Shown here piece by piece: positions 1-64,000 of a stretch of 64,000 nt of DNA. Both the position numbers and the translations under genes were made by a program. Below the pieces are notes generated by a model. It was given only the letters and a program-made list of their open reading frames with translations, did no database searches and was not told the origin of the DNA. Origin of the DNA: Subtercola boreus (GTDB lineage Bacteria; Actinomycetota; Actinomycetes; Actinomycetales; Microbacteriaceae); the NCBI RefSeq assembly GCF_003399625.1, contig NZ_NBXA01000001.1:62001-126000 (forward strand). The letters run 5' to 3'. Positions within the stretch are counted from its first letter, which is position 1. Every line of letters begins with the position of its first letter.

Positions 1-552
1 CACGAACGCGTTGATCGTCAGCAGGCCGAGAGACGGGGGACAGTCGATGAAGACGTATTGGTACGGGCTTCCGTCCGCTGCCGCTCGTGACAGGTAGCCT
101 TCGAGGCTCTCTCGCAAGCGGAGTTCACGGGCCACCATCGGCACCAGCTCGATCTCGGCCCCGGCAAGGTGGATGGTGGCGGGTACACAGTAGAGAGAAG
201 GGAACTCTGCACTCTGCTGAACGACGTCCTCCAGCGGACTGTCGTGGATCAGCACGTCGTAGACGCTGGGGATCTCCGCCCGATGATCGGCGCCGACGGC
301 TGTGGACGCATTGCCCTGTGGGTCCAGATCCACCACGAGGACCTTGGCGCCGGCCTTGGCCATCGCGGCAGCAAGATTGACCGTTGTCGTGGTCTTGCCC
401 ACGCCACCCTTCTGATTGGCGATCGTGAGTACCCGGGTCTCGTGGGGGAGGGGATACTCAGCAACCGCAGCTGCTTTACGCCGCCGTGACAGGTCGGCAA
501 TCTCCCTCGCAAGGGGCGTCGAAGCGTCGTAGCCGATCGGTTCGCTTGTCAT
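1..552 (-). CDS. parA: ParA chromosome-partitioning ATPase, C-terminus cut by window edge
   Basis: Partial ORF read from an ATG at 552 down to base 1 (184 codons, no stop inside the window). The N-terminus begins MTSEPIGYDAS. A deviant Walker A motif KGGVGKTTTT follows at about residue 48, then DLDPQGN (Walker A') and FIDCPPSLGLL (Walker B), the order expected of a ParA/Soj ATPase. ParA dimerises on nucleoid DNA with ATP and moves ParB-parS complexes to segregate origins. parB would be expected just beyond the left edge. Three perfect parS sites lie immediately upstream. The family call is firm; only the C-terminal half is missing. Confidence 0.95.
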   Translation of the reverse strand, partial: MTSEPIGYDASTPLAREIADLSRRRKAAAVAEYPLPHETRVLTIANQKGGVGKTTTTVNLAAAMAKAGAKVLVVDLDPQGNASTAVGADHRAEIPSVYDVLIHDSPLEDVVQQSAEFPSLYCVPATIHLAGAEIELVPMVARELRLRESLEGYLSRAAADGSPYQYVFIDCPPSLGLLTINAFV

Positions 553-588
553 CTGGTCTTTCTGTGGGGCGGTGTCATTCCATAGTCA

Positions 589-604
589 TGTTTCACGTGA
601 AACA
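589..604. other. parS: parS centromere site 1
   Basis: Perfect 16-bp palindrome TGTTTCACGTGAAACA, identical to the consensus ParB binding site. It lies 37 bp upstream of the parA start, so ParB bound here may also affect parA transcription. Confidence 0.95.
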
Positions 605-642
605 TGGCGTCCGTCAGATCGGGGTTGCCAAGTGACTGACGG

Positions 643-658
643 TGTTTCACGTGAAACA
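643..658. other. parS: parS centromere site 2
   Basis: A second perfect TGTTTCACGTGAAACA palindrome, 38 bp after the first, in the gap between parA and the 3' end of rsmG. Its centre is 54 bp from that of site 1. Confidence 0.95.
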
Positions 659-764
659 TCCCCACCCAAGCTACCCGGTTCAACGTCCAATGAATACTCG
701 ACCGGCGTGTCTGGGCGACTTCACGTCTGTGCACCGCGATACCTCGCGCATCGCAGCGCCAGAC

Positions 765-1439
765 CTATCGAACTGTGGCGGTAATCACCCGGGTGATGTC
801 CTCGACCAACCCGACCCCGAGCTCGCGCACCTCGACGTCGGCCAGCTTGAAACGCTTGATCTGCTTGGAAGCCGCTTCGACTTCTGCCGCAGCACCAGCA
901 CCCTTCATGAGTACCAGCTCTCCATCAGGGCGAACGAGAGGAGCACACATCGGAATCAGTTTGGAGAATGCGCTCACTGCTCGAGCCGTGAGTTGGTCGA
1001 GGCCCCCCGTGAAGCCCACATCTTCGGCACGGCCGCGCAAGACAGTGACATTGGTGAGGCCGAGTTCAGACGCCTGCTCGTCGAGCCACTTCACTCGGCG
1101 TTCCATGGGCTCGATCAGAAAGAACTCAACGTCGGGCCGGGCGATAGCCAAGACCAGCCCCGGTAGCCCCGCCCCGCTACCGATGTCACCCACCCTGCCA
1201 GGCCGAAGCAGTGGTGCTACGAGAACGCTGTTGACAATATGACGACTCCACAGCCGCGGGAGTTCCAAGGGGCCTATGAGGCCATACTCCTCGCCGTGAA
1301 TGGCGAGATTCGCAGTGAATTGTTGAGCGGTCTTTAACGACTCTCCGAACAGCACAGCCGCTACATCCGGCTCTGATTCCAGACTTTCAGGCAACTCAGG
1401 CACCGTCGTCAACTCTCTCTTCAGGCCGGCGTCCTTCAA
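765..1439 (-). CDS. rsmG: 16S rRNA (guanine-N7) methyltransferase RsmG (GidB)
   Basis: 224 residues, the usual length for RsmG, which methylates N7 of a conserved guanine in the 530 loop of 16S rRNA using S-adenosylmethionine. The SAM-binding motif GDIGSGAGLPG is at residues 84-94, the conserved LWSRHI segment at about 63-68, and FFLIEPMERR follows as the acidic-loop region. Position between khpB and parA is the classic actinobacterial order. In the family, loss of function is known to give low-level streptomycin resistance. The ATG at 1439 is followed at once by family-like sequence, so the start is reasonable. Confidence 0.95.
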   Translation of the reverse strand: MKDAGLKRELTTVPELPESLESEPDVAAVLFGESLKTAQQFTANLAIHGEEYGLIGPLELPRLWSRHIVNSVLVAPLLRPGRVGDIGSGAGLPGLVLAIARPDVEFFLIEPMERRVKWLDEQASELGLTNVTVLRGRAEDVGFTGGLDQLTARAVSAFSKLIPMCAPLVRPDGELVLMKGAGAAAEVEAASKQIKRFKLADVEVRELGVGLVEDITRVITATVR

Positions 1440-1462
1440 TCAGAACAGTTGAACAGTACGGC

Positions 1463-1478
1463 TGTTTCACGTGAAACA
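1463..1478. other. parS: parS centromere site 3
   Basis: Third perfect TGTTTCACGTGAAACA palindrome, in the short gap between khpB and the rsmG start. With the sites at 589 and 643 it flanks rsmG and forms an origin-proximal parS cluster. Confidence 0.95.
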
Positions 1479-1498
1479 CTTGGATTGGTAAATCCAAG

Positions 1499-2155
1499 TC
1501 AGGCCTTCGTAATCACCGTGTGTCGGTCTCGGCCTTCGCCTTCGGAATTGGAGACGAATCCACGCTCGGCCACGATGTCGTGAACGACCTTGCGCTCGTA
1601 CGACGACATCGGCTCCAGCGCGACGGACACCTCACCTCCGACCTCGATGCGGTCGACAGCTGCCGTCACCAGGCTCGCCAGCTCGGCTTCCCGGATCTGA
1701 CGACTTCCTCCGACATCAAGGATGAGACGCGAGAAGCCACCCGTCTTCGTCTGCACAGCAAGCCGCGTCAACTCCTGCAGAGCCTGCACCGTATCGGGCT
1801 GCGACAGGAGCCGCAGGTTGCTGTCCTCGGAGGAGTTCACAGAGACATACGCACGGCCGCCACGGGCATCGATGTCGATGTCACCGTCGAGGTCGCAGAT
1901 GTCGAGAAGTTCCTCGATATAGTCGGCCGCGATGTCACCCTCGTCTTCGAGAGCTTGGGAACCAAGACCCTGAACTGGACCATCCTGAACAGACCCGTCC
2001 TGGACTGGCGCATCCTGGACTGGCGCATCCGGCTCATCCGGCACATACACGTGCTCTGCCAGAATCCCCGCATCGAGGGAATCATCGCGAAGGGCAGCAC
2101 TGCCCGTCTCGACCTCGATGTCGGCGGCGTTGATCTCCGTCACGTCGTTGTTCAC
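1499..2155 (-). CDS. khpB: KhpB/Jag RNA-binding protein (KH-R3H)
   Basis: 218 residues. The C-terminal half has a KH-like segment (YIEELLDICDLDGDIDID at about 79-96 onward) and an R3H domain ending in SSYERKVVHDIVAERGFVS, typical of Jag/KhpB, an RNA chaperone encoded beside yidC. It starts with GTG that overlaps the yidC stop (GTGA), so the two are translationally coupled. The acidic N-terminus is unusual: residues about 42-64 hold four near-copies of a D-[AG]-[PS]-V-Q unit, and the canonical Jag_N domain is absent. The function in actinobacteria is inferred from Firmicutes. Confidence 0.9.
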   Translation of the reverse strand: MNNDVTEINAADIEVETGSAALRDDSLDAGILAEHVYVPDEPDAPVQDAPVQDGSVQDGPVQGLGSQALEDEGDIAADYIEELLDICDLDGDIDIDARGGRAYVSVNSSEDSNLRLLSQPDTVQALQELTRLAVQTKTGGFSRLILDVGGSRQIREAELASLVTAAVDRIEVGGEVSVALEPMSSYERKVVHDIVAERGFVSNSEGEGRDRHTVITKA

Positions 2156-3126
2156 TTCTTCTCACCCTGCTTCTTCGCTCTGGTCTTGCCCACGGGCTGC
2201 TGGCGCTGGGTCGGCTTCGCCGCCTCCAGAACGACGTGGTTCACGCTGCCGTCTGCCGCCGTGGCGATGTTCAACTTACCCTTCTTCGCCAACCGGGCCT
2301 CACGCGCCTTAGCCGCCTCACTGCCGGGTGTCGGCATGTTGCGGATGACGAGGAACTGCTGGCCCATGGTCCAGAAGTTCGAGGTGAGCCAGTAGAACAT
2401 GACACCGAGCGGGAAGCTGAAACCGGAGAACGCGAACACCAGGGGGAGGATGTACAGCAGGATCCGCTGCTGCTTGAACATCGGGCTGTTCTTGGCCTCG
2501 GGGGACTGGTTCCGCGACATGATCTGCAGCTGCGTGATGAACTGCGAACCCGTCATCAAAATGACCATGATGACGGCGATGATCATGACGGCGACATGGC
2601 CCGTGGCGGTCGCCTGCTGGAAGCTCTCATGAAGCGGTGCGACACCGAACAACTTCGCGTTGCCGAATTGCAGCGCGAGATCCGAGTTCAGCCAGAACAC
2701 GCCCGCCGTGCCCTTCTGGGCATCGTTCAGCACGGAGAACAGGGAGAAGAAGATCGGCATCTGCAGAAGGAGAGGAAGACAGGAGCTCAGAGGGTTGGTA
2801 CCCGTCTTCTTGTACAGCTCCATCGTCTCCCGGGACATTGCCTCCCGGGAGAACTGGTCCTTCTTGCCCTTGTACTTGTCCTGGATCTTCTTCAGCTGTG
2901 GCGCGACCTCGAGCATCTTGCGCTGGCTCTTGATCTGGCGCACGAAGATCGGGATCAGCGCGGCACGGATGACCAGCACCATTCCCACGATCGACAGAAC
3001 CCAGGTGAGGCCCTCTGCCGGATCCATCCCCAGCCCGGCGAGCACGGTGTGGAAGAGAACGAGCAGCCCCTCGACGACCCACTTGATGGGCCAGAGGATG
3101 GTGCTGATGAAACCGGGGATGTCCAT
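2152..3126 (-). CDS. yidC: YidC membrane protein insertase
   Basis: 324 residues, the length of the short Gram-positive YidC/OxaI type without the large periplasmic domain. Hydrophobic segments occur at about 8-30, 35-60, 115-135, 170-200 and 220-250. Conserved features include GMDPAEGLTW, the cytoplasmic hairpin LEVAPQLKKIQDKYKGK, and NPLSSCLPLLLQMPIFFSLF. It inserts membrane proteins with or without SecYEG. The C-terminal tail is basic (QRQQPVGKTRAKKQGEKK), as is common where YidC contacts ribosomes. ATG start; 8 bp separates it from the yidD stop and it overlaps khpB by 4 bp. Confidence 0.97.
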   Translation of the reverse strand: MDIPGFISTILWPIKWVVEGLLVLFHTVLAGLGMDPAEGLTWVLSIVGMVLVIRAALIPIFVRQIKSQRKMLEVAPQLKKIQDKYKGKKDQFSREAMSRETMELYKKTGTNPLSSCLPLLLQMPIFFSLFSVLNDAQKGTAGVFWLNSDLALQFGNAKLFGVAPLHESFQQATATGHVAVMIIAVIMVILMTGSQFITQLQIMSRNQSPEAKNSPMFKQQRILLYILPLVFAFSGFSFPLGVMFYWLTSNFWTMGQQFLVIRNMPTPGSEAAKAREARLAKKGKLNIATAADGSVNHVVLEAAKPTQRQQPVGKTRAKKQGEKK

Positions 3127-3134
3127 GCTTCGGG

Positions 3135-3491
3135 TTAGCCCTTTCCGTGGCTACTGGCTACGACGAAACCGAATCTGGTGACACGGAAGGATTGTCTGCG
3201 AGCCGGGGGAACGTCGTCGATTCCGCCGGCAGCCCACGGGTGGCAACGCACCAGGCGATAGACACCGAGCGCCGTGCCGAGAACTAGTCCCCGCTGTTGG
3301 ATTGCTTGCAGGGTATACGACGAACATGAGGGGTAGTACCGGCAGACGTCGCCGTACAGCGGCGAGATCACAGCGCGATAGCCCCTCAGGAGCAACACCG
3401 CCGCATTCCGGGGGAGGAGGTAGAGGCCGAAGGCGATCATCCGGATCACTGACACCAGCGAAACACTCTGTGTTGCAACCAGAGAGCTCAC
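3135..3491 (-). CDS. yidD: Membrane protein insertion efficiency factor YidD
   Basis: 118 residues of the small YidD family. The core RGYRAVISPLYGDVCRYYPSCSSY with its conserved cysteines is at about 36-59, then ALGVYRLVRCHPWAAGGID. An amphipathic N-terminal helix probably holds it at the membrane, where it aids YidC-dependent insertion. It begins with GTG overlapping the rnpA stop (GTGA). The C-terminal 25 residues after DDVPPAR are extra to the family core. Confidence 0.95.
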   Translation of the reverse strand: MSSLVATQSVSLVSVIRMIAFGLYLLPRNAAVLLLRGYRAVISPLYGDVCRYYPSCSSYTLQAIQQRGLVLGTALGVYRLVRCHPWAAGGIDDVPPARRQSFRVTRFGFVVASSHGKG

Positions 3492-3826
3492 GAAATCACC
3501 TTAGCCTTGGTGAACGAGCGGATCACTTCGCGTTCGAGGGACGCGAAGCTGGATGTCGCGGCACCCGGAAGCGCCCGGATCACGATCTCGATGCCCGGTT
3601 CGACGGTCGACTGAAGGGAATAGCAGACAGCTTTCAATCGGCGCCGCACACGGTTGCGTGTCACAGCCACACCGACAGCCTTCGAGACGATGAAACCGAA
3701 ACGAGCCGGCGATCCACCGTCACGGCGAATGTAGGTCACCGTGTTCGGCCCCGAGAATCTGGCGCCCCGACGTACGGCAGCACGATATTCGTCTGCTGTC
3801 GTCACCCGAGCGGTCTTGGCCAGCAC
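3488..3826 (-). CDS. rnpA: Ribonuclease P protein component
   Basis: 112 residues. It carries the basic RNase P signature VTRNRVRRRLKAV at about 54-66 and the N-terminal RGARFSGPNTVTYIRR strand region. It binds the catalytic RNase P RNA and helps cleave tRNA 5' leaders. The start is GTG at 3826, 39 bp after the rpmH stop. Position between rpmH and yidD is universal in bacteria and confirms the call. Confidence 0.96.
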   Translation of the reverse strand: MLAKTARVTTADEYRAAVRRGARFSGPNTVTYIRRDGGSPARFGFIVSKAVGVAVTRNRVRRRLKAVCYSLQSTVEPGIEIVIRALPGAATSSFASLEREVIRSFTKAKVIS

Positions 3827-3865
3827 CTGGAGCGAAATCGTCTCGAAGGGTATTCGCGCGAGGAG

Positions 3866-4003
3866 TTACGCCGAGAGCTCGGTGCGGCCCTTGCGACGAC
3901 GTGCCGAGAGGATCGCGCGACCGGCGCGGGTACGCATGCGCAGGCGGAAACCGTGCACCTTGGCGCGACGACGGTTGTTCGGCTGGAAGGTTCTTTTGCT
4001 CAT
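3866..4003 (-). CDS. rpmH: 50S ribosomal protein L34
   Basis: 45 residues beginning [19 protein letters not shown] and ending RKGRTELSA, a textbook bL34. An in-frame extension to 4069 exists, but it lacks family similarity, while the ATG at 4003 has a GGAGA ribosome-binding site about 7 bases upstream, so the short form is right. First gene of the leftward rpmH-rnpA-yidD-yidC-khpB operon. Confidence 0.98.
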
Positions 4004-4081
4004 GATGTTTTCTCCGTGGCCCAGCCATTTGCGCCGGGAAGCTTCGTAAGGGTGTGCTTCTGCACACAAGTCAACTGATTA

Positions 4082-4110
4082 AAACTACGGCTTGAGGTGC
4101 CAATGGTCAA
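4082..4110 (-). promoter_or_regulatory. Candidate rpmH promoter
   Basis: On the minus strand TTGACC (4110-4105) and TAGTTT (4087-4082) are separated by exactly 17 bp, matching a sigma-70-type promoter, about 80 bp upstream of rpmH. Inferred by eye only. Confidence 0.5.
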
Positions 4111-4133
4111 ACTCAAACCGGCCAAACGCCCAA

Positions 4134-4142
4134 TTATCCACA
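4134..4142 (+). promoter_or_regulatory. DnaA box upstream of dnaA
   Basis: Perfect TTATCCACA in the 321-bp rpmH-dnaA gap (4004-4324). It lies between the rightward and leftward promoters, consistent with DnaA autoregulation. The rest of the gap holds the two candidate promoters and no other feature I can support. Confidence 0.75.
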
Positions 4143-4191
4143 GTCGATTACCAGAGGCTCGCGAAGACACGCGGCGTGGGTCACAATCGAC

Positions 4192-4220
4192 TTGATCTGG
4201 CTCCCGGCAGTCACTAGCTT
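4192..4220 (+). promoter_or_regulatory. Candidate dnaA promoter
   Basis: TTGATC (4192-4197) and TAGCTT (4215-4220) with a 17-bp spacer, about 100 bp upstream of the dnaA ATG and just downstream of the DnaA box at 4134. Pattern match only. Confidence 0.4.
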
Positions 4221-4324
4221 AGATCCTTAGGTTTGTGACAGTGGTCTTGGGGAAGCAGTCACGCATTCCATGTGGTCTTCCCGGCATCCGCTCGGATCCA
4301 CTCACCCCTCTCGACAGGAGTTCC

Positions 4325-5755
4325 ATGGCCGACGATCCCGGTTCACCGGAAGCCAACTGGCGCACCGTTCTCACTGCTCTGTCGAATGACGAGAGAATAA
4401 CGCCCCAACTGCACGGCTTCCTGGGGCTCGTCGTACCCAAGGGCATCATGGCGGGATCCTTCTACCTCGAAGTGCCGAACGATCTGACCCGTGGGATGCT
4501 CGAACAGCGCATCCGGGTTCCGCTGCTGTCAGCCCTGGGCCGCCTCGACGAATCCTATGGCGTGAGCAACTTCGCGGTGGTCGTCAACCCCGACATCAGC
4601 GGCAACGACTACCTCCAGCAGGCAGAGGTCAGCGAGATCGTCCCGACACCCCCGGCCGGTTATGTCGAGACGACACCGGTGCAGGAGACAGTCGGTCCTC
4701 TTCGCAACAACGACACCCGCCTCAACCCGAAGTACAGTTTCGACAACTTCGTGATCGGGGGATCCAACAGGTTCGCCCACGCGGCAGCCGTCGCCGTCGC
4801 CGAAGCACCGGCCAAGGCGTACAACCCCCTCTTCATCTACGGCGATTCGGGGCTCGGCAAGACACATCTGCTGCACGCCATCGGTCACTACGCGATGAGC
4901 CTCTATCCCGGTGTGCGGGTTCGCTACGTCAGCTCTGAGGAGTTCACGAACGACTTCATCAACTCGATCGCCAACAACCGGGGTGCCGCCTTCCATTCGC
5001 GCTACCGGGACATCGATCTACTGCTGATCGACGACATCCAATTCCTGCAGGGCAAAGCGGAGACCCAGGAAGCGTTCTTCCACACCTTCAATACGCTGCA
5101 CGATCACAACAAACAGGTGGTCATCACAAGCGACCTGCCACCGAAGCACCTCACCGGTTTCGAGGACCGGATGCGAACACGGTTCGAGTGGGGTCTCATC
5201 ACCGACGTGCAGACTCCCGACCTCGAGACGCGTATCGCGATCCTTCGAAAGAAGGCCCAGAGCGAAAGGCTCCAGGTCCCCGACGAGATCCTCGAATACA
5301 TGGCCTCCAAGGTCTCCTCCAATGTGCGCGAGCTGGAGGGCACGCTCATCCGTGTCACCGCCTACGCCAGTCTCACGCGGAACCCTGTCGATCTCGCCCT
5401 GGTGCAGACCGTCTTGAAGGACCTCATCACCCTCGACGACGACAACGTCATCGCGCCGGTCGACATCATCGGACACACCGCGGAGTACTTCAAGCTGTCG
5501 GTGGATGACCTCTACGGTTCCTCGCGCTCCCAGGCCATCGCCACAGCCCGACAGATCGCTATGTATCTCTGCCGCGAACTGACAAGCCTGTCCCTGCCGA
5601 AGATCGGCCAGCTGTTCGGAGGGCGTGACCACACCACGGTCATGTACGCGAACAACAAGATCGGCAAGCTCATGACAGAGAAGCGTTCGATCTACAACCA
5701 GGTGACAGAGATCAGCAGCAGGATCAAGCACAATCAGCGCTACAAAGGCATCTGA
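4325..5755 (+). CDS. dnaA: Chromosomal replication initiator DnaA
   Basis: 476 residues from the ATG at 4325, which has an AGGAG site at 4317-4321. A longer frame opens at 4235, but the extra 30 residues are not DnaA-like. Domain I is at about 10-90, with a short domain II linker (residues about 95-135), then the AAA+ domain: Walker A GDSGLGKT at 173-180, Walker B LLLIDD at 232-237. The C-terminal duplex-binding domain has GRDHTTVMYANNKI. DnaA-ATP oligomerises on DnaA boxes to open oriC. Boxes lie both upstream and in the gap before dnaN. Confidence 0.98.
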   Translation: MADDPGSPEANWRTVLTALSNDERITPQLHGFLGLVVPKGIMAGSFYLEVPNDLTRGMLEQRIRVPLLSALGRLDESYGVSNFAVVVNPDISGNDYLQQAEVSEIVPTPPAGYVETTPVQETVGPLRNNDTRLNPKYSFDNFVIGGSNRFAHAAAVAVAEAPAKAYNPLFIYGDSGLGKTHLLHAIGHYAMSLYPGVRVRYVSSEEFTNDFINSIANNRGAAFHSRYRDIDLLLIDDIQFLQGKAETQEAFFHTFNTLHDHNKQVVITSDLPPKHLTGFEDRMRTRFEWGLITDVQTPDLETRIAILRKKAQSERLQVPDEILEYMASKVSSNVRELEGTLIRVTAYASLTRNPVDLALVQTVLKDLITLDDDNVIAPVDIIGHTAEYFKLSVDDLYGSSRSQAIATARQIAMYLCRELTSLSLPKIGQLFGGRDHTTVMYANNKIGKLMTEKRSIYNQVTEISSRIKHNQRYKGI

Positions 5756-6109
5756 AAAGGCTGTTTCCACATGTTGTGCACAACCCTGTGTATAACTGCC
5801 CCGGAATTGTTCACTGTCTGTGGGAAGTTGTGGGATCGGGTCGGCCGTCCTGTCGTCCACATCATCTGAATGACAAGAGTTCTCCGCAGAGTTTCTACAT
5901 CTCACACGGTTGTAGTTCCCATACGAATACAGTGATCCACACCGGTTCTCCACATATCCACGTCGGTTAAGAACATTAATTCTTAATCCATTAATCAATC
6001 CGGCCAACAACTTTTACGGGCAGCACTTCAGCGAGGTTCGGCGCACACGCTCCCTCCCGCTACGGGCTAGCATTGACCCGACCGAGACACGTGACCACTG
6101 AGGTGAAGA
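5756..6109. other. oriC: Chromosomal replication origin oriC
   Basis: The 354-bp dnaA-dnaN gap is filled with DnaA-box-like 9-mers on both strands: TTTCCACAT (5764), TTGTGCACA (5774-5782), TGTGTATAA (5787-5795, reverse), CGTCCACAT (about 5856) and TGATCCACA (5933-5941), plus a double CCACATATCCAC at about 5950. An AT-rich stretch (about 5966-6000, GTTAAGAACATTAATTCTTA and on) follows and may be the unwinding element. No box here is a perfect TTATCCACA, typical of degenerate high-GC origins. The location is the standard actinobacterial origin. The precise unwinding site is inferred. Confidence 0.9.
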
Positions 6110-7255
6110 GTGAAGTTCCAAGCCAACAGAGACGTTTTCAGCGAAGCCGTATCCTTCGCCGTCAAGCTGCTGCCGCAACGAACCACCCTGCCGATCCTGA
6201 GTGGTGTGCTGATCGAAGCCAGCGGTGACGGGCTGACCCTCTCATCCTTCGACTACGAGGTGTCTTCGCAGACGCAGATCACGGCCGACGTCGAAGAGCC
6301 CGGCCGGGTCCTGGTTTCGGGAAGACTGCTCTCCGACATCGCGAACAGGCTTCCCAATGCTCCGGTGCGCTTCTACACCGAGGACACCCACATCATCGTC
6401 ACTGCGGGCTCGGCGAAGTTCACGCTGCTGAACATGCCGGTCGAGGAATATCCGAGCCTCCCCGTCGTCGGCGAACAGTCCGGCCTGTTGAAGTCCGACG
6501 ACTTCTCCGCGGCGATCGCCCAGGTGGCGGTCGCCGCATCCCGTGACGACGTGACCCCCGTCATCACCGGGGTACAACTCGAGATCTCGAACAACAGCCT
6601 CTCGCTGGTGGCGACCGACCGATACCGAGTCGCGGTCCGCAACATCGACTGGGATTCGGGAACGTCGGACATCGAGACCGCGACTGCACTCGTGCCGGCC
6701 AAGACACTCCAGGAGATCGGCAAGACGTTCGGCAACAGCGGCACGATCTCGGTGGCCATCACGAACACCGACGATCGCGAACTCATCGCGTTCAGAGCCG
6801 ACCGCAAGACGGTGACCTCACTTCTGATCAAGGGGAACTTCCCGCCGGTCAAGCGGCTCTTCCCCGAATCCGTCGAGAACTATGCGGTCATCAACACAGC
6901 CGACCTCATCGAGGCGACCAGGCGTGTCTCGCTCGTGCTCGAGCGTGAAGCCGCGCTTCGGTTCACCTTCACCATCGATGGGGTCACTCTCGAGGCGATC
7001 GGTTCTGAACAGGCCCAGGCCTCCGAATCGATCGACGCCCTGCTCACCGGCACAGACACCGTCGTCTCGCTGAAACCCCAGTTCCTGCTCGACGGTCTCG
7101 GAGCGGTGCATTCCGAGTACGTCCGGATCTCCTTCACCAAGACCGACAACCCCAACAAGCCGGGTCCTGTTCTGATCACGAGCCAGTCCTCGAAGGATCA
7201 GCCGGGTTCGGATGACTACAAGTACCTGCTTCAACCGAACCTGCTTCTGCGCTAG
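6110..7255 (+). CDS. dnaN: DNA polymerase III sliding clamp (beta subunit)
   Basis: 381 residues, normal for DnaN, with the three repeated clamp folds. The N-terminus MKFQANRDVFSEAVSFAVKLLPQRTTLPILSGVLIEA and the C-terminal MPVxP-equivalent region ending YKYLLQPNLLLR are recognisable. It is the ring that tethers the replicative polymerase to DNA. The start is GTG at 6110 preceded by GAGGTGAAG-type purines. Promoter signals probably lie inside oriC; TAGCAT at 6068 could serve as a -10. Confidence 0.97.
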   Translation: MKFQANRDVFSEAVSFAVKLLPQRTTLPILSGVLIEASGDGLTLSSFDYEVSSQTQITADVEEPGRVLVSGRLLSDIANRLPNAPVRFYTEDTHIIVTAGSAKFTLLNMPVEEYPSLPVVGEQSGLLKSDDFSAAIAQVAVAASRDDVTPVITGVQLEISNNSLSLVATDRYRVAVRNIDWDSGTSDIETATALVPAKTLQEIGKTFGNSGTISVAITNTDDRELIAFRADRKTVTSLLIKGNFPPVKRLFPESVENYAVINTADLIEATRRVSLVLEREAALRFTFTIDGVTLEAIGSEQAQASESIDALLTGTDTVVSLKPQFLLDGLGAVHSEYVRISFTKTDNPNKPGPVLITSQSSKDQPGSDDYKYLLQPNLLLR

Positions 7256-7290
7256 AGCTTGATCTGCGCTGCAGCCACAGAGGAGACATC

Positions 7291-8178
7291 GTGAATCTCG
7301 GACTCATCGGCCTGGGTAAAATGGGCAACAACATGCGCGAGCGTCTGCGCGCAGCCGACATCGACGTGGTCGGTTACGACAACAATCCGGCCGTGAGCGA
7401 CGTGGCGGATCTCGCAGCTCTGGCAGCAGCCCTGCCGGCACCCCGCATCGTCTGGGTCATGGTTCCCTCGGGCGCCATCACGGATTCCGTCATCAACGAC
7501 CTCGCCGGTGTGCTCGAAGCGGGTGACCTCGTCATCGACGGTGGCAATTCACGGTTCACCGAAGACTTCAAGCATGCAGAACTCCTCGCACCCAAGGGGA
7601 TCTCCTTCATGGATGCCGGTGTCTCCGGAGGCATCTGGGGTCTCAAGAACGGATACGGGCTCATGGTCGGCGGTAAGAAGGACGACGTCGACCGCGCCAT
7701 GCCGATCTTCGATGCGCTCCGTCCCGAGGGCCCGCGCGACGAGGGGTTCGTCCACGCGGGCGAGGTCGGAGCGGGCCACTACGCCAAGATGGTGCACAAC
7801 GGCATCGAGTACGCGCTGATGCAGGCGTATGCCGAGGGCTACGAGTTGCTCGACACCAAGAAGGACATCATCAAGGATGTCACCGGAACGTTCAAGGCCT
7901 GGCAGCGCGGCACCGTGGTGCGCTCCTGGCTCCTCGAGCTCCTGGTTCTGGCTCTCGAACAGGATCCTGAATTCGAGGACATCGAGGGGTACGTCGACGA
8001 TTCGGGTGAGGGTCGCTGGACCATCGAGGAAGCGCTCGCCAACGCGGTGCCCGTTCCGACGATCAGCGCGTCGATCTTCGCGCGATTCGTCTCCCGCCAG
8101 GAGGACTCGCCGTCGATGAAGGCTGTGGCAGCGCTCCGCAACCAGTTCGGCGGCCACGCTGTCAAGAAGGCCGACTGA
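7291..8178 (+). CDS. gnd: 6-phosphogluconate dehydrogenase (decarboxylating), short type
   Basis: 295 residues, the short GndA/YqeC-like form rather than the 470-residue enzyme. N-terminal Rossmann motif MNLGLIGLGKMGNNM, substrate segment DGGNSRFTED at about 80-90, SFMDAGVSGGIWGL at about 109-122, and catalytic Lys in GHYAKMVHNGIEYALMQAYAEG. It oxidises 6-phosphogluconate to ribulose-5-phosphate in the pentose phosphate pathway. GTG start with GGAGA 8 bases upstream. A gnd gene between dnaN and recF is a known actinobacterial arrangement. Confidence 0.93.
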   Translation: MNLGLIGLGKMGNNMRERLRAADIDVVGYDNNPAVSDVADLAALAAALPAPRIVWVMVPSGAITDSVINDLAGVLEAGDLVIDGGNSRFTEDFKHAELLAPKGISFMDAGVSGGIWGLKNGYGLMVGGKKDDVDRAMPIFDALRPEGPRDEGFVHAGEVGAGHYAKMVHNGIEYALMQAYAEGYELLDTKKDIIKDVTGTFKAWQRGTVVRSWLLELLVLALEQDPEFEDIEGYVDDSGEGRWTIEEALANAVPVPTISASIFARFVSRQEDSPSMKAVAALRNQFGGHAVKKAD

Positions 8179-8238
8179 CAGAAGGTGAGAGCGCCACGCG
8201 ACACAGCGTGACGCATCCCCTCCTGTGAGAAGTTTCTC

Positions 8239-9441
8239 GTGCTCGTTCGACATCTCAGCCTCACCGACTTTCGCAACTACTCTGTCGCCGACGTCGAGCT
8301 GGATGCCGGCCCGAATCTCTTCGTGGGGAGCAACGGGCAGGGAAAGACGAATCTCGTCGAGGCGCTCGGATATCTGAGTACGCTCGGTTCGCATCGCGTG
8401 TCAGGCGATCAGGCCCTGGTCAGGATGGGACAGCAGGCCGCGATCATCCGGGCCCGGCTCGAGCACCAGAACCGGGAGATCCTGGTCGAGGTGCAGATCA
8501 ACCGCTCGGAGGCGAACCGCGCCCAGGTCAACCGGTCGGTGACAAAGCTCCGCGAGATCCCCCGTTTCTTCTCGAGCGTGCTTTTCGCTCCCGAAGACCT
8601 GGCACTCGTGCGGGGCGATCCTTCAGGCCGCCGGCGCTTCATCGACCAGTTGTTGTTCGCACGCAGTCCCCGACTGGCGGGTGTCGCCACCGACTACGAC
8701 AGGGTGCTCCGCCAGCGGAACACCCTGTTGAAGTCTGCCCGCAATTCCGGTGTCAAGACCAATCAGCTCTCGACACTGGAGATCTGGGATGACCGGCTCG
8801 TGGTTCTCGGATCCGAACTCATTGCCGAGCGCGATGCGCTGGTCACGCAATTGCGACCCTTTGTCGAGAAGGCCTATCTCGCTGTGGCGGGGGCCGATCA
8901 CTCACCGAGGATCACCAGCCGGCTCAGTATCCTGTCGCCGTCGTCCGCTTCGTCTGGTGGCTCGGACGACGAACTCGACGACCAGACCGGTGTTTCGGCG
9001 GAACGCTTCGGCTCGCCGTTTCGACGGTCCGAGGTCGAGGTGCAGTTCCGCGCCGCCCTTGCCGGGCTCCGCCGACAGGAGCTCGACCGCGGAATCACGC
9101 TCTGCGGTCCGCATCGAGACGATCTCCTCTTCGAGCTCAATGGGCTCCCCGCAAAGGGATACGCAAGCCACGGCGAATCCTGGTCGTTCGCACTCGCCCT
9201 CAAACTGGCCTCGGCAGATCTCCTCCGCACGGACTCGGCGACGGGGGATCCCGTCGTCATCCTCGACGATGTCTTCGCCGAACTCGACAAGGCGCGGCGT
9301 TCCCGGCTGGCAGCTGCGGTTGCCGACTACGAACAGGTTCTCATCACCGCCGCGGTGTTCGGCGATGTTCCCGACGGGCTCACCGCGCACACCGTGCACA
9401 TCTCGGCGGGAACGATCGTGACGGAGGCCGTCGGTGCCTGA
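8239..9441 (+). CDS. recF: DNA replication and repair protein RecF
   Basis: 400 residues with the RecF ATPase motifs: Walker A GSNGQGKTNLVEAL at about 31-44, the signature region, and Walker B VVILDDVFAELD near 338-349. It loads RecA at single-strand gaps with RecOR. The start is GTG at 8239. The segment SSASSGGSDDELDDQTGVSAERFG (about 235-258) looks like a lineage-specific loop. It overlaps dciA by 8 bp. Confidence 0.96.
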   Translation: MLVRHLSLTDFRNYSVADVELDAGPNLFVGSNGQGKTNLVEALGYLSTLGSHRVSGDQALVRMGQQAAIIRARLEHQNREILVEVQINRSEANRAQVNRSVTKLREIPRFFSSVLFAPEDLALVRGDPSGRRRFIDQLLFARSPRLAGVATDYDRVLRQRNTLLKSARNSGVKTNQLSTLEIWDDRLVVLGSELIAERDALVTQLRPFVEKAYLAVAGADHSPRITSRLSILSPSSASSGGSDDELDDQTGVSAERFGSPFRRSEVEVQFRAALAGLRRQELDRGITLCGPHRDDLLFELNGLPAKGYASHGESWSFALALKLASADLLRTDSATGDPVVILDDVFAELDKARRSRLAAAVADYEQVLITAAVFGDVPDGLTAHTVHISAGTIVTEAVGA

Positions 9442-9955
9442 TGCGGATCCCGTCGACGAGGCGGCGGCGCTTCCCGAGAACGAATCGCAGGCCGTCTATC
9501 TGCGGTTCAAGAAGGTCTTCGGCGATTCGCGGCTGATGAGCAGGACGCGACTACGGCAACGCCGGCAGCCCGCAGGCGAGACCGTTCCGTATGGTCTGGG
9601 GAGAGATCCCAGGGGGATCAGTTCGGTGATGGATTCCCTCACCAACGAGCTGGGTTGGTCCGGGTCACTGGCGAAGTCCGACCTCATGCTCGCGTGGAAG
9701 GAGATCGCCGGCGACGAAACAGCTGAACACAGTCATCCGGTAGGAATCACAGACCAGGTTCTGAGCGTGCAATGCGATTCCACCGCCTGGGCAACTCAGT
9801 TGCGATTGATGCGCACGATGATCCTGACACGCATCGCCCAACAGTTCCCCGAGGCCGGGATTGAGTCAGTTCGGTTTTTGGCCCCTGACGCCCCGTCCTG
9901 GAAAAGAGGCTCCAGATCAATTCCAGGGCGGGGTCCACGCGATACCTACGGGTAG
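9434..9955 (+). CDS. dciA: DciA-like protein (DUF721), helicase loader/operator
   Basis: 173 residues. The C-terminal two thirds match DUF721/DciA: LAKSDLMLAWKEIAGDETAEHSHPVGI followed by LSVQCDSTAWATQLRLM. DciA is the ancestral partner that helps load the replicative helicase DnaB, and its place between recF and gyrB is conserved in actinobacteria. It begins with GTG overlapping the recF stop region, so it is coupled to recF. The disordered, charged N-terminus is normal in this phylum. Confidence 0.88.
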   Translation: MPDADPVDEAAALPENESQAVYLRFKKVFGDSRLMSRTRLRQRRQPAGETVPYGLGRDPRGISSVMDSLTNELGWSGSLAKSDLMLAWKEIAGDETAEHSHPVGITDQVLSVQCDSTAWATQLRLMRTMILTRIAQQFPEAGIESVRFLAPDAPSWKRGSRSIPGRGPRDTYG

Positions 9956-12037
<2,082 letters not shown>

Positions 12038-12044
12038 TACTCCC

Positions 12045-12069
12045 AGGGCGCCCTGCAAGCGGGCGCCCT
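12045..12069. other. Stem-loop between gyrB and gyrA
   Basis: Perfect 9-bp inverted repeat AGGGCGCCC / GGGCGCCCT with a 7-nt loop, 8 bp after the gyrB stop. No T-run follows, so it is not a classic terminator. It could be an attenuator, an mRNA-stability element or a processing site between the gyrase cistrons. Confidence 0.6.
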
Positions 12070-12089
12070 CCAACTGATCGAAGAGAACT

Positions 12090-14678
12090 ATGACTGACGA
12101 AAATCCTCCGGTCGACCCCGGCGTGCCCGCCGACTCGATCGCCCCCGATTCGCGCGGCATGACGACCGACCGTATCGAGCAGGTCGACCTCCAGCTCGAG
12201 ATGCAGCGCTCGTACCTCGACTACGCGATGAGCGTCATCGTCGGGCGCGCGCTTCCCGACGTGCGCGACGGCCTGAAGCCCGTTCACCGCCGTGTGATCT
12301 ACGCGATGTACGACGGCGGTTACCGGCCCGATCGGGCCTTCTCGAAGTCGGCTCGCGTCGTCGGCGAAGTGATGGGACAGTTCCATCCGCACGGTGACAC
12401 ATCGATCTACGACGCTCTGGTGCGTCTCATCCAGCCGTGGAGTCTCCGCTATCCGCTGGCCCTCGGCCAGGGCAACTTCGGTTCGGCCGGCAACGATGGC
12501 GCTGCTGCCCCCCGGTACACCGAGACGAAGATGGCTCCGCTCGCGCTCGAGATGGTGCGCGACATCCAAGAGGAGACGGTCGACTTCCAGGACAACTACG
12601 ATGGCCGCACGCTCGAGCCCGTCGTGCTGCCGAGCCGGTTCCCGAACCTGCTGGTCAACGGATCCGTCGGCATCGCGGTGGGAATGGCCACGAACATCCC
12701 GCCGCACAACCTCCGCGAGGTGGTCTCCGGCGCCGTCTGGTACCTCGAGAACCCCGATGCCACGCGCGAAGAGTTGCAGGATGCACTGATCCAGCGCATC
12801 AAGGGGCCCGACTTCCCGACCGGCGCGCAGATCCTCGGTGTCAAGGGCATCCACGACGCCTATCGCACCGGCCGCGGGTCGATCACGATGCGGGCCGTCG
12901 TCAGTGTTGAGGAACTGCAGGGCCGCACTTGCCTCGTGGTCACCGAACTCCCCTACCAGGTCAACCCCGACAATCTCGCGATCAAGATCGCGGAACTGGT
13001 CAAGGACGGCAAGATCGGCGGCATCGCCGACATCCGTGACGAGACCTCCGGTCGCACCGGCCAACGCCTCGTCATCGTGCTGAAGCGCGACGCGGTCGCG
13101 AAGGTCGTGCTGAACAACCTCTACAAGCACACCTCGCTGCAGGAGAACTTCGGCGCCAACATGCTCGCCATCGTCGATGGAATCCCGCGCACGTTGCCGG
13201 TCGACGGCTTCATCACCGAGTGGGTCGCCCACCAGATCGATGTCATCGTCAGGCGCACCCAGTTCCGGCTGCGCCGCGCCGAAGAGCGCATGCACATTCT
13301 GCGTGGGTACCTGAAGGCTCTGGATGCCCTCGACGAAGTGATCGCGCTCATCCGGCGCTCATCGACCGTCGATGACGCACGAACCGGTCTGATGGACCTC
13401 CTCGATGTCGATGAACTCCAGGCCGACGCGATCCTGGCGATGCAGCTGCGTCGCCTGGCGGCTCTCGAACGACAGAAGATCGTCGACGAGGCATCCGAAC
13501 TGCAAGTCGAGATCGATGGTTTCCATGTCATTCTCGGCAGCCCGGAGCGCCAGCGCGAGATCATCATCTCCGAAGTGAGCGAGATCGCGGCGAAGTTCGG
13601 TGACGACCGGCGCACCGAGATCATGTTCGGTTTCGACGGCGACATGAACATGGAAGACCTGATCCCCGAAGAGGAGATGGTCGTCACCGTCACCCGGGGC
13701 GGTTACATCAAGCGCACCCGGAGTGACAACTATCGCAGCCAGCACCGCGGCGGCAAGGGCGTCAAGGGAGCGCAGCTGCGGGCGGATGACGTCGTCGACC
13801 ACTTCTTCGTCACCACGACCCACCACTGGCTTCTGTTCTTCACCAACACGGGGCGGGTCTACCGCGCAAAGGCCTACGAGTTGCAGGAGGCCGGGCGGGA
13901 CGCGAAGGGACAGCACGTCGCAAACCTGCTCGCGCTGGCACCCGATGAGAAGATCGCCCAGATCCTCGACATCCGGGACTACAAGACAGCCACGTACCTG
14001 ACTCTCGCCACGCGCGACGGGCTGCTCAAGAAGACGGCGCTCAGCGAGTACGACACGAACCGTTCCGGTGGCATCATCGCGATCAACCTCCGTGAAGGCG
14101 ACGAGCTCGTCTCGGCCCTCCTGGTGGAGGAGACGAGTGATGTGCTCCTCGTGTCGAAGAAGGGCATGAGCATCCGGTTCACCGCGTCGAACGAGGCCCT
14201 CCGGCCGATGGGACGATCGACCGCGGGCGTCATCGGCATGAAGTTCCGTAACGACGACTACCTGCTCGATGCCTCGGTCGTGTCCGACAACGGGTTCGTG
14301 TTCGTGGTGACCGAGGGCGGGTTCGCGAAGCGCACCTCGGTCGACCAGTACCGGCTTCAGGGCAGAGGTGGTCTCGGCATCAAGGTGGCGAAACTGCAGG
14401 AGGCCCGGGGAGACCTCGCCGGCTCCTTGATCGTCGACGAGGAGGACGAGGTCTTGGTGGTTCTTGCCAGCGGCAAGGTGGTACGCTCCTCCGTGGCTGA
14501 AGTCCCGGCCAAGGGCCGAGACACCATGGGTGTTGTCTTCGCGAGATTCGCTGAAGACGATCGGATCATCGCGTTGGCCAAGAACACCGAACGCACCGTT
14601 GTTCTGGAAGAGATCGCCGACGCGGAAGCGCCGGTCGAGCCTCTCGACGAAGCGGCGGATGCTGGAGAGGAAAGCTAG
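12090..14678 (+). CDS. gyrA: DNA gyrase subunit A
   Basis: 862 residues. The active-site tyrosine is Tyr143 in [16 protein letters not shown]. The quinolone-determining region reads [15 protein letters not shown] (100-114), with Thr and Asp at the positions equal to E. coli 83 and 87. The C-terminal pinwheel has the GyrA box [10 protein letters not shown]. It cuts and rejoins DNA during supercoiling. ATG start at 12090. Its acidic tail [19 protein letters not shown] is typical of actinobacterial GyrA. Confidence 0.98.
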
Positions 14679-14682
14679 ACCC

Positions 14683-15093
14683 ATGAGTAATGTGGCCGAG
14701 AAGCTCGCCAAGAAGTCATCACGTCCCGCCCAAGCCAAGCAGGTGCGTCTGCGCCTGGTGTACGTCGACTTCTGGTCGATCCTGAAGCTGTCGTTCCTCT
14801 GGTCGATCATCCTCGGCATCGTCACCGTCGTCGCGACGTTCCTCATCTGGTCGCTGCTGAACCAGACCGGAGTCTTCGACTCCGTGAACAAGGTGCTCAC
14901 GGAGATCGCCGGAACGGGCAGCAACTTCAACATCAATGAGTTCGCATCCCTCGGCCAGGTGATGGGATTCGCGATCATCGTGGCGATTCTCGACGTGATC
15001 GTGATCACCGCGCTCGGCGCAATCGCCGCCGTTCTCTACAACCTGACGGTGAAGATCACCGGCGGAGTGATGCTCGGTTTCACAAACAAGTAG
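14683..15093 (+). CDS. DUF3566 transmembrane protein
   Basis: 136 residues from ATG 14683 with GGAGAGGAAAG upstream. A longer frame overlapping gyrA was discarded. Two hydrophobic helices (about 33-58 and 88-118) flank a short extracytoplasmic loop with ITEIAGTGS-like sequence. The segment RLRLVYVDFWSILKLSFL is characteristic of DUF3566, a membrane protein encoded right after gyrA throughout actinobacteria (the Rv0007 position). Molecular role unknown. It is probably in the gyrBA transcript. Confidence 0.9.
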   Translation: MSNVAEKLAKKSSRPAQAKQVRLRLVYVDFWSILKLSFLWSIILGIVTVVATFLIWSLLNQTGVFDSVNKVLTEIAGTGSNFNINEFASLGQVMGFAIIVAILDVIVITALGAIAAVLYNLTVKITGGVMLGFTNK

Positions 15094-15107
15094 GTTTTGG
15101 GTAAGAT
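15079..15107 (+). promoter_or_regulatory. Candidate promoter for tRNA-Ile/tRNA-Ala
   Basis: TTCACA (15079-15084) and TAAGAT (15102-15107) with a 17-bp spacer, overlapping the last codons of the DUF3566 gene and about 50 bp before tRNA-Ile. Confidence 0.5.
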
Positions 15108-15156
15108 CGTAAAGTTGCGTTTCTTGGAGAGATCCGGGGGGTGCGACAGCCCAGAC

Positions 15157-15230
15157 GGGGGTATAGCTCAGTTGGTTAGAGCGCTTCACTGATAATGAAG
15201 AGGTCCCAGGTTCAAATCCCGGTACCCCCA
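15157..15230 (+). tRNA. tRNA-Ile (anticodon GAT)
   Basis: 74 nt with acceptor pairs GGGGGTA/TACCCCC, D-stem TAGCTCAGTTGGTTAGAG, anticodon stem CTTCA/TGAAG enclosing GAT at 15191-15193, and T-arm GGTTCAAATCC. CCA is not encoded as part of the acceptor end beyond A15230. Confidence 0.97.
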
Positions 15231-15284
15231 CCCGTGTTGGCTGGACAGAGCGATTGCCGTGCAATCGCGTCCTGCGGCGGAACT

Positions 15285-15357
15285 GGGGCCTTAGCTCAAT
15301 TGGTAGAGCGCCTGCTTTGCAAGCAGGAGGTCAGGAGTTCGATTCTCCTAGGCTCCA
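15285..15357 (+). tRNA. tRNA-Ala (anticodon TGC)
   Basis: 73 nt with acceptor GGGGCCT/AGGCTCC (one G-U pair), D-arm TAGCTCAATTGGTAGAG, anticodon TGC at 15318-15320 and T-arm GAGTTCGATTCTC. It is 54 bp after tRNA-Ile. This pair often sits in rRNA operons but stands alone here downstream of gyrA, as in other actinobacteria. Confidence 0.97.
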
Positions 15358-15393
15358 CGTAAAAAGACCGGCTTCGGCCGGTCTTTTTACGTG
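15356..15393. terminator. Strong intrinsic terminator after tRNA-Ala
   Basis: A 17-bp perfect stem (15356-15372 with 15377-15393) closed by a TTCG tetraloop, containing A5/T5 tracts within the arms. It works as a terminator in either direction. Its outermost pairs use the last two bases of tRNA-Ala. Confidence 0.9.
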
Positions 15394-15443
15394 GAGCTGC
15401 GATGCCTATTCCTGGCTTCGCCGGTCCCTGCCCGGCGAACGCG

Positions 15444-15481
15444 GCGAAAAGCGCGCCGCGCGCGGGCGCCACGCTTTTCGC
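15444..15481. repeat. Inverted repeat in tRNA-Ala downstream gap
   Basis: Arms GCGAAAAGCG (15444-15453) and CGCTTTTCGC (15472-15481) around an 18-nt very GC-rich loop. Together with the terminators on each side, this is all that I can see in the 15394-15568 gap. Confidence 0.5.
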
Positions 15482-15518
15482 TTCGCCATTTTCGTCCAGC
15501 CACAGACGATCAATGAAA

Positions 15519-15549
15519 AAGCCCGGCGACCCCATAGGGCGCCGGGCTT
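15519..15549 (-). terminator. Terminator of the leftward small membrane-protein gene
   Basis: Arms AAGCCCGGCG (15519-15528) and CGCCGGGCTT (15540-15549). Read on the minus strand, the stem ends in TTTTTC, about 20 bp after the stop of the gene at 15569-16096. Confidence 0.8.
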
Positions 15550-15568
15550 CTCCCAGGTCTTGCGGGGG

Positions 15569-16096
15569 TCAGGCTGTGGGGGTGTCGATCTCGTCTTCGG
15601 AGATCCACAGCTCGTCGTCGGCACGGAACGTCTGCCAGACGGCGTAGCCGATGCCCACCAGGGCGACCGCACCCGTGACCAGGGCGACATAGGTGCCGGC
15701 GTGCGACGACTTCTTCGCAGCCTTGGGGCTGACCTTGGCGATGGCGCCCTTGACGGTCTTGTTGTCGCTGAGGCCGACGGCCCCGGCAGCCGAGGCCAGA
15801 CCGCCGCCGATAGCGGGAAGCACATCGGAGTTGAACTTCTTCTTGGCCTGGTCGCCTGCGACCCTCACGGAAGCAAGGCTGTGAGCCGTCGACTGGGCGA
15901 TCGAGTCGGATGCGCTCTTCGTCGCGGTGCGGACGCGGGGAACGACCTCTTCCTTCGTGTACTCACCGAGCTGGAGCTTCGCCTCGCGTGCAACGTGGTT
16001 GGCACGATCCAGGATCTCCTGCTGGTCACTCCAGAGCTTGTCTGCACTCGAACGCAGATTCTTGAGCGCCTTCTGGCGTTTACGGGTGAGACTCAT
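15569..16096 (-). CDS. Small single-pass membrane protein, function unknown
   Basis: 175 residues from ATG 16096, preceded by GGAGG at 16103-16107. The longer in-frame extension runs antisense into ppiA and is not supported. The N-terminal half is helical and charged (MSLTRKRQKALKNLRSSADKLW, then EVVPRVRTATKSASDSIAQ), resembling a coiled-coil stalk. The C-terminus has one membrane helix, about residues 136-158 (AGTYVALVTGAVALVGIGYAV), and an acidic tail ELWISEDEIDTPTA. I do not recognise a named family. It is divergent from ppiA. Confidence 0.85.
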   Translation of the reverse strand: MSLTRKRQKALKNLRSSADKLWSDQQEILDRANHVAREAKLQLGEYTKEEVVPRVRTATKSASDSIAQSTAHSLASVRVAGDQAKKKFNSDVLPAIGGGLASAAGAVGLSDNKTVKGAIAKVSPKAAKKSSHAGTYVALVTGAVALVGIGYAVWQTFRADDELWISEDEIDTPTA

Positions 16097-16235
16097 CAGA
16101 AACCTCCATCGGCTGAACGCGGTCGGGACAATCTTGCCACGCAATGAAGCGCGGCCACACATCGAGACCTGACTATCCTCCGACTTTACGCTGACCCTTG
16201 ACTGTGTGCGGCAGCCCATGTGTGAGAATTGAGGC

Positions 16236-16775
16236 ATGGCCAAGCACACCCACGTCGCGACTCTCCACACGAATCTCGGCGACATCACCGTCAACCTCTT
16301 CGGCAACCACGCTCCGCAGACTGTCAAGAACTTCGTCGAGCTCGCGCAGGGCTCCCGTGAGTGGACGGACCCGAAGACGGGAACCGCTACGAACGCCAAG
16401 CTCTACGACGGCAGCATCTTCCACCGCATCATCCCGGGCTTCATGATCCAGGGCGGCGACCCGCTCGGCAACGGCACCGGCGGCCCCGGTTATCGTTTCA
16501 ACGACGAGATCAGCCCCGACCTCGACTTCACCCAGTCCTATATCCTCGCCATGGCCAATGCCGGCATCCAGGGCGGCCAGGGAACCAACGGTTCCCAGTT
16601 CTTCATCACCGTCGGCGCCACGACGTGGCTCCAGGGCAAGCACACGATCTTCGGTGAGGTCGCCGACGACTCGTCACGGCGTATCGTCGACAAGCTCGCA
16701 GCGGTTGCCACGGACTCGTACGACCGCCCCCTCGACGCCATCGTGATCGAGAGCGTCGAGGTCGCCGACGCGTAG
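16236..16775 (+). CDS. ppiA: Cyclophilin-type peptidyl-prolyl cis-trans isomerase
   Basis: 179 residues, a single cyclophilin domain without signal peptide, so cytoplasmic. Key motifs are FHRIIPGFMIQGGDPLGNGTGGPGY at about 68-92 with the catalytic Arg, LAMANAG, and GSQFFITVGATTWLQGKHTIFGEV with the substrate-binding Phe, Trp and His. It speeds proline isomerisation during folding. The same oriC-side position is occupied by ppiA in mycobacteria. ATG start at 16236. Confidence 0.95.
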   Translation: MAKHTHVATLHTNLGDITVNLFGNHAPQTVKNFVELAQGSREWTDPKTGTATNAKLYDGSIFHRIIPGFMIQGGDPLGNGTGGPGYRFNDEISPDLDFTQSYILAMANAGIQGGQGTNGSQFFITVGATTWLQGKHTIFGEVADDSSRRIVDKLAAVATDSYDRPLDAIVIESVEVADA

Positions 16776-16816
16776 GTGAGGCGGTCGAGCAGCCGGCGAC
16801 GCGCGATGGTGTTCCC

Positions 16817-17701
16817 GTGACATCCGTTCCTGAGACGTCGTCGAACGTCTGCTATCGCCATCCCGACCGGCAGAGTTACATTCTCTGCCAGCGGTGTGGA
16901 AAGACGGTCTGCCCGGAGTGTTCCGTGCAGGCGGCGGTCGGGGTGCACTGCGTGGACTGTGCGCGGGAGGCCCGGCAGGGTGGTCAGTACAAGCGGCGGC
17001 CCGCATTTGTTCGGGCGGCGCGATCGGCCGGTCGTTCGTCGAGCACACCTGTCGTGACGTACGCCATCATGGCGGTCACGGTTTTCGTCTTCATCCTGCA
17101 GGCGATTCCCGGGTTGGGTGTGACTGGCGCCCTGCAGTTCGCCGGTGCCTATGTGCAGCCCGGCGCCGGCTATTCGGTCGGGTTCGAACCCTGGCGCATG
17201 ATCACCTACGCGCTGGTGCACACGCCGTTCGCGATCAGTTCGCCGTTCACGATCCTGCACATTCTCTTCAACATGTATTCGCTCTACATCTTCGGGCGGA
17301 TCCTCGAGCCGATGATCGGTCGTTGGCGTTTCCTTGCGCTGTACGTGATCTCCGCGGTGGGAGGTGCGCTGTCGGTCGACCTGCTCAACGGCCCCGGCCA
17401 GCCGGTCATCGGCGCATCGGGTGCGATCTTCGGTCTGATGGCTGCGTTCTTCATCATCGCGCGGAAACTCGGCGGCAACACCTCGCAGCTGATCGTTCTG
17501 GTTGTGCTCAACCTGGCCATCGGGTTCATCATCCCGGGAATCTCGTGGCAGGCCCATATCGGCGGCCTGATTGCGGGCGGCCTTGTGGGACTGATCTACA
17601 TAGAGACAAGGCAGCGGCAGCGGCAACCCGCGCAGATACTCCTCACAGCGTCGGTGCTCGCCCTGATCATCGCCGCGACTGTCGTCCGCTCACTCGTCTG
17701 A
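16817..17701 (+). CDS. Rhomboid-family intramembrane serine protease with N-terminal zinc finger
   Basis: 294 residues, GTG start. The N-terminus is a B-box-like zinc finger: Cys12, His15, Cys24, Cys27, Cys32, Cys35, His44/Cys45 and Cys48. After a basic linker, six hydrophobic helices follow. The catalytic Ser is in GASGAIFGL at about residue 200 and the catalytic His in WQAHIGGLIAGG; the conserved ILHILFNMYSLYIFG helix is present. Rhomboids cut membrane-anchored substrates. The zinc-finger fusion is common in actinobacteria. Substrates are not evident from the neighbourhood. Confidence 0.93.
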   Translation: MTSVPETSSNVCYRHPDRQSYILCQRCGKTVCPECSVQAAVGVHCVDCAREARQGGQYKRRPAFVRAARSAGRSSSTPVVTYAIMAVTVFVFILQAIPGLGVTGALQFAGAYVQPGAGYSVGFEPWRMITYALVHTPFAISSPFTILHILFNMYSLYIFGRILEPMIGRWRFLALYVISAVGGALSVDLLNGPGQPVIGASGAIFGLMAAFFIIARKLGGNTSQLIVLVVLNLAIGFIIPGISWQAHIGGLIAGGLVGLIYIETRQRQRQPAQILLTASVLALIIAATVVRSLV

Positions 17702-17758
17702 GGACTGGCGCCGGACGTGTGCCACCCCAGAGTTCTGCACAGACATCTGTGTAGAGAA

Positions 17759-17823
17759 TTGTGGAAACAGACAAGTTATCCACAGGTTTATTAACATTGG
17801 GGATAATTACACCCGTGTAATTA
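17759..17823. promoter_or_regulatory. DnaA box with AT-rich palindrome between convergent genes
   Basis: In the 159-bp rhomboid-crgA gap (both genes end here) there is a perfect DnaA box TTATCCACA at 17776-17784, a weaker reverse box TTGTGGAAA at 17759-17767, an AT-rich stretch GGTTTATTAACATTGGGG, and a perfect 9-bp inverted repeat TAATTACAC / GTGTAATTA (17804-17823, 2-nt spacer). The palindrome could also act as a bidirectional terminator. See findings. Confidence 0.6.
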
Positions 17824-17860
17824 GCCCCGGGCGCTGAAGCCAGCGGTCGGGAACTTCAGG

Positions 17861-18100
17861 TCAGCGCCAGCGGGTCGTCATGAGGAAGCCGATGAAGGCG
17901 ATCCCGAAGCCGATGAGGATGTTCCAGCTGCCGAGACCCGGAACGGGCAGCACGCCCTGGCTCACGTAGAACACGATGATCCAGGTGAGGCCGAGGAGCA
18001 TGAAGCCGAACATCACGGGCTTGAACCAGACCGGATTCGGGCGCGACTCTTCACTCGTTCTCTGAACGACTTGCTGGGAACGGGTCTTTTCGCGGGCCAT
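17861..18100 (-). CDS. crgA: Cell division protein CrgA
   Basis: 79 residues from ATG 18100; a longer in-frame extension antisense to the sortase gene was rejected. MAREKTRSQQVV leads to a cytoplasmic basic region, then two membrane helices (about 31-50 and 60-76): NPVWFKPVMFGFMLLGLTWIIVFYV and GSWNILIGFGIAFIGFLMTTRWR. This is the CrgA/YtpA-like family that helps recruit FtsI, FtsQ and other division proteins in actinobacteria. Position beside the pknB cluster fits (Rv0011c in M. tuberculosis). Confidence 0.95.
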   Translation of the reverse strand: MAREKTRSQQVVQRTSEESRPNPVWFKPVMFGFMLLGLTWIIVFYVSQGVLPVPGLGSWNILIGFGIAFIGFLMTTRWR

Positions 18101-18197
18101 GCCGATGATTCTAGCTGGGAATACTGGCGGCCTGCAGGATGTGCACCCTTGATACGCTGGGCATGGATTCAGCATCCCGCGATCCAGTTCTCCTAAG

Positions 18198-19118
18198 ATG
18201 GCCGGCGTGACAGATATATTCTCACTTCTTCCGGGCGAGCCCGAGCCAGAGCGACGCGCCCGCAGAGAGCCGGAGGCTCCCGAGGGGGAGCCGACAGGCC
18301 AGCCCGCGTCTGGGCCGAGCAGCGACAGGCGGCCCCGCGACAACCGTGGCCGATCGCGCTCCGTGGTGCGGAGCGCGATCGGCGTCGCCGGTGAGTTGCT
18401 CATCACCGCTGGCGTCCTCGTCTTCCTCTTCCTCGGCTGGCAGCTCTGGATCCAGGGCATCGCCCTGAACAACACGCAGACGAACGAGGCGTCGGGCCTC
18501 TCCCAGCAGTGGAACGCCTCGCCCGTCGGGCCTGTTGCCCCTGCGAGCACCGACCCCGCTGCGTCGACCGGTGCTCCGCCCGCAGACGGGTCGGGCGGTG
18601 TGGCTCCCATTGTCATGGCGGCACCCGCCGAGACAAAACAGTTCGCTGTTCTCTACGTACCCCGGTTCGGCGCGGACTACAAGCGAACGATCGCTGAGGG
18701 TGTGGATGCCAAAGCGGTGTTGAACGCCGGCGGCGCCGGGCACTACGAACAGAGCGCGATGCCGGGTGCCATGGGCAACTTCGCGATCGCCGCCCACCGC
18801 GATGGCTGGGGCAGCCCGTTCATCAAGATCAACGAGTTGAAGATCGGTGACCCCATCTATGTCGAGACGCAGGACGGGTGGTACACCTACCGCTATCGCG
18901 ACACCGAGTACGTCACGCCTGAGGGGGTCGACGTGCTGAGCGCTGTGCCCCAGGTTCCGGATGCTGCACCCACCGACCGGCTCATCACGCTGACGAGCTG
19001 CAATCCCCTGTACATCGCGTCTGAGCGGATCATCGCCTACGGTGTGCTCGACTCGTTCACTCCGCGGAGCGCCGGCGCCCCCGCCGAGATCGCCGGCCTC
19101 ACCGGAAAGGGGGCCTGA
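18198..19118 (+). CDS. Class E sortase
   Basis: 306 residues. A long charged, disordered cytoplasmic N-terminus (1-58) precedes one membrane helix (about 62-85), a Pro/Ala-rich extracellular linker, and a C-terminal sortase domain. The catalytic residues are His200 (AIAAHRDGW), Cys268 (TLTSCNP) and Arg277 (ASERII). Class E sortases, typical of high-GC Gram-positives, join LAXTG proteins to peptidoglycan or build pili. No sorting-signal substrate was found in this window. The start at 18198 could be replaced by GTG 18207. Confidence 0.92.
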   Translation: MAGVTDIFSLLPGEPEPERRARREPEAPEGEPTGQPASGPSSDRRPRDNRGRSRSVVRSAIGVAGELLITAGVLVFLFLGWQLWIQGIALNNTQTNEASGLSQQWNASPVGPVAPASTDPAASTGAPPADGSGGVAPIVMAAPAETKQFAVLYVPRFGADYKRTIAEGVDAKAVLNAGGAGHYEQSAMPGAMGNFAIAAHRDGWGSPFIKINELKIGDPIYVETQDGWYTYRYRDTEYVTPEGVDVLSAVPQVPDAAPTDRLITLTSCNPLYIASERIIAYGVLDSFTPRSAGAPAEIAGLTGKGA

Positions 19119-19121
19119 TCC

Positions 19122-19283
19122 GTGTACGGTTCGCTGTGGAGAGTGCTTCCCGGGCCCGTGTGGCTGCGCATCCTGATGGTCGTCGTCGCTGTGGCGATCA
19201 TCCTGTTCGCCCTCTCGACCTGGGTCTTCCCGCTCGTCGACGGGCTGTTGACACCCGGCCAACCCGTTACGGTTGATCCATGA
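19122..19283 (+). CDS. 53-residue single-pass membrane protein
   Basis: A short ORF starting with GTG 3 bp after the sortase stop and ending in TGA that overlaps the trpG ATG (ATGA at 19280-19283). It encodes MYGSLWRVLPGPVWLRIL followed by a strong membrane helix (MVVVAVAIILFALSTWVFPLV) and the tail DGLLTPGQPVTVDP. Tight coupling on both sides and the clean topology argue that it is a real gene. Function unknown; it might assist the sortase or the adjacent division proteins. Confidence 0.8.
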   Translation: MYGSLWRVLPGPVWLRILMVVVAVAIILFALSTWVFPLVDGLLTPGQPVTVDP

Positions 19284-19918
19284 CCCACGTGCTCGTCATC
19301 GACAACTACGACAGCTTCGTCTACACGCTGAACGGGTACCTGCACCAGCTCGGTGCTGAGACGACCGTCGTGCGGAACGATGCCTTCACCGTAAACGATG
19401 CTGCCGCAGCGCTGGAGAACTACGACGCCGTGCTGATCTCCCCCGGGCCCGGCAAGCCATCAGACGCCGGGGTCTCGATCGCCATCGTGCACGCGGCCAT
19501 CGCTTCGGCCAAGCCCTTGCTCGGAGTGTGCCTCGGGCACCAGGCCATCGCGGAGGCGATGGGGGCGACGGTGACCAACGCCGAGGAGCTGATGCACGGC
19601 AAGACGTCGGTGATCGTGCACGACCAGAGCCCGTTCTACGAGGGTGTCAGCCAGAACTTCCTGGCGACACGGTACCACTCGCTTGCTGTGGTCGACGGAA
19701 CGGTGCCCGACGTTCTCGTCGTGACATCACGCACTGAGGGCGGCGTCATCATGGGACTCCGGCATCTGAGTGCACCTGTCTTCGGAGTCCAGTTCCACCC
19801 CGAGTCGGTGCTCACGGAGGGCGGATACCGGATGCTCGCCAACTGGCTCGGCGTCGCGGGTCTTGCTTCGGCACAGGAGGCCGCCGACGGTCTCAGTCCG
19901 CTGGTTCGGATCGGCTGA
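19280..19918 (+). CDS. trpG: Glutamine amidotransferase of anthranilate/aminodeoxychorismate synthase
   Basis: 212 residues of the class I glutaminase fold. The nucleophile is Cys84 in LLGVCLGHQAIAEAMG, with the His/Glu pair in FGVQFHPESVLTEGG near residue 175; the oxyanion motif is ISPGPGKPSDAG. It supplies ammonia to TrpE or PabB for tryptophan or folate synthesis. No synthase partner is adjacent, so TrpG and PabA roles cannot be separated here; many actinobacteria use one subunit for both. Start ATG overlaps the upstream small ORF. Converges with pknB. Confidence 0.92.
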   Translation: MTHVLVIDNYDSFVYTLNGYLHQLGAETTVVRNDAFTVNDAAAALENYDAVLISPGPGKPSDAGVSIAIVHAAIASAKPLLGVCLGHQAIAEAMGATVTNAEELMHGKTSVIVHDQSPFYEGVSQNFLATRYHSLAVVDGTVPDVLVVTSRTEGGVIMGLRHLSAPVFGVQFHPESVLTEGGYRMLANWLGVAGLASAQEAADGLSPLVRIG

Positions 19919-19944
19919 ACCGACGGGATACGGCAGGCCGCAGT

Positions 19945-21699
19945 TCAGCCCGCGGGTGTCGCCGATGGCGTCGGTGTGGACGTCGGCGGCGGCGGCGGCG
20001 GAGCTCCCGTGCAGTAGGTGAGCGTGATGTCGGCCGCCTGCGGGCCGTCCCCCGCTGCGATGGACTGGTTCGTGACGGGGCTCTGGCCGCTGGCCGCGCA
20101 GGTGTCGTCCGCTGCGGCGCTCACCCGGTAACTGATCGCCTGCAGGGAGACGGTGGCCTGGTCGAGGGGCATGTTGACGACGTTCGGTACGGTCACGAGC
20201 CCGTTCGACACGACGAAGGTCACTGTGTTTCCAGCGAAGCTCTGTGTTCCGGCCGTCGGGGTCGTACTGATGATGACGTCGGCGGGGATGGTGGCCGAAT
20301 TCTGTTTCGTCGTGGCTCCGACCGTCATCCCGAGCGCGGTGATCGTCGGCGTCGCCGCTGCGACGGTGGTGCCCACGACGCTCGGCATGGAGACCGGCTT
20401 CGGGCCGAGTGACACATAGACGCTGATGAGGGTCTTCGGTTGCACGACGGTGCCCGCATCGGGATCGGTGCGCACCACCTCACCCGTCGGCACGGTGGCG
20501 TCGTTGACGTCGTACCGCTGGGTCACGAGATCAAGCTGCTGCAGCGTCGCGTTCGCGCTGTCGTAGGTCTGGCCCGTCATCGCGGGAACCACCGGATAGA
20601 CGGTGGAGATCGGGTTGCCCTCTTTGAGCCCGAACACCCAGAAGAGGATGGAGATGAGAATCACCGCAACAGCGATGATGCCGGCCCAGATCCAGATGAC
20701 CGGCGGACGGGACTGGGTGCGCACCGTGTACTCGTCGTCACCGGCGAGCTGCGTCAGTGCCGTGTCGGATCCGGCCGTCAGGGTCGGCGGAGCGCCGAAG
20801 AGCGAGGACTGGAAGTCCTCTTTCGGAAGACGTTTCGAGGGGATCTTCCCGGCACCGGCGATCTGCAGGTCGACCTTGAAGTCGGCGGCGCTCTGGAACC
20901 GTGCGAACTTGTCTTTGGCCAGTGCGTGGGCGACCACCTGGTCGAGCGCCGGAGACACCTTCGGGTTGATCGAGCTCGGCGCCACCGGGGCCTCGCTGAC
21001 GTGCTGGTAGGCGACGGCGACCGGGGTCTCGCCCCGGAACGGCGCACGGCCGGTGAGGAGCTCGAACAGCACGATGCCGGTCGAGTACAGGTCGGTGCGG
21101 GCATCCACCGATTCGCCGCGTGCCTGTTCCGGCGAGAAGTACTGCGCTGTTCCGAGGATGGCGGTGGTCTGGGCGACCGTGGCCGACGAGTCCGAGATGG
21201 CGCGGGCGATCCCGAAGTCCATCACCTTCACCTGGCCGGAGGTGGTGAGCATGATGTTGCCGGGCTTGATGTCGCGGTGCACGACACCGGCGCGGTGCGA
21301 GTACTCGAGGGCGGTGAGGATGCCGTCGGTGATTCGCACGGCCTCTGCCGGATCGACAGGACCCTGCCGGATGAGATCCTTCAGCAGGATGCCCTGCACA
21401 TACTCCATCACGATGAAGGGCACGATGGCTTCGCTGCCGCCCGTCTCGGCGACACGCTCCTCCCCGGCATCGAAGACGCGAACGATGGTCGGGTGCGCCA
21501 TCCGCGAGGCGGCCTGCGCTTCCTGGCGGAACCGCGTGCGGAAGATCGGATCCCCGGCGAGCGATGACTTCAGGAGCTTGATCGCCACCGGTCGGCCGAG
21601 CCGCTCGTCGCGGCCGACATAGACGTTGGACATCCCTCCGCGGCCGATGATCTCACCAATGCGGTATCGCCCGGCAAGAAGGCGATTGTCATCGGTCAC
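19945..21699 (-). CDS. pknB: PASTA-domain Ser/Thr kinase PknB
   Basis: 584 residues. The cytoplasmic kinase has the glycine loop GRGGMSNVYVG, Lys41, catalytic loop HRDIKPGN with Asp143 and DFG 161-163; the activation segment SSATVAQTTAILGTAQYFSPEQA carries threonines for autophosphorylation. After a basic juxtamembrane region there is a membrane helix (about 336-360), then three PASTA repeats and a Pro-rich tail. PASTA repeats bind muropeptides or lipid II. It controls cell-wall synthesis and division. Last gene of the leftward fhaA-fhaB-pstP-ftsW-pbpA-pknA-pknB operon. Confidence 0.97.
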   Translation of the reverse strand: MTDDNRLLAGRYRIGEIIGRGGMSNVYVGRDERLGRPVAIKLLKSSLAGDPIFRTRFRQEAQAASRMAHPTIVRVFDAGEERVAETGGSEAIVPFIVMEYVQGILLKDLIRQGPVDPAEAVRITDGILTALEYSHRAGVVHRDIKPGNIMLTTSGQVKVMDFGIARAISDSSATVAQTTAILGTAQYFSPEQARGESVDARTDLYSTGIVLFELLTGRAPFRGETPVAVAYQHVSEAPVAPSSINPKVSPALDQVVAHALAKDKFARFQSAADFKVDLQIAGAGKIPSKRLPKEDFQSSLFGAPPTLTAGSDTALTQLAGDDEYTVRTQSRPPVIWIWAGIIAVAVILISILFWVFGLKEGNPISTVYPVVPAMTGQTYDSANATLQQLDLVTQRYDVNDATVPTGEVVRTDPDAGTVVQPKTLISVYVSLGPKPVSMPSVVGTTVAAATPTITALGMTVGATTKQNSATIPADVIISTTPTAGTQSFAGNTVTFVVSNGLVTVPNVVNMPLDQATVSLQAISYRVSAAADDTCAASGQSPVTNQSIAAGDGPQAADITLTYCTGAPPPPPPTSTPTPSATPAG

Positions 21700-21785
21700 G
21701 GTGAGGCTCCATGCTCTGTTGGCCGGAGGGCCAGTACGGGGTCAGGTGGCGGAAGGACGGTCTGATGCTGGACGAACGGGGGAAT

Positions 21786-23633
21786 TCAGCCCTTGGCCGG
21801 TGACGAGGGTGTCGCTGACGGCGTCGGGGTTGTCGGGGCGGAGATGGTGAGTTCCAGGGTCGGCGAGGACTCCGACTGCAATCCGCTCGATGCTCCGGTT
21901 GCCGTGCAGGTCACCTTGTAGCTGATGGTGATGGGCCCCGCTGTGGCCGGCGCAGTGAGTGCGGCGCCCGGGGTGGTTCCGGGCTGGATGTTCACCGTCG
22001 CTCCACCGGCATCGAGGTCGTAGCTCGTGAGGTTCGTGCCCGACGGGCAGTTGTAGGCGCCCCAGGCCAGCCGGAACTCGGTACCGGTGGTGACCGACTT
22101 CGGCGTTGCCGTCGGGGTGGAGGTCGGAGTGGGCGGGGCCACCGCATCACCGTAGACGGTGAGGTTGATGGTCGTGCCCTTGGGGATGTTGCCGACAGGG
22201 CTGACCGAGTAGACCACATCGACGAGGTCCGTGCTCGGGGCGGAGTTCTTCGTGACGCGCTCGGCTCCGAGGCCGAGTGCCGAGAGCACCGCAGCCGCCT
22301 GGTCGAACGACTTGCCCTTCAGATCCGCCTCGTTGACGACCACCGTGTTGGAGGCGGTCGTCGGCGTAGGGGTGCTCGGCGGCGGTGAACTCGGAGCGGG
22401 CGAGGATGCAGGGGTCGACGAGTTGGTCGCCGGAGTGGCAGTGTTCGAACTGTTGTTCGTCGCCAGGGCGAAGATCGTGCCACCCAGCACGAGCACGAGG
22501 ATGATGATCAGCACGATGAGCGGCCACGTCCACGGGCTCCGTGACTTCTTGACCGGTTCGCCGTCGTCACCGCCACCGGCGAGGATCGATGCCGTTGCGG
22601 GGCCGTTGGGAGTCCCGGATCCGGTGCCGGCGCCGCCGATCAGCGAACCGAATGCCGCACCCGCTCCTGCAGCACCGGCCGTGCCGAGCACGGTCGTCGC
22701 CTGCGTCGTATCTGCCGCTTCGCCGCCCGCTGTCGGCATCAGCATGGTGGCGGTGTCGGCGGGAGCGGATCCGCTGCCGAGAATGGCGGGTACAGCAGCG
22801 GCCGCAAGCGCGATGTCACCCTGGCGGAGCGCCGTGGCGGCGCGAGCGAGAGCTGCACACGAAGCCGGACGGTCTGCCGGCTTCTTGGCGATGCAACTGA
22901 GCACCAGGTTGCGCACGGGTTCGGGGATGCTCGTCGGAAGGGGCGGGGGCGCATCGTTGATCTGCGCCATCGCGATCGCGACCTGGGACTCGCCGGTGAA
23001 CGGGCGTTTGCCGGCGAGGGACTCGTAGGCGACGATGCCGAGGGAGTAGATGTCGGTGGTGGATGAGGCGGACTGACCACTCGCCTGTTCGGGCGAGAGG
23101 TACTGCACGGTTCCCATGACCTGCCCGGTTGCCGTGAGCGGCACCTGGTCTGCGATGCGGGCGATGCCGAAGTCGGTGATCTTCACGCGGCCGTCGGGTG
23201 TGATCAGCAGGTTGCCCGGCTTGATGTCGCGGTGCACCAGACCGGCGTTGTGTGCGGCCTGGAGAGCGGATGCCGTCTGTGCGACGATGTCGAGCACCCG
23301 GTCGGTCGAGAGCACATGCTCCCGCTCGAGGATGGCCGACAGTGCCTCGCCCGGCACGAGTTCCATGACGAGGTAGGCGCTGCCCTCTTCTTCGCCGTAG
23401 TCGAACACGTTGGCGATGCCCTCGTGGTTGACCAGGGCCGCGTGGCGTGCCTCGGCGCGGAAGCGTTCGAGGAAGCCCGGGTCGCCGAGGTACTCGTCTT
23501 TCAGGATCTTGATCGCGACGTTCCGACCGATGACAAGGTCGGTCGCCTGCCAGACCTCGCCCATTCCACCGATCGCGATACGCGTGGAAAGCTCGTACCT
23601 TCCCCCGAAGGTGAGCCCTGCTGTGGGTCTCAT
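21786..23633 (-). CDS. pknA: Transmembrane Ser/Thr kinase, PknA position, with one PASTA domain
   Basis: 615 residues. Kinase domain 1-275 with glycine loop IGGMGEVWQA, Lys42, HRDIKPGN (Asp136) and DFG in KITDFGIARI. Then an Ala/Gly-rich cytoplasmic linker, a membrane helix (PLIVLIIILVLVLGGTIFALA, about 370-392), a Ser/Pro-rich stretch, one PASTA domain (VVNEADLKGKSFDQAA...) and a C-terminal Ig-like segment with a probable disulfide pair. In mycobacteria PknA lacks PASTA domains, so this longer extracellular part is a family variant. ATG overlaps the pbpA stop (ATGA). Confidence 0.93.
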   Translation of the reverse strand: MRPTAGLTFGGRYELSTRIAIGGMGEVWQATDLVIGRNVAIKILKDEYLGDPGFLERFRAEARHAALVNHEGIANVFDYGEEEGSAYLVMELVPGEALSAILEREHVLSTDRVLDIVAQTASALQAAHNAGLVHRDIKPGNLLITPDGRVKITDFGIARIADQVPLTATGQVMGTVQYLSPEQASGQSASSTTDIYSLGIVAYESLAGKRPFTGESQVAIAMAQINDAPPPLPTSIPEPVRNLVLSCIAKKPADRPASCAALARAATALRQGDIALAAAAVPAILGSGSAPADTATMLMPTAGGEAADTTQATTVLGTAGAAGAGAAFGSLIGGAGTGSGTPNGPATASILAGGGDDGEPVKKSRSPWTWPLIVLIIILVLVLGGTIFALATNNSSNTATPATNSSTPASSPAPSSPPPSTPTPTTASNTVVVNEADLKGKSFDQAAAVLSALGLGAERVTKNSAPSTDLVDVVYSVSPVGNIPKGTTINLTVYGDAVAPPTPTSTPTATPKSVTTGTEFRLAWGAYNCPSGTNLTSYDLDAGGATVNIQPGTTPGAALTAPATAGPITISYKVTCTATGASSGLQSESSPTLELTISAPTTPTPSATPSSPAKG

Positions 23634-25084
23634 TTGTTCAGCACCGCCTCAAGTACTTTTTTGGCGATCGGAGCAGCAACTTCGTTGCCTGACCCGGATT
23701 CGCCTAGTCCGCCGCCATTTTGTACCACTACTGCAACTGCAACCTGTGGGTTGTCTGCAGGAGCGAAACCTGTGAACCAGAGGGTGTACGGATCGCCCGT
23801 CCCGTTCTCCGCTGTTCCCGTCTTACCGGCCACACTGACTCCCTCTATTCTTGCATTAGTCGCTGCGCCGGAATTGACAGCCTCGACCATCCATGAGGAA
23901 AGTGTCGAAGCTGTTACCGAAGTGATCGGTTGCGAGAGGGTCTTCGGCTCGAACTGCTTCAGAACGGTCAGGTCGGGCGCGCGGATGTCGTCGACGAGGT
24001 TCGGCTGCATGATCGATCCTGCGTTCGCCACCGCCATCGACTGCTCGACGATCTGCATCGGGGATGCCCGCACGCTGGCCTGGCCGAACGATGAGAGCGC
24101 GAGCGTCGCGTCGTCCTCCACGGGCGGGAACTGGCTCGCCTGCACGGGGATGGGTGTATCGAACCCTGCGTCGTAGCCGTAGGCCTTCGCCATGTCGGTG
24201 AGGCCCTTCTGGCCCATCTCGACGCCGAGTTCCGCCATCGGGATGTTGCAGGAGAGCACGAAGGCGGTCTTGATGCTGACCGTGCCGCCGGGGCCGCATG
24301 TTCCACCGCCCGCATTCTGCACGGTGCGATCGCTCTCGGGCAGGTTGTAGAGAGCAGGGTTCGGCAACTGGTGGTCTTCGGTCAGGCCGGCGTTCTGCAG
24401 GGCGGCGGACGAGGTGACGATCTTGAAGGTCGAGCCGGGCGGATCGAAGTTGCCGTTGAGCGTGCGGTTGATCAGGGGGTTGCCGGAGTCGGCGATGAGC
24501 GCGTTGTACTGCGCGATCACGGAGTCGGTGTCGTGCACGGCGAGCACGTTCGGGTCGTAGTCGGGCTTCGAGACCATGGCGAGGATGCGCCCGGTCTTCG
24601 GTTCGACGGCCACGATGGCGCCCTGGAGGTCACCGAGGGCGTCGTAGGCGGCTTGCTGCACCTTCGGGTCGATGGTCAACTCCACAGAGGCGCCCTGGGG
24701 GTTCTGGCCGGTGACGATGTTGTTCAGTTGGCTGAGGAACTGCGATCCGGAAGTTCCGCTGAGCTCCTCGTCGAGGGCGTCCTCGATGCCGCTCGAACCC
24801 TGGTCGAGCGTGTAGTACCCCGTGACGGCGCTGTAGAGCGGCCCGTTCGTGTAGGTGCGCTGGTACTTGTACTGGTCTGCAGAGGGCACGCTCTGGGCGA
24901 TCGGCTGCCCGTCGACGAGGATCGCCCCGCGCTGGTTCGAGTAGCTGTTGTTGATCGTGCGCGCGTTGCGGGAATCGCCGGCCAGGGCATCCGCCGAGAA
25001 GAACTGGATGGTCGTGACCGACAGGAAGAGTGCGGCGAACATCGCCAGGATCACGATGGTCACACGTTTGAGTTCGCGGTTCAT
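23630..25084 (-). CDS. pbpA: Class B penicillin-binding protein (peptidoglycan transpeptidase)
   Basis: 484 residues from ATG 25084 (MNRELKRVTIVILAMFAALFL), whose first 30 residues form the membrane anchor; a longer frame into ftsW was rejected. The transpeptidase motifs are SxxK in PPGSTFKIV, SCN in LSCNIPMAELG, and KTGTAEN, in the right order and spacing. It crosslinks peptidoglycan with the SEDS glycosyltransferase encoded next to it. ATGA overlap with pknA and 5 bp from the ftsW stop indicate one operon. Confidence 0.96.
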   Translation of the reverse strand: MNRELKRVTIVILAMFAALFLSVTTIQFFSADALAGDSRNARTINNSYSNQRGAILVDGQPIAQSVPSADQYKYQRTYTNGPLYSAVTGYYTLDQGSSGIEDALDEELSGTSGSQFLSQLNNIVTGQNPQGASVELTIDPKVQQAAYDALGDLQGAIVAVEPKTGRILAMVSKPDYDPNVLAVHDTDSVIAQYNALIADSGNPLINRTLNGNFDPPGSTFKIVTSSAALQNAGLTEDHQLPNPALYNLPESDRTVQNAGGGTCGPGGTVSIKTAFVLSCNIPMAELGVEMGQKGLTDMAKAYGYDAGFDTPIPVQASQFPPVEDDATLALSSFGQASVRASPMQIVEQSMAVANAGSIMQPNLVDDIRAPDLTVLKQFEPKTLSQPITSVTASTLSSWMVEAVNSGAATNARIEGVSVAGKTGTAENGTGDPYTLWFTGFAPADNPQVAVAVVVQNGGGLGESGSGNEVAAPIAKKVLEAVLNK

Positions 25085-25089
25085 GGGCT

Positions 25090-26496
25090 CTAGACCACCA
25101 GCCTGGGCTGATTGCGGACGGTGTCCGACAGGCGGAGCAGCAGCGCGACGATGATCCAGTTCGCGACCAGGGATGACCCACCGGCGGCGAGGAACGGGGT
25201 TGTGAGGCCGGTGAGCGGGATGACCCGGGTGACGCCGCCGATGACGATGAAGCACTGCAGGGCGATGACGAAGGTGAGGCCGATCCCGAGCAGCCGACCG
25301 AAGTCGTCTGTGCCGGCGAAGCTGATCCGGAGCCCCCGTGCGATGAAGAGCAGGTAGAGCGCGAGGATCGCGAACAGGCCGGCCATCCCGAGCTCCTCGC
25401 CGAGGCTTGCGACGATGTAGTCGCTCTGGGCGAGCGGGGTGATGTCGGGCTGGCCCTGGCCGAGGCCTGTGCCGATGAGCCCGCCGTTCGCGAGGCCGAA
25501 CAGGCCCTGGACGAGCTGGTAACTGCCGCCCTGGGCGTCGTAGTTGGTCGTGGAGAAGGGGTCGAGCCAGTTCAAGAAGCGGTCGTTCACATAGACGAGC
25601 ACCCGGCTGGCGATGAGGGCGCCGCCGAGGAACAGCCCGACGCCGATGATCACCCAGCTGAGCCGGGCCGTCGCAACGTAGATCATCACGACGAAGAGCC
25701 CGAAGTAGAGCAGGGCGGTGCCCAGGTCGCGCTGGAAGATGATGACCGACATCGAGGCGGCCCAGATGACGAGAATGGGGCCGAGGTCGCGCCCGCGCGG
25801 GAAGCGCATGCCGAGGAACTTGCGACCGACGACCGACAGGCTGTCGCGCCGGGAGACGAGATACCCGGCGAAGAAGATCGCCAGGGCGATCTTGGCGACC
25901 TCGCCCGGTTGGAAGCTGAGCGGACCGATACCGATCCAGACCCGGGCCCCGTAGATCTCCTTGCCGATCCCGGGCAGGAGCGGCAGAACGAGCAGCACGC
26001 CCGACAGGGCCATGAAGACGTAGGTGTACCGCTGCAGCACCCGGTGGTTGCGGAGCGCGATGATCACGACGAGAGCCGCGACGATCGCGATGGCGCTCCA
26101 GACGACCTGGCGGACGGCCGTGCTGTCCCAGCCCGTCGACCCCGGGATCTGCAGGTCGATGCGGTAGATCTCGGCGATGCCGATGCCGTTCAGCAGGGTC
26201 GCGATCGGGAGGATGAACGGGTCGGCGTTGGGCGCGACGAACCGCAGCGCGATGTGGGCGCCGATCACGAGCACCGAGAGGCCGGCACCGAGCAGGGCGA
26301 CCTGACCGTAGTCCACGGCGCCTTTCGCACCGAGCTGCACGAGTACCACAGCGCCCGCGTTCACGAGGCAGGCGAGGAGGAGAAGGAAGATCTCGAGGTT
26401 GCGGAGCTTTTCGGGCACATGGATGCGCCGCACCGGCTTGGTCGCCGGGGCCGCCTCCGTGGTGGATGCCGCCACCACGCCGCCGCCGCTAGCCAC
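25090..26496 (-). CDS. rodA: FtsW/RodA-type SEDS peptidoglycan glycosyltransferase
   Basis: 468 residues with about 10-12 membrane helices. Typical SEDS sequence includes GARVWIGIGPLSFQPGEVAKIALAIFFAGYL, the catalytic-Asp region DLGTALLYFGLF, and GLGQGQPDITPLAQSDYIVASLGEELGMAG. It polymerises lipid II into glycan strands, paired with PbpA. The start is GTG at 26496, overlapping the pstP stop by 8 bp. RodA versus FtsW cannot be decided from sequence alone; the position equals Rv0017c, named rodA. Confidence 0.95.
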   Translation of the reverse strand: MASGGGVVAASTTEAAPATKPVRRIHVPEKLRNLEIFLLLLACLVNAGAVVLVQLGAKGAVDYGQVALLGAGLSVLVIGAHIALRFVAPNADPFILPIATLLNGIGIAEIYRIDLQIPGSTGWDSTAVRQVVWSAIAIVAALVVIIALRNHRVLQRYTYVFMALSGVLLVLPLLPGIGKEIYGARVWIGIGPLSFQPGEVAKIALAIFFAGYLVSRRDSLSVVGRKFLGMRFPRGRDLGPILVIWAASMSVIIFQRDLGTALLYFGLFVVMIYVATARLSWVIIGVGLFLGGALIASRVLVYVNDRFLNWLDPFSTTNYDAQGGSYQLVQGLFGLANGGLIGTGLGQGQPDITPLAQSDYIVASLGEELGMAGLFAILALYLLFIARGLRISFAGTDDFGRLLGIGLTFVIALQCFIVIGGVTRVIPLTGLTTPFLAAGGSSLVANWIIVALLLRLSDTVRNQPRLVV

Positions 26497-27736
26497 TCGG
26501 CACCGTCAGGCTGATGCTCTGCACGGTCGCCCGCGCGGCATCGATGGAATCGGCGCTGATCGTGTTCTGCACCTGGGTCTGCATGTACATCGGCAGTTTG
26601 TCGACGCTGATGCCGGTGTCTTCATAGACATGCGAGAGGGTGATGGGCCCCAGGGTCTGCTGAACGCCCTGGTAGATCGCAACGTGGCCGTTCGTCTGGC
26701 CGACGAAGTAGCGCGACTGCGTCCACTGGTAGGCGAGCAGCAGGCTCGCGGCGATCACCAGCAGCACGACGATGCTGCCGATGAGCCAGGTGACCTTGCG
26801 TCTGCGGCTGCGGCGGCGGTCCTCGTCGATCAACTCGTCGAGATAGTCGTCGCCCTGCGCCTCGAAGTGGGAGGGTTCCTGGGAACCACTGCCTCTCGGG
26901 TGCAGGCGGAGCCCGGGCATCCGTGACGACTTGCGGCCCTGCGCGCCACCGTAGGCGACAGGTCGGGATGCCGCTCCGACGGTCTGTGGGATGTAGGTGC
27001 TGCCGGTGAAGGACTCGCTGATGTCGACGACCACGACGGTGACGTTGTCCGGTGCCCCGTGGTCGAGGCTCTCTGCGACGAGCGTGTCTGCGACGGCCTG
27101 CGGGGCCGGGTTCTCAGCGAGGGCCTTCGCGATGTCGTCGTTCTCGACCACACCGGTCAGCCCGTCGGAGCAGAGCAGCCAGCGGTCACCCGGCCGGGTG
27201 TCCATCACCTGCAGGTCGACGTCGGGGGTGGAGTCGACATCGCCGAGAACCCGCATCAGCACCGAGCGCCGCGGATGCACCTTTGCCTCCTCGGCGGTGA
27301 TGCGCCCGTTGTCGACCAGGCGCTGCACGAAGGTGTGGTCGGTGGTGATCTGGGTGAGCTTGCCGTCGCGGAACCGGTAGATGCGCGAGTCGCCGATGTG
27401 GGCGAGGGCGACGCTGTGGCCGACGCGCACCAGTGCCGAGAGGGTCGTGCCCATTCCGGTGAGTTCTGGATGCTCGTACACGGCTTCGGCAAGGATCGCG
27501 TTTGCGCTGACAATGGCTTCCTGCAGTGCGAACTCCGCATCGACGGCCGAACTGTACTCGCCGTCGATCTCGAGGAGTTTGTTCAGCGCCAGGGCGCTGG
27601 CCACGTCACCGCCGGCGTGGCCGCCCATGCCGTCGGCAACAGCGAACAGGGACTGGCCGGCATAACCGCTGTCCTGGTTGTTCGCCCGCACGCGGCCCAC
27701 ATGGGAGACCGCGGCGCTCTCCGTCACCAATGGCAT
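26489..27736 (-). CDS. pstP: PP2C-family Ser/Thr phosphatase PstP
   Basis: 415 residues. The phosphatase domain is 1-240 with metal-binding and signature motifs RANNQDSGYAG, VADGMGGHAGGDVAS, GDSRIYRFRDGKL, LCSDGLTGVV and GAPDNVTVVVVD. A membrane helix follows (about 310-335, WLIGSIVVLLVIAASLLLAYQ) and then a roughly 80-residue extracellular domain. It reverses phosphorylation by PknA and PknB. The ATG start sits 12 bp from the fhaB stop. Confidence 0.96.
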   Translation of the reverse strand: MPLVTESAAVSHVGRVRANNQDSGYAGQSLFAVADGMGGHAGGDVASALALNKLLEIDGEYSSAVDAEFALQEAIVSANAILAEAVYEHPELTGMGTTLSALVRVGHSVALAHIGDSRIYRFRDGKLTQITTDHTFVQRLVDNGRITAEEAKVHPRRSVLMRVLGDVDSTPDVDLQVMDTRPGDRWLLCSDGLTGVVENDDIAKALAENPAPQAVADTLVAESLDHGAPDNVTVVVVDISESFTGSTYIPQTVGAASRPVAYGGAQGRKSSRMPGLRLHPRGSGSQEPSHFEAQGDDYLDELIDEDRRRSRRRKVTWLIGSIVVLLVIAASLLLAYQWTQSRYFVGQTNGHVAIYQGVQQTLGPITLSHVYEDTGISVDKLPMYMQTQVQNTISADSIDAARATVQSISLTVPSG

Positions 27737-27747
27737 GACCGGCCCGC

Positions 27748-28431
27748 CTAGCGCCGCAGTTCAAAACTGGTGGAACCAATTCTGACCGGGGTGTTGAGGG
27801 CGACGGGAGTGGGCTGGGTCACGCGCTTGCCGTCGAGGTAGGTGCCGTTGGTGGAGTCGAGGTCCTGGATGACCCACTCGTTGTTCCAGTTGAGCAGGCG
27901 CGCGTGGTGGGTGGAGGTGTAGTCGTCGCGGATGACCACACTCGAGTCCGTCGAACGGCCGATGGTCAGGGGGTCGACGCCGAGCTCGATCTCGGTTCCC
28001 GCCTTCGTGCCCGAGGTGATGACCAGCTTGTGCGCGTTGCTCGTGGTGGCACGCGGATGCACCCCGGCGCTCGACCCTTCGAGGGGCGTGAACACGGGGA
28101 TCTTCGACTGCGGCGGCGGAGTCGGCGGATGGGACGTTCCCGGCAGCCCGGCAGCGGACGCTGCTGCCCCGACGACGACGCCCTGGGCTCCACGCGAAGC
28201 GGCAGAGGGTTGGACCGGAGGCGCACCGACGGCTGCGTTGACGGGCGGCGGCGAGAAGCCGGGAGCGCCTGAGCTCCCGGGCGGTGCTGCCGCGGTGCCC
28301 GCGGGGTCGCGCATCTTGCGAACACGCTGGCCGAACAGGTCGGAGCGCATCGCGTACACGATGACGAACACGAAGACCCAGAGCAGTGCGAGAAAGCCGA
28401 AGCGAAGTATCAGGAGGGTGAGTTCGCTCAT
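27748..28431 (-). CDS. fhaB: FHA-domain membrane protein FhaB (FipA)
   Basis: 227 residues from ATG 28431, which overlaps the fhaA stop (ATGA); a GTG 9 bases upstream is an alternative. An N-terminal membrane helix (about 2-27, LTLLILRFGFLALLWVFVFVIVYAM) precedes a Pro/Ala-rich linker and a C-terminal FHA domain (about 137-225) with GRSTDSS, THHARL and DLDSTNGTYLDG. FHA domains read phosphothreonine made by PknA/PknB. In mycobacteria FhaB links the kinases to FtsZ and FtsQ during division. Confidence 0.94.
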   Translation of the reverse strand: MSELTLLILRFGFLALLWVFVFVIVYAMRSDLFGQRVRKMRDPAGTAAAPPGSSGAPGFSPPPVNAAVGAPPVQPSAASRGAQGVVVGAAASAAGLPGTSHPPTPPPQSKIPVFTPLEGSSAGVHPRATTSNAHKLVITSGTKAGTEIELGVDPLTIGRSTDSSVVIRDDYTSTHHARLLNWNNEWVIQDLDSTNGTYLDGKRVTQPTPVALNTPVRIGSTSFELRR

Positions 28432-29507
28432 AGATTCCACCGGAATCCGCCGGGTTCCGGTGGATCCTTCTCCGGTGCGGGTGCGTCGAGCGGGAACGGT
28501 GCGTCGGAGTCCGCAGCCCCGGCCGCTCTGCTGTTGCCAGCGCCGGCACTGTCGCCGTTGTCGTCGCGGTCGGCCCGGCGGGGTCTCTGGGGTGCCCGCT
28601 TGGCCCTCCGTGGAGACTCGGCCCGCTCGGCTTCGGCGGCGGCCGCTGCCGCACGGCGGGGGGAGTCGGATGCCGGGGGGCGCGCGGGTGCGGGAGGCAG
28701 CGGGGCGGGAGCCGGCAGGGCGGGAGCCGGCAGGGCGGGAGCCGGCGAGGATCGGGCAGGAGCCGCGGAGGCGGCGACGGCGGGAGGAGCATCAACTCTG
28801 CGGGGAGCGGGCTGCTCGGCCTCGGCGAAGGCCTGCACGTCGGAGGCCTGGGCCAGAACCCGGAACACCACGCGGGTGCGCCCGATCTGGATGACGGAAT
28901 CCGGTTCGACAACAGCTCGGCTGACAGCCTGGCCGTTCAGCTGCGACCCGTTCGTCGAGTCGAGGTCCCGCACCTCCGCACGCCTGCCATCCCAGAGGAT
29001 CTCGATGTGCTTGCGGGAGATACCGGTGTCTTCGACGGTGATGTCGGCCTCGCGGCCACGGCCGATGACCGTGCGTGAGCGGGTGATCGGGTAGCGCTTG
29101 CCCGCGACATCCAGAACCGGAGCCCAGACGACGTCGCGCTGCACCGTCGAACTCTCGATCTCGAGCAGTCCCGCGCTCAGGCGCGGCTGCTCGACCAGCG
29201 TGACACTCACGCTGCCGGCGAACTGGAAGCCCTGCGCGCCGGCATGCTTCTGAACGACCTGCGTGAGTTCGTCGACAAGGGTCGGGCCGAGGCTCTTCAT
29301 ACGCTGGAAGTCGCTTGAACCCACCAGCACGCGAAAGCTGTTGGGCACGAGGATGCGGTCGCGTGAGACCACGGCCGCCTTGGTGTCGAGCTCCCGCTTG
29401 AGGGCGGAGCTGATCTCAACCGGCTGCAGCCCCGAGCGGAAGGTCTTGGCGAACGCGCCGTTCACAGCGCGTTCGAGACCTTTCTCGAAGTTGTCCAGTA
29501 TTCCCAC
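28428..29507 (-). CDS. fhaA: FHA/DUF3662 protein FhaA
   Basis: 359 residues from GTG 29507, which has GGGAG just upstream; the preceding in-frame 18 residues are not family-like. Residues 1-120 are the DUF3662 domain (GILDNFEKGLERAVNGAFAKTFRSGLQPVEI). The FHA domain (about 137-217) has GRGREADI, SRKHIEI and DLDSTNGSQLNG. Unusually, the FHA domain is central: a 140-residue Ala/Pro/Arg-rich tail follows, containing a 15-bp DNA repeat. Known homologues bind phospho-MviN and PknB. First gene of the operon. Confidence 0.92.
   Translation of the reverse strand: MGILDNFEKGLERAVNGAFAKTFRSGLQPVEISSALKRELDTKAAVVSRDRILVPNSFRVLVGSSDFQRMKSLGPTLVDELTQVVQKHAGAQGFQFAGSVSVTLVEQPRLSAGLLEIESSTVQRDVVWAPVLDVAGKRYPITRSRTVIGRGREADITVEDTGISRKHIEILWDGRRAEVRDLDSTNGSQLNGQAVSRAVVEPDSVIQIGRTRVVFRVLAQASDVQAFAEAEQPAPRRVDAPPAVAASAAPARSSPAPALPAPALPAPAPLPPAPARPPASDSPRRAAAAAAEAERAESPRRAKRAPQRPRRADRDDNGDSAGAGNSRAAGAADSDAPFPLDAPAPEKDPPEPGGFRWNL
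28703..28747. repeat. 15-bp tandem repeat in fhaA
   Basis: Three copies of GGGCGGGAGCCGGCA (the third ends in G) in direct tandem, encoding an A-L-P-A-P type linker in the FhaA tail. Confidence 0.85.
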
Positions 29508-29689
29508 ACGTCTCCCAATTTCTGTGTGCCCGACGGTGCGCCGTGTACGAGGTGCCGGCATGAATGCTACGACAGATAGTACTGGCCATACGTGTTAAAG
29601 GCCTGCAGTGAGTATCTTCTGGTCGATCTGTGACCTGTGGACGAGAGGATGCCCGGTCTGCTCGTTTTCGGATTCGGCCGCATCAGTGC

Positions 29690-29695
29690 TAATCT
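29690..29695 (+). promoter_or_regulatory. Candidate -10 element for tRNA-Leu
   Basis: TAATCT 10 bp upstream of the mature tRNA 5' end, in the context GTGCTAATCTCGC. No convincing -35 was assigned. Confidence 0.35.
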
Positions 29696-29705
29696 CGCTG
29701 AGTTG

Positions 29706-29792
29706 GCGCGAGTGGCGGAATTGGTAGACGCGCACGGTTCAGGTCCGTGTGTTCGTAAGGACGTGGGGGTTCAAGTCCCCCTTCGCGCACCA
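29706..29792 (+). tRNA. tRNA-Leu (anticodon CAG)
   Basis: A class II tRNA with acceptor GCGCGAG/TTCGCGC, anticodon stem CACGG/CCGTG around CAG at 29740-29742, a long variable arm (GTTCGTAAGGACG region), T-arm GGGGGTTCAAGTCCCCC and an encoded CCA at 29790-29792. Confidence 0.96.
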
Positions 29793-29798
29793 GCACTG

Positions 29799-29843
29799 AA
29801 GAAGGCCCCCGACCGGTGTATCCGGTTCGGGGGCCTTCTTTTG
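29799..29843 (+). terminator. Intrinsic terminator after tRNA-Leu
   Basis: A long stem pairs AAGAAGGCCCCCGA with TCGGGGGCCTTCTT, extended by CCGG/CCGG around a short loop, and ends in TTTT. Confidence 0.9.
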
Positions 29844-29960
29844 TCGGGCCGGGCCACGCCCGCGCCGCCCTGAACTGAAAAAGGCCAGGATTACCGAGGT
29901 TCAAACGCCTCAGGTGCGGGCGCTCTGGCTGCAGAGTGGTCGGGCCGGTAGTCCTGAGGT

Positions 29961-30263
29961 ATGGCCGAACCCCACTCCGAAGCGGCGCGCCTCGTCGGTG
30001 AGCGCATGAAGGAGACGCGTCAGCGCCTTGGGCTGAGCCAGGAGGATGTGGCCGAGCTCGCCGAGATGCACGTCACGAACGTGGGCAAGATCGAGCGCGG
30101 CCAGACCAACCCGAGTCTCTCGACGATCGTCGCGTTGGCGGGGGCGATGAACGCCGATCCCGGGGTGTGGGTGACCGGACTTACCACGGACATGATCCCG
30201 GGTCGGACGCACAAGTTCACCGCCGCCGACCTCATCCGCGAGCAGAAGCGCCGCCAGGGCTGA
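29961..30263 (+). CDS. XRE-family helix-turn-helix regulator
   Basis: 100 residues. The HTH is at about residues 15-70: RMKETRQRLGLSQEDVAELAEMHVTNVGKIERGQTNPSLSTIVALAGAM, an almost ideal Cro/C1-type fold. It ends in a short basic tail LIREQKRRQG. Single-domain proteins of this kind are small DNA-binding regulators; the target cannot be deduced. It stands alone, converging with the peroxiredoxin gene 24 bp away. ATG start at 29961. Confidence 0.9.
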   Translation: MAEPHSEAARLVGERMKETRQRLGLSQEDVAELAEMHVTNVGKIERGQTNPSLSTIVALAGAMNADPGVWVTGLTTDMIPGRTHKFTAADLIREQKRRQG

Positions 30264-30287
30264 TCCGCGGCTCTTCTGCCTGCCGCC

Positions 30288-30956
30288 TCAGACCCGGGCG
30301 CCCGCCAGCGCCTCGAGGATCGTCGAGACCTCGGTGCGCGTGGTGTAGTCGACGTGCACGTCGGCGAATCGCACCGTGCGGTCGGCGTCGACGATGAGCA
30401 CCGTCGGGAACGGGATGTCGCCGGTGGCGTCCGCGTTGCTGTCGGCCACGTCGAAGCCGAGCGCGGTGTGGGCTGCGCGGGCGTCCGCGGTCGGTTCGGT
30501 GAGCAGGCCGAGCTCTCGCACGAGCACGTTCGAGGCGTCGGAGAGCACGGGGAACTCGAGCTCTCCGCCCTCGACGGCAGCCCGCGATCCATCCGGAGTC
30601 TGCGGGCTGATGGCGATGAGGCCCACACCCTGCTCGCGGAGGGCCGGCAACAGGTCGCGCTGGTAGGTCTTCAGGGTGAGGTTGCAGTACGGGCACCAGG
30701 CGCCACGGTAGAAGACGAGCACGGCCGGGCCGCTGCCGATCGCGGCCTGGAGCGACGTGGTGCCGCCGTCGGGGGTGACGAGCTCGGTGTCGGGCACGGT
30801 GTCGCCCACGGCGACAGCGTCGGCGGGGACTCCGTTCGCGATGAGTGCGGCCTGCTCGGAGGCGAAGACGGCGGAGAGGTCGGGGCCGATCTGGGCCTCG
30901 AAGCCCTGGTTGAATTCGGTGACCTGGGCGGCAAGGGTGCTGGGTGCATTCGACAT
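30288..30956 (-). CDS. AhpC/TSA-family peroxiredoxin-like protein
   Basis: 222 residues. The thioredoxin-fold motif VLVFYRGAWCPYCNLTLKTYQ is at about 80-100, with a CxxC pair at the peroxidatic position, followed by IAISPQTPDGS and FPVLSDASN. A 55-residue helical N-terminus (LAAQVTEFNQGFEAQIGPDLSAVFA) precedes the domain, as in many soluble bacterial 'redoxin' proteins. The probable role is thiol-dependent reduction of peroxides. The ATG at 30956 directly precedes conserved sequence. Monocistronic. Confidence 0.9.
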   Translation of the reverse strand: MSNAPSTLAAQVTEFNQGFEAQIGPDLSAVFASEQAALIANGVPADAVAVGDTVPDTELVTPDGGTTSLQAAIGSGPAVLVFYRGAWCPYCNLTLKTYQRDLLPALREQGVGLIAISPQTPDGSRAAVEGGELEFPVLSDASNVLVRELGLLTEPTADARAAHTALGFDVADSNADATGDIPFPTVLIVDADRTVRFADVHVDYTTRTEVSTILEALAGARV

Positions 30957-31021
30957 GGGTCGACACTACGTCGGCGTTTCCTCGGAAACCTGTGCCGCGT
31001 AACCCGGCGTCACACTGGACG

Positions 31022-31699
31022 CTAGATCAGCAGGGCGCGCAGCTGGTCGACCGAGTGAACCACCGCGATGGCCCCGGCCGCCTCGGCGGGGGATCCGTAG
31101 CCCCACTCGACCATGATCGGCGGGACACCGTGAGCGGCCGCACCCTCCATGTCGTGGATGCGATCCCCCACGAGCACCAGGTTCGACAGGTCGACGCCGG
31201 CCGCACGCAACCGGGCCAGTGCCTCATCGATCACGTCGGCCTTCGCGCTGCGGGTCTCATCCTCGCTCGCACCCGTGATGACCACGAACGCGTGTTCGAG
31301 CCCGAGGTGTTCGAGGATGCGGTGCGCCTGCACCTCAGACTTGGAGGTGGTGATGGCCAGCGGGATCCCGGCCTTGTGCAGGAACTTCACCAACCCGACC
31401 ATGCCGGGGAAGGTGACCGCGTCGTCCTGCGGGCCTTCGCTGGCAGCGAGGCCGCGGTAGATGTGCAGGGCCTCGAGCGCCTCCGCCTCGTTCATGCCGG
31501 CCACGAGTTCGAAACCCTCGAGGATGGGCGGGCCGACGAACTGCACCAGGTCTGCGGGCGGCGGAACCGGACGCCCGAGCGCGAGGAGCGTGCGCGAAAG
31601 CCTGCCGATGATGCCGGGAGCCGAATCGGTGATGGTTCCGTCGAGGTCGAAGAGGATGCACGACCACGGTTTCTGGGGTGCGACAGGTGTGTGAGTCAT
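31022..31699 (-). CDS. HAD-superfamily phosphatase (phosphoglycolate phosphatase-like)
   Basis: 225 residues from ATG 31699 (MTHTPVAPQKPWSCILFDLDGTITDSAPGI); an ATG 24 bp upstream is possible. HAD motif I is FDLDGT, motif II ITTSKSE, and motif III/IV LVGDRIHDMEGAAAHG with the conserved Lys in SAKADVIDEAL. Its cap is the small helical type of the Gph/PGMB group. The substrate is uncertain: phosphoglycolate, beta-phosphoglucomutase-like or pyrophosphate. Divergent from the permease gene. Confidence 0.88.
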   Translation of the reverse strand: MTHTPVAPQKPWSCILFDLDGTITDSAPGIIGRLSRTLLALGRPVPPPADLVQFVGPPILEGFELVAGMNEAEALEALHIYRGLAASEGPQDDAVTFPGMVGLVKFLHKAGIPLAITTSKSEVQAHRILEHLGLEHAFVVITGASEDETRSAKADVIDEALARLRAAGVDLSNLVLVGDRIHDMEGAAAHGVPPIMVEWGYGSPAEAAGAIAVVHSVDQLRALLI

Positions 31700-31823
31700 C
31701 GCCCCACATCCTACGGCGCGCATGTAAAATCGTCAGATCGAGACCACTGCATCCCCCCGTCCACGGTGCGCGAGACCGTCGGCCACGGGCATCCTGAGCC
31801 TCGCACTCGTCGTTGCCGCAGCT

Positions 31824-32972
31824 GTGGTGATCGCCACCGGTGTTCTGCCAGCGCCGGACACTGCTGCGCTCGCCGACCGCGTCGTTCCGGTGCTCGGCTT
31901 CGTCGCGGCGATCACGATCGTGACCGAGCTGGCGGCGGGGGCGGGGTTGTTCTCGGTGCTCTCCGGGTGGCTCGCGAGGCGCGGCGGCCGCCGGGTCTGG
32001 ATGCTCTGGCTCTTCGTCATCGTGCTGGCGACCCTGAGCACGATCTTCCTGTCGCTCGACACGACGGCGGTGCTGGTGACGCCGGTTGTGGTGCTGCTCG
32101 CACTCGATGCCGGACTGCCGCCGATCCCGTTCGCGCTCGCGACGGTGTGGTTGGCGAACACGGCGTCGCTACTGCTGCCGATCTCGAATCTCACGAACCT
32201 GCTGGCAGCGACGAAGATCGCGAGCGTCGCGCCTGCCGGGTCGAGCGTCGATATTGCGTCGCCATTCGGTTTCGCGTCGATCGTGTGGGCGCCCGCCCTG
32301 GTGGGCATCATCGTGCCCGTCGTGCTGCTGACTCTGCTGTTCCGCCGGCAGCTCCACGGCACGTATCGGGTTCCGGAACGGGCATCCATCGACGACCGGG
32401 TGCTGCTCATTGTGTCGGCCGTCGTGGTGGTCGTGCTGCTGCCGCTGCTGGTGTCGGGGCTGCCGGTGTGGATTCCCGCGACCGGGGGCGCGGTCGTGCT
32501 GGTTGCGGTCTTCGCGCTGCGGCGGCCCTCGGCGCTCGGCGTGGGGCTCATCCCGTGGGCGCCGGTCGGCATCGCGGCGGGCCTGTTCGTGCTCGTCGAG
32601 GCGGCGCAGGTGCACGGGCTGGGTTCGGTGGTGGGGGCGGTCGCCGGATCGGGTTCCTCGTTCCCCGCCCTGCTGCAGCTGGCCGGTCTCGGGGTGGTCT
32701 CGGCAAACGGTATCAACAACCTCCCGGCGTACCTCGTGCTGGAGCCGGCCGCGGGGTCGCCGGTGCGGCTCATCGCGCTGCTGATCGGGGTGAACCTCGG
32801 GCCGCTCATCACGCCGTGGGCGTCGCTCGCGACCCTGCTCTGGCACCAGAAGGTGGTGTCGCAGGGGGTCACGATCCGTTGGGGCCGGTTCATGCTGGCC
32901 GGTCTGGTGGCGGTGGTCGTCACGGTGCCGCTGGCCGTGCTGGCGCTCTGGCTTTCGGCCGGCGCTCCCTAG
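31824..32972 (+). CDS. ArsB/NhaD/SLC13-type anion permease; 5' end uncertain
   Basis: 382 residues from the first usable start (GTG 31824). It has 10 or more membrane helices, with ITIVTELAAGAGLFSVLSGW, SLDTTAVLVTPVVVLLALDAG and LANTASLLLPISNLTNLLAA typical of the ion-transporter (IT) superfamily; the second half repeats the pattern (GVVSANGINNLPAYLVLEP). GTG 31824 falls inside the first membrane helix: the frame stays open to 31728 and encodes TGILSLALVVAAAVVIATGVL. The real start is probably upstream, but no ATG/GTG/TTG exists there. The substrate (arsenite, dicarboxylate or Na+/H+) is unknown. Confidence 0.85.
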   Translation: MVIATGVLPAPDTAALADRVVPVLGFVAAITIVTELAAGAGLFSVLSGWLARRGGRRVWMLWLFVIVLATLSTIFLSLDTTAVLVTPVVVLLALDAGLPPIPFALATVWLANTASLLLPISNLTNLLAATKIASVAPAGSSVDIASPFGFASIVWAPALVGIIVPVVLLTLLFRRQLHGTYRVPERASIDDRVLLIVSAVVVVVLLPLLVSGLPVWIPATGGAVVLVAVFALRRPSALGVGLIPWAPVGIAAGLFVLVEAAQVHGLGSVVGAVAGSGSSFPALLQLAGLGVVSANGINNLPAYLVLEPAAGSPVRLIALLIGVNLGPLITPWASLATLLWHQKVVSQGVTIRWGRFMLAGLVAVVVTVPLAVLALWLSAGAP

Positions 32973-32998
32973 CACTCCCCCTTCTGTTTCTATGCTGC

Positions 32999-33054
32999 CG
33001 ACTTTCCCGTTTGCGCGGCAAATTCGACGCTGCGCCGCGCAAACGGGAAAGTCG
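32999..33054. repeat. Long perfect hairpin between convergent genes
   Basis: 21-bp perfect arms (32999-33019 and 33034-33054; left arm begins CGACTTTCCCGTTTGCGCGG) around a 14-nt loop, 26 bp after the permease stop. This 394-bp gap (32973-33366) has no supportable gene. The hairpin could terminate transcription from both sides. Confidence 0.75.
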
Positions 33055-33100
33055 AAGTCGGAGTGCTGGCGTGCGGTGAGGCGCGGGGTGGGTGCGGGTT

Positions 33101-33238
33101 GGCGCGGAAGCGGCGGTGCGGCGCGGGGTGGTGCGGCGCGGGGCGCGGAAGCGGCGGTGCGGCGCGGGGTGGCGCGGAAGCGGCGGTGCGGCGCGGGGTG
33201 GCGCAGGATGGCGCGGAAGCGGCGGTGCGGCGCGGGGT
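33101..33238. repeat. Four identical 29-nt G-rich direct repeats
   Basis: Exact copies at 33101-33129, 33142-33170, 33171-33199 and 33210-33238, each starting GGCGCGGAAGCGGCGGTGCG and ending GCGCGGGGT, separated by 12, 0 and 10 nt; partial units extend to about 33260. The plus strand is almost entirely G and C with G-runs. Not CRISPR: spacers are far too short and irregular. Confidence 0.85.
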
Positions 33239-33366
33239 TGGGCGCGGCGCGGAAGCGGGGTCGGGTGGGGCGCGGCGGCGTGTACGTCGCGCCCCACCGT
33301 CAGTCGGGGCCGAGCGTTTGTGGCGACAGTTCCCCCACGGTGCGCCGCAGAGGCGGCGGCGCACAA

Positions 33367-34062
33367 TCAGAACAGCCGCGAGTCGCTGTCGTCGAGGCCG
33401 CGCATGGCGTCGTAGTCGAGCAGCAGGGTGCGGATCCCGCGATCGTGGGCGAGCGTTCGTGCCTGCGGTTTGATCTCCTGGGCAGCGAAGATGCCGGTGA
33501 CGGGGGCGAGGTGCGGATCGCGGTTCATCAGCTCGAGGTAGCGGGTGAGTTGCTCGACGCCGTCGATGTCGCCCCGGCGCTTCAGCTCGACGGCGACCGC
33601 GGCGCCGTTCGCGTCGCGGGCGAGGATGTCGACCGGCCCGATCGCCGTCATGTACTCCCGGCGCACCAGCACGTGGCCGTCGCCGAGGAGTTCGATCTGT
33701 TCGGCGAGGAGCTTCTGGAGGTGGGCTTCGACGCCGTCCTTCACGAGCCCGGGGTCGACCCCGAGGTCGTGCGACGAGTCGGTGAACACCTCGTGGATGG
33801 AGACGACGAGAAGATCGGCCGTTTTCGCGTGGGTGACCTTCCAGAGCTCGGTGATGCCGGCATCCCGCTGCTCGACGTCGGGTTCCATCACCTGCAGGGT
33901 GCACGGCGGGCTCATCCAGTTGAGCGGTTTGTACGATCCGCCGTCGCTGTGCACGAGGATGCTGCCGTCGTTCTTCAGCATCAGCAGGCGGGTGGCGAGT
34001 GGGAGGTGGGCGCTCAGTCGACCGGCGTAGTCGACGGCGCATCGGGCTATGACAAGTCGCAC
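33367..34062 (-). CDS. nucS: Mismatch-specific endonuclease NucS/EndoMS
   Basis: 231 residues. The C-terminal RecB-like nuclease has [18 protein letters not shown] and [13 protein letters not shown] (the QxxxY motif); the N-terminal DNA-binding part has [50 protein letters not shown]. NucS cuts both strands at mismatches, does the job of MutS/MutL in actinobacteria and interacts with the beta clamp. The start is GTG at 34062; a TAAACT -10 lies only about 6 bases before it, so the mRNA may be leaderless. Confidence 0.96.
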
Positions 34063-34132
34063 ACAGCGAGTTTAGGCGGTACGCGTGAGCGCCGTGGGCG
34101 GTGCGCCGGTCCGGGCCGGGCAGCGGGGAGCG

Positions 34133-35467
34133 TCAGCCGCGCGCGAACCGGCCGGAGCGCTCGCGGGCTGCCGGGGCGGCGAAGGCCGCGACGATCAGCA
34201 GCACCAGAATCACGTACAGGGCGTTCAGGATGCCGAACTGCTGCCCGAGGAATCCGATCAGCGGCGGGCCGGCGAGGAAGGCGAGGTAGCCGATCATGGC
34301 CACGGCGCTGACGCTCGCCGTGGCCTTCTCGGGGTCGTCGGAGGCAGCCGACATGCCGACAGGGAAGCCCAGCGAGGCGCCGAGGCCCCAGAGCACGGCG
34401 CCGACCACGGCCATCCAGAGACTCGGAGCGAGGATGAATCCGAGCAGGCCGATTGCGCCGATCAGTGCCGACCAGCGGAGGATCGGCACCCGGCCGAATC
34501 GGTCGAGGACGGGGCCGCCCGCGACCCGGCCGATCGTCATCGCCGCGACGAACACGCCGAACACGATGGCGCCGGTGGTGTTCGACTGGTGGTGACCGTC
34601 GACGGTGGCGATGGCGAGCCAGTCGTTGGCGGAACCTTCGGCGAAGGCCATTCCGAGCATGATCAGGCCGATCAGCAGCAGGCGGGTGTCGGCCCAGACG
34701 GCGAGGCTCTCGCGGAGGCGCTGCTTCAGCGGGAGCTTGGCGCTGTTGCCTGTGCTCGTGCTCACGCCCGCATTCGTGCCGGCAACCGCGCCGGCGCCCG
34801 TGCCGTCTGCTGCCGCTGCGATCTCCGCCTCGGTCTCGACGTGCTGGGGGAGGAAGCGCACGGCGACGATACCGATCAGGGCGATGAGCGCAGCGATCAC
34901 GGTGAGATGCCAGATGACAGGCACCGCGAGGGCGGATGCGGCGGCGCCGAGGGCCGCGCCGACCACCGTTCCGAGGCTGAAGAAGGCGTGCATCAGGGGG
35001 AGGAGGGTGCGCCCGATGGACCGCTCGGCGGCGGCGCCCTCGAGGTTCATCATCACGTCCATGGCGCCGTTGCCGAACCCGAGCACGGCCAGGGAGACCA
35101 TGCCGAGGGCGAGTTCGGGAACGAACGTGGCGGTGATGCCGATGCCGGCGAGGCCGAGCGCAACGAGCACCATGCAGAGCGCGATGCCGGCGCGGGGGCC
35201 GAGGAGGTGCAGCAACTGCTGCGAGGCGACGAGGCCGAGCACGGCGCCCACGGCGAGACCGAGGATGAGCAGGCCCACCTCCGAGGTATCGAGGCGGAGG
35301 TCGTCGCGCACCGCGGGCAGACGGGAGACCCAGGTGGCGATCGCCAGGCCGCTCAGCGTGAAGATGACGAAGACGGCATTCCGCCACGCCTTCAGGCTCA
35401 CGGATGCCGCGGCCTGGCTGAGGGGAACCGTGAGGTTCGGCGATGCGGGCTCGGCCGACGGTGACAT
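34133..35467 (-). CDS. MFS transporter
   Basis: 444 residues from ATG 35467; the upstream 27 in-frame residues run through the operator and are not part of it. Twelve hydrophobic helices in two halves are joined by a hydrophilic loop (about 205-235, DGTGAGAVAGTNAGVSTSTGNSA). MFS motifs include TWVSRLPAVRDDL, GFGNGAMDVMMNLEGAAAE and GRVAGGPVLDRFGRVPILRW. FucP/YbjJ-like MFS proteins of this kind move sugars or small metabolites; the substrate is unknown. It is divergent from a LacI regulator, so likely controlled by it. Confidence 0.9.
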   Translation of the reverse strand: MSPSAEPASPNLTVPLSQAAASVSLKAWRNAVFVIFTLSGLAIATWVSRLPAVRDDLRLDTSEVGLLILGLAVGAVLGLVASQQLLHLLGPRAGIALCMVLVALGLAGIGITATFVPELALGMVSLAVLGFGNGAMDVMMNLEGAAAERSIGRTLLPLMHAFFSLGTVVGAALGAAASALAVPVIWHLTVIAALIALIGIVAVRFLPQHVETEAEIAAAADGTGAGAVAGTNAGVSTSTGNSAKLPLKQRLRESLAVWADTRLLLIGLIMLGMAFAEGSANDWLAIATVDGHHQSNTTGAIVFGVFVAAMTIGRVAGGPVLDRFGRVPILRWSALIGAIGLLGFILAPSLWMAVVGAVLWGLGASLGFPVGMSAASDDPEKATASVSAVAMIGYLAFLAGPPLIGFLGQQFGILNALYVILVLLIVAAFAAPAARERSGRFARG

Positions 35468-35491
35468 GGGGCGTAATTCCTTGCTGTGACA

Positions 35492-35513
35492 GGAATCGAA
35501 TCGATTCGATTCC
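35492..35513. promoter_or_regulatory. Perfect 22-bp palindromic operator in the MFS-lacI gap
   Basis: Half-site GGAATCGAATC followed by its exact reverse complement, with a CG centre as in LacI-family operators. It lies 24 bp before the MFS start and 21 bp before the lacI start, so one repressor could control both. Confidence 0.8.
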
Positions 35514-35534
35514 GTTTCGACTACGCTAGGGGAT

Positions 35535-36743
35535 GTGAGTGCAAACAATCAACCTCACCCCGATGACGGACCGGATTCGGGGCCCTCTGCAGCTCCCTCC
35601 GGCGCATCGTCGGTCGAGCATCCGCGGGCCACGCTCGCCACCGTCGCGAAACGCGCGGGCGTGTCGGCGTCGACGGCGTCGATCGCGTTCAGTGGGGTCG
35701 GCTCCATCTCGGAGGCGACCCGCGAACGCATCCTGAGAGCCGCCGACGAGTTGCGCTACTTCGGCCCCGACCCCCGGGCGCGGTCGCTGCGGCAGGGGCG
35801 TTCGGGGATCGTCGGTGTTGTGCTCGAGGATCGCGTCATCCACTCGTTCCGCGACCCGATGACCATCGCGGTGCTCGACGGCATCTCCCAGGAACTCGGG
35901 AACGAGAACGGCGGGATGCTTCTGCTGACCTCGACGGGCGTGGGCGAGTCGAGCATCCAGAGCGCCGTGTTCGATGCGGCGGTGTTCCTCGGCTGCAGCC
36001 CCCGGCTGACCCGGTCGATCGAGGTGATGCGGCAACGGAACATTCCGATGGTGGCGATCGAGGCGCAGCATTTCGACGGCGTTCTGAGCGTGGCGCTCGA
36101 CAATCGTGAGGCAGCGACGCGGCTTGCGCAGCATGTGTATGACCTGGGGCACCGGGATGTCGCGGTCGTGACGCTGCCGATGGACGCGGTGCGGGAGCTC
36201 CGTGCGCTGACCGACGAGATCGTGGCGCACGCGACGACGGCGGTGTCGATGGAACGGCTGGGCGGCGCGCGCGAGGTGTACCCGGGGCTCGGTGGGTATG
36301 TGGCGGCGAATTCGGCGAGCGACGACGGGTTCGCGGCCGGGCTGCTGGTGCTGGGTGGTGCGGGCGATGGGGGCGGTTCGGGCGACGTGCGTGCAGCCGG
36401 GGCGGCCGGCGCGGATGTCGCGGGCGGGTCTACACGCGCGGGCGACGAGTGGAGGCGGCCGACGGCCATCATCGCGCAGAGCGACCTGCTTGCGGTGGGC
36501 GTGATCCGGGCGGCCGAGTCGCTGGGGCTGAAGGTTCCCGGCGATCTGACGGTGGTCGGGTTCGACGGCGCACGGATCGAAGGCCTCAGCGACCACGACC
36601 TGACGACGATGGTGCAGCCCGCGACGGAGAAGGGCCGGGCCGCCGGGCGTGCGGTGACGGAGCTGCTGTCGGGCGGGCATCCACCCGACGCCCACTTCAC
36701 CTGCGCCCTGCACGTGGGCACGACGTCTGCCCCGCTCGCCTGA
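35535..36743 (+). CDS. LacI-family transcriptional regulator
   Basis: 402 residues, longer than the usual 340 because of a 30-residue polar N-terminus and a Gly/Ala-rich insert (about 274-305, GGAGDGGGSGDVRAAGAAG). The HTH is at 33-52 (ATLATVAKRAGVSASTASIAFSG) with the hinge helix after it, then a periplasmic-binding-protein-like effector domain (IVGVVLEDR ... TAIIAQSDLLAVGVIRAAE ... VVGFDGARI). GTG start; a TACGCT -10 is only 7 bases upstream, so leaderless translation is possible. Probable repressor of the divergent MFS gene. Confidence 0.92.
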   Translation: MSANNQPHPDDGPDSGPSAAPSGASSVEHPRATLATVAKRAGVSASTASIAFSGVGSISEATRERILRAADELRYFGPDPRARSLRQGRSGIVGVVLEDRVIHSFRDPMTIAVLDGISQELGNENGGMLLLTSTGVGESSIQSAVFDAAVFLGCSPRLTRSIEVMRQRNIPMVAIEAQHFDGVLSVALDNREAATRLAQHVYDLGHRDVAVVTLPMDAVRELRALTDEIVAHATTAVSMERLGGAREVYPGLGGYVAANSASDDGFAAGLLVLGGAGDGGGSGDVRAAGAAGADVAGGSTRAGDEWRRPTAIIAQSDLLAVGVIRAAESLGLKVPGDLTVVGFDGARIEGLSDHDLTTMVQPATEKGRAAGRAVTELLSGGHPPDAHFTCALHVGTTSAPLA

Positions 36744-36786
36744 CGGCACCCGCCCGCGCCCCCGCGCCCCGCGCCCCCCGCACCCA

Positions 36787-36849
36787 AATCGAGTGGGCAG
36801 TTCGGGCCCCGAGCACGCCCGTTCACGGGCCCGAACCGCCCACTCGATT
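36787..36849. repeat. Long hairpin between lacI and the LpqN-like gene
   Basis: AATCGAGTGGGC (36787-36798) pairs with 36838-36849 and GTTCGGGCCC (36800-36809) with 36827-36836, with one mismatch between the blocks and a 17-nt loop. It lies between two convergent genes and may terminate both. Confidence 0.75.
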
Positions 36850-36875
36850 GAGGCGGGGGGGAGGGGAGCCGGGGG

Positions 36876-37355
36876 TCAGGGGCGCGCGAGGGCGGCCGAG
36901 GACTGGATGTCGCGGAGCTCGCCCCAGAGGGTGGTGGCCTGCTCGCCCGTGGCCGTTGCCGTGATCTGCACGAGGTCGGTGACGGGTCCGTTCTCGATGA
37001 CGGCGATGCGCACGCCCTGCATGAGGGTGCCGACGCGGGCATCCGTGTAGCTGAACTCGATGCGGAAGCCCTCGCCTCCGAGCACGGGGAGGGTGTCACG
37101 GCCGAGCTCGACGACACCCTCGATCGATGTGACCTGCGCAGTGACCTCCGCGGTGGCCTGTTCGAGGGTGTAGCCGGCTCCGAACCGCGAGACGGCGACG
37201 ATCACATTCGGACGGAATTCGCCCGACGGCGCGGCGCGTCCGGCGGCGATGACCGCCCCTGCCGCGCCGAATGAGGCCCAGTCGTCGGGCAGCTCGAGGC
37301 TGATCGACGGGTAGGCGGGGGCGGAATCGCTGGGGAAGACGAGGGTGGATGTCAC
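36876..37355 (-). CDS. LpqN/DUF1795-like small protein at the end of the type VII-like locus
   Basis: 159 residues from GTG 37355 (MTSTLVFPSD). The pattern ISLELPDDWAS, PNVIVAVSRF, LEQATAEVTAQV, GGEGFRIEFSY and DLVQITATATGEQ resembles the LpqN/PsbP-like fold often found near ESX loci, but no lipobox or signal peptide is present, so it is probably cytoplasmic. It could be a chaperone or an immunity partner for the WXG100-fusion protein encoded 63 bp upstream. The family assignment is by eye and moderate. Confidence 0.7.
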   Translation of the reverse strand: MTSTLVFPSDSAPAYPSISLELPDDWASFGAAGAVIAAGRAAPSGEFRPNVIVAVSRFGAGYTLEQATAEVTAQVTSIEGVVELGRDTLPVLGGEGFRIEFSYTDARVGTLMQGVRIAVIENGPVTDLVQITATATGEQATTLWGELRDIQSSAALARP

Positions 37356-37418
37356 GGTGAGACCTTTCTTGCGGGTGGAGGGGAGGGAATGCGAGCAGGG
37401 TGCCGGCGAAACCACCGG

Positions 37419-38546
37419 CTAGAAGCCGAAGATGTCGCCCACGTTGTCCACGAGGTCCTTCGGGCTGAAGGTGAGCTCCTGCGAGAAGCCACCACCGATG
37501 CCGAAGGTGACGCCGGCGTCCCAGCCGAGCTGGACCTTGTCCCAGGTCACGTCGGCGTCGAGGTTGGCGTGTGCGCCGATGCCGGTGCTGACTTCGTAGC
37601 CCACCTTCTCGCTGATCCCACCGACGGTGATCGTGCCGTCTGCGCCGACTTTCGCGCCGGCGAACACTTCGCCGCCCGCGTTGACTCCCGCGCCCTGCGG
37701 TCCGATGGTTCCGCCGGCGTTTCCGTCGACCGCCGCGCCGCCGAGGGCGTTGATGTTGCCGCCGAGGCTGCCGAAGTCGTTCAGCTTCACGTCTCCCGTG
37801 GCGTTGAACTCCTCGCCGACCATTCCGCTGGCGTCGGACTTCGCGTAGTACTGGCCGTCTTCCGTGACGCCGGCGTGGGCCCCGGCGTCGCCCTTCACGC
37901 CGTCGAACCGGTCGACGCTGCCGCTGCCGACGATGTCCCCGGCACGGAAGGTGCCGTGCGCTTCACCGCCGACACCCCATCCCCAGCCCGCCGTCGCACT
38001 GTGGTCGGTGGCACCGTTCGGGCCGTAGGTGGTCTCTGCGTTTGCGTGGCCCGTGCCGTTCTCGACGTAGAGCGAACCGCCGCCGGCAGCGCCGTCGCCC
38101 TTGAGGGGCCCGGTGGTTCCCCACGAGATCTTGTCAGGGGTGATGCGGATGCCCCCGGGCAGTGTGGCGGAGGGAGTGCCCGATCCGGGGCCGGAGCCCG
38201 GCGCTGAACCCGATCCGGAGCCGGTGCCGGAGCCGCCGCCCGCCCCGCCCGCCCCGCCCGCCCCACCCACCCCGTCTGTCGAGGCCGCGTTCTGTTCATC
38301 GGCGTTCCGCAACAGGTCGGCGCTGCCGGCCGAGAGCGCGCGGATCGCGGACTTCAGGCTCGCGGTGTGCGAACCGTTCCAATCGCTTCGGAAGCCCTGG
38401 GCATCCGGACCCTGCCAGGCGTGCGCGGCGTTGACGTTCGTCGTCAGGGTCGACGTCAGGCCCGCCAGGCGGGTCGCAGCCGTATCGAACTGCTGTGCAA
38501 GGGTGCGGAGGGATGCGACATCCGCTCCGTAGAAACCACCGGCCAT
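37419..38546 (-). CDS. WXG100 domain fused to a Gly-rich C-terminal domain, putative type VII substrate
   Basis: 375 residues from ATG 38546 with AAGGAG 8 bases upstream. Residues 1-90 form a WXG100 helical hairpin with Trp44-Gln-Gly46 in AWQGPDAQGFRSDW. A Gly/Ser/Pro linker follows (about 92-125), then about 240 residues rich in Gly, Ala, Asp and Asn, with repeated patterns such as GAHAGV, GGEVFAGAKVG and GIGAHANLDADV, ending GGGFSQELTFSPKDLVDNVGDIFGF. I do not recognise the C-terminal domain; a beta-rich surface or pore-type effector is a guess. No YxxxD/E signal was seen. Confidence 0.82.
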   Translation of the reverse strand: MAGGFYGADVASLRTLAQQFDTAATRLAGLTSTLTTNVNAAHAWQGPDAQGFRSDWNGSHTASLKSAIRALSAGSADLLRNADEQNAASTDGVGGAGGAGGAGGGSGTGSGSGSAPGSGPGSGTPSATLPGGIRITPDKISWGTTGPLKGDGAAGGGSLYVENGTGHANAETTYGPNGATDHSATAGWGWGVGGEAHGTFRAGDIVGSGSVDRFDGVKGDAGAHAGVTEDGQYYAKSDASGMVGEEFNATGDVKLNDFGSLGGNINALGGAAVDGNAGGTIGPQGAGVNAGGEVFAGAKVGADGTITVGGISEKVGYEVSTGIGAHANLDADVTWDKVQLGWDAGVTFGIGGGFSQELTFSPKDLVDNVGDIFGF

Positions 38547-38586
38547 TCCAACCACTCCTTCTGTCTTTCGCCGAATCCGGAGACGA

Positions 38587-38621
38587 CGAAGGCGGGGACC
38601 AACGATCGGTCCCCGCCTTCG
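38587..38621 (-). terminator. Hairpin between the two WXG100 genes
   Basis: Perfect 14-bp stem CGAAGGCGGGGACC / GGTCCCCGCCTTCG with a 7-nt loop, 7 bp after the small WXG100 stop. No T-run follows, so it may be a partial terminator or an mRNA-stabilising element that raises expression of the upstream gene. Confidence 0.65.
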
Positions 38622-38628
38622 GTCGGTG

Positions 38629-38895
38629 CTAGGCGTTCGAGGTTGCTTCCTGGTCGGAGGCGTTCTTCGCCGACTTCTGCGACGCGTCTTCGAGAGCGGC
38701 GATGACCTGCTTCAGCGCGGCGGTGTGAGTGGTGTTCCACTCGCTGCGGAAACCTTCAGCATCCGGACCGGTCCACTGCACGTTCTGGAGCGCGCTGGTC
38801 AGAGTGGTGAGGATCTGCTGCACCTGCTGCGACTGCGTGTTGAGCTGCTTGCTGAGTGAGCGAACCTGCTCGACGTCGAGACCCCATACGGCCAT
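38629..38895 (-). CDS. WXG100-family (EsxA-like) secreted protein
   Basis: 88 residues, two predicted helices joined by Trp41-Thr-Gly43 in VQWTGPDAEGFRSEW. The length and motif position are standard for Esx proteins exported by type VII systems as helical-hairpin dimers. AAAGGAGAG precedes ATG 38895. The GFRS[DE]W segment is shared with the fusion protein encoded next, so the two may form a heterodimer. No C-terminal YxxxD/E motif is present. It lies downstream of the FtsK-type ATPase gene. Confidence 0.93.
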   Translation of the reverse strand: MAVWGLDVEQVRSLSKQLNTQSQQVQQILTTLTSALQNVQWTGPDAEGFRSEWNTTHTAALKQVIAALEDASQKSAKNASDQEATSNA

Positions 38896-39031
38896 TTTTC
38901 TCTCCTTTGTTGGCGCGAGACCGGATGCTCCGGTTCCCCCTGAATCCTGTGAGGTTTTCTCTCACGTTTCAACAGTATGGGCGAGTGGCCGATTGGTCGA
39001 TGGGGAGAACTCCCCATGCGCGGGATGCCGG

Positions 39032-39238
39032 TCAGAACCCGCCCGGGCCTGCGCCGTTGCCGCCGCCGCGATGGACGCCCGCGTCGAACTCCCTGCCGAG
39101 GGAGTCCTTCTGGCGGGGGAGATCGCGCGGATCGAGCGTCTCCTGGAAATCCTTCGCCCGGTGTTGGCGGATGATCAACAGCACCATGAGCGCGACAAGA
39201 AGTGCCGCGAATCCGACGGCGAACCAGAACAACATCAT
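39032..39238 (-). CDS. 68-residue single-pass membrane protein
   Basis: MMLFWFAVGFAALLVALMVLL forms one N-terminal membrane helix; the rest (IRQHRAKDFQETLDPRDLPRQKDSLGREFDAGVHRGGG) is a charged cytoplasmic tail. A strong AGGAGG site precedes ATG 39238. It lies between the ATPase and WXG100 genes, so it may be a membrane component of the secretion apparatus, though no named family was recognised. Confidence 0.82.
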   Translation of the reverse strand: MMLFWFAVGFAALLVALMVLLIIRQHRAKDFQETLDPRDLPRQKDSLGREFDAGVHRGGGNGAGPGGF

Positions 39239-39309
39239 GAGAACCTCCTCAGGATCAGTTTCAACGCTAGCCCGCCCGGTGAGCGAAGTCCACTGTGATG
39301 GTCGGGACC

Positions 39310-42300
39310 TCAGGCGTTCGCGAGGGCGATCTGCACCTTCGTGACGCGGCCCTGATGCACGAGGAAGCCGCGGCCCGGCGGGAAGTCGGTGCGCTTGAAG
39401 CGCCCGAGGGACGTGCCGAGCAGGGAGTCCCCGTCGAGTTCCCCGGGCACCAGCAGCAGGCCGCGTTTGGCGGTCTTGAAGGGGCCGGCGAGGGTCCAGG
39501 CGCCCGACCAGGTGGAGGACTCGCTCTCGCCGATGACGAAGACGTCGTCGCGGAGGGCCCGCTTGACGAGGCGGTCGACGTCGGCCTCGAGGGGGGATCC
39601 GTTCAGCTCGCCGATGTTCTCGAAGACCAGCACGAAGTCGGCGGCCCCGAGGGTTCCCGCGTCGAGCTGGGCGGAGACGTCATCGGCGAAGGCCGAGAGC
39701 TGGGCCGGGTCGGAGATCGAGAGTGCCCAGAACGGCAGCTTCGAGAGGGTGGTGGGGCGCGGTGACACGTGAACGAGCCGCACGGCGGGGCGGGCCCGAT
39801 GGATCGCCGTGGCGATGGTCGCGAGGGCGTTCGACCGGCCGCTGCCCGTCGACCCCGCGACCAGGAATCCGCCGCGCTGGGCGACTCCGAACGGGGCGAG
39901 ATCCTCGTCGCGGAGGCCGAGGGAGGGGTGAGCGGATGCGCCGGGGCCGGCGAGCACGGGCAGCTCCGAGAGCGACACCGCGTCGGCGAGGCGGCCGACC
40001 GGGATGGCGGGTGCGACGCCCTGGCGGCGCATCGAGTCGGCGAGCCGCGCGATCTCGCGTGCCTGGATGGCGATGTTGGAGTCTCCGCCGAGAACGGCGA
40101 TCTGCACTTCGTTGCCGGCCATCAGGCCGCGGCCGGGAGGTGAGACGGCAGAGAGGGCATCCTTCGGCGCTCCGACGAGGGAGTAGTCGTCGGGGTTGGC
40201 CATGCGCAGCACGATGCGGCGCTGGATGGTGGAGCCGAGCGAGGCGGGCACGGCGTTCGGGCGGTCGCCGGCGACGACGATGTGCACGCCGACCTGGCGG
40301 CCGTCGGTGGCGATCTGCGAGAAGACGGTGAACCACGCGGAGTGGCCGCCGAACTCGTACTGCTCGCGGAACGCTCCGATGCCGTCGACGAGCACGAGGA
40401 TGCGCGGCTCGGCAGCCGCTCCGGGCTCTGACGCCATGGCCCGGTACTCCCCGATCGAGCCGGCCCGAACCGCCGCGTACCGGATGGACCGGTCATCCAC
40501 CAGGTCGCGGAGCATGCGGAGCAGTCGGATGACACGTTCCTGGTCGTCGCCCGCGATGATGGCGCCGACGTGCGGCAGTTCTTCCAGCATGGCGAGCCCG
40601 CTGGAGCCGAAGTCGAGGCCGTAGACGTGCACGGGGCCACCGCGCGGGGTGACGGCTGCAGCGACAGCGATGCTTCTGAGGGTGGCGCTCTTGCCGGAGC
40701 CGCCGGTGCCGTAGACGGCCATGTTGCCGTCGCGGTCGGGCTCGTAGAAGACGGTCGGCTGGGCCTGGTTCTCGGGCTCGTCGATCACGCCGACCAACAG
40801 GCGTTCGTCGGTGCGCGGGTTCGGCAGGAGCGAGAAGTCGTAGACCGGTGCGAGTTCGTCGAGCCAGGGCTTTCGCGGCTGGGGGATGCGCGCGAGGGCC
40901 GAGGCGGCAGTGATCGACGTGACGAGGCGGGCGATGTCGTTCGGCCCCTGGTCGGTGAGGGGGGCGGCGTCTTCGGGCGCGGGGGCCTCCCACGCGACAC
41001 CGGATCCGAAGTTCATCTCGACGATGTCGATGCGGGGCACAGGGGGCTCGTCGGTGGTCCAGCCGCCGGCGTAGCCCGTCTGGAAGGCGGCGATGCGGCC
41101 GGGCCCGGTCTTGGCGGCACCCCGGCCCGGGATGGACTGGTCGAAGTATGCAGCGCTCGGGTTGCCGAGGATGTCGCTGGAGTCGTCGGCGTCCGCCATC
41201 CGCAGGGCGATCCGGAGGTTGGTGTTGGCGCGCAGGTTGTCCTTGATGACGCCGGCCGGGCGTTGCGTGGCGAGGATGAGGTGAAGTCCGAGCGAGCGAC
41301 CCCGCTGCGCGACATCCACGACGCCGTCGACGAACTCGGGCACCTCGTTGACGAGGGCGGCGAACTCGTCGACCACGATCAGGAGGCTCGGCGGGGCATC
41401 CGGGTCGCCGGTCTTCTCGAGCGAGGCGAGATCCTTGGCCTTCTTGCTGTTGAGGAGGTGCTCGCGGTAGCGGAGCTCAGCCCGGAGCGACGTGAGCGCG
41501 CGGCGCACGAGGTGCGGTGAGAGGTCGGTGACGAGCCCGACGGTGTGCGGCAGTCCCACGCAGTCGGCGAAGGCCGCGCCGCCCTTGTAGTCGACGAAGA
41601 GGAAGGTCGCGCGGTCGGGGGAGTGCGCGGCGGCCATGCCGAGCACCCAGGACTGCAGGAATTCGCTCTTGCCGGCGCCCGTCGTTCCGCCGACGAGGGC
41701 GTGCGGGCCCTGGCTGCGGATGTCCAGGTAGAACGGTTCGGTACCGGTGTGCCCCACCAACGCACGCAGATTGCCCTCTTTCGAGCGGCGGATGTGCGGG
41801 GAGCCGTCACGGCGGCTGATCGAGTTGTTCTCGCGCCACCGGTCGAGCACGGCATCCGGAGCCTCGGCGAGCTCGGTGCCCGCGAGGGCGAGGTACGAGA
41901 CCGACTGGGGGAGGTCGGAGGCGTCGTCGATGGGCGCGCCGACGTCGACGACGGGGGCGAGCTGCTTGGCGAAGCGGTGGGCGAGAGCTCCGTCGACGAC
42001 CTCGCAGACGACAGGGAAGGTGTTCTCTCCGAGCCTCACCTGTCCGGCGGTGGCACCCTCCGGCGTCTGTTCAATGCTGACGAAGCTCCGGCAGGCGGCG
42101 GGCAGGCTGCCGATCGAGGGGGCCGCCCAGACGATGTGGATGTTCGCATCCGCGCCGCGCTCGACGAGGCGGGTGAGGCGGCCGCGGTCGACGGGCGCGT
42201 CGTCTTCGATGACGAGGATGACCGCCGGCACGAGGGGCGGAACCTGTTCGTCCTTTTTCGCGGGCCCGCCCGCCGTGGCGCCGGCCGACCGGCTGGAACC

Positions 42301-43887
42301 GATCGCGACGCCGCTGACGGAGCCACCGGCCGGGCCGCCGGTGTCGACGGGCCCGCGGAGTGAGACGGCGTTGCGGGTGCGCCTGGCGACGAGTTCTTCG
42401 AGCCGTGCGAGCAGGGCGAGGCCGCTACCGGCGTTGTCGGTGAGGTGGTCGCCGCTCAGCGGACTGTGCGGCGACGAGGTGTGCGGCAGCCACTGCAGCC
42501 ACTCCCAAGTGGCGCGGGAGGTCGGCGAGACAAGGGCGCAGACGACGAGTTCGGCGGGCGAGTGGAGGCCTGCCAGCTGGGCGACGAGCGACCGTGCCAC
42601 TCCGCCCCGAAGCTCGGCGGGGCCGGCGACGCCGAGGGCGCCCGCGCTTCGCAGCTCGACGACGACCGGCACGTCGTCGATCACCGCGAACTGTTCGGCG
42701 ACCTCCTCGAGCTGCGCCCAGTATTCGGGCAGGGAGTCGTTGTTCGAGGGCAGGCCGACCCGGTCGCGGCTGAAGGCGCGGCCGATGCCGAGCCGCACGG
42801 TGAGGAAGGCGTCGTGTTCGGGACGGTGGGTCCAGAGCGGTGACGAGAGGCGGAGGGCGGCCTCGACGGTGTCGGCGACGGCCGGTGCCTCGGTGAGGCG
42901 GACCGCCCGCTGCACGCGCTGGCGGTCGTGCAACCGGCCTACATAGGTGTTCAGCGACTGGGTGAACGCTCTGATCGCGTCCCGCAGTTGCCGCCGGGTG
43001 GTGATGCGATGGTCGACGTAGGTGCCGACCATCAGCAGGGGACTGAGGGCGACGAAGACGACACTCAGGAGCGACTGCGTGACGGCGAACAGCACCGCGC
43101 CCATGATGAGCGGTGCAACGAGGGCAATGATCGGGAAGCGCTGCGCCTGCGGCCGGGTGGGCGGTGCAGGCGCCGGGTATTCGGCGCCGGGGTAGCGCGC
43201 GACGACCCGCGGCGAACGGTTGTACTCGATGACCGGGGTGGAGGGCGCGGCTCCGCCGAGTCGTTGCAGCGGGATGACGCTCACTGCCGTGTCGCCGAGC
43301 ACGACGACGTCTGCGGGGCCGAGCACGGTGCGGGCGACCTGCTCACCGCCCATCAACAGCCCGTTCGCGGAGTTCAGGTCGATGATCTCGACGTTCTCAC
43401 CGATGTTGATGCGCGCATGGCGTTTGGAGACGAGAGTGTCGCTGAGGCGCACATCGATGCCGCGCTCGCGGCCGACGTGGCTGGATCCGAACGGCAGTTC
43501 GAACTCGGCACCCGCGTCGGGACCGCTCAGAACGCGCAGGGTCGCTGCCGCAGGTCCCCGGCCCTGGCCGCTCGAGAAATTGTCGCTGAACGGGCGGAGC
43601 TCGACGACGGAGCCGGAACGGAACCCCGATTCGAGGAGGTTCGACTCGGGGTCGAGCAGGCGCGGCTCACCGGTGGGGCCGGTGACCTGGAGCGTGAGGC
43701 GGCGGGGCCGGAGGGGAGCGGATGTGGCGGCTCCGGTCACCGCAGCGGCTCCGGCTGCGCCGGCGTTCAGCGGATCTGCGGCGAACAGCGCATCCGCGAC
43801 GTTGCTCACCCGGGTGGTGGCGTCGGCGGTTACGGCGAGGTCGGCGGTGCTCCCACCGGGGCGCTGCAGGGTGATCTTGATTCGCAC
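39310..43887 (-). CDS. FHA-FtsK/SpoIIIE ATPase (EssC/EccC-like secretion motor)
   Basis: 1525 residues. Order: ubiquitin-like/first FHA-like N-terminal region (1-100), canonical FHA domain (117-207; GRERGIDVRL, SKRHARI, DLNSANGLL), two membrane helices (252-290), then three FtsK-type ATPase domains. The P-loops are GGTTGAGKS near 732, GTGGSGKS near 1060 and GSTGSGRS near 1346-1353, with Walker B LLIVVDEFAALV in the first. It is the motor of a type VII-like system; the N-terminal FHA plus fused ATPases matches Firmicutes EssC better than mycobacterial EccC. ATG start, 3 bp after the preceding stop. Confidence 0.93.
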   Translation of the reverse strand: MRIKITLQRPGGSTADLAVTADATTRVSNVADALFAADPLNAGAAGAAAVTGAATSAPLRPRRLTLQVTGPTGEPRLLDPESNLLESGFRSGSVVELRPFSDNFSSGQGRGPAAATLRVLSGPDAGAEFELPFGSSHVGRERGIDVRLSDTLVSKRHARINIGENVEIIDLNSANGLLMGGEQVARTVLGPADVVVLGDTAVSVIPLQRLGGAAPSTPVIEYNRSPRVVARYPGAEYPAPAPPTRPQAQRFPIIALVAPLIMGAVLFAVTQSLLSVVFVALSPLLMVGTYVDHRITTRRQLRDAIRAFTQSLNTYVGRLHDRQRVQRAVRLTEAPAVADTVEAALRLSSPLWTHRPEHDAFLTVRLGIGRAFSRDRVGLPSNNDSLPEYWAQLEEVAEQFAVIDDVPVVVELRSAGALGVAGPAELRGGVARSLVAQLAGLHSPAELVVCALVSPTSRATWEWLQWLPHTSSPHSPLSGDHLTDNAGSGLALLARLEELVARRTRNAVSLRGPVDTGGPAGGSVSGVAIGSSRSAGATAGGPAKKDEQVPPLVPAVILVIEDDAPVDRGRLTRLVERGADANIHIVWAAPSIGSLPAACRSFVSIEQTPEGATAGQVRLGENTFPVVCEVVDGALAHRFAKQLAPVVDVGAPIDDASDLPQSVSYLALAGTELAEAPDAVLDRWRENNSISRRDGSPHIRRSKEGNLRALVGHTGTEPFYLDIRSQGPHALVGGTTGAGKSEFLQSWVLGMAAAHSPDRATFLFVDYKGGAAFADCVGLPHTVGLVTDLSPHLVRRALTSLRAELRYREHLLNSKKAKDLASLEKTGDPDAPPSLLIVVDEFAALVNEVPEFVDGVVDVAQRGRSLGLHLILATQRPAGVIKDNLRANTNLRIALRMADADDSSDILGNPSAAYFDQSIPGRGAAKTGPGRIAAFQTGYAGGWTTDEPPVPRIDIVEMNFGSGVAWEAPAPEDAAPLTDQGPNDIARLVTSITAASALARIPQPRKPWLDELAPVYDFSLLPNPRTDERLLVGVIDEPENQAQPTVFYEPDRDGNMAVYGTGGSGKSATLRSIAVAAAVTPRGGPVHVYGLDFGSSGLAMLEELPHVGAIIAGDDQERVIRLLRMLRDLVDDRSIRYAAVRAGSIGEYRAMASEPGAAAEPRILVLVDGIGAFREQYEFGGHSAWFTVFSQIATDGRQVGVHIVVAGDRPNAVPASLGSTIQRRIVLRMANPDDYSLVGAPKDALSAVSPPGRGLMAGNEVQIAVLGGDSNIAIQAREIARLADSMRRQGVAPAIPVGRLADAVSLSELPVLAGPGASAHPSLGLRDEDLAPFGVAQRGGFLVAGSTGSGRSNALATIATAIHRARPAVRLVHVSPRPTTLSKLPFWALSISDPAQLSAFADDVSAQLDAGTLGAADFVLVFENIGELNGSPLEADVDRLVKRALRDDVFVIGESESSTWSGAWTLAGPFKTAKRGLLLVPGELDGDSLLGTSLGRFKRTDFPPGRGFLVHQGRVTKVQIALANA

Positions 43888-43890
43888 GGT

Positions 43891-44667
43891 CTACAGTCTC
43901 GCGTTCCGGTCGGTGGGGGTGGAGGATCCGGGTTCCTGCGGCTCGTCGAGAAGCGGAAGCTGGTCGCGCGTCACGATGCGGGAGAGCACGGCGTACTCGA
44001 CCAGCCGCGCCCGGCGGTTCGTGGCGAGGGCGCCGACCCCGCCACGCAATCCATCGACGCCCGAGCGGGCGAGCTTGTCGCACACGTTGTCGAGCTTGCG
44101 GTTGAACCGGCTGATCGCCCAGCCCAGCCGTTCGGCAGCCGCGGCCGACGAGGGAATCTCGCTGGTTCCCGATCCGTCGCGTTTCAGCATCGGTTCCGCC
44201 AGGGCCAGGATCAGCAGCCTCTGCGACGACGTGAACGCGATCGCACCGAAGGTGGTCGCGCCGTCACCGTCGGGCACGGTCGAGGTGTCGATGAACGGGG
44301 GGAGCGAGGTGTGCACGGCGAACTCGTAGCTGGTCGGCCCCGCGGTGAAGACCACGGTGGTGAGCCGGAAGACGATCGGCAGTCGCGCACCCGGGGCGAG
44401 CCACGCCTGCACGCCGCCGGCCGAGTCGGACATCGACGCCGACAGCCGCGAACCCACGTTGTTCAGCCACCACAGGCCGTCGCTGAAGGTGATCTGCAGG
44501 AAGTGGCGGTGCAGGTACTGGTTGTCGTCGATGTCGAGGTCGGCGTCCCGCCCCACGGTGAACGCGGTGTCGGGGTCGAGGCGGTACCACTCGCCGCAGT
44601 ACTCGACCGAGGCCTGGTTGGTGCCGGTCGGTGGATTCGTGTCGGGTGCCCGGTCTGTGCCGGTCAC
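43891..44667 (-). CDS. Divergent FHA-domain protein with helical C-terminus
   Basis: 258 residues from GTG 44667, which overlaps the kinase stop (GTGA); GTG 44676 is an alternative. Residues about 20-110 resemble an FHA fold (FTVGRDADLDI, then LHRHFLQITFSDGLWWLNNVGS), but the usual SxxH and NG motifs are altered, so phosphothreonine binding may be lost. The C-terminal part (FTSSQRLLILALAEPMLKR ... AERLGWAISRFNRKLDNVCDKLA) looks like a winged-helix or helical bundle. It is encoded between the kinase and the secretion ATPase and may be an adaptor. Confidence 0.75.
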   Translation of the reverse strand: MTGTDRAPDTNPPTGTNQASVEYCGEWYRLDPDTAFTVGRDADLDIDDNQYLHRHFLQITFSDGLWWLNNVGSRLSASMSDSAGGVQAWLAPGARLPIVFRLTTVVFTAGPTSYEFAVHTSLPPFIDTSTVPDGDGATTFGAIAFTSSQRLLILALAEPMLKRDGSGTSEIPSSAAAAERLGWAISRFNRKLDNVCDKLARSGVDGLRGGVGALATNRRARLVEYAVLSRIVTRDQLPLLDEPQEPGSSTPTDRNARL

Positions 44668-46294
44668 GGCAGGCACTTCGTCACGGGATCGGACGCGCGG
44701 CCATCCGTTCGACGGATGATGACCTCGATGCAGACCTGGCCCGATGCCGCAGCGGGAACGGTGACCGTCGGGTCGGTGACGCGGGCGAGCTTCGGTTCGA
44801 CGCCCGGGCTCACGGTGCCCCAGAGAAAGACGTCGCCGTCTTCCGGTTTCGGATTCTGCCAGCTGAAGACGATCCCGGCTGCCGACGTCTGGGCGGCGAT
44901 GCCGCTCACGGCGGGCACGCGTTCGGCCGGCTGGATGTCCACCGGAGCATCTGCGCTGGACGTGACCTGGGCGGCGGGACTGCCGCCTCCGGCGTTCAGG
45001 GCGAACACCACACCGAGAACGATGACGACCACGAGGAGGGCACCGCCGCCGATGAGGAGCGGGAGACGCGTGCGACGGGCTGGCGCTTCGGGGAGCGGCG
45101 CGTCGGCCCGGCTCGGCTGTTGGTCGCGGCGCACCGTCTCCTCGACGGGCGGGGCCGGGGCCATGGCAGCGAGTGTCGGGCCGGCAGCGGATGCGGGTGT
45201 GGAGCCGAAAGGGGAGCCCGCCGTGGGCAGGGCGCCCCGTCGCTCCACCGTCTGCTCGAGCGGCGGCTGCCGGGGCGTCGGCTGTGGCCGGGCTGGGGCC
45301 ACGGGCGCGGCGGGGATGATCGGGGCACGTGTCGTGGAGGGCGCAACCGGGTCGATCGTGACGATGCCGCGGATGCGCGTGTTCCCGTCGTCCTCGTCTT
45401 CCTCCACCTGGGCGGGGAGCGCGTCGTCGAGCACATCGGCTGGCGTCACGCTGAGGCTCAGTTCGAGCTGCACCTTCTGCAGGGCGCGCGCGAATTCGAG
45501 GGCCGAGCCGTAGCGGTCGCTCGCCTTCTTGCTCATCGAGATGGCGAGAACCTGCTCTAGCGAGTCGGGAACGTCGGCACGGCCCGTCGGCTCGAGCCGC
45601 GAGTTCTGGATGCGCGCGATCAGGTCGAGGCCGGCGTTCGATGCCCCGGACTGTTCGAACGGCGACCGACCGGCGAGCAGGGTGTAGACCGTCGCTCCCA
45701 GAGAGTAGATGTCGGCAGCACGACCGCTGGTGGGGGTCTGGTCGAACACCTCGGGAGGCGACCAGGGGATCGACATTCCCACCGATTCCCGTTCGGCGCC
45801 CCCCACGAGTGCGACGGAGATTCCGAAGTCGGTGAGGGCGGGACGGTTGTATTCCGTCGTGAGAATATTCGCCGGCTTGATGTCCCGGTGCAGGATGCCC
45901 GCCCGGTGCGACGTCTCGACGGCGCCCGCCACCTGGATGCCGATGCGGAGCACCTCGGCGACACCGATCTTCTCGCGTCGGTACCGGGCTCCGAGGTTGG
46001 GCCGGGGGCAGTACTCCATGGCGAGGTACGGCCGGCCGTCGGCCGAGATGTCCGCTTGGTAGATGGTGACGATCGACGGGTGGGTCGAGAGCTGCGCCAT
46101 CAGGTTGGCCTCCGCGTCGAAGCTCGTGCGGGCGTTCGCCGACAGGGTCTCGGGCAACAGCACCTTGATCGCGACGCGGCGGCGGGGCATCCGCTGCTCG
46201 TAGAGGAAGACGTCGGCGAACCCGCCCGATCCGAGCAGTTCGACGTAGCTGAAGCCGGCGATCTCCGGCGGGAGCGACGGCGGGCGGCGTGCGC

Positions 46295-46298
<4 letters not shown>
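44664..46298 (-). CDS. Transmembrane Ser/Thr protein kinase of the type VII-like locus
   Basis: 544 residues, GTG start overlapping the preceding stop (GTGA). Kinase domain 1-285 with LGSGGFADVFLY, Lys45, HRDIKPAN (Asp139) and DFG (157-159). An acidic and Pro-rich cytoplasmic linker with several Thr (about 290-400) could be phosphorylated. A membrane helix (about 408-432) precedes a 110-residue extracellular domain with two Cys, Ig/Fn3-like rather than PASTA. It corresponds in context to the bifidobacterial Pkb2 kinase. Likely targets are the four FHA proteins and the ATPase of this operon. Confidence 0.93.
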
Positions 46299-47800
<1,502 letters not shown>

Positions 47801-47801
47801 G

Positions 47802-48668
47802 TCAGGGCGCCTTTCCGGCGGAGAGCGGGGACCTCGGGACGGTGTCTTCGTCGGGTTCCCGGCGATTGTGCGTGTCGACGGGTGGGCCCGCGTGGCCGGG
47901 CTGCGGTGGAGCATCCAGAGTCGTGTCGAACGCATCGATCACGATCGCTGTGAGATTGTCGCGGCCTCCCCGGAGGATTCCTTCGCGCACGAGCCGGTCT
48001 GCGGCCACCTGCGGGTCGGCCTCCTCGCTGAGCGCCGCGAGGATGGCGTCGTCGTCGAGTTCGCCCGAGACGCCGTCGGAGCAGAGCAGGATCCGATCGC
48101 CGGGTTCGACGGGCACGAGCCAGTAGTCGGGCCGGTACACGCCACCCGCTCCGAGGGCTCGGGTGATGATGTTCCGCCCCGGATGAACGGCCGCTGCCGC
48201 ACGGTCGATCTCGCCTTCGTCGACGAGTTCCTGCACGACGGAGTGGTCGACGCTGATCTGTTCGAGTGCGCCGGCGGAGAGGCGATAGGTGCGGGAGTCG
48301 CCGAGGTTGAAGACGAGCCAGTACGCCTCGCCCTCGATCTCGGAGATAGCGACGCCCGTGACGGTCGTACCGGCGCGGCGCTTGCCGCCCGGGAGGATGG
48401 CTGCGATGTCGGCGGCGGCCCGGTCGAAGGCCTGGCGCACCTCAGCGGGGCTCGCCGACGGGGCGCCGGACAGCGCGCGGAATGCATCGACGGCGAGAGC
48501 GCTGGCAACCTCCCCGGCATCGTGACCTCCCATGCCATCGGCCACGACGAAGATCGGTGCGCTGTCGAGCAGGGCGTCCTCGTTGGCCGCCCGGCGGAGG
48601 CCGACGTCGGTCGCCGAGGCCGAGCGGAGGCCGAGGGCGCTGAGCGAGAGCGATTCCGGAGTCGTCAT
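47802..48668 (-). CDS. PP2C-family Ser/Thr phosphatase of the type VII-like locus
   Basis: 288 residues from ATG 48668 (ATGA overlap with the upstream stop); the longer frame lacks support. PP2C motifs in order: DVGLRRAANEDALL, VADGMGGHDAGEVAS, TTVTGVAI, LGDSRTYRL, LLCSDGVSGEL and GGRDNLTAIVID. No membrane helix, unlike PstP at 26489-27736. It presumably dephosphorylates targets of the kinase encoded two genes downstream, and corresponds to PrpC of the bifidobacterial PFNA cluster. Confidence 0.94.
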   Translation of the reverse strand: MTTPESLSLSALGLRSASATDVGLRRAANEDALLDSAPIFVVADGMGGHDAGEVASALAVDAFRALSGAPSASPAEVRQAFDRAAADIAAILPGGKRRAGTTVTGVAISEIEGEAYWLVFNLGDSRTYRLSAGALEQISVDHSVVQELVDEGEIDRAAAAVHPGRNIITRALGAGGVYRPDYWLVPVEPGDRILLCSDGVSGELDDDAILAALSEEADPQVAADRLVREGILRGGRDNLTAIVIDAFDTTLDAPPQPGHAGPPVDTHNRREPDEDTVPRSPLSAGKAP

Positions 48669-50017
48669 CGTGCCGGCACCTCCACGACGGTGAAGGATCG
48701 GGTTCCGACCCGAACGATGTCGCCCGTCTGCAGGGTGGTGCGCGTGCCCGGGTGAAGGCGCGTGACGACGCCGTCCCGTTCGAGCCGGGTGCCGTTGGTC
48801 GAACCGCGGTCGCTGATCCACGGCGCAGGGTGCACGTCGAGGTGGGTCTTGGAGACGGATGCGCTGTCTCCCGTCACCCGCAGCAGCAGGTCGGCGGGGT
48901 TGCCGTTCGGTGACGCGGGGTCTCGGCCGAGCACGCCGGGCCGGTCGACGGCGAGGAGTTCACCGGTGTCGAGGCGGAAGGCGAAGGCGGTCGCCCGCGG
49001 GGCGGCCGGAGGGCTCAGGCGGGTGCTGTCGAGGTCGGTGTCTGCGGCAGGGATGGCGACGGGGAGGACAACGGGCTGGGGATCGGGTTCTGGCTCGGCA
49101 ACGACAGGTTCCGGTGGCGCGAAGCCCGGCACGGCGGAGATGATCGGTGCGGGTGCGGGTGCGGGTGCGGGTGCCGGTGCAGGTGCAGGTGCAGGTGCCG
49201 CCGGACTCGCGGCGACCGCCACCGCCACCGCCACCGGCGCCGCGCCGACGAGCTCGCCGAGCCCGATCCGCAGTGGGTCGGGCCCGTGCGCCACATCGAT
49301 CACCCGGATCTTCGCGATCCGGTCATGCCAGCCGCGGTTCTGCCCGGCAGGATCCCAGAGCGGCGAGAGGTACACCACGAGGCGGCCGACGCCGAGTACG
49401 AGCGAGCCTGCTGCCACGATCAGGGAGCGCACGATCATCCGGCCGAGCCCGGGGGTGGTGAACGAGTCCGATCGCACCAGGCGGAGACCGAGCATCCGTT
49501 TGCCGACGGTGTAGCCGAGGAACGCCTGCATCAGCAGCCCCGCCAGGGGATAGAGCAGAGAGCCCGCGACGACGACGACGAGCCGCCAGCCGTCGATCGC
49601 GATCGCGCCGGGGCGCGCAGAGGTGAAACCCCCGGTGAGGGCAACCACCGCGACAACGACCAGGGAGAGAAGGGTGGCGAAGGCGGCGTCGACCAGATAG
49701 GCGAGCACGCGGCGGCCGTAGTTCGCGCTCAGGATTGTCTCGGCGTGCAACGGAGCGACGACCGGGGTGGGCCGCCAGTCGGCTGCGGCCCCCGGTGGCG
49801 GGGAGGCGGCCGGGAGGGAACCGGCGTCAGGCAGGCCCGAAGGCAGCGAGCCGGTTGCGGGCTGCACCGAATCGAGTCCCAGCGCGGTGACCCGGCTGCG
49901 CGACGACACGGGCGTGCCGCAGGCCAGGCAGAAGGGAGCGTTCGCGGGCACGGCCGATCCGCACTGGGTACAGGGGAAGCTGCCGTCGGCCCGGGCCGCC
50001 GGAGTGATGCCGCTCAC
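48665..50017 (-). CDS. Zinc-ribbon / RDD membrane / FHA three-domain protein
   Basis: 450 residues from GTG 50017 (GTGA overlap with the transglutaminase-like stop). A zinc ribbon has CTQCG and CLACG (residues about 16-31). An RDD domain with three to four helices follows (about 95-245; GRRVLAYLVDAAFATLLSLV, LGYTVGKRMLGLRLVRSD, WHDRIAKIRVID). Then an Ala-Pro repeat linker encoded by a hexanucleotide repeat and a C-terminal FHA domain (LGRDPASPNGNPADLLLRV, SKTHLDV, DRGSTNGTRL). It may be a membrane receptor for phosphorylated proteins. Confidence 0.9.
   Translation of the reverse strand: MSGITPAARADGSFPCTQCGSAVPANAPFCLACGTPVSSRSRVTALGLDSVQPATGSLPSGLPDAGSLPAASPPPGAAADWRPTPVVAPLHAETILSANYGRRVLAYLVDAAFATLLSLVVVAVVALTGGFTSARPGAIAIDGWRLVVVVAGSLLYPLAGLLMQAFLGYTVGKRMLGLRLVRSDSFTTPGLGRMIVRSLIVAAGSLVLGVGRLVVYLSPLWDPAGQNRGWHDRIAKIRVIDVAHGPDPLRIGLGELVGAAPVAVAVAVAASPAAPAPAPAPAPAPAPAPAPIISAVPGFAPPEPVVAEPEPDPQPVVLPVAIPAADTDLDSTRLSPPAAPRATAFAFRLDTGELLAVDRPGVLGRDPASPNGNPADLLLRVTGDSASVSKTHLDVHPAPWISDRGSTNGTRLERDGVVTRLHPGTRTTLQTGDIVRVGTRSFTVVEVPAR
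49146..49199. repeat. Hexanucleotide repeat (GGTGCN)9
   Basis: Nine tandem GGTGCG/C/A units in the linker of the zinc-ribbon/RDD/FHA gene, encoding an Ala-Pro stretch on the minus strand. Confidence 0.95.
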
Positions 50018-52416
50018 GACTGGTGGCCCCGGCGTCGGGCGGCGCGTCGTTCGGCACGCCGGGCCCGGAACGAGGCGAGCGAGGTGCGTGCCCGCAGGCG
50101 TCGCCAACCGCTTCGTGAGCTCCCCATACCCTTGACGATAGCCTCAACTTCGGCCCAGAAACCTTCAACATCTGCCGGTGTCGGTTCGCCGGGGCCGAAT
50201 ATGCCGTTGTCGGCACGTTCGGCGACGCCCACCACACCGACGGTCGGATACGCCTCAGCGAGAGTGCTCGCGGTCTCCCGGCGGGTCACTCCCACCGGCA
50301 CGGGGGTGCCGAGGTCGCCGGCGCGGTCGACGATCTCGTCCCAGCCCCCGCTCAACCGGTCTGCGGCCTGCTCGGCGTTCCGGCGGCGCTTCCGGCGGCG
50401 CAGTTTCAGCGCCCCGACCACGAGGAGGGGTGTGAGCAGCACGAGGAGGAGCAGCAATCCGCCACCGGCCGCGTAGTACACGAAGACAGGGAAGCCGTCC
50501 TGCTGGGGCTGCTGGTTCTGGTCGGCATTGTCGGTGCGCACATCGGGTGGCAGATCTGCCGGCTCCTGCGGCGGGGGCGGCGGCTGCAGCACCTGGGCCT
50601 TCGGGTCGGAGCGCGGTTTGGGCGCCTCGGCCGTCGGAACCTGGTCTTTCGGCGGCGTCGGGTCGAAGGGCACCCAGCCCGCCTTCTGGAAGTCGACCTC
50701 GACCCAGGCGTGCAGGTCGTCGCCGGTGATCTGCTGGGCGGCGGATGCGCCTTCGTACTTCGCGGGATAGAACCCCATCACGACGCGGGCGGGGTAGCCG
50801 AGCTCCCGCGCCATGAGCGCCATCATGACCGCGTACTGCTCGTCGTCGCCCACCATCTGGGGTGCGGAGAGCATCGACGAGAGCCGTTCCTCGCCGTGGC
50901 CCGCGCGGGACGGTGACTCGCCCTCGAGGCCATGGCTGAAGAACCCGTTCTGGCTGAGAGACGTCGCGAGGTTGCGGATCTGGGTGAGCGGATCCGAGGC
51001 GTCCCCGGCGTAGTTCGAACCGAGTGAGCTGACCGCGTCGGCCACCCCCGAGACCTTCGGCATGGCGACGGGAGCGATGCTGTCGGTCTTGAGGGCGTCG
51101 TCGCTCGGGATCACCGGGATCGAGACATTCATCGAGTAGGAATCGCCCGTGGTGAGGCCGAGCGTGCTGAGACTGACGCCTGTCGCCGCGTTGTAGTGGA
51201 GCGAATTCGCCAGCTCCTTCGCGCGGCCGGTGTCTGGGCTGAAGGTCACCGCATCGACGGACCCGACGTCGGGCACCCACGGGCCGGTGAGGTCACCGAC
51301 TGTCACGTTGAGCGTGGCGGGTGTCGTCGGCACGGTGCTGGCGTTCGCGGACGACGGCACCTCCTCGCTCACCCGTCGGAAGTCTCCGGATGCCGCCGAC
51401 CCGTCGGCGGCCACGTTGTAGACGATTCCGTCGTAGGCGTCGAGAGTGGCGAGCCTCACCCTCGCGTTGTCGGGGAGGCCCTGCACGGTGAAGAGCACGT
51501 TCTCCTTGTCGTCGCGCACGTATTTGCGAAAGGAGACCAGCGGGCTGGCATAGGCGTGGATGTCGAGCGGCGGCTCGATCTGGTCGCGGAGGGCGTCGCG
51601 GGTGACGGGTTCTCCTGCGGCGCCACCGGCGACAGCACCGATGACCAGTGCGACGACGACCAGGCCGGCGCCGCCGGCGAGGCGTGTCGTTCGGAGACTC
51701 CGGGCCGCGGAGACCTGAGACGGATCCGCTCCGGCTGCATCCGGGGCAGAACCACTCCCAGCCGCGTAGCCGGGCCGGTTCCTCCGATCGGCCGCCAGTT
51801 CGGTACGCCGCACAGCCCACCAGCTGAGTGCGACGCCGATGAAGACCGCGCCCTGCAGCACGGGGAGTGCGGCATCCCGGGTGCCGAAGACGATCGCGGC
51901 GATGAAATATGCCGCTGCAGGCATGAGAGCCCAGGCCGCCCCGCGCCGGAACCGGAGCGCGAGGCTCAGGGTCAGAACCGATGCCACCAGGCTGAGGAGC
52001 AGCGGCACCACGAGCGTGCCCGGGAAGCCGCCGACCGGCGTCTGGAGGGTGAGCACGTCCTTCCAGGAGAAGACGATGCCGAGCACCAGCTGCCGGAGGG
52101 ATTCGAGTGTGGGTACGACGCCCGCGATGGCGGCTGACGGCACCGCGAGCAGGGATCCGAACAGGAGGTAGGCGACCAGCGTGAGCGCGGTGAGGATGAA
52201 CAGGTTGAGGCGGAATCGCGCTCCCACGGCAGCGATCACGGAGCCCAGAACGAGCCCACCGCCGGCCGCGAGCACGAAGCCGCTGCCGCCAAACGCCGGC
52301 GCGAAGCCGACGAGCCCCGACACCAGGAGCGCGAGCATCGCTGCGGAGTCCAGCGCCGGTCGCCAGAACGGCCGGGGCCGCGCGGGCGCCCGATCCGCCG
52401 CTCTCCTGCCGGCCAT
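50014..52416 (-). CDS. Transglutaminase-like membrane protein (TgpA type), catalytic Cys missing
   Basis: 800 residues. N-terminal half: about six membrane helices (25-215) and an extracellular region. The transglutaminase-like core is near 505-590: GDDEQYAVMMALMARELGYPARVVMGFYP, then GDDLHAWVEVDF and GWVPFDPTPP. The family has Cys directly before the EQ[FY]A motif; here that residue is Asp525, while His and Asp of the triad remain. One more membrane helix (about 645-665) and a basic cytoplasmic tail follow. ATG overlaps the DUF58 stop. It accompanies MoxR and DUF58 in many bacteria; the role is unknown. Confidence 0.9.
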   Translation of the reverse strand: MAGRRAADRAPARPRPFWRPALDSAAMLALLVSGLVGFAPAFGGSGFVLAAGGGLVLGSVIAAVGARFRLNLFILTALTLVAYLLFGSLLAVPSAAIAGVVPTLESLRQLVLGIVFSWKDVLTLQTPVGGFPGTLVVPLLLSLVASVLTLSLALRFRRGAAWALMPAAAYFIAAIVFGTRDAALPVLQGAVFIGVALSWWAVRRTELAADRRNRPGYAAGSGSAPDAAGADPSQVSAARSLRTTRLAGGAGLVVVALVIGAVAGGAAGEPVTRDALRDQIEPPLDIHAYASPLVSFRKYVRDDKENVLFTVQGLPDNARVRLATLDAYDGIVYNVAADGSAASGDFRRVSEEVPSSANASTVPTTPATLNVTVGDLTGPWVPDVGSVDAVTFSPDTGRAKELANSLHYNAATGVSLSTLGLTTGDSYSMNVSIPVIPSDDALKTDSIAPVAMPKVSGVADAVSSLGSNYAGDASDPLTQIRNLATSLSQNGFFSHGLEGESPSRAGHGEERLSSMLSAPQMVGDDEQYAVMMALMARELGYPARVVMGFYPAKYEGASAAQQITGDDLHAWVEVDFQKAGWVPFDPTPPKDQVPTAEAPKPRSDPKAQVLQPPPPPQEPADLPPDVRTDNADQNQQPQQDGFPVFVYYAAGGGLLLLLVLLTPLLVVGALKLRRRKRRRNAEQAADRLSGGWDEIVDRAGDLGTPVPVGVTRRETASTLAEAYPTVGVVGVAERADNGIFGPGEPTPADVEGFWAEVEAIVKGMGSSRSGWRRLRARTSLASFRARRAERRAARRRGHQS

Positions 52417-53702
52417 CAGGCGTTCACCCGCCGCAGAGCGGGGGCGAGTTCGGTGAGGTCACCGATCGTGAGAAGGGTGAGCTCCCCGATCATCCGCCGG
52501 CCGACCGGTGCGCCCGGTTGGCAGCGCACAGCGATGACCCTGACACCGAAGGGGAGTTGCACGGAGGCTTTCCGCATCTCGGTGGGCGTGACGGACGCAC
52601 CGAAGAGCAGCACCGCGACCGAGGCGTTCGGCACCGCTTCGCCCGCCGTCTTCGCGAGGTGCACGATCGATTCCCGGCTCTGCCGCTGGTCGATGCCGGA
52701 GAGATCGTCGAGCAGGCGCCGCCCGGTCTCGGTGTGGAGGGTGCGCGACTGCACCATCACCGTGACGTCCCGCTCCTCGATGAGGGCCTGGATGCCGAGC
52801 GATCCGCACGACGAGACGGCGAGTTCGAACTCGTCGGGGTCGCCGTAGTCGGCCAGGCTGGTCGAGAGGGCCAGCGCGAGGTGGGAGCGCCGGGTCTCCT
52901 CGAACTGGCGCACCATCAGGGTCCCTGTGCGGGCACTGGTCTTCCAGTGGATGTTCCGCCGGTCATCCCCGGCCACATACTCCCGGAGCGCGTGGAACGA
53001 GACGTCGTCGTTCGAGAGGTCTTTGGTGGTCTGGCCCTCGAGATCGCGGATGAATCCGGCCGACGATCCCTCCAGGCGTACGGTTCGCGGATGCACGTAG
53101 AGCTCGATCGCGTCGGTCCACCGGATCTCCCGCCGCAGCAGCCCCAGCGGGTCGCCGCGCACCGACTTCACCGGGCCGACGTTCAGCACGGCACGGCGCG
53201 CGGTCGGGATGCCGAAGAGGTCGTCGTGCGAGGCCCCCGGCACGAGACGCGGCACGTGGAATGAGGCTAGTCCGGCTCCCACGGGCAGTTCGATGCGCGA
53301 CGGCAGAAGCGCACGCGCGGAGTCGTTGCCGATCACGATGCTGCCGACGGCGCGAGTGCCGACGACGACACGGTTCGCCGCGAGGTTCAGTTCCACGGTG
53401 TAGGCCGACCGGCCGACCACGAAGACCACGGAGAGCGCGAGCACGGCGAAACTGGCGAACGCGATCACGAGGAGTTCCTGCCAGCCGAACGCCAGCCCCG
53501 CGACGAGTGCGGCCACTCCGGCGGCCAGCACGACCCAGCCGAACGGCGAGACGACCGACACGATGGGCGATGCGAGGCGTGCGATGGCCCGCCAGGCTGG
53601 TCGAGCGGCGGCCGCCGCCGGCCGGCCGATCCGCTCGCCCACGACCCGGCCGGCGACGCGCGCAGCAGCCCGTGAGCGGTCACGTGCTGTGCTCGGGGTC
53701 AT
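52416..53702 (-). CDS. DUF58 (VWA-like) protein, MoxR partner
   Basis: 428 residues with two membrane helices near 50-95 (FGWVVLAAGVAALVAGLAF, LLVIAFASFAVLALSVVFVV) and the DUF58 signature LREYVAGDDRRNIHWKTSARTGTLMVRQFEE at about 243-273. DUF58 proteins are thought to work with MoxR ATPases in assembling or activating membrane or secreted complexes. Followed by the transglutaminase-like gene with an ATGA overlap and preceded by moxR, the standard trio. Confidence 0.93.
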   Translation of the reverse strand: MTPSTARDRSRAAARVAGRVVGERIGRPAAAAARPAWRAIARLASPIVSVVSPFGWVVLAAGVAALVAGLAFGWQELLVIAFASFAVLALSVVFVVGRSAYTVELNLAANRVVVGTRAVGSIVIGNDSARALLPSRIELPVGAGLASFHVPRLVPGASHDDLFGIPTARRAVLNVGPVKSVRGDPLGLLRREIRWTDAIELYVHPRTVRLEGSSAGFIRDLEGQTTKDLSNDDVSFHALREYVAGDDRRNIHWKTSARTGTLMVRQFEETRRSHLALALSTSLADYGDPDEFELAVSSCGSLGIQALIEERDVTVMVQSRTLHTETGRRLLDDLSGIDQRQSRESIVHLAKTAGEAVPNASVAVLLFGASVTPTEMRKASVQLPFGVRVIAVRCQPGAPVGRRMIGELTLLTIGDLTELAPALRRVNA

Positions 53703-53757
53703 CGGAAGTCTCCTGGAATGTCGGGGCGGTTGTGGTCGCGACAGCGCGAGAGGCGGG

Positions 53758-54741
53758 CTAGACCGCGACAGTCGCGGGCTGCCGCGCCTGTGGTGCCGCC
53801 ACGTCGGCCAGCACTCGCGCGAGCACCTGGGCGGCGGTCGTGCCGGCGAACTCGGCCTCCGGGTCGAGCACGAAGCGGTGCGTCCACACGTGCGGGGCCA
53901 GCTCCTTGATGTCGTCGGGCAGCACGAAGTGGCGGCCCTGGGCCGCAGCCCAGACCTTCGACGCCCTGATCAGGGCCATCGCCCCGCGCACAGACACACC
54001 CACGCGGCTCTCGGGCGCATCCCGGGTGGCCTCGGCGAGCTGCGCCGTGTACCTCAGGATCGCGCTGTCGACATGCACCGTCGCGGCGAGGTCGGCCATG
54101 TCGGCGACAGCGCTCGTCGTGATGATCGGCGTCAGCGCCGCCGAGGAATCGCGGATCGACGCGCCGGCCAGGATCAGCTCGGCCGACGCGAGGTCGGGGT
54201 AGCCGATCGACGTCTTGATCAGGAATCGGTCGAGCTGCGCTTCGGGCAGGCGGTAGGTGCCGGCCTGTTCGATCGGGTTCTGCGTGGCGATCACGAGGAA
54301 CGGGCGGCCCACGCTGTGCGCCACACCGTCTACAGTGACCCGCGACTCCTCCATCACCTCGAGCAGGGCCGACTGCGTCTTCGGCGATGCACGGTTGATC
54401 TCGTCGGCCAGAACGATCGACGCGAACACGGGCCCTCTGTGGAACTCGAACGCATGGCTGTTCTGGTCGTAGATCGTCACGCCCGTGACATCCGAGGGCA
54501 GCAGGTCGGGGGTGAACTGGATGCGCTGGTGCGTGCCCTGCACCGTCGCGGCGATCGCGCGGGCGAGCGACGTCTTGCCGGTGCCGGGAGCGTCCTCCAG
54601 CAGCACGTGCCCCTCGGCGATCATGGCCATGATCGTGAGCCGGATGACGCCCTGCTTGCCGAGAACGGCCTGCCCGACGTTGCCGACGAGCCGGTCGAAC
54701 GTTCCGGCGAACCAGGTCGCCTGTTCGGAGGTCATGCTCAC
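53758..54741 (-). CDS. MoxR-type AAA+ ATPase
   Basis: 327 residues. Walker A LLEDAPGTGKTSLARAIA at about 46-63, Walker B VLADEINRASPKTQSALLEVMEE, sensor 1 FLVIATQNPIEQAGTYRLPEAQLDRFLIK and a C-terminal lid. The family acts as chaperones that remodel partner proteins, usually with VWA/DUF58 partners. GTG 54741 or ATG 54735 may be the start. It lies 22 bp from the stop of the giant Fn3 gene and 55 bp before DUF58. Confidence 0.95.
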   Translation of the reverse strand: MSMTSEQATWFAGTFDRLVGNVGQAVLGKQGVIRLTIMAMIAEGHVLLEDAPGTGKTSLARAIAATVQGTHQRIQFTPDLLPSDVTGVTIYDQNSHAFEFHRGPVFASIVLADEINRASPKTQSALLEVMEESRVTVDGVAHSVGRPFLVIATQNPIEQAGTYRLPEAQLDRFLIKTSIGYPDLASAELILAGASIRDSSAALTPIITTSAVADMADLAATVHVDSAILRYTAQLAEATRDAPESRVGVSVRGAMALIRASKVWAAAQGRHFVLPDDIKELAPHVWTHRFVLDPEAEFAGTTAAQVLARVLADVAAPQARQPATVAV

Positions 54742-54763
54742 AGTGTTCTTCTCCTAACCCGGG

Positions 54764-57700
54764 TTACCAGGTGATGTGGTTGGACTCGAAGGATCCGCTC
54801 GGGCCGTTGATGGTCGCGTAGACCGACGATCCGGTGAATCCGAAGTAGGCGTTGTTGGGGATGGTCAGATTTCCGCTCGAGCCGACGTTGACGGTCTTCG
54901 TCAGCCATGGCGACACGCAGTTGCCACCGCTGGCGCAGTTGCTGAAGTAGGTCAGCGTGTACGCCCCGGGTTTCGCGTCGGTGATGCGCAGCTCGACGTA
55001 GGCGCATCCGGACGTCGCGCACTGCGCAGTGCGCACCGGAGCGCCCTTGGCGACATTCACCGCGGTGAGGATCGGTTCGGCACCGCTCGCTGCAGCCGCC
55101 GAGGCGGTTCCGCTGACAGCTCCCGTCGCGTCGACGGTGCGGGCGTCGATCGAGTGGTTCTGGCTGTACCCGTCGCCGACCTCGCGGCTCCCGCCGACGG
55201 TGCCGACGTTCTCCCAGCCGCCACCGTCGATGCTGATCTCGATGTGGAAGTCCTGGCCGTTCCGGCTGGGAGCCCCCCAGCTCACTGTGACGCTCTTGGC
55301 GTTGCCGCTCGCGCTCGCGGTCGGGTTGCCGGGCGCGCCGTAGGGGCTGACGGTGTTGGATGCCCCGCTGGCCGCTCCCTGGTAGGACTCGCCGTCGAGC
55401 TGGGTGACCGCTCGGACCTTCACGCTGTAGGAGCCGTTGTTCGGCACTCCGCTCCGGATGACCTTGTCCCCGGGCATCCCGATCCAGCCGCCGCCATTGA
55501 CGCTGTACTGGTAGGCGAGTTCGCTCTGCCGGGCACCCTTGCCGTCGGCGGCCCCATACGAGACGGTGACCGTGTTGTCGCCGGCGCTGGCTTGCACATT
55601 CGAGGGTGCGCCCGGGGCCACGAAGGCGCGGCGCGGCGCGGATTCGCCCGAGCTCTCACTCGTGCCCGCCTTGTTCCTGGCGGTCAGCGCGAAAGTGTAG
55701 TTGGTCTCCGAGTAGTCCACCGGGATGGCCTGGGACGTCTCGCCCGCGCCGGGCGTGAGGGTGCGGATGACCGAGCCCCCGCGAATCACCTGGAGCGAGT
55801 AGCCCTTGATCGGGTCTCCGTTGGCCGCCGGGGCCTTCCAGTTGACCTGCAACTGGGCCTGGTCGCCGACCGGGTCGAGACGGGTCACGGTGGGTGCGGC
55901 GGGAGCGTCGGGCTTTCCGGCCGGGATCTCGGCAGCAGAGTACGGGCTGAAGTCGCTCGGGCTCGGGGCCCGGTTCACGGCCTGCACCCGCACCTCGTAG
56001 GGGGTGCCGTTGTCGAGCCCCTCCCATTTCACGGTGTTGCCGGTCACTCCGGTCTTCTGGATGGCGCCCTTCGCCGGCGCGGGCGAGATCTCCAGGTTGT
56101 AGGAGGTCACCGGCGAGCCGGTGGTGTTCGGGGTCACCCAGGTCACGGTGAGGCTCTTGTCTCCGAAGACGAGCGTCGGCGCGGCGGGGCGGTCGGGGCG
56201 GGCATCCGGCCGGGCCACCGCAGACGCGGGAGACGGATCGGAGACGCCGACCGAGTTCGTGGCCGTGACCGTGAAGGTGTACTCCACATTGTTGGTGAGG
56301 CCGTTCAGAGTGCACGTCGTCGAGGCGCACTGCTTGCTGTACCCCTGCGGGCTCGACACGGTGTAGCCCGTGATCGGAGCGCCGTTGTCGCTCGGCGGTG
56401 TCCAGGAGAGAACGACGGTCTTGTCCTGGATGGAGGTCACCGAGGGCGTCGTCACGTTGTCGGGCCGGCCCTGAACGGTGAGCAGGATGCGTCCGTCGGC
56501 CTCGCGGGTCGGGTCGTTCGTGGCATCCGAGATGCGATAGCTCACGACCATCCGGCCCACGAAGTCCGGACCCGGTGTCACATCCACTCGGCTTCCGTTG
56601 ACGCGCGCCGCACCGTCGCCGGTCTCGACGGTGGCGCCGAGGATCTTCAGTGGGGTGTCAGGGAACGGGTTGGTGTCATTCGCGAGCACGTCGACCGTTC
56701 GGGTCTTGCCCTGGTCGGCATTGCCGATCTCATCGTCGCCGGCGATCGGTTTCGGCTTCGTCGTCGTCAGCACGGTGACGGTCACGACCCCGGTGCCCGG
56801 TTCACTCTGGCCGTCGTCGGCCGAGATCTGGAGAGTCGAAGGTCCCTTCGTCGCCGAAGGACTCGCGGTCACGGTGAGGGTGTTACCGTCGATCTTCGCG
56901 TCGAGTCCGGAGGCCGGGTCGTTCGTTATGCGGTAGACGAGCCTGTCGAGGTCGCCCTTGTCCGAATCGCGCGCGAGCGTGCGGAGGTTCAGGGTCTTCG
57001 GGCCGTCGTCGGGTGACACGTCGAGGCTGCCACCACTGAAGGTCGGCGAGTGGTTGATTGTCGACACCACGGTGATCGGGATGACCAGGGTGGCCTTGTG
57101 CCCCTCCGGATCGTCGGGCCCCGTGCCGTCGGTGACCTCGAAGTTCAGGGCGTCGGGCCCGAAGTAGTCGGCGTTCGACGTGTAGCTGAGGGTCGAGGCA
57201 TCCGTCACCAGCGAAGCGCCGTTCGCGTGCGACGCGCTCACCTTCCCGGCCTCGGTGATGCGCACCGTCTTGCCGGGGGCGACGAGCACGTAGTCGCTGA
57301 GCGCCACGCTCACGGTCTCACCGCTGTTCACCGTGATCGGCTTCGTGCCGGGCTTCAGAGTCGGCGCCTCGGTGTCGGTTCCGGGGGCGTAGACGAATGC
57401 CGATGCGGTCAGGCCGTCGACGTCGGTCACCGTGTAGGTGATGATCTGTGCCGCGGGCTGCAGGATGACCGTGAGCTGGCCATCCGCGGTGACGCTCGCA
57501 TTCGGGTCGTTCACCGATACCTTCAGATCGTCGACCGTGCCGTCGGGGTCGTCGTCGTTCTCCCGCACCGGAACCGTCGTCGACGCCTTGCCCATGACGT
57601 CGGCGACACCGATGATGTCGTCGCGGGCGATCGGTGCCACGAGTGGGGCATTCGGATCGACACTCACCAGCAGGGCGCCGACCGCCGTGGCCCCGTACTG

Positions 57701-60700
57701 GTCGACGACCGTGTACTGCACGGCGTACTGGCCGGGCGTCGAGGGGGCGTTCACGACCACGCGGCCGCGCGTGATCTCGGCTGTCATCCCGTCGGGCAGC
57801 TGCAGCCCGTTGTCGCGGAGCGCGATCGGGTCGCCGTCGGGATCAGAGTCGTTCGCCAGCACATCCACAGCGACGCTCCGGCCCGGCCTCACGCTCACGG
57901 CATCCGGCACCGCGTACGGGTTCTGGTTCGCTGCCGAGCTCGGCACGATCCCCACCTGCACTGTCGCCGTCGCCTCTGCGCCGAGGCGGTCGCGCACGGA
58001 ATAGGCGAACGTGTCGGTGCCGGTCGACACCGGGTAGGCCTCGTACTCGAGCCACGATTCGCCGACGTTCACGATGCGGCCCTTGCTCGGAGCGCTCGCC
58101 TGGCCGACGAGCTGCACGGAGTCGCCGTCGGGGTCGATGCCGTCCAGCGTGATGGGAATGCGCACCGTCGTACCCTGGAGCGCCCGAACGGTCACATCGC
58201 GGGGGCGGGGCGGCGAGTTCGCCCCGGCGTCGGCGCCCACGATCTGGATGGTCACGTAGCCGGCGTCGCGCTGGCCCTGGCTGTCGACGACCTCGTAGGT
58301 CGCGTACACGGTCTTCGCGGTGGGTCCGGCCTTGAAGCGCAGCGTGTCCTGCGCCACGAACATGTCGCCGTCGGCCGGGTCGATCAGCGGCTCGACGAGC
58401 TTCGGCGCGAGCGTGATCGTGTCACCGTTGGGGCTGTAGTCGTTGGCGAGAACCGGGATGGTCGCCACATCCCCCGCCCGCACGGTCACGCTGTCATCGA
58501 CCGCGACCGGTGGAAGCAGCTTCGCCGGGGCCGGCACGGGGATGATGTAGACCTCGCCGAGCGCCGACTTCGAACCGTTCGTGACGGTGTAGTGGATGGT
58601 CGTGGGGATCGTGATGCCGGGAACATCGGTGACGCGGAGCGTCTCGTGCTCCAGCACCTCCACGCTCACCCCGGAATCGGCGGGGTTGTCGATCGACTGC
58701 ACGGCGAGGATGCCGCCGGCCGGGTCGAAGTCGTTGCCGAGTACGTTGACCAGCACGCTGTGGCCCTTGGTGAGCAGGGCGACGTCGCGCACGGCGATGG
58801 GCGCGGCATCCGTCGCCACGTCGGCGAGAACATCCACTCGCACCAGGTTCGTCGCCGACTTCGGACCGTTCGTGACGGCGTAGCGCACGTAGTAGGTGCC
58901 GGGCGTCGCCGAGACGAAGCTGAAGGTGCCGGTGGTGTAGTCGGGAACGACCGTCGCGCCGGCGACCTCGTTCACCTTGGCGAGCCGGAGCTGCGTGCCG
59001 CTCGGGCTGAGGTCGTTCAGGAGCGGAGACGCGGTGACCTGCTGGTTCGGGCGGGTGATGTAGTGGTCGGCGTTCGTGATGGGGGGCAGAGTGCCCGCGG
59101 CGCGCATCTCGAAATGGATCGTGCCCTCGGTCTGGGTTCCGGCCTGGCCGTCGGAGACCGTGACCTTCACATCCTTCCGCCCCGGTTCCGCATCGAGCGC
59201 GGTGAACGTGATCTGGCCGTCGGCGCGGAACTGCACCTGGTTGGCGCCGTCGGCCGTTGCATTCGTCACGAAGATGTCGTCGCCGTCGGGATCGATCCAG
59301 TCGGGCAGCACGTTGTACGACACGGTGGAGCCCTGCTCGACGGGCACGGTCGCGATGCGTTTCTCGACAGGCGCGCTGTTCGTGCCGGTCGCGCTCACCG
59401 TGAGGGTGACGGAGGCCGTGTCCTGCCCGCCCCGGCCGTCGTCGGCCGTGTACGTGAAGGTGTTGCCGCTCGTCGCGCCGGCCGGCACCGAGATCTGCAG
59501 GGCGGCCCCGTTCAGAATGGGTTGCACCGAGCCGAGCTTCGGCTGTGCGCCGGTGAGGCTCGCCGTCAGCACGTCACCGTCGGGGTCCGAGTCGTTGTCG
59601 AGCACCGGCAGGATGGTCGTGCGGCCCGCTCGCACGCCGAACTTGTCGTTCGCGGCGATCGGCGGGTTGTTCTTCTCAGTGCGGTTGGGCAGCACCTGCT
59701 GCAGCACGTCTTCGGGGGTGTCGTCGTTGTTGTCCTTCTGGGTCTGGTCGGCGGGGGGAACCACGTCGTCCCAGTTCTCGACCTTCTTCATGTCCTGGTT
59801 GACCAGCCAGACGGCCCCGCTGGTGAGGTCGTTCAGCACGACGACATCGCGATTGACGCGGAAGAGCAGGTCGGCGTTGTCGCCCAGTCCGTCGATCGCC
59901 CGGGCGACGTCGTTCGCGCTGCCCTCGCAGTCGCGGAGGTAGGTGGAGGCGCCCGACCAGGCCGCGTAGGCGCAGCCGCCGAGGGCGACAGGCGCGGTGG
60001 GCCGGCCGACGGCGCCGGTGCTGCTGGGGGGCGCGTCGACCGTGGTGGCCTCGCCTCCGCCGAGGGGCTGTTCGATGAGCGCTGTCGGGGTGGCGATCAG
60101 CACGGTGGCCGACCCGGGCCCGTTCTGCTGCAGGATTCCACCCTTGGTGCTGTCGAGTGTGACGGTCTTGCCGCCCGGCAGGAAGACGGTGCCGTTCACG
60201 CTGTCGAACACGACCGCATCGGTGCCGACGGTGGCGAGGGTGAGCTTCGCGTCGTCGGCGACAGCGGGCAGAGCGCTGGTGGTGATGTCGGGGCTCTTCG
60301 AGGTGGTGCCGGTGCGGCTGTCGACGGTGGGGGCGGCGCTCGTGGAGGGTGTGGGCGTGGCGGCGCTCCCGGCTGCGGGGGTGGCCGGGGCGGTCGCTGC
60401 CGGGGTGGCCGTGTCGGTGGCGGGTGCGTCTGAACTCTGCTCATCCGGAACCGGCGCGGCCTGGGCATCCGCCGGGATCGTCACCAGCGTGCGGTCGGTC
60501 AGCGAGAGGCCATGGATGCCGCCACTGCTGTCGACGGTGGCTGAGGCTCCCGACCCCAAGCGGTAGAGCGGCGCCTGCGGGGAAGGCAGGAAGCTGGCCA
60601 GCGACTCGGGCGACGTGGCCCAGAGCATCCCGCTCGCCGGGTCGAGCACCGACAGCGTGTCGGCCCCGAGCGAGACCTGCGCGTCGGCGGGAACGGCGAC

Positions 60701-61036
60701 CGGGTTGCCGACGGAGACCGTGGCGGGGTCGACCGTCTGCATCGTCGAGGAGGCCGGGTCGACGGCGATGACCGTGTCGCCGTCCTGCAGGATGCCGAAA
60801 TTGCCGCTCGTCATGCGGAGGCCGCTGTCGAGCACCTGGGAGGGGTAGTTGAGGTGGCCGAGCAGGAGCCCGCTCGGCTTCGACACCCAGACGCCGCCGT
60901 CGTTCAGCTGCACGTTCGCCGTCGAGACGCCCTGGTAGAGGATCGCCATCGTGGTCACCGCAAGTGACACGACAGAGACGGTCGCCACAGAGGCAAACGT
61001 CGCCTTGTGGCGCCGAATGGCCTCGAAGAGCCTCAC
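54764..61036 (-). CDS. Giant membrane-anchored cadherin-like/Fn3 repeat surface protein
   Basis: 2090 residues from GTG 61036 (MRLFEAIRRHKATFAS); an ATG 45 bases upstream is an alternative. One N-terminal membrane helix (about 12-35) is followed by a 430-residue region with propeller-like repeats (GDTVIAVDPASSTMQTVDP). About eleven ~90-residue Ig/cadherin-like repeats carry motifs such as VLDNDSDPDGD and VLANDYSPNGD, suggesting Ca2+ sites, then about five Fn3 domains and a Cys-containing C-terminal domain. No LPXTG. Head of the operon; corresponds to the Fn3 member of the PFNA cluster. Confidence 0.92.
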   Translation of the reverse strand: MRLFEAIRRHKATFASVATVSVVSLAVTTMAILYQGVSTANVQLNDGGVWVSKPSGLLLGHLNYPSQVLDSGLRMTSGNFGILQDGDTVIAVDPASSTMQTVDPATVSVGNPVAVPADAQVSLGADTLSVLDPASGMLWATSPESLASFLPSPQAPLYRLGSGASATVDSSGGIHGLSLTDRTLVTIPADAQAAPVPDEQSSDAPATDTATPAATAPATPAAGSAATPTPSTSAAPTVDSRTGTTSKSPDITTSALPAVADDAKLTLATVGTDAVVFDSVNGTVFLPGGKTVTLDSTKGGILQQNGPGSATVLIATPTALIEQPLGGGEATTVDAPPSSTGAVGRPTAPVALGGCAYAAWSGASTYLRDCEGSANDVARAIDGLGDNADLLFRVNRDVVVLNDLTSGAVWLVNQDMKKVENWDDVVPPADQTQKDNNDDTPEDVLQQVLPNRTEKNNPPIAANDKFGVRAGRTTILPVLDNDSDPDGDVLTASLTGAQPKLGSVQPILNGAALQISVPAGATSGNTFTYTADDGRGGQDTASVTLTVSATGTNSAPVEKRIATVPVEQGSTVSYNVLPDWIDPDGDDIFVTNATADGANQVQFRADGQITFTALDAEPGRKDVKVTVSDGQAGTQTEGTIHFEMRAAGTLPPITNADHYITRPNQQVTASPLLNDLSPSGTQLRLAKVNEVAGATVVPDYTTGTFSFVSATPGTYYVRYAVTNGPKSATNLVRVDVLADVATDAAPIAVRDVALLTKGHSVLVNVLGNDFDPAGGILAVQSIDNPADSGVSVEVLEHETLRVTDVPGITIPTTIHYTVTNGSKSALGEVYIIPVPAPAKLLPPVAVDDSVTVRAGDVATIPVLANDYSPNGDTITLAPKLVEPLIDPADGDMFVAQDTLRFKAGPTAKTVYATYEVVDSQGQRDAGYVTIQIVGADAGANSPPRPRDVTVRALQGTTVRIPITLDGIDPDGDSVQLVGQASAPSKGRIVNVGESWLEYEAYPVSTGTDTFAYSVRDRLGAEATATVQVGIVPSSAANQNPYAVPDAVSVRPGRSVAVDVLANDSDPDGDPIALRDNGLQLPDGMTAEITRGRVVVNAPSTPGQYAVQYTVVDQYGATAVGALLVSVDPNAPLVAPIARDDIIGVADVMGKASTTVPVRENDDDPDGTVDDLKVSVNDPNASVTADGQLTVILQPAAQIITYTVTDVDGLTASAFVYAPGTDTEAPTLKPGTKPITVNSGETVSVALSDYVLVAPGKTVRITEAGKVSASHANGASLVTDASTLSYTSNADYFGPDALNFEVTDGTGPDDPEGHKATLVIPITVVSTINHSPTFSGGSLDVSPDDGPKTLNLRTLARDSDKGDLDRLVYRITNDPASGLDAKIDGNTLTVTASPSATKGPSTLQISADDGQSEPGTGVVTVTVLTTTKPKPIAGDDEIGNADQGKTRTVDVLANDTNPFPDTPLKILGATVETGDGAARVNGSRVDVTPGPDFVGRMVVSYRISDATNDPTREADGRILLTVQGRPDNVTTPSVTSIQDKTVVLSWTPPSDNGAPITGYTVSSPQGYSKQCASTTCTLNGLTNNVEYTFTVTATNSVGVSDPSPASAVARPDARPDRPAAPTLVFGDKSLTVTWVTPNTTGSPVTSYNLEISPAPAKGAIQKTGVTGNTVKWEGLDNGTPYEVRVQAVNRAPSPSDFSPYSAAEIPAGKPDAPAAPTVTRLDPVGDQAQLQVNWKAPAANGDPIKGYSLQVIRGGSVIRTLTPGAGETSQAIPVDYSETNYTFALTARNKAGTSESSGESAPRRAFVAPGAPSNVQASAGDNTVTVSYGAADGKGARQSELAYQYSVNGGGWIGMPGDKVIRSGVPNNGSYSVKVRAVTQLDGESYQGAASGASNTVSPYGAPGNPTASASGNAKSVTVSWGAPSRNGQDFHIEISIDGGGWENVGTVGGSREVGDGYSQNHSIDARTVDATGAVSGTASAAAASGAEPILTAVNVAKGAPVRTAQCATSGCAYVELRITDAKPGAYTLTYFSNCASGGNCVSPWLTKTVNVGSSGNLTIPNNAYFGFTGSSVYATINGPSGSFESNHITW

Positions 61037-61193
61037 ATGAACCCCCGCTGTGAGATGAAACAAGCGCTGCCATTCAAACACGACTCGTTGTCATCCCCTA
61101 AACAAAGGGTCGCCGGGTTTCAGCGCTGCGAGGTTTCCCACCCGTGGCGCGGCTCCGGCGGCGGGAGGGGGGCGCGGGCGGCAGGATGGATGC

Positions 61194-62030
61194 ATGCAGC
61201 TCACCGTGCTCGGCACCGCCGCCCCGTTTCCCGTGCCCGGCAATGCGTGCTCGGGGTATCTGCTGCGGGCGGGCGGGGCTGTCGCTGCGGATGTTCGCCC
61301 CACCTCGCTCTGGATCGACGCCGGCACCGGCACCTTCGCCGAGCTGCAGCGGCACATAGCGCCGGGGGAACTCGATGCGATCTTCGTCTCACACCGGCAC
61401 GCGGACCACACCGCCGACCTCCTCGTGGCCTCCTATGCCTACCGGTTCGGCACGGGGCCGGCGTTCGCCGCGCGCGGCGCGAGGCGCATCACGGTGTTCG
61501 GGCCGGAGGGCCTCGCCGGGAGGCTCGCCGCCTACCTCGGGCCCACGGCGCTCGCCGGACTGGAGGCGGTGTTCGACTTCACCGAGCTGCACGGGTGGGG
61601 CGAGGCCAGCGTGGGTGACCTCGATCTGTCGTGGGGCCCGGTCTCGCACGGCGTGCCCGCCTTCGGACTGACGGTCGTCGAGCGCGACGCCGCAACCTCT
61701 GCGGCCGCGACATCCCCAGCCGCTGAGTCGGTGTCGCGGGCCGGCCTCACCTACTCGGGCGACACCGCGCCCTGCATGTCCCTCGTCGAACTCGCCGAGG
61801 AGTCGGGCACCCTGCTCTGCGAGGCCGCTTATGACACCGCGCCCTTCGGGGAATATGTGCACTGCACCCCCGAGGACGCGGGCCGGCAGGCGACAGAGGC
61901 GGGCGTCGCCACCCTCGTGCTCACCCACATCGCCGAGAATCTCGACCCCGCCGCAGCAGTCGCGCGCGCCCGTGCCACCTTTGCGGGAGAGGTGCGCGTG
62001 GCAGAGTCCGGCGCGACCTTCCTGGTCTGA
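61194..62030 (+). CDS. Metallo-beta-lactamase-fold hydrolase (RNase Z-like)
   Basis: 278 residues. The metal motif is SHRHADHTADL at about 65-75, with later ligands in YSGDTAP and TLVLTHIAEN. The N-terminus MQLTVLGTAAPFPVPGNACSGYLL is typical of the RNase Z/YtnP-like branch of MBL proteins. It could process RNA 3' ends or hydrolyse a small ester; the long tRNase Z arm is not obvious, so a general hydrolase is safer. Divergent from the giant surface-protein gene, with about 157 bp between them. Confidence 0.9.
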   Translation: MQLTVLGTAAPFPVPGNACSGYLLRAGGAVAADVRPTSLWIDAGTGTFAELQRHIAPGELDAIFVSHRHADHTADLLVASYAYRFGTGPAFAARGARRITVFGPEGLAGRLAAYLGPTALAGLEAVFDFTELHGWGEASVGDLDLSWGPVSHGVPAFGLTVVERDAATSAAATSPAAESVSRAGLTYSGDTAPCMSLVELAEESGTLLCEAAYDTAPFGEYVHCTPEDAGRQATEAGVATLVLTHIAENLDPAAAVARARATFAGEVRVAESGATFLV

Positions 62031-62082
62031 CGCTGCGCCCGCGTCCCGCACCTGCTCGGGTTGGTCCCCCCGCCTACGAGGC

Positions 62083-62162
62083 GCCAGCCGCCGCCCGCCC
62101 GCCCGCCCGCCACCCGCCCGCCGCCGCCCGCCCGCCGCCACCCGCCATCCACCCGGCGCCGC
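62083..62162. repeat. Low-complexity CCGCC-rich tract
   Basis: Between the convergent MBL and MATE genes (62031-62174), mostly repeats of CCGCC, CCCG and CACC on the plus strand; the minus strand is G-rich. No gene or stable hairpin was identified. Confidence 0.6.
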
Positions 62163-62174
62163 GCGCGCGGCCCG

Positions 62175-63515
62175 TCAGGCGGCGGCGCCGGCCACCATCC
62201 ATCTGTCGGTGCGCGCGCGAAGCCCGAGCGTGAGCGCCCGCGCACCGATGTAGCCGTAGCCGAACACCGCCCACAACCAGGCCAGCCCCGCGTCGCCGGC
62301 GGGCGCGAACAGCGCCACGAGCGTGAGCAAGGGCGCGTAGATCGCGACGTTCACGAGGCCGCTGAGCGCGAGATACCGGGAGTCTCCGGCGCCGATCAGC
62401 ACTCCGTCGAGCACGAACACGTAGCCCGCGAGCGGGATGCCGAACCCCATCGCGAGGGCCGTGACGGCAAGTGCCGCCGCGACATCCGGGCTCGAGGTGA
62501 ACACCGGCCCGAGCAGCCCGAGCGCCGCCACCAGCGCGATGCCCGCCCCGAGCAGCGCGCCCACACCCCAGCCCCATCGCACGAGCCGACGCGTGACGAG
62601 CCCGACCCGCTCGAGGTCGCCCGACCCGAGGCCGTGGCCCACCATCGCCTGCCCGGCGATCGCGAGGGCGTCGAGCACGAACGCCAGCGTGGTGAAGAGG
62701 GTGAGCGCGATCTGGAACGCACCGAGCTCTGCGACACCGAACGTCGCCGCGACGGCCACCGTCGCGAGGATCGCCGCCCTGAGCGAAGCCGTGCGCACGA
62801 ACAGCCAGGCCCCGGATGTCGCGGCCGACAGGGCCCCGTCGAGCCCCGGTCGGAGCCGCGCACCGCTCTGCCGCGCCGCCCGCACTGCGATCACGATGTA
62901 GACCGCTGCCATCGCCCACTGGGCGAGGACGGTTCCTGCCGCTGAACCCGCGATCCCCCAGCCGAACCCGTAGATGAACACGGCGTTCAACCCGGCATTC
63001 GCTGCAAATCCGGCGACCGCCACGATGAGGGGGGTGCGGGTGTCCTGGAGGCCCCGCAAGAGCCCGGTTGCGGCGATCACCAGCAGTATGGCGGGCAGTC
63101 CGGCGAGCGAGACGGTGAGGTACGTCACGGCGTCGGCCGCGACATCCGGATCGCCCGTGAACAGCCCCACGACCGGCCGCGCGAAGAGCAGGCCGAGAAC
63201 GACGACGACCACACCCAGCCCGAGGGCCAGCCACAGCCCGTCGATGCCGGCCCGGATCGCGCCCGTGCGGTCCCCGGCGCCCATCCGCCGGGCCACGGCG
63301 GGTGTCGTCGCATAGGCGAGGAAGATGAGCAGCCCGATCACCGTCTGCACGATGGCGCTCGCGATGCCGAGGGCTGCGAGCGGCACCTCGCCGAGATGTC
63401 CGATGAGGGCGGTGTCGGTCAGCAGGAAGAGCGGCTCCGCAACGAGGGCGCCGAGCGCGGGCACGGCGAGGCGCAGGATGTCGCGGTCGAGGCTCGGGGC
63501 GGGCGGTGTGGGCAT
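62175..63515 (-). CDS. MATE-family efflux transporter (DinF type)
   Basis: 446 residues from ATG 63515 (MPTPPAPSLDRDILRLAVPALGALVAEPLFLLTDTALIGHLGEVPLAALG), the classic MATE N-terminus; the longer frame runs into the pepO promoter. Twelve hydrophobic helices are arranged in two six-helix halves; the second half starts near 225 with ALSAATSGAWLFVRTASLRAAILATV. MATE proteins export cationic drugs or metabolites using Na+ or H+ gradients. Substrate unknown. Divergent from the M13 peptidase gene. Confidence 0.93.
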   Translation of the reverse strand: MPTPPAPSLDRDILRLAVPALGALVAEPLFLLTDTALIGHLGEVPLAALGIASAIVQTVIGLLIFLAYATTPAVARRMGAGDRTGAIRAGIDGLWLALGLGVVVVVLGLLFARPVVGLFTGDPDVAADAVTYLTVSLAGLPAILLVIAATGLLRGLQDTRTPLIVAVAGFAANAGLNAVFIYGFGWGIAGSAAGTVLAQWAMAAVYIVIAVRAARQSGARLRPGLDGALSAATSGAWLFVRTASLRAAILATVAVAATFGVAELGAFQIALTLFTTLAFVLDALAIAGQAMVGHGLGSGDLERVGLVTRRLVRWGWGVGALLGAGIALVAALGLLGPVFTSSPDVAAALAVTALAMGFGIPLAGYVFVLDGVLIGAGDSRYLALSGLVNVAIYAPLLTLVALFAPAGDAGLAWLWAVFGYGYIGARALTLGLRARTDRWMVAGAAA

Positions 63516-63561
63516 CCACCAACCGTAGCCAGCACGACCGGCACTCGCGCCACCACTTTCG

Positions 63562-63610
63562 TGAGTGCGGCCCGCCCGGCTGAGAGCGACCGGCCTGCGT
63601 GCCGCACTCA
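63562..63610. repeat. Inverted repeat in the MATE-peptidase gap
   Basis: TGAGTGCGGC (63562-63571) and GCCGCACTCA (63601-63610) with a 29-nt loop; a further GCACTC at 63541 can pair with GAGTGC at 63563. It could be an operator or a transcript structure ahead of the peptidase. Confidence 0.45.
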
Positions 63611-63663
63611 ACAGAACCGGTCGCGCTCGCGGCAGTGTCAGGGCGCGCAGGTACTCTGGACGC

Positions 63664-64000
63664 ATGAGCGAAACCGGCATCGACACCACCGAACTCGACC
63701 CCGACACCCGTGCGCAGGACGACCTGTTCCGGCACGTGAACGGGCGGTGGATCGCGCGCACCGAGATCCCGGCCGACAAAGCGCGGTACGGGTCGTTCTA
63801 CGAGCTCGCCGAAGAGGCCGAGAAGGCCGTGCAGCAGATCATCACCGAGGCGCAGGGCGCCGATGAGGGCACTGAGATGCGCAAATTCGGCGACCTCTAC
63901 ACGAGCTTCATGGATGAGGAGCGCATCGAGGAGCTGGGCACGGCCCCGATCGACGCCCAGCTCGCCCTGGTCGACGCCGTCGCCTCGGTCGAAGATCTCG
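63664..64000 (+). CDS. pepO: M13-family metallopeptidase (PepO/neprilysin-like), N-terminus only
   Basis: 112 codons from ATG 63664 run off the right edge without a stop. The sequence TRAQDDLFRHVNGRWIARTEIPADKARYGSFYELAEEAEKAVQQIITE is the typical M13 N-terminus (full length about 640-660 residues). No signal peptide, so a cytoplasmic oligopeptidase is likely. The HExxH zinc site lies beyond the window and could not be checked. Confidence 0.93.
   Translation, partial: MSETGIDTTELDPDTRAQDDLFRHVNGRWIARTEIPADKARYGSFYELAEEAEKAVQQIITEAQGADEGTEMRKFGDLYTSFMDEERIEELGTAPIDAQLALVDAVASVEDL

Follow-up and report, generated by a model that had tools for sequence, protein, structure and literature searches.

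We found that 14 genes of a 64,000-nt window of Subtercola boreus DNA (the whole stretch analysed) join an FHA-bearing type VII-type ATPase and two WXG proteins to a block of genes resembling the bifidobacterial PFNA operon, and that this linkage is conserved among related actinobacteria. By phylogeny the ATPase forms its own lineage among FHA-type type VII systems, and the cluster looks like an undescribed branch of type VII secretion. On balance, we read it as a distinct lineage that would export WXG effectors, with the PFNA-like block as its regulatory and envelope module, which would give many common soil actinobacteria a candidate system for effector export that includes a dedicated phospho-switch.

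Gene content of the cluster

All 14 genes, at positions 36876-61036, had intact reading frames and lay on the minus strand (Table 1), as an earlier note on this DNA had claimed. Its description of them as mostly coupled by ATGA/GTGA overlaps was overstated, with such 4-base overlaps observed at 3 of the 13 junctions, alongside one 1-base and one 13-base overlap. Nine junctions overlapped or had a gap of at most 55 bases, and the last four gaps measured 71, 136, 82 and 63 bases. A search for terminators and promoters gave nothing above chance within 36500-44000, and one terminator-like site was observed upstream of the cluster.

Table 1. Genes of the cluster, with coordinates in the window.
Product	Coordinates	Strand	Domains and features	Basis
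Surface protein, 2090 aa	54764..61036	-	PknD/Pizza-like beta-propeller; 11 Big_9 (Ig/cadherin-like) and 3 fn3 stretches	Pfam, profile search, TM windows
MoxR AAA+ ATPase	53758..54741	-	AAA_3 and lid	Pfam
DUF58 protein	52416..53702	-	DUF58; N-terminal TM region	Pfam, TM windows
TgpA-like membrane protein (TG)	50014..52416	-	TgpA_N, Transglut_core (transglutaminase fold); Asp525 at catalytic Cys position	Pfam, alignment, paralogue control
RDD-FHA protein	48665..50017	-	Zinc ribbon, RDD membrane domain, FHA	Pfam
PP2C phosphatase	47802..48668	-	PP2C	Pfam, alignment
FHA2 (FHA protein)	46295..47800	-	C-terminal FHA	Pfam
Ser/Thr kinase	44664..46298	-	Pkinase; one TM; extracellular C-terminal domain	Pfam, alignment, TM windows
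FHA-w (FHA-like protein)	43891..44676	-	Highly conserved C-terminal domain	No Pfam match; profile matches in relatives
EssC-like ATPase	39310..43887	-	Tentative ubiquitin-like N-terminus (about 1-100), FHA (118-202), TM, FtsK_SpoIIIE	Pfam (FHA, FtsK_SpoIIIE)
Single-TM protein, 68 aa	39032..39238	-		
WXG100 protein	38629..38895	-	WXG100; W-x-G-P-D-A motif	Pfam, below cut-off
375-aa candidate effector	37419..38546	-	N-terminal WXG domain, Gly-rich linker, own C-terminus	
LpqN-like protein	36876..37355	-	LpqN	Pfam; start picked by comparison with relatives

The MoxR-DUF58-transglutaminase-like trio, the kinase, the PP2C phosphatase and the 2090-residue surface protein named in the earlier note were all identified by Pfam. 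Its four FHA-type proteins were confirmed in three cases (the ATPase, RDD-FHA and FHA2), while the fourth, FHA-w, had no Pfam match; matches to FHA-w above 200 bits were observed in 43 of 119 genomes. Judged by eye, its C-terminal domain appears winged-helix-like and the extracellular domain of the kinase Fn3-like. The two proposed WXG100 proteins fell under the curated Pfam cut-offs (26.0 bits against 27.3 for the first; 21.5 against 27 for the second, to WXG100_2 only). A subfamily profile recovered the second with an E value of 2.8e-23 (the first, at 4e-40, is itself a row of that profile), and motif and subfamily are conserved in the WXG100 protein encoded beside the ATPase.

Catalytic residues were retained in the kinase (K, D and D in 116 of 116 rows), in MoxR (Walker A K and Walker B D/E in 52 of 52) and, by alignment, in the phosphatase. 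The TG lacked the catalytic cysteine in all 124 rows (120 distinct genes), with D, E, S, A, G or Q in that column, while 14 of 15 paralogues used as a control carried it. The exception (L199, Ser) sits in a sister type VII locus, and all three TGs of the sister loci carry Ser at this position. The His and Asp columns (H in 81 and D in 85 of the 124 rows) were set aside as partly misaligned. An active transglutaminase was rejected on the cysteine counts, and we predict from the alignment that the TG of the block is a pseudo-enzyme, a scaffold instead of an enzyme. The propeller of the surface protein matched the designed Pizza propeller (E 1.7e-6) and, less closely, the PknD sensor itself (E 0.074); its sole TM window starts at residue 14, and there is none at the C-terminus.

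Lineage of the ATPase and its linkage to the block

The ATPase scored 526 bits to NCBIfam EssC, 357 to EccCa and 306 to EccCb, each under the equivalog cut-off, and matched EccC and YukB in the PDB. In a tree rooted on ATPases adjoining EccD, the window lineage was monophyletic with support of 1.0 and all 24 of its rows kept. This tree omits 15 of 64 aligned rows (L012, L014, L015, L017, L018, L019, L030, L031, L043, L045, L063, L068, L069, L070, L111), and two of its row pairs are single genes (L049/L192, L065/L214). Phosphothreonine-site residues of the FHA domain were mostly retained (R in 113, S in 111, H in 114 and N in 107 of 125 rows, other ATPase lineages included).

The N-terminus of the window ATPase itself had no Pfam match. 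Among the N-termini of 34 members, YukD matched four (best E 0.0059) and UBX one (0.0029), with ubiquitin, TmoB and ZFAND1-UBL also represented, and unrelated families appeared at like values (Ribosomal_L2_C 0.0062, DUF3756 0.009). A profile search of the PDB gave a redesigned ubiquitin as top match (E 0.0051; next 0.21), and a profile-profile comparison with EccD N-termini was weak (E 0.013, probability 3 per cent; WXG control E 0.67). One alignment that includes a wrong-frame row (L057) was given no weight. We tentatively suggest that the ATPase may start with a ubiquitin-like domain.

Most of the 80 named loci in related actinobacteria, a few of which are truncated by contig ends, repeat this gene order, which argues that the cluster is not a chance assembly. 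Beside the ATPase in these loci we observed FHA-w in 78, the kinase and FHA2 in 77 each, PP2C in 74, TG in 72 and RDD-FHA in 67. Thirty-two of 119 genomes carried an ATPase of the window's type, and the block adjoined it (at least two block genes beside the ATPase) in 24, lay elsewhere in 6 and was absent in 2. RDD-FHA stayed beside the ATPase in all six loci whose remaining block was elsewhere. FHA-w was found in 29 of the 32 genomes and in 14 of the other 87 (Fisher p 6e-14, kinship ignored), and the block-type TG, with 150 bits as the minimum score (51 of 119 genomes), in 27 of the 32 and 24 of the 87 (p 4e-8, kinship ignored). Weaker TGs in two ATPase genomes (G089, G090) were profile-confirmed and would give 29 of 32. 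Weak TGs were not added among the 87, where the block was present in at least 24 genomes, a lower bound since at least one more (G028, L110) has it.

Genomes from either side of the first split within the window lineage carry the block, and in all three genomes retrieved with the sister ATPase a MoxR-DUF58-TG trio comes after that ATPase too, so the association of the ATPase and WXG genes with the PFNA-like block looks old. All loci with ATPase and block apart fall inside one inner subclade, and their separation therefore looks secondary. The earlier note had proposed one machine and had asked whether the two gene sets occur independently in most genomes. They do not from the side of the ATPase and partly do from that of the block; the single machine gains from a wide, apparently ancient association, while the sets have proved separable.

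Distribution of the WXG subfamily was surveyed in 40 chosen genomes. It was present in 13 of 25 with a window-type ATPase, in all three with the sister ATPase (two of which are rows of the profile) and in 0 of 12 with neither, and was thus found only alongside one of these ATPases; within the genomes examined, ATPase and subfamily share their distribution. The remaining 12 of the 25 had no subfamily member. No WXG gene was found beside the ATPase in 36 of the 80 named loci, mostly Arthrobacter relatives, and in 3 of 3 such genomes tested it was encoded elsewhere. The subfamily also forms the N-terminus of variable, effector-like proteins. Among ten of these scanned, one had a calpain domain and one DUF6973, and in the other eight nothing C-terminal to the WXG domain reached a Pfam cut-off.

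Proposed mechanism and alternatives

In the mechanism that we propose, the membrane ATPase would export the WXG100 protein together with effectors bearing the same domain N-terminally. The kinase would sense an extracellular signal and phosphorylate cytoplasmic parts, the FHA domains of four proteins (the ATPase, RDD-FHA, FHA2 and FHA-w) would read these marks and turn assembly on, and PP2C would reset the switch. MoxR and DUF58 may work together as chaperones, inserting into the envelope both the inactive TG-fold membrane protein and the propeller-Ig-Fn3 giant, the latter crossing the wall as a putative conduit or target-recognition arm. We counted against this explanation that the block can work alone, as its presence in genomes lacking the ATPase indicates, and that six genomes keep both apart; that the WXG gene is often missing beside the ATPase, the subfamily from nearly half of the ATPase genomes surveyed, and the EssC score is below cut-off; and that most WXG-headed proteins scanned showed no domain behind the WXG. 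A bolder form, which we regard as possible rather than probable, is an undescribed type VII subtype for which an envelope complex serviced by an AAA+ ATPase builds the passage through the wall: MoxR-DUF58 would load a dead TG-fold scaffold and the propeller-Ig-Fn3 giant under kinase, FHA and PP2C gating, and the bifidobacterial PFNA "immune-sensing" operon would be the same complex minus the export motor.

We consider it rather unlikely that two machines share one operon, the PFNA-like block alone building and sensing a surface adhesin or wall-stress structure and the type VII genes being neighbours that respond to one common signal but are physically uncoupled. Such a division would fit the block's occurrence without the ATPase, including in f4 loci (assumed to be Bifidobacteriaceae) with PFNA-like gene order, the ATPase lying apart from it in 6 of 32 genomes, and the silence on FtsK and WXG in the available parts of two PFNA papers (PMC8430577; PMC6803598). 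Against it stand the confinement of the separated loci to one subclade and the trio's position after sister-lineage ATPases and before a 1003-aa FtsK-like protein in L111; in L088 a trio is also close to an EccC/EccD pair of T7SSa type on the opposite strand, and in L056 one is about 2 kb from a further FHA type, either of which may be chance. Quite unlikely, in our estimate, is surface display, in which the giant Ig/Fn3 protein is exported or assembled by the ATPase, with the WXG proteins confined to chaperone or regulatory roles. The shared cluster and the single TM window of the Ig protein speak for it, but this protein persists with MoxR-DUF58-TG in genomes without a window-type ATPase, and a WXG domain stands at the front of many variable proteins, the pattern expected for exported effectors.

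That the cluster is T7SSd with extra neighbours is highly improbable. The same kinds of gene are listed for T7SSd in the available part of Garrett et al. 2024 (PMC11217815), namely WXG100, FHA-ATPase, kinase, single-TM protein and large Ig-like protein. Our stand-in for T7SSd was three f4 genomes rather than Olsenella uli TsdC (L049 fits the published description), and their ATPases fall in another well-supported clade than the window lineage (support 1.0). The Ig protein could not be aligned with the f4 one (E 0.20; cf. TsdI), which has TM windows at 31, 1750 and 1769 and hence a C-terminal one. On the window kinase model the f4 kinase (cf. TsdD) scored 94 bits, against 573-698 for kinases beside window-type ATPases; second copies in L022 scored 537 and 543, and a partial sequence in L033 scored 86. 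A single-sequence model of the 68-aa protein (cf. TsdH) matched only Subtercola boreus among the 80 named loci. On the ATPase tree and the Ig protein, with f4 as the stand-in, we rejected T7SSd membership.

Comparison with known systems

The export lineage that we favour shares WXG100 and an FtsK-type ATPase with T7SSa/ESX systems. EccB and EccD, not seen by the earlier note, were indeed not found in the whole assembly, with 0 matches each (EccD control genomes matched only below cut-off), and T7SSa membership was rejected on this basis. Across the order, 17 of 119 genomes had an EccB match, and two of these (G007, G067) also carry a window-type ATPase. No Pfam match to EccE or mycosin was found within the locus, and four EccC-like proteins beside EccD had no significant match to the N-terminal and FHA models of the window lineage. 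With T7SSb (EssC/YukB) the cluster shares an FHA-FtsK ATPase, although its score is below the EssC equivalog cut-off of 778 bits; EssA, EssB and EsaA had no Pfam match within the locus, and the window kinase has its catalytic residues, whereas EssB is a pseudokinase. T7SSb exports LXG effectors with an N-terminal helical domain followed by a variable C-terminal domain, and the WXG-headed proteins have a like architecture.

T7SSd and T7SSe are described with an FHA-bearing EssC-like ATPase, WXG100, a kinase and a large Ig-like protein, and T7SSe also with a PPM phosphatase and a separate FHA protein (PMC11217815). The window cluster differs in its RDD-FHA protein, its MoxR-DUF58-TG trio and maybe an ATPase-fused ubiquitin-like part; MoxR, DUF58 and transglutaminase go unmentioned in the available part of that paper. 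The ubiquitin-like subunit reported missing from T7SSd may be fused to the ATPase in actinobacterial FHA-type systems. In MoxR-vWA ternary systems, a MoxR chaperone pair is likewise joined by a beta-propeller component (PMC7159879, whose available part mentions neither DUF58 nor WXG), whereas the window has DUF58 instead of vWA proteins and carries its propeller on the surface protein.

The PFNA operon of bifidobacteria, in the available accounts, comprises a kinase, Fn3 surface protein, MoxR, DUF58, transglutaminase-like protein, PP2C and FHA, its TGM being "presumably a cysteine protease" (PMC8430577; PMC6803598), and its MoxR is phosphorylated by Pkb2 (PMC8430577). If f4 is Bifidobacteriaceae, this TGM would be inactive. 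Kinase, Fn3 protein, MoxR, DUF58 and transglutaminase-like protein are all present together in the window, with the kinase downstream instead of first (kinase-before-Ig-gene orders exist in L073-L082). We found no paper joining PFNA and type VII secretion in the literature searched; the cluster, its block joined to ATPase and WXG genes beyond bifidobacteria, links these two literatures.

ATPase and PFNA-like block across genomes

The fourteen genes that the earlier note had described as one cluster were confirmed in position and strand from reading frames and Pfam domains. Genes 1-10 are closely spaced, neighbours either overlapping or standing no more than 55 bases apart, and the last four have gaps of 71, 136, 82 and 63 bases. 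A MATE-family transporter gene lies upstream, and the GC content of the window rises from roughly 0.60 over its first 8 kb to 0.72 over its last 4 kb.

Positions of the cluster and of features discussed in the text
Feature	Position	Strand
Cluster of 14 genes	36876..61036	-
375-aa product	37419-38546	
EssC-like FHA-FtsK/SpoIIIE ATPase	39310..43887	-
FHA-like protein (FHA-w)	43891..44676	-
MATE-family transporter	62175-63779	-
Locus L111	G054:C2:915000-934900	

With the window ATPase as query we searched 119 genomes sampled evenly across the order; the 32 with a best match above 900 bits were counted as having a window-type ATPase. Gene order was read with profiles of the window proteins on 100 stretches around these and other matches, and later on more. 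The linkage of ATPase and PFNA-like block that the earlier note had taken for one machine held in 24 of the 32 genomes (window counted), where at least two block genes besides that for the zinc ribbon-RDD-FHA protein (RDD-FHA) adjoined the ATPase. It did not hold in six genomes with the block elsewhere (G031, G047, G054, G069, G083, G105), nor in two where no block was found (G067, G116), the former of these with only a PP2C gene nearby. The full trio of MoxR, DUF58 and TG (a TgpA-like membrane protein with a transglutaminase fold) stood beside the ATPase in 20 of the 24, with one weak case in addition (L023); G062, G097 and G039, also among the 24, have an incomplete neighbourhood or part of the block on another contig. 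RDD-FHA still adjoined the ATPase in all six genomes with a separated block, and in G069 FHA-w was observed about 6 kb from the ATPase, on the side opposite to RDD-FHA.

FHA-w was matched in 46 of the 119 genomes, with more than 200 bits in 43, of which 29 were among the 32 ATPase genomes and 14 among the 87 without a window-type ATPase. TG-like matches were observed in 103 genomes, 51 of them at 150 bits or more (27 among the 32), and at this threshold at least 24 of the 87 had a block-type TG. In a class-wide sample of 246 genomes, 19 had FHA-w, and 13 of these belong to the order. Three loci (L087, L095, L097, from G002, G019 and G052) combined FHA-w, PP2C and one or two further block genes with no window-type ATPase nearby, and may be either what is left of a larger signalling set or a more ancient core. 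L111 is a third arrangement within one genome: a large propeller/Ig-like frame and a zinc-ribbon-like protein were observed with MoxR, DUF58 and TG, the trio lying 5' of a 1003-aa FtsK-like protein without a match to the FHA model.

A scan of named genomes found at least 591 stretches, at least 576 of them confirmed. The best 80 loci came from Herbiconiux, Subtercola, Cryobacterium, Agreia, Rathayibacter, Microbacterium, Cellulosimicrobium, Promicromonospora, Oerskovia, Luteimicrobium, Antribacter, Krasilnikoviella, Brachybacterium, Arthrobacter, Pseudarthrobacter, Paenarthrobacter and Sinomonas, and from metagenome bins. Near the ATPase in these 80 were FHA-w (78), kinase (77), FHA2 (77), PP2C (74), TG (72), RDD-FHA (67), DUF58 (47), WXG (44) and MoxR (4). 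The flank taken was about 10 kb, roughly the MoxR-ATPase distance in the window, and several loci stop at contig ends. An Arthrobacter-like copy of the cluster, its ATPase 54 per cent identical to that of the window, was observed under the label Sporosarcina beigongshangi REN13 (L172, NZ_JADHDY010000023.1); we take Sporosarcina to be a Bacillota genus, and contamination or mislabelling is likely.

Descent of the ATPase

A tree of 58 ATPases (1185 columns) was rooted on EccC-like proteins adjoining EccD, the latter identified by Pfam at L088 and from protein size, the number of TM segments and the N-terminal sequence alone at L216 and L218-L220. The window lineage, with all of its 24 kept rows, formed one clade (support 1.0), joined by four rows from three genomes of the sister lineage, family f14 (0.999); rows of three genomes of family f4, which has PFNA-like gene order, fell in another clade. 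The ATPase of S. boreus P27479 was 98 per cent identical to the window ATPase (best segment). The deepest split of the window lineage divides L038 and L039 from the rest, and block genes were observed in both branches; in the sister loci a large open frame and then MoxR, DUF58 and TG come after the ATPase. The six split loci, together with L034 (contig end), sit within one inner subclade of an earlier, larger ATPase set (four of the six are in the 58-ATPase tree), so the separation of block from ATPase looks derived. At L088 the block has a T7SSa-type EccC/EccD pair nearby on the opposite strand, and at L056 about 2 kb separate it from another FHA-type ATPase; both proximities may be due to chance.

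A model of the window-lineage ATPase N-terminus also matched ATPases of the sister lineage (E 1.5e-7 to 1.6e-4). No significant match to this model or to the FHA model came from four ATPases adjoining EccD, three of which have possibly mis-started gene calls. The window-lineage N-terminus may be ubiquitin-like, on modest and mixed sequence evidence.

Conserved residues and WXG100 proteins

Catalytic residues of the kinase (116 of 116 rows), Walker residues of MoxR (52 of 52) and acidic residues of PP2C (116-118 of 119) were conserved. At its N-terminus the surface protein has a domain that matched designed Pizza propellers (E 1.7e-6), presumably derived from the PknD sensor, which itself matched at E 0.074. 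When TG was aligned to the TgpA-like 6g49, Asp525 stood at the place of what we take to be the catalytic cysteine (paralogues show Cys in that column), just ahead of the aligned stretch. This column held D 95, E 16, S 5, A 4, G 3 and Q 1, with C in none of 124 rows (120 distinct genes). Cys was observed in 14 of 15 TgpA-like paralogues, one each from 15 of the same genomes, the exception being the TG of a sister locus; it was likewise missing from the f4 TG rows. A bifidobacterial TG-type protein is called 'presumably a cysteine protease' in a passage of PMC8430577.

The window WXG100 subfamily has the motif W-x-G-P-D-A, kept in the sister lineage. A profile including window and sister rows was run on 40 chosen genomes. 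Among the 25 with the window-type ATPase it matched 13; it matched all three with the sister type (G063 and G091 by construction) and none of the 12 that lack both. The other 12 of the 25 include the split subclade, one locus of which, L030, has its own WXG100. The three Arthrobacter-type genomes tested that had no WXG gene adjoining the ATPase each had the WXG100 gene elsewhere. Many matches (20 examined) fell at the N-terminus of proteins about 300-560 aa long that are encoded away from the ATPase, one of them in S. boreus itself (L222), and the 375-aa product has the same layout. Pfam identified one calpain-family protease domain and one DUF6973 in ten such proteins, and the remaining eight had no domain over cut-off after the WXG domain. 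Several contain, by eye, GHSQG, presumably a lipase-like motif.

Proposed mechanism and relation to T7SSd

Based on gene content, linkage, phylogeny and residues, we infer a system with export, gating and a channel, in which the ATPase would drive export of WXG100 and WXG-headed effectors, the kinase, PP2C and FHA readers would gate this export, and MoxR-DUF58 would service an envelope assembly made up of the TG-fold and propeller-Ig proteins. Portions of PMC7159879 and PMC8430577 describe, respectively, a chaperone role of MoxR pairs and phosphorylation of MoxR by Pkb2.

Our literature search found no paper that treats PFNA and type VII secretion together. A 2025 review (PMC12067865) likens the mycobacterial moxR operon to PFNA, with no mention of ESX. 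Among the matches listed, only the 2024 paper that describes T7SSd (PMC11217815) was relevant to later use of T7SSd terms, and the locus was undescribed in titles and abstract openings retrieved for DUF58/MoxR with WXG100/type VII, DUF58/MoxR with transglutaminase, or Arthrobacter with type VII. The window lineage may be present, unnamed, in trees of subscription papers, preprints or the PMC11217815 supplementary data, since the search did not extend to these.

The nearest published description is T7SSd, given five named parts in the text of PMC11217815, where MoxR, DUF58 and transglutaminase are not mentioned. We used f4 loci as its stand-in: L049 fits the published list (WXG100, kinase, 56-aa protein, Ig-like 1798-aa protein, ATPase), and L196 and L197 have in common with it, as far as seen, only the ATPase. 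T7SSd and the window cluster contain the same kinds of parts. However, the stand-in ATPase belongs to a different clade and is 29 per cent identical to that of the window, the best BLASTP match to the window Ig protein has E 0.20, and of the two Ig proteins only that of the f4 stand-in has a C-terminal TM.
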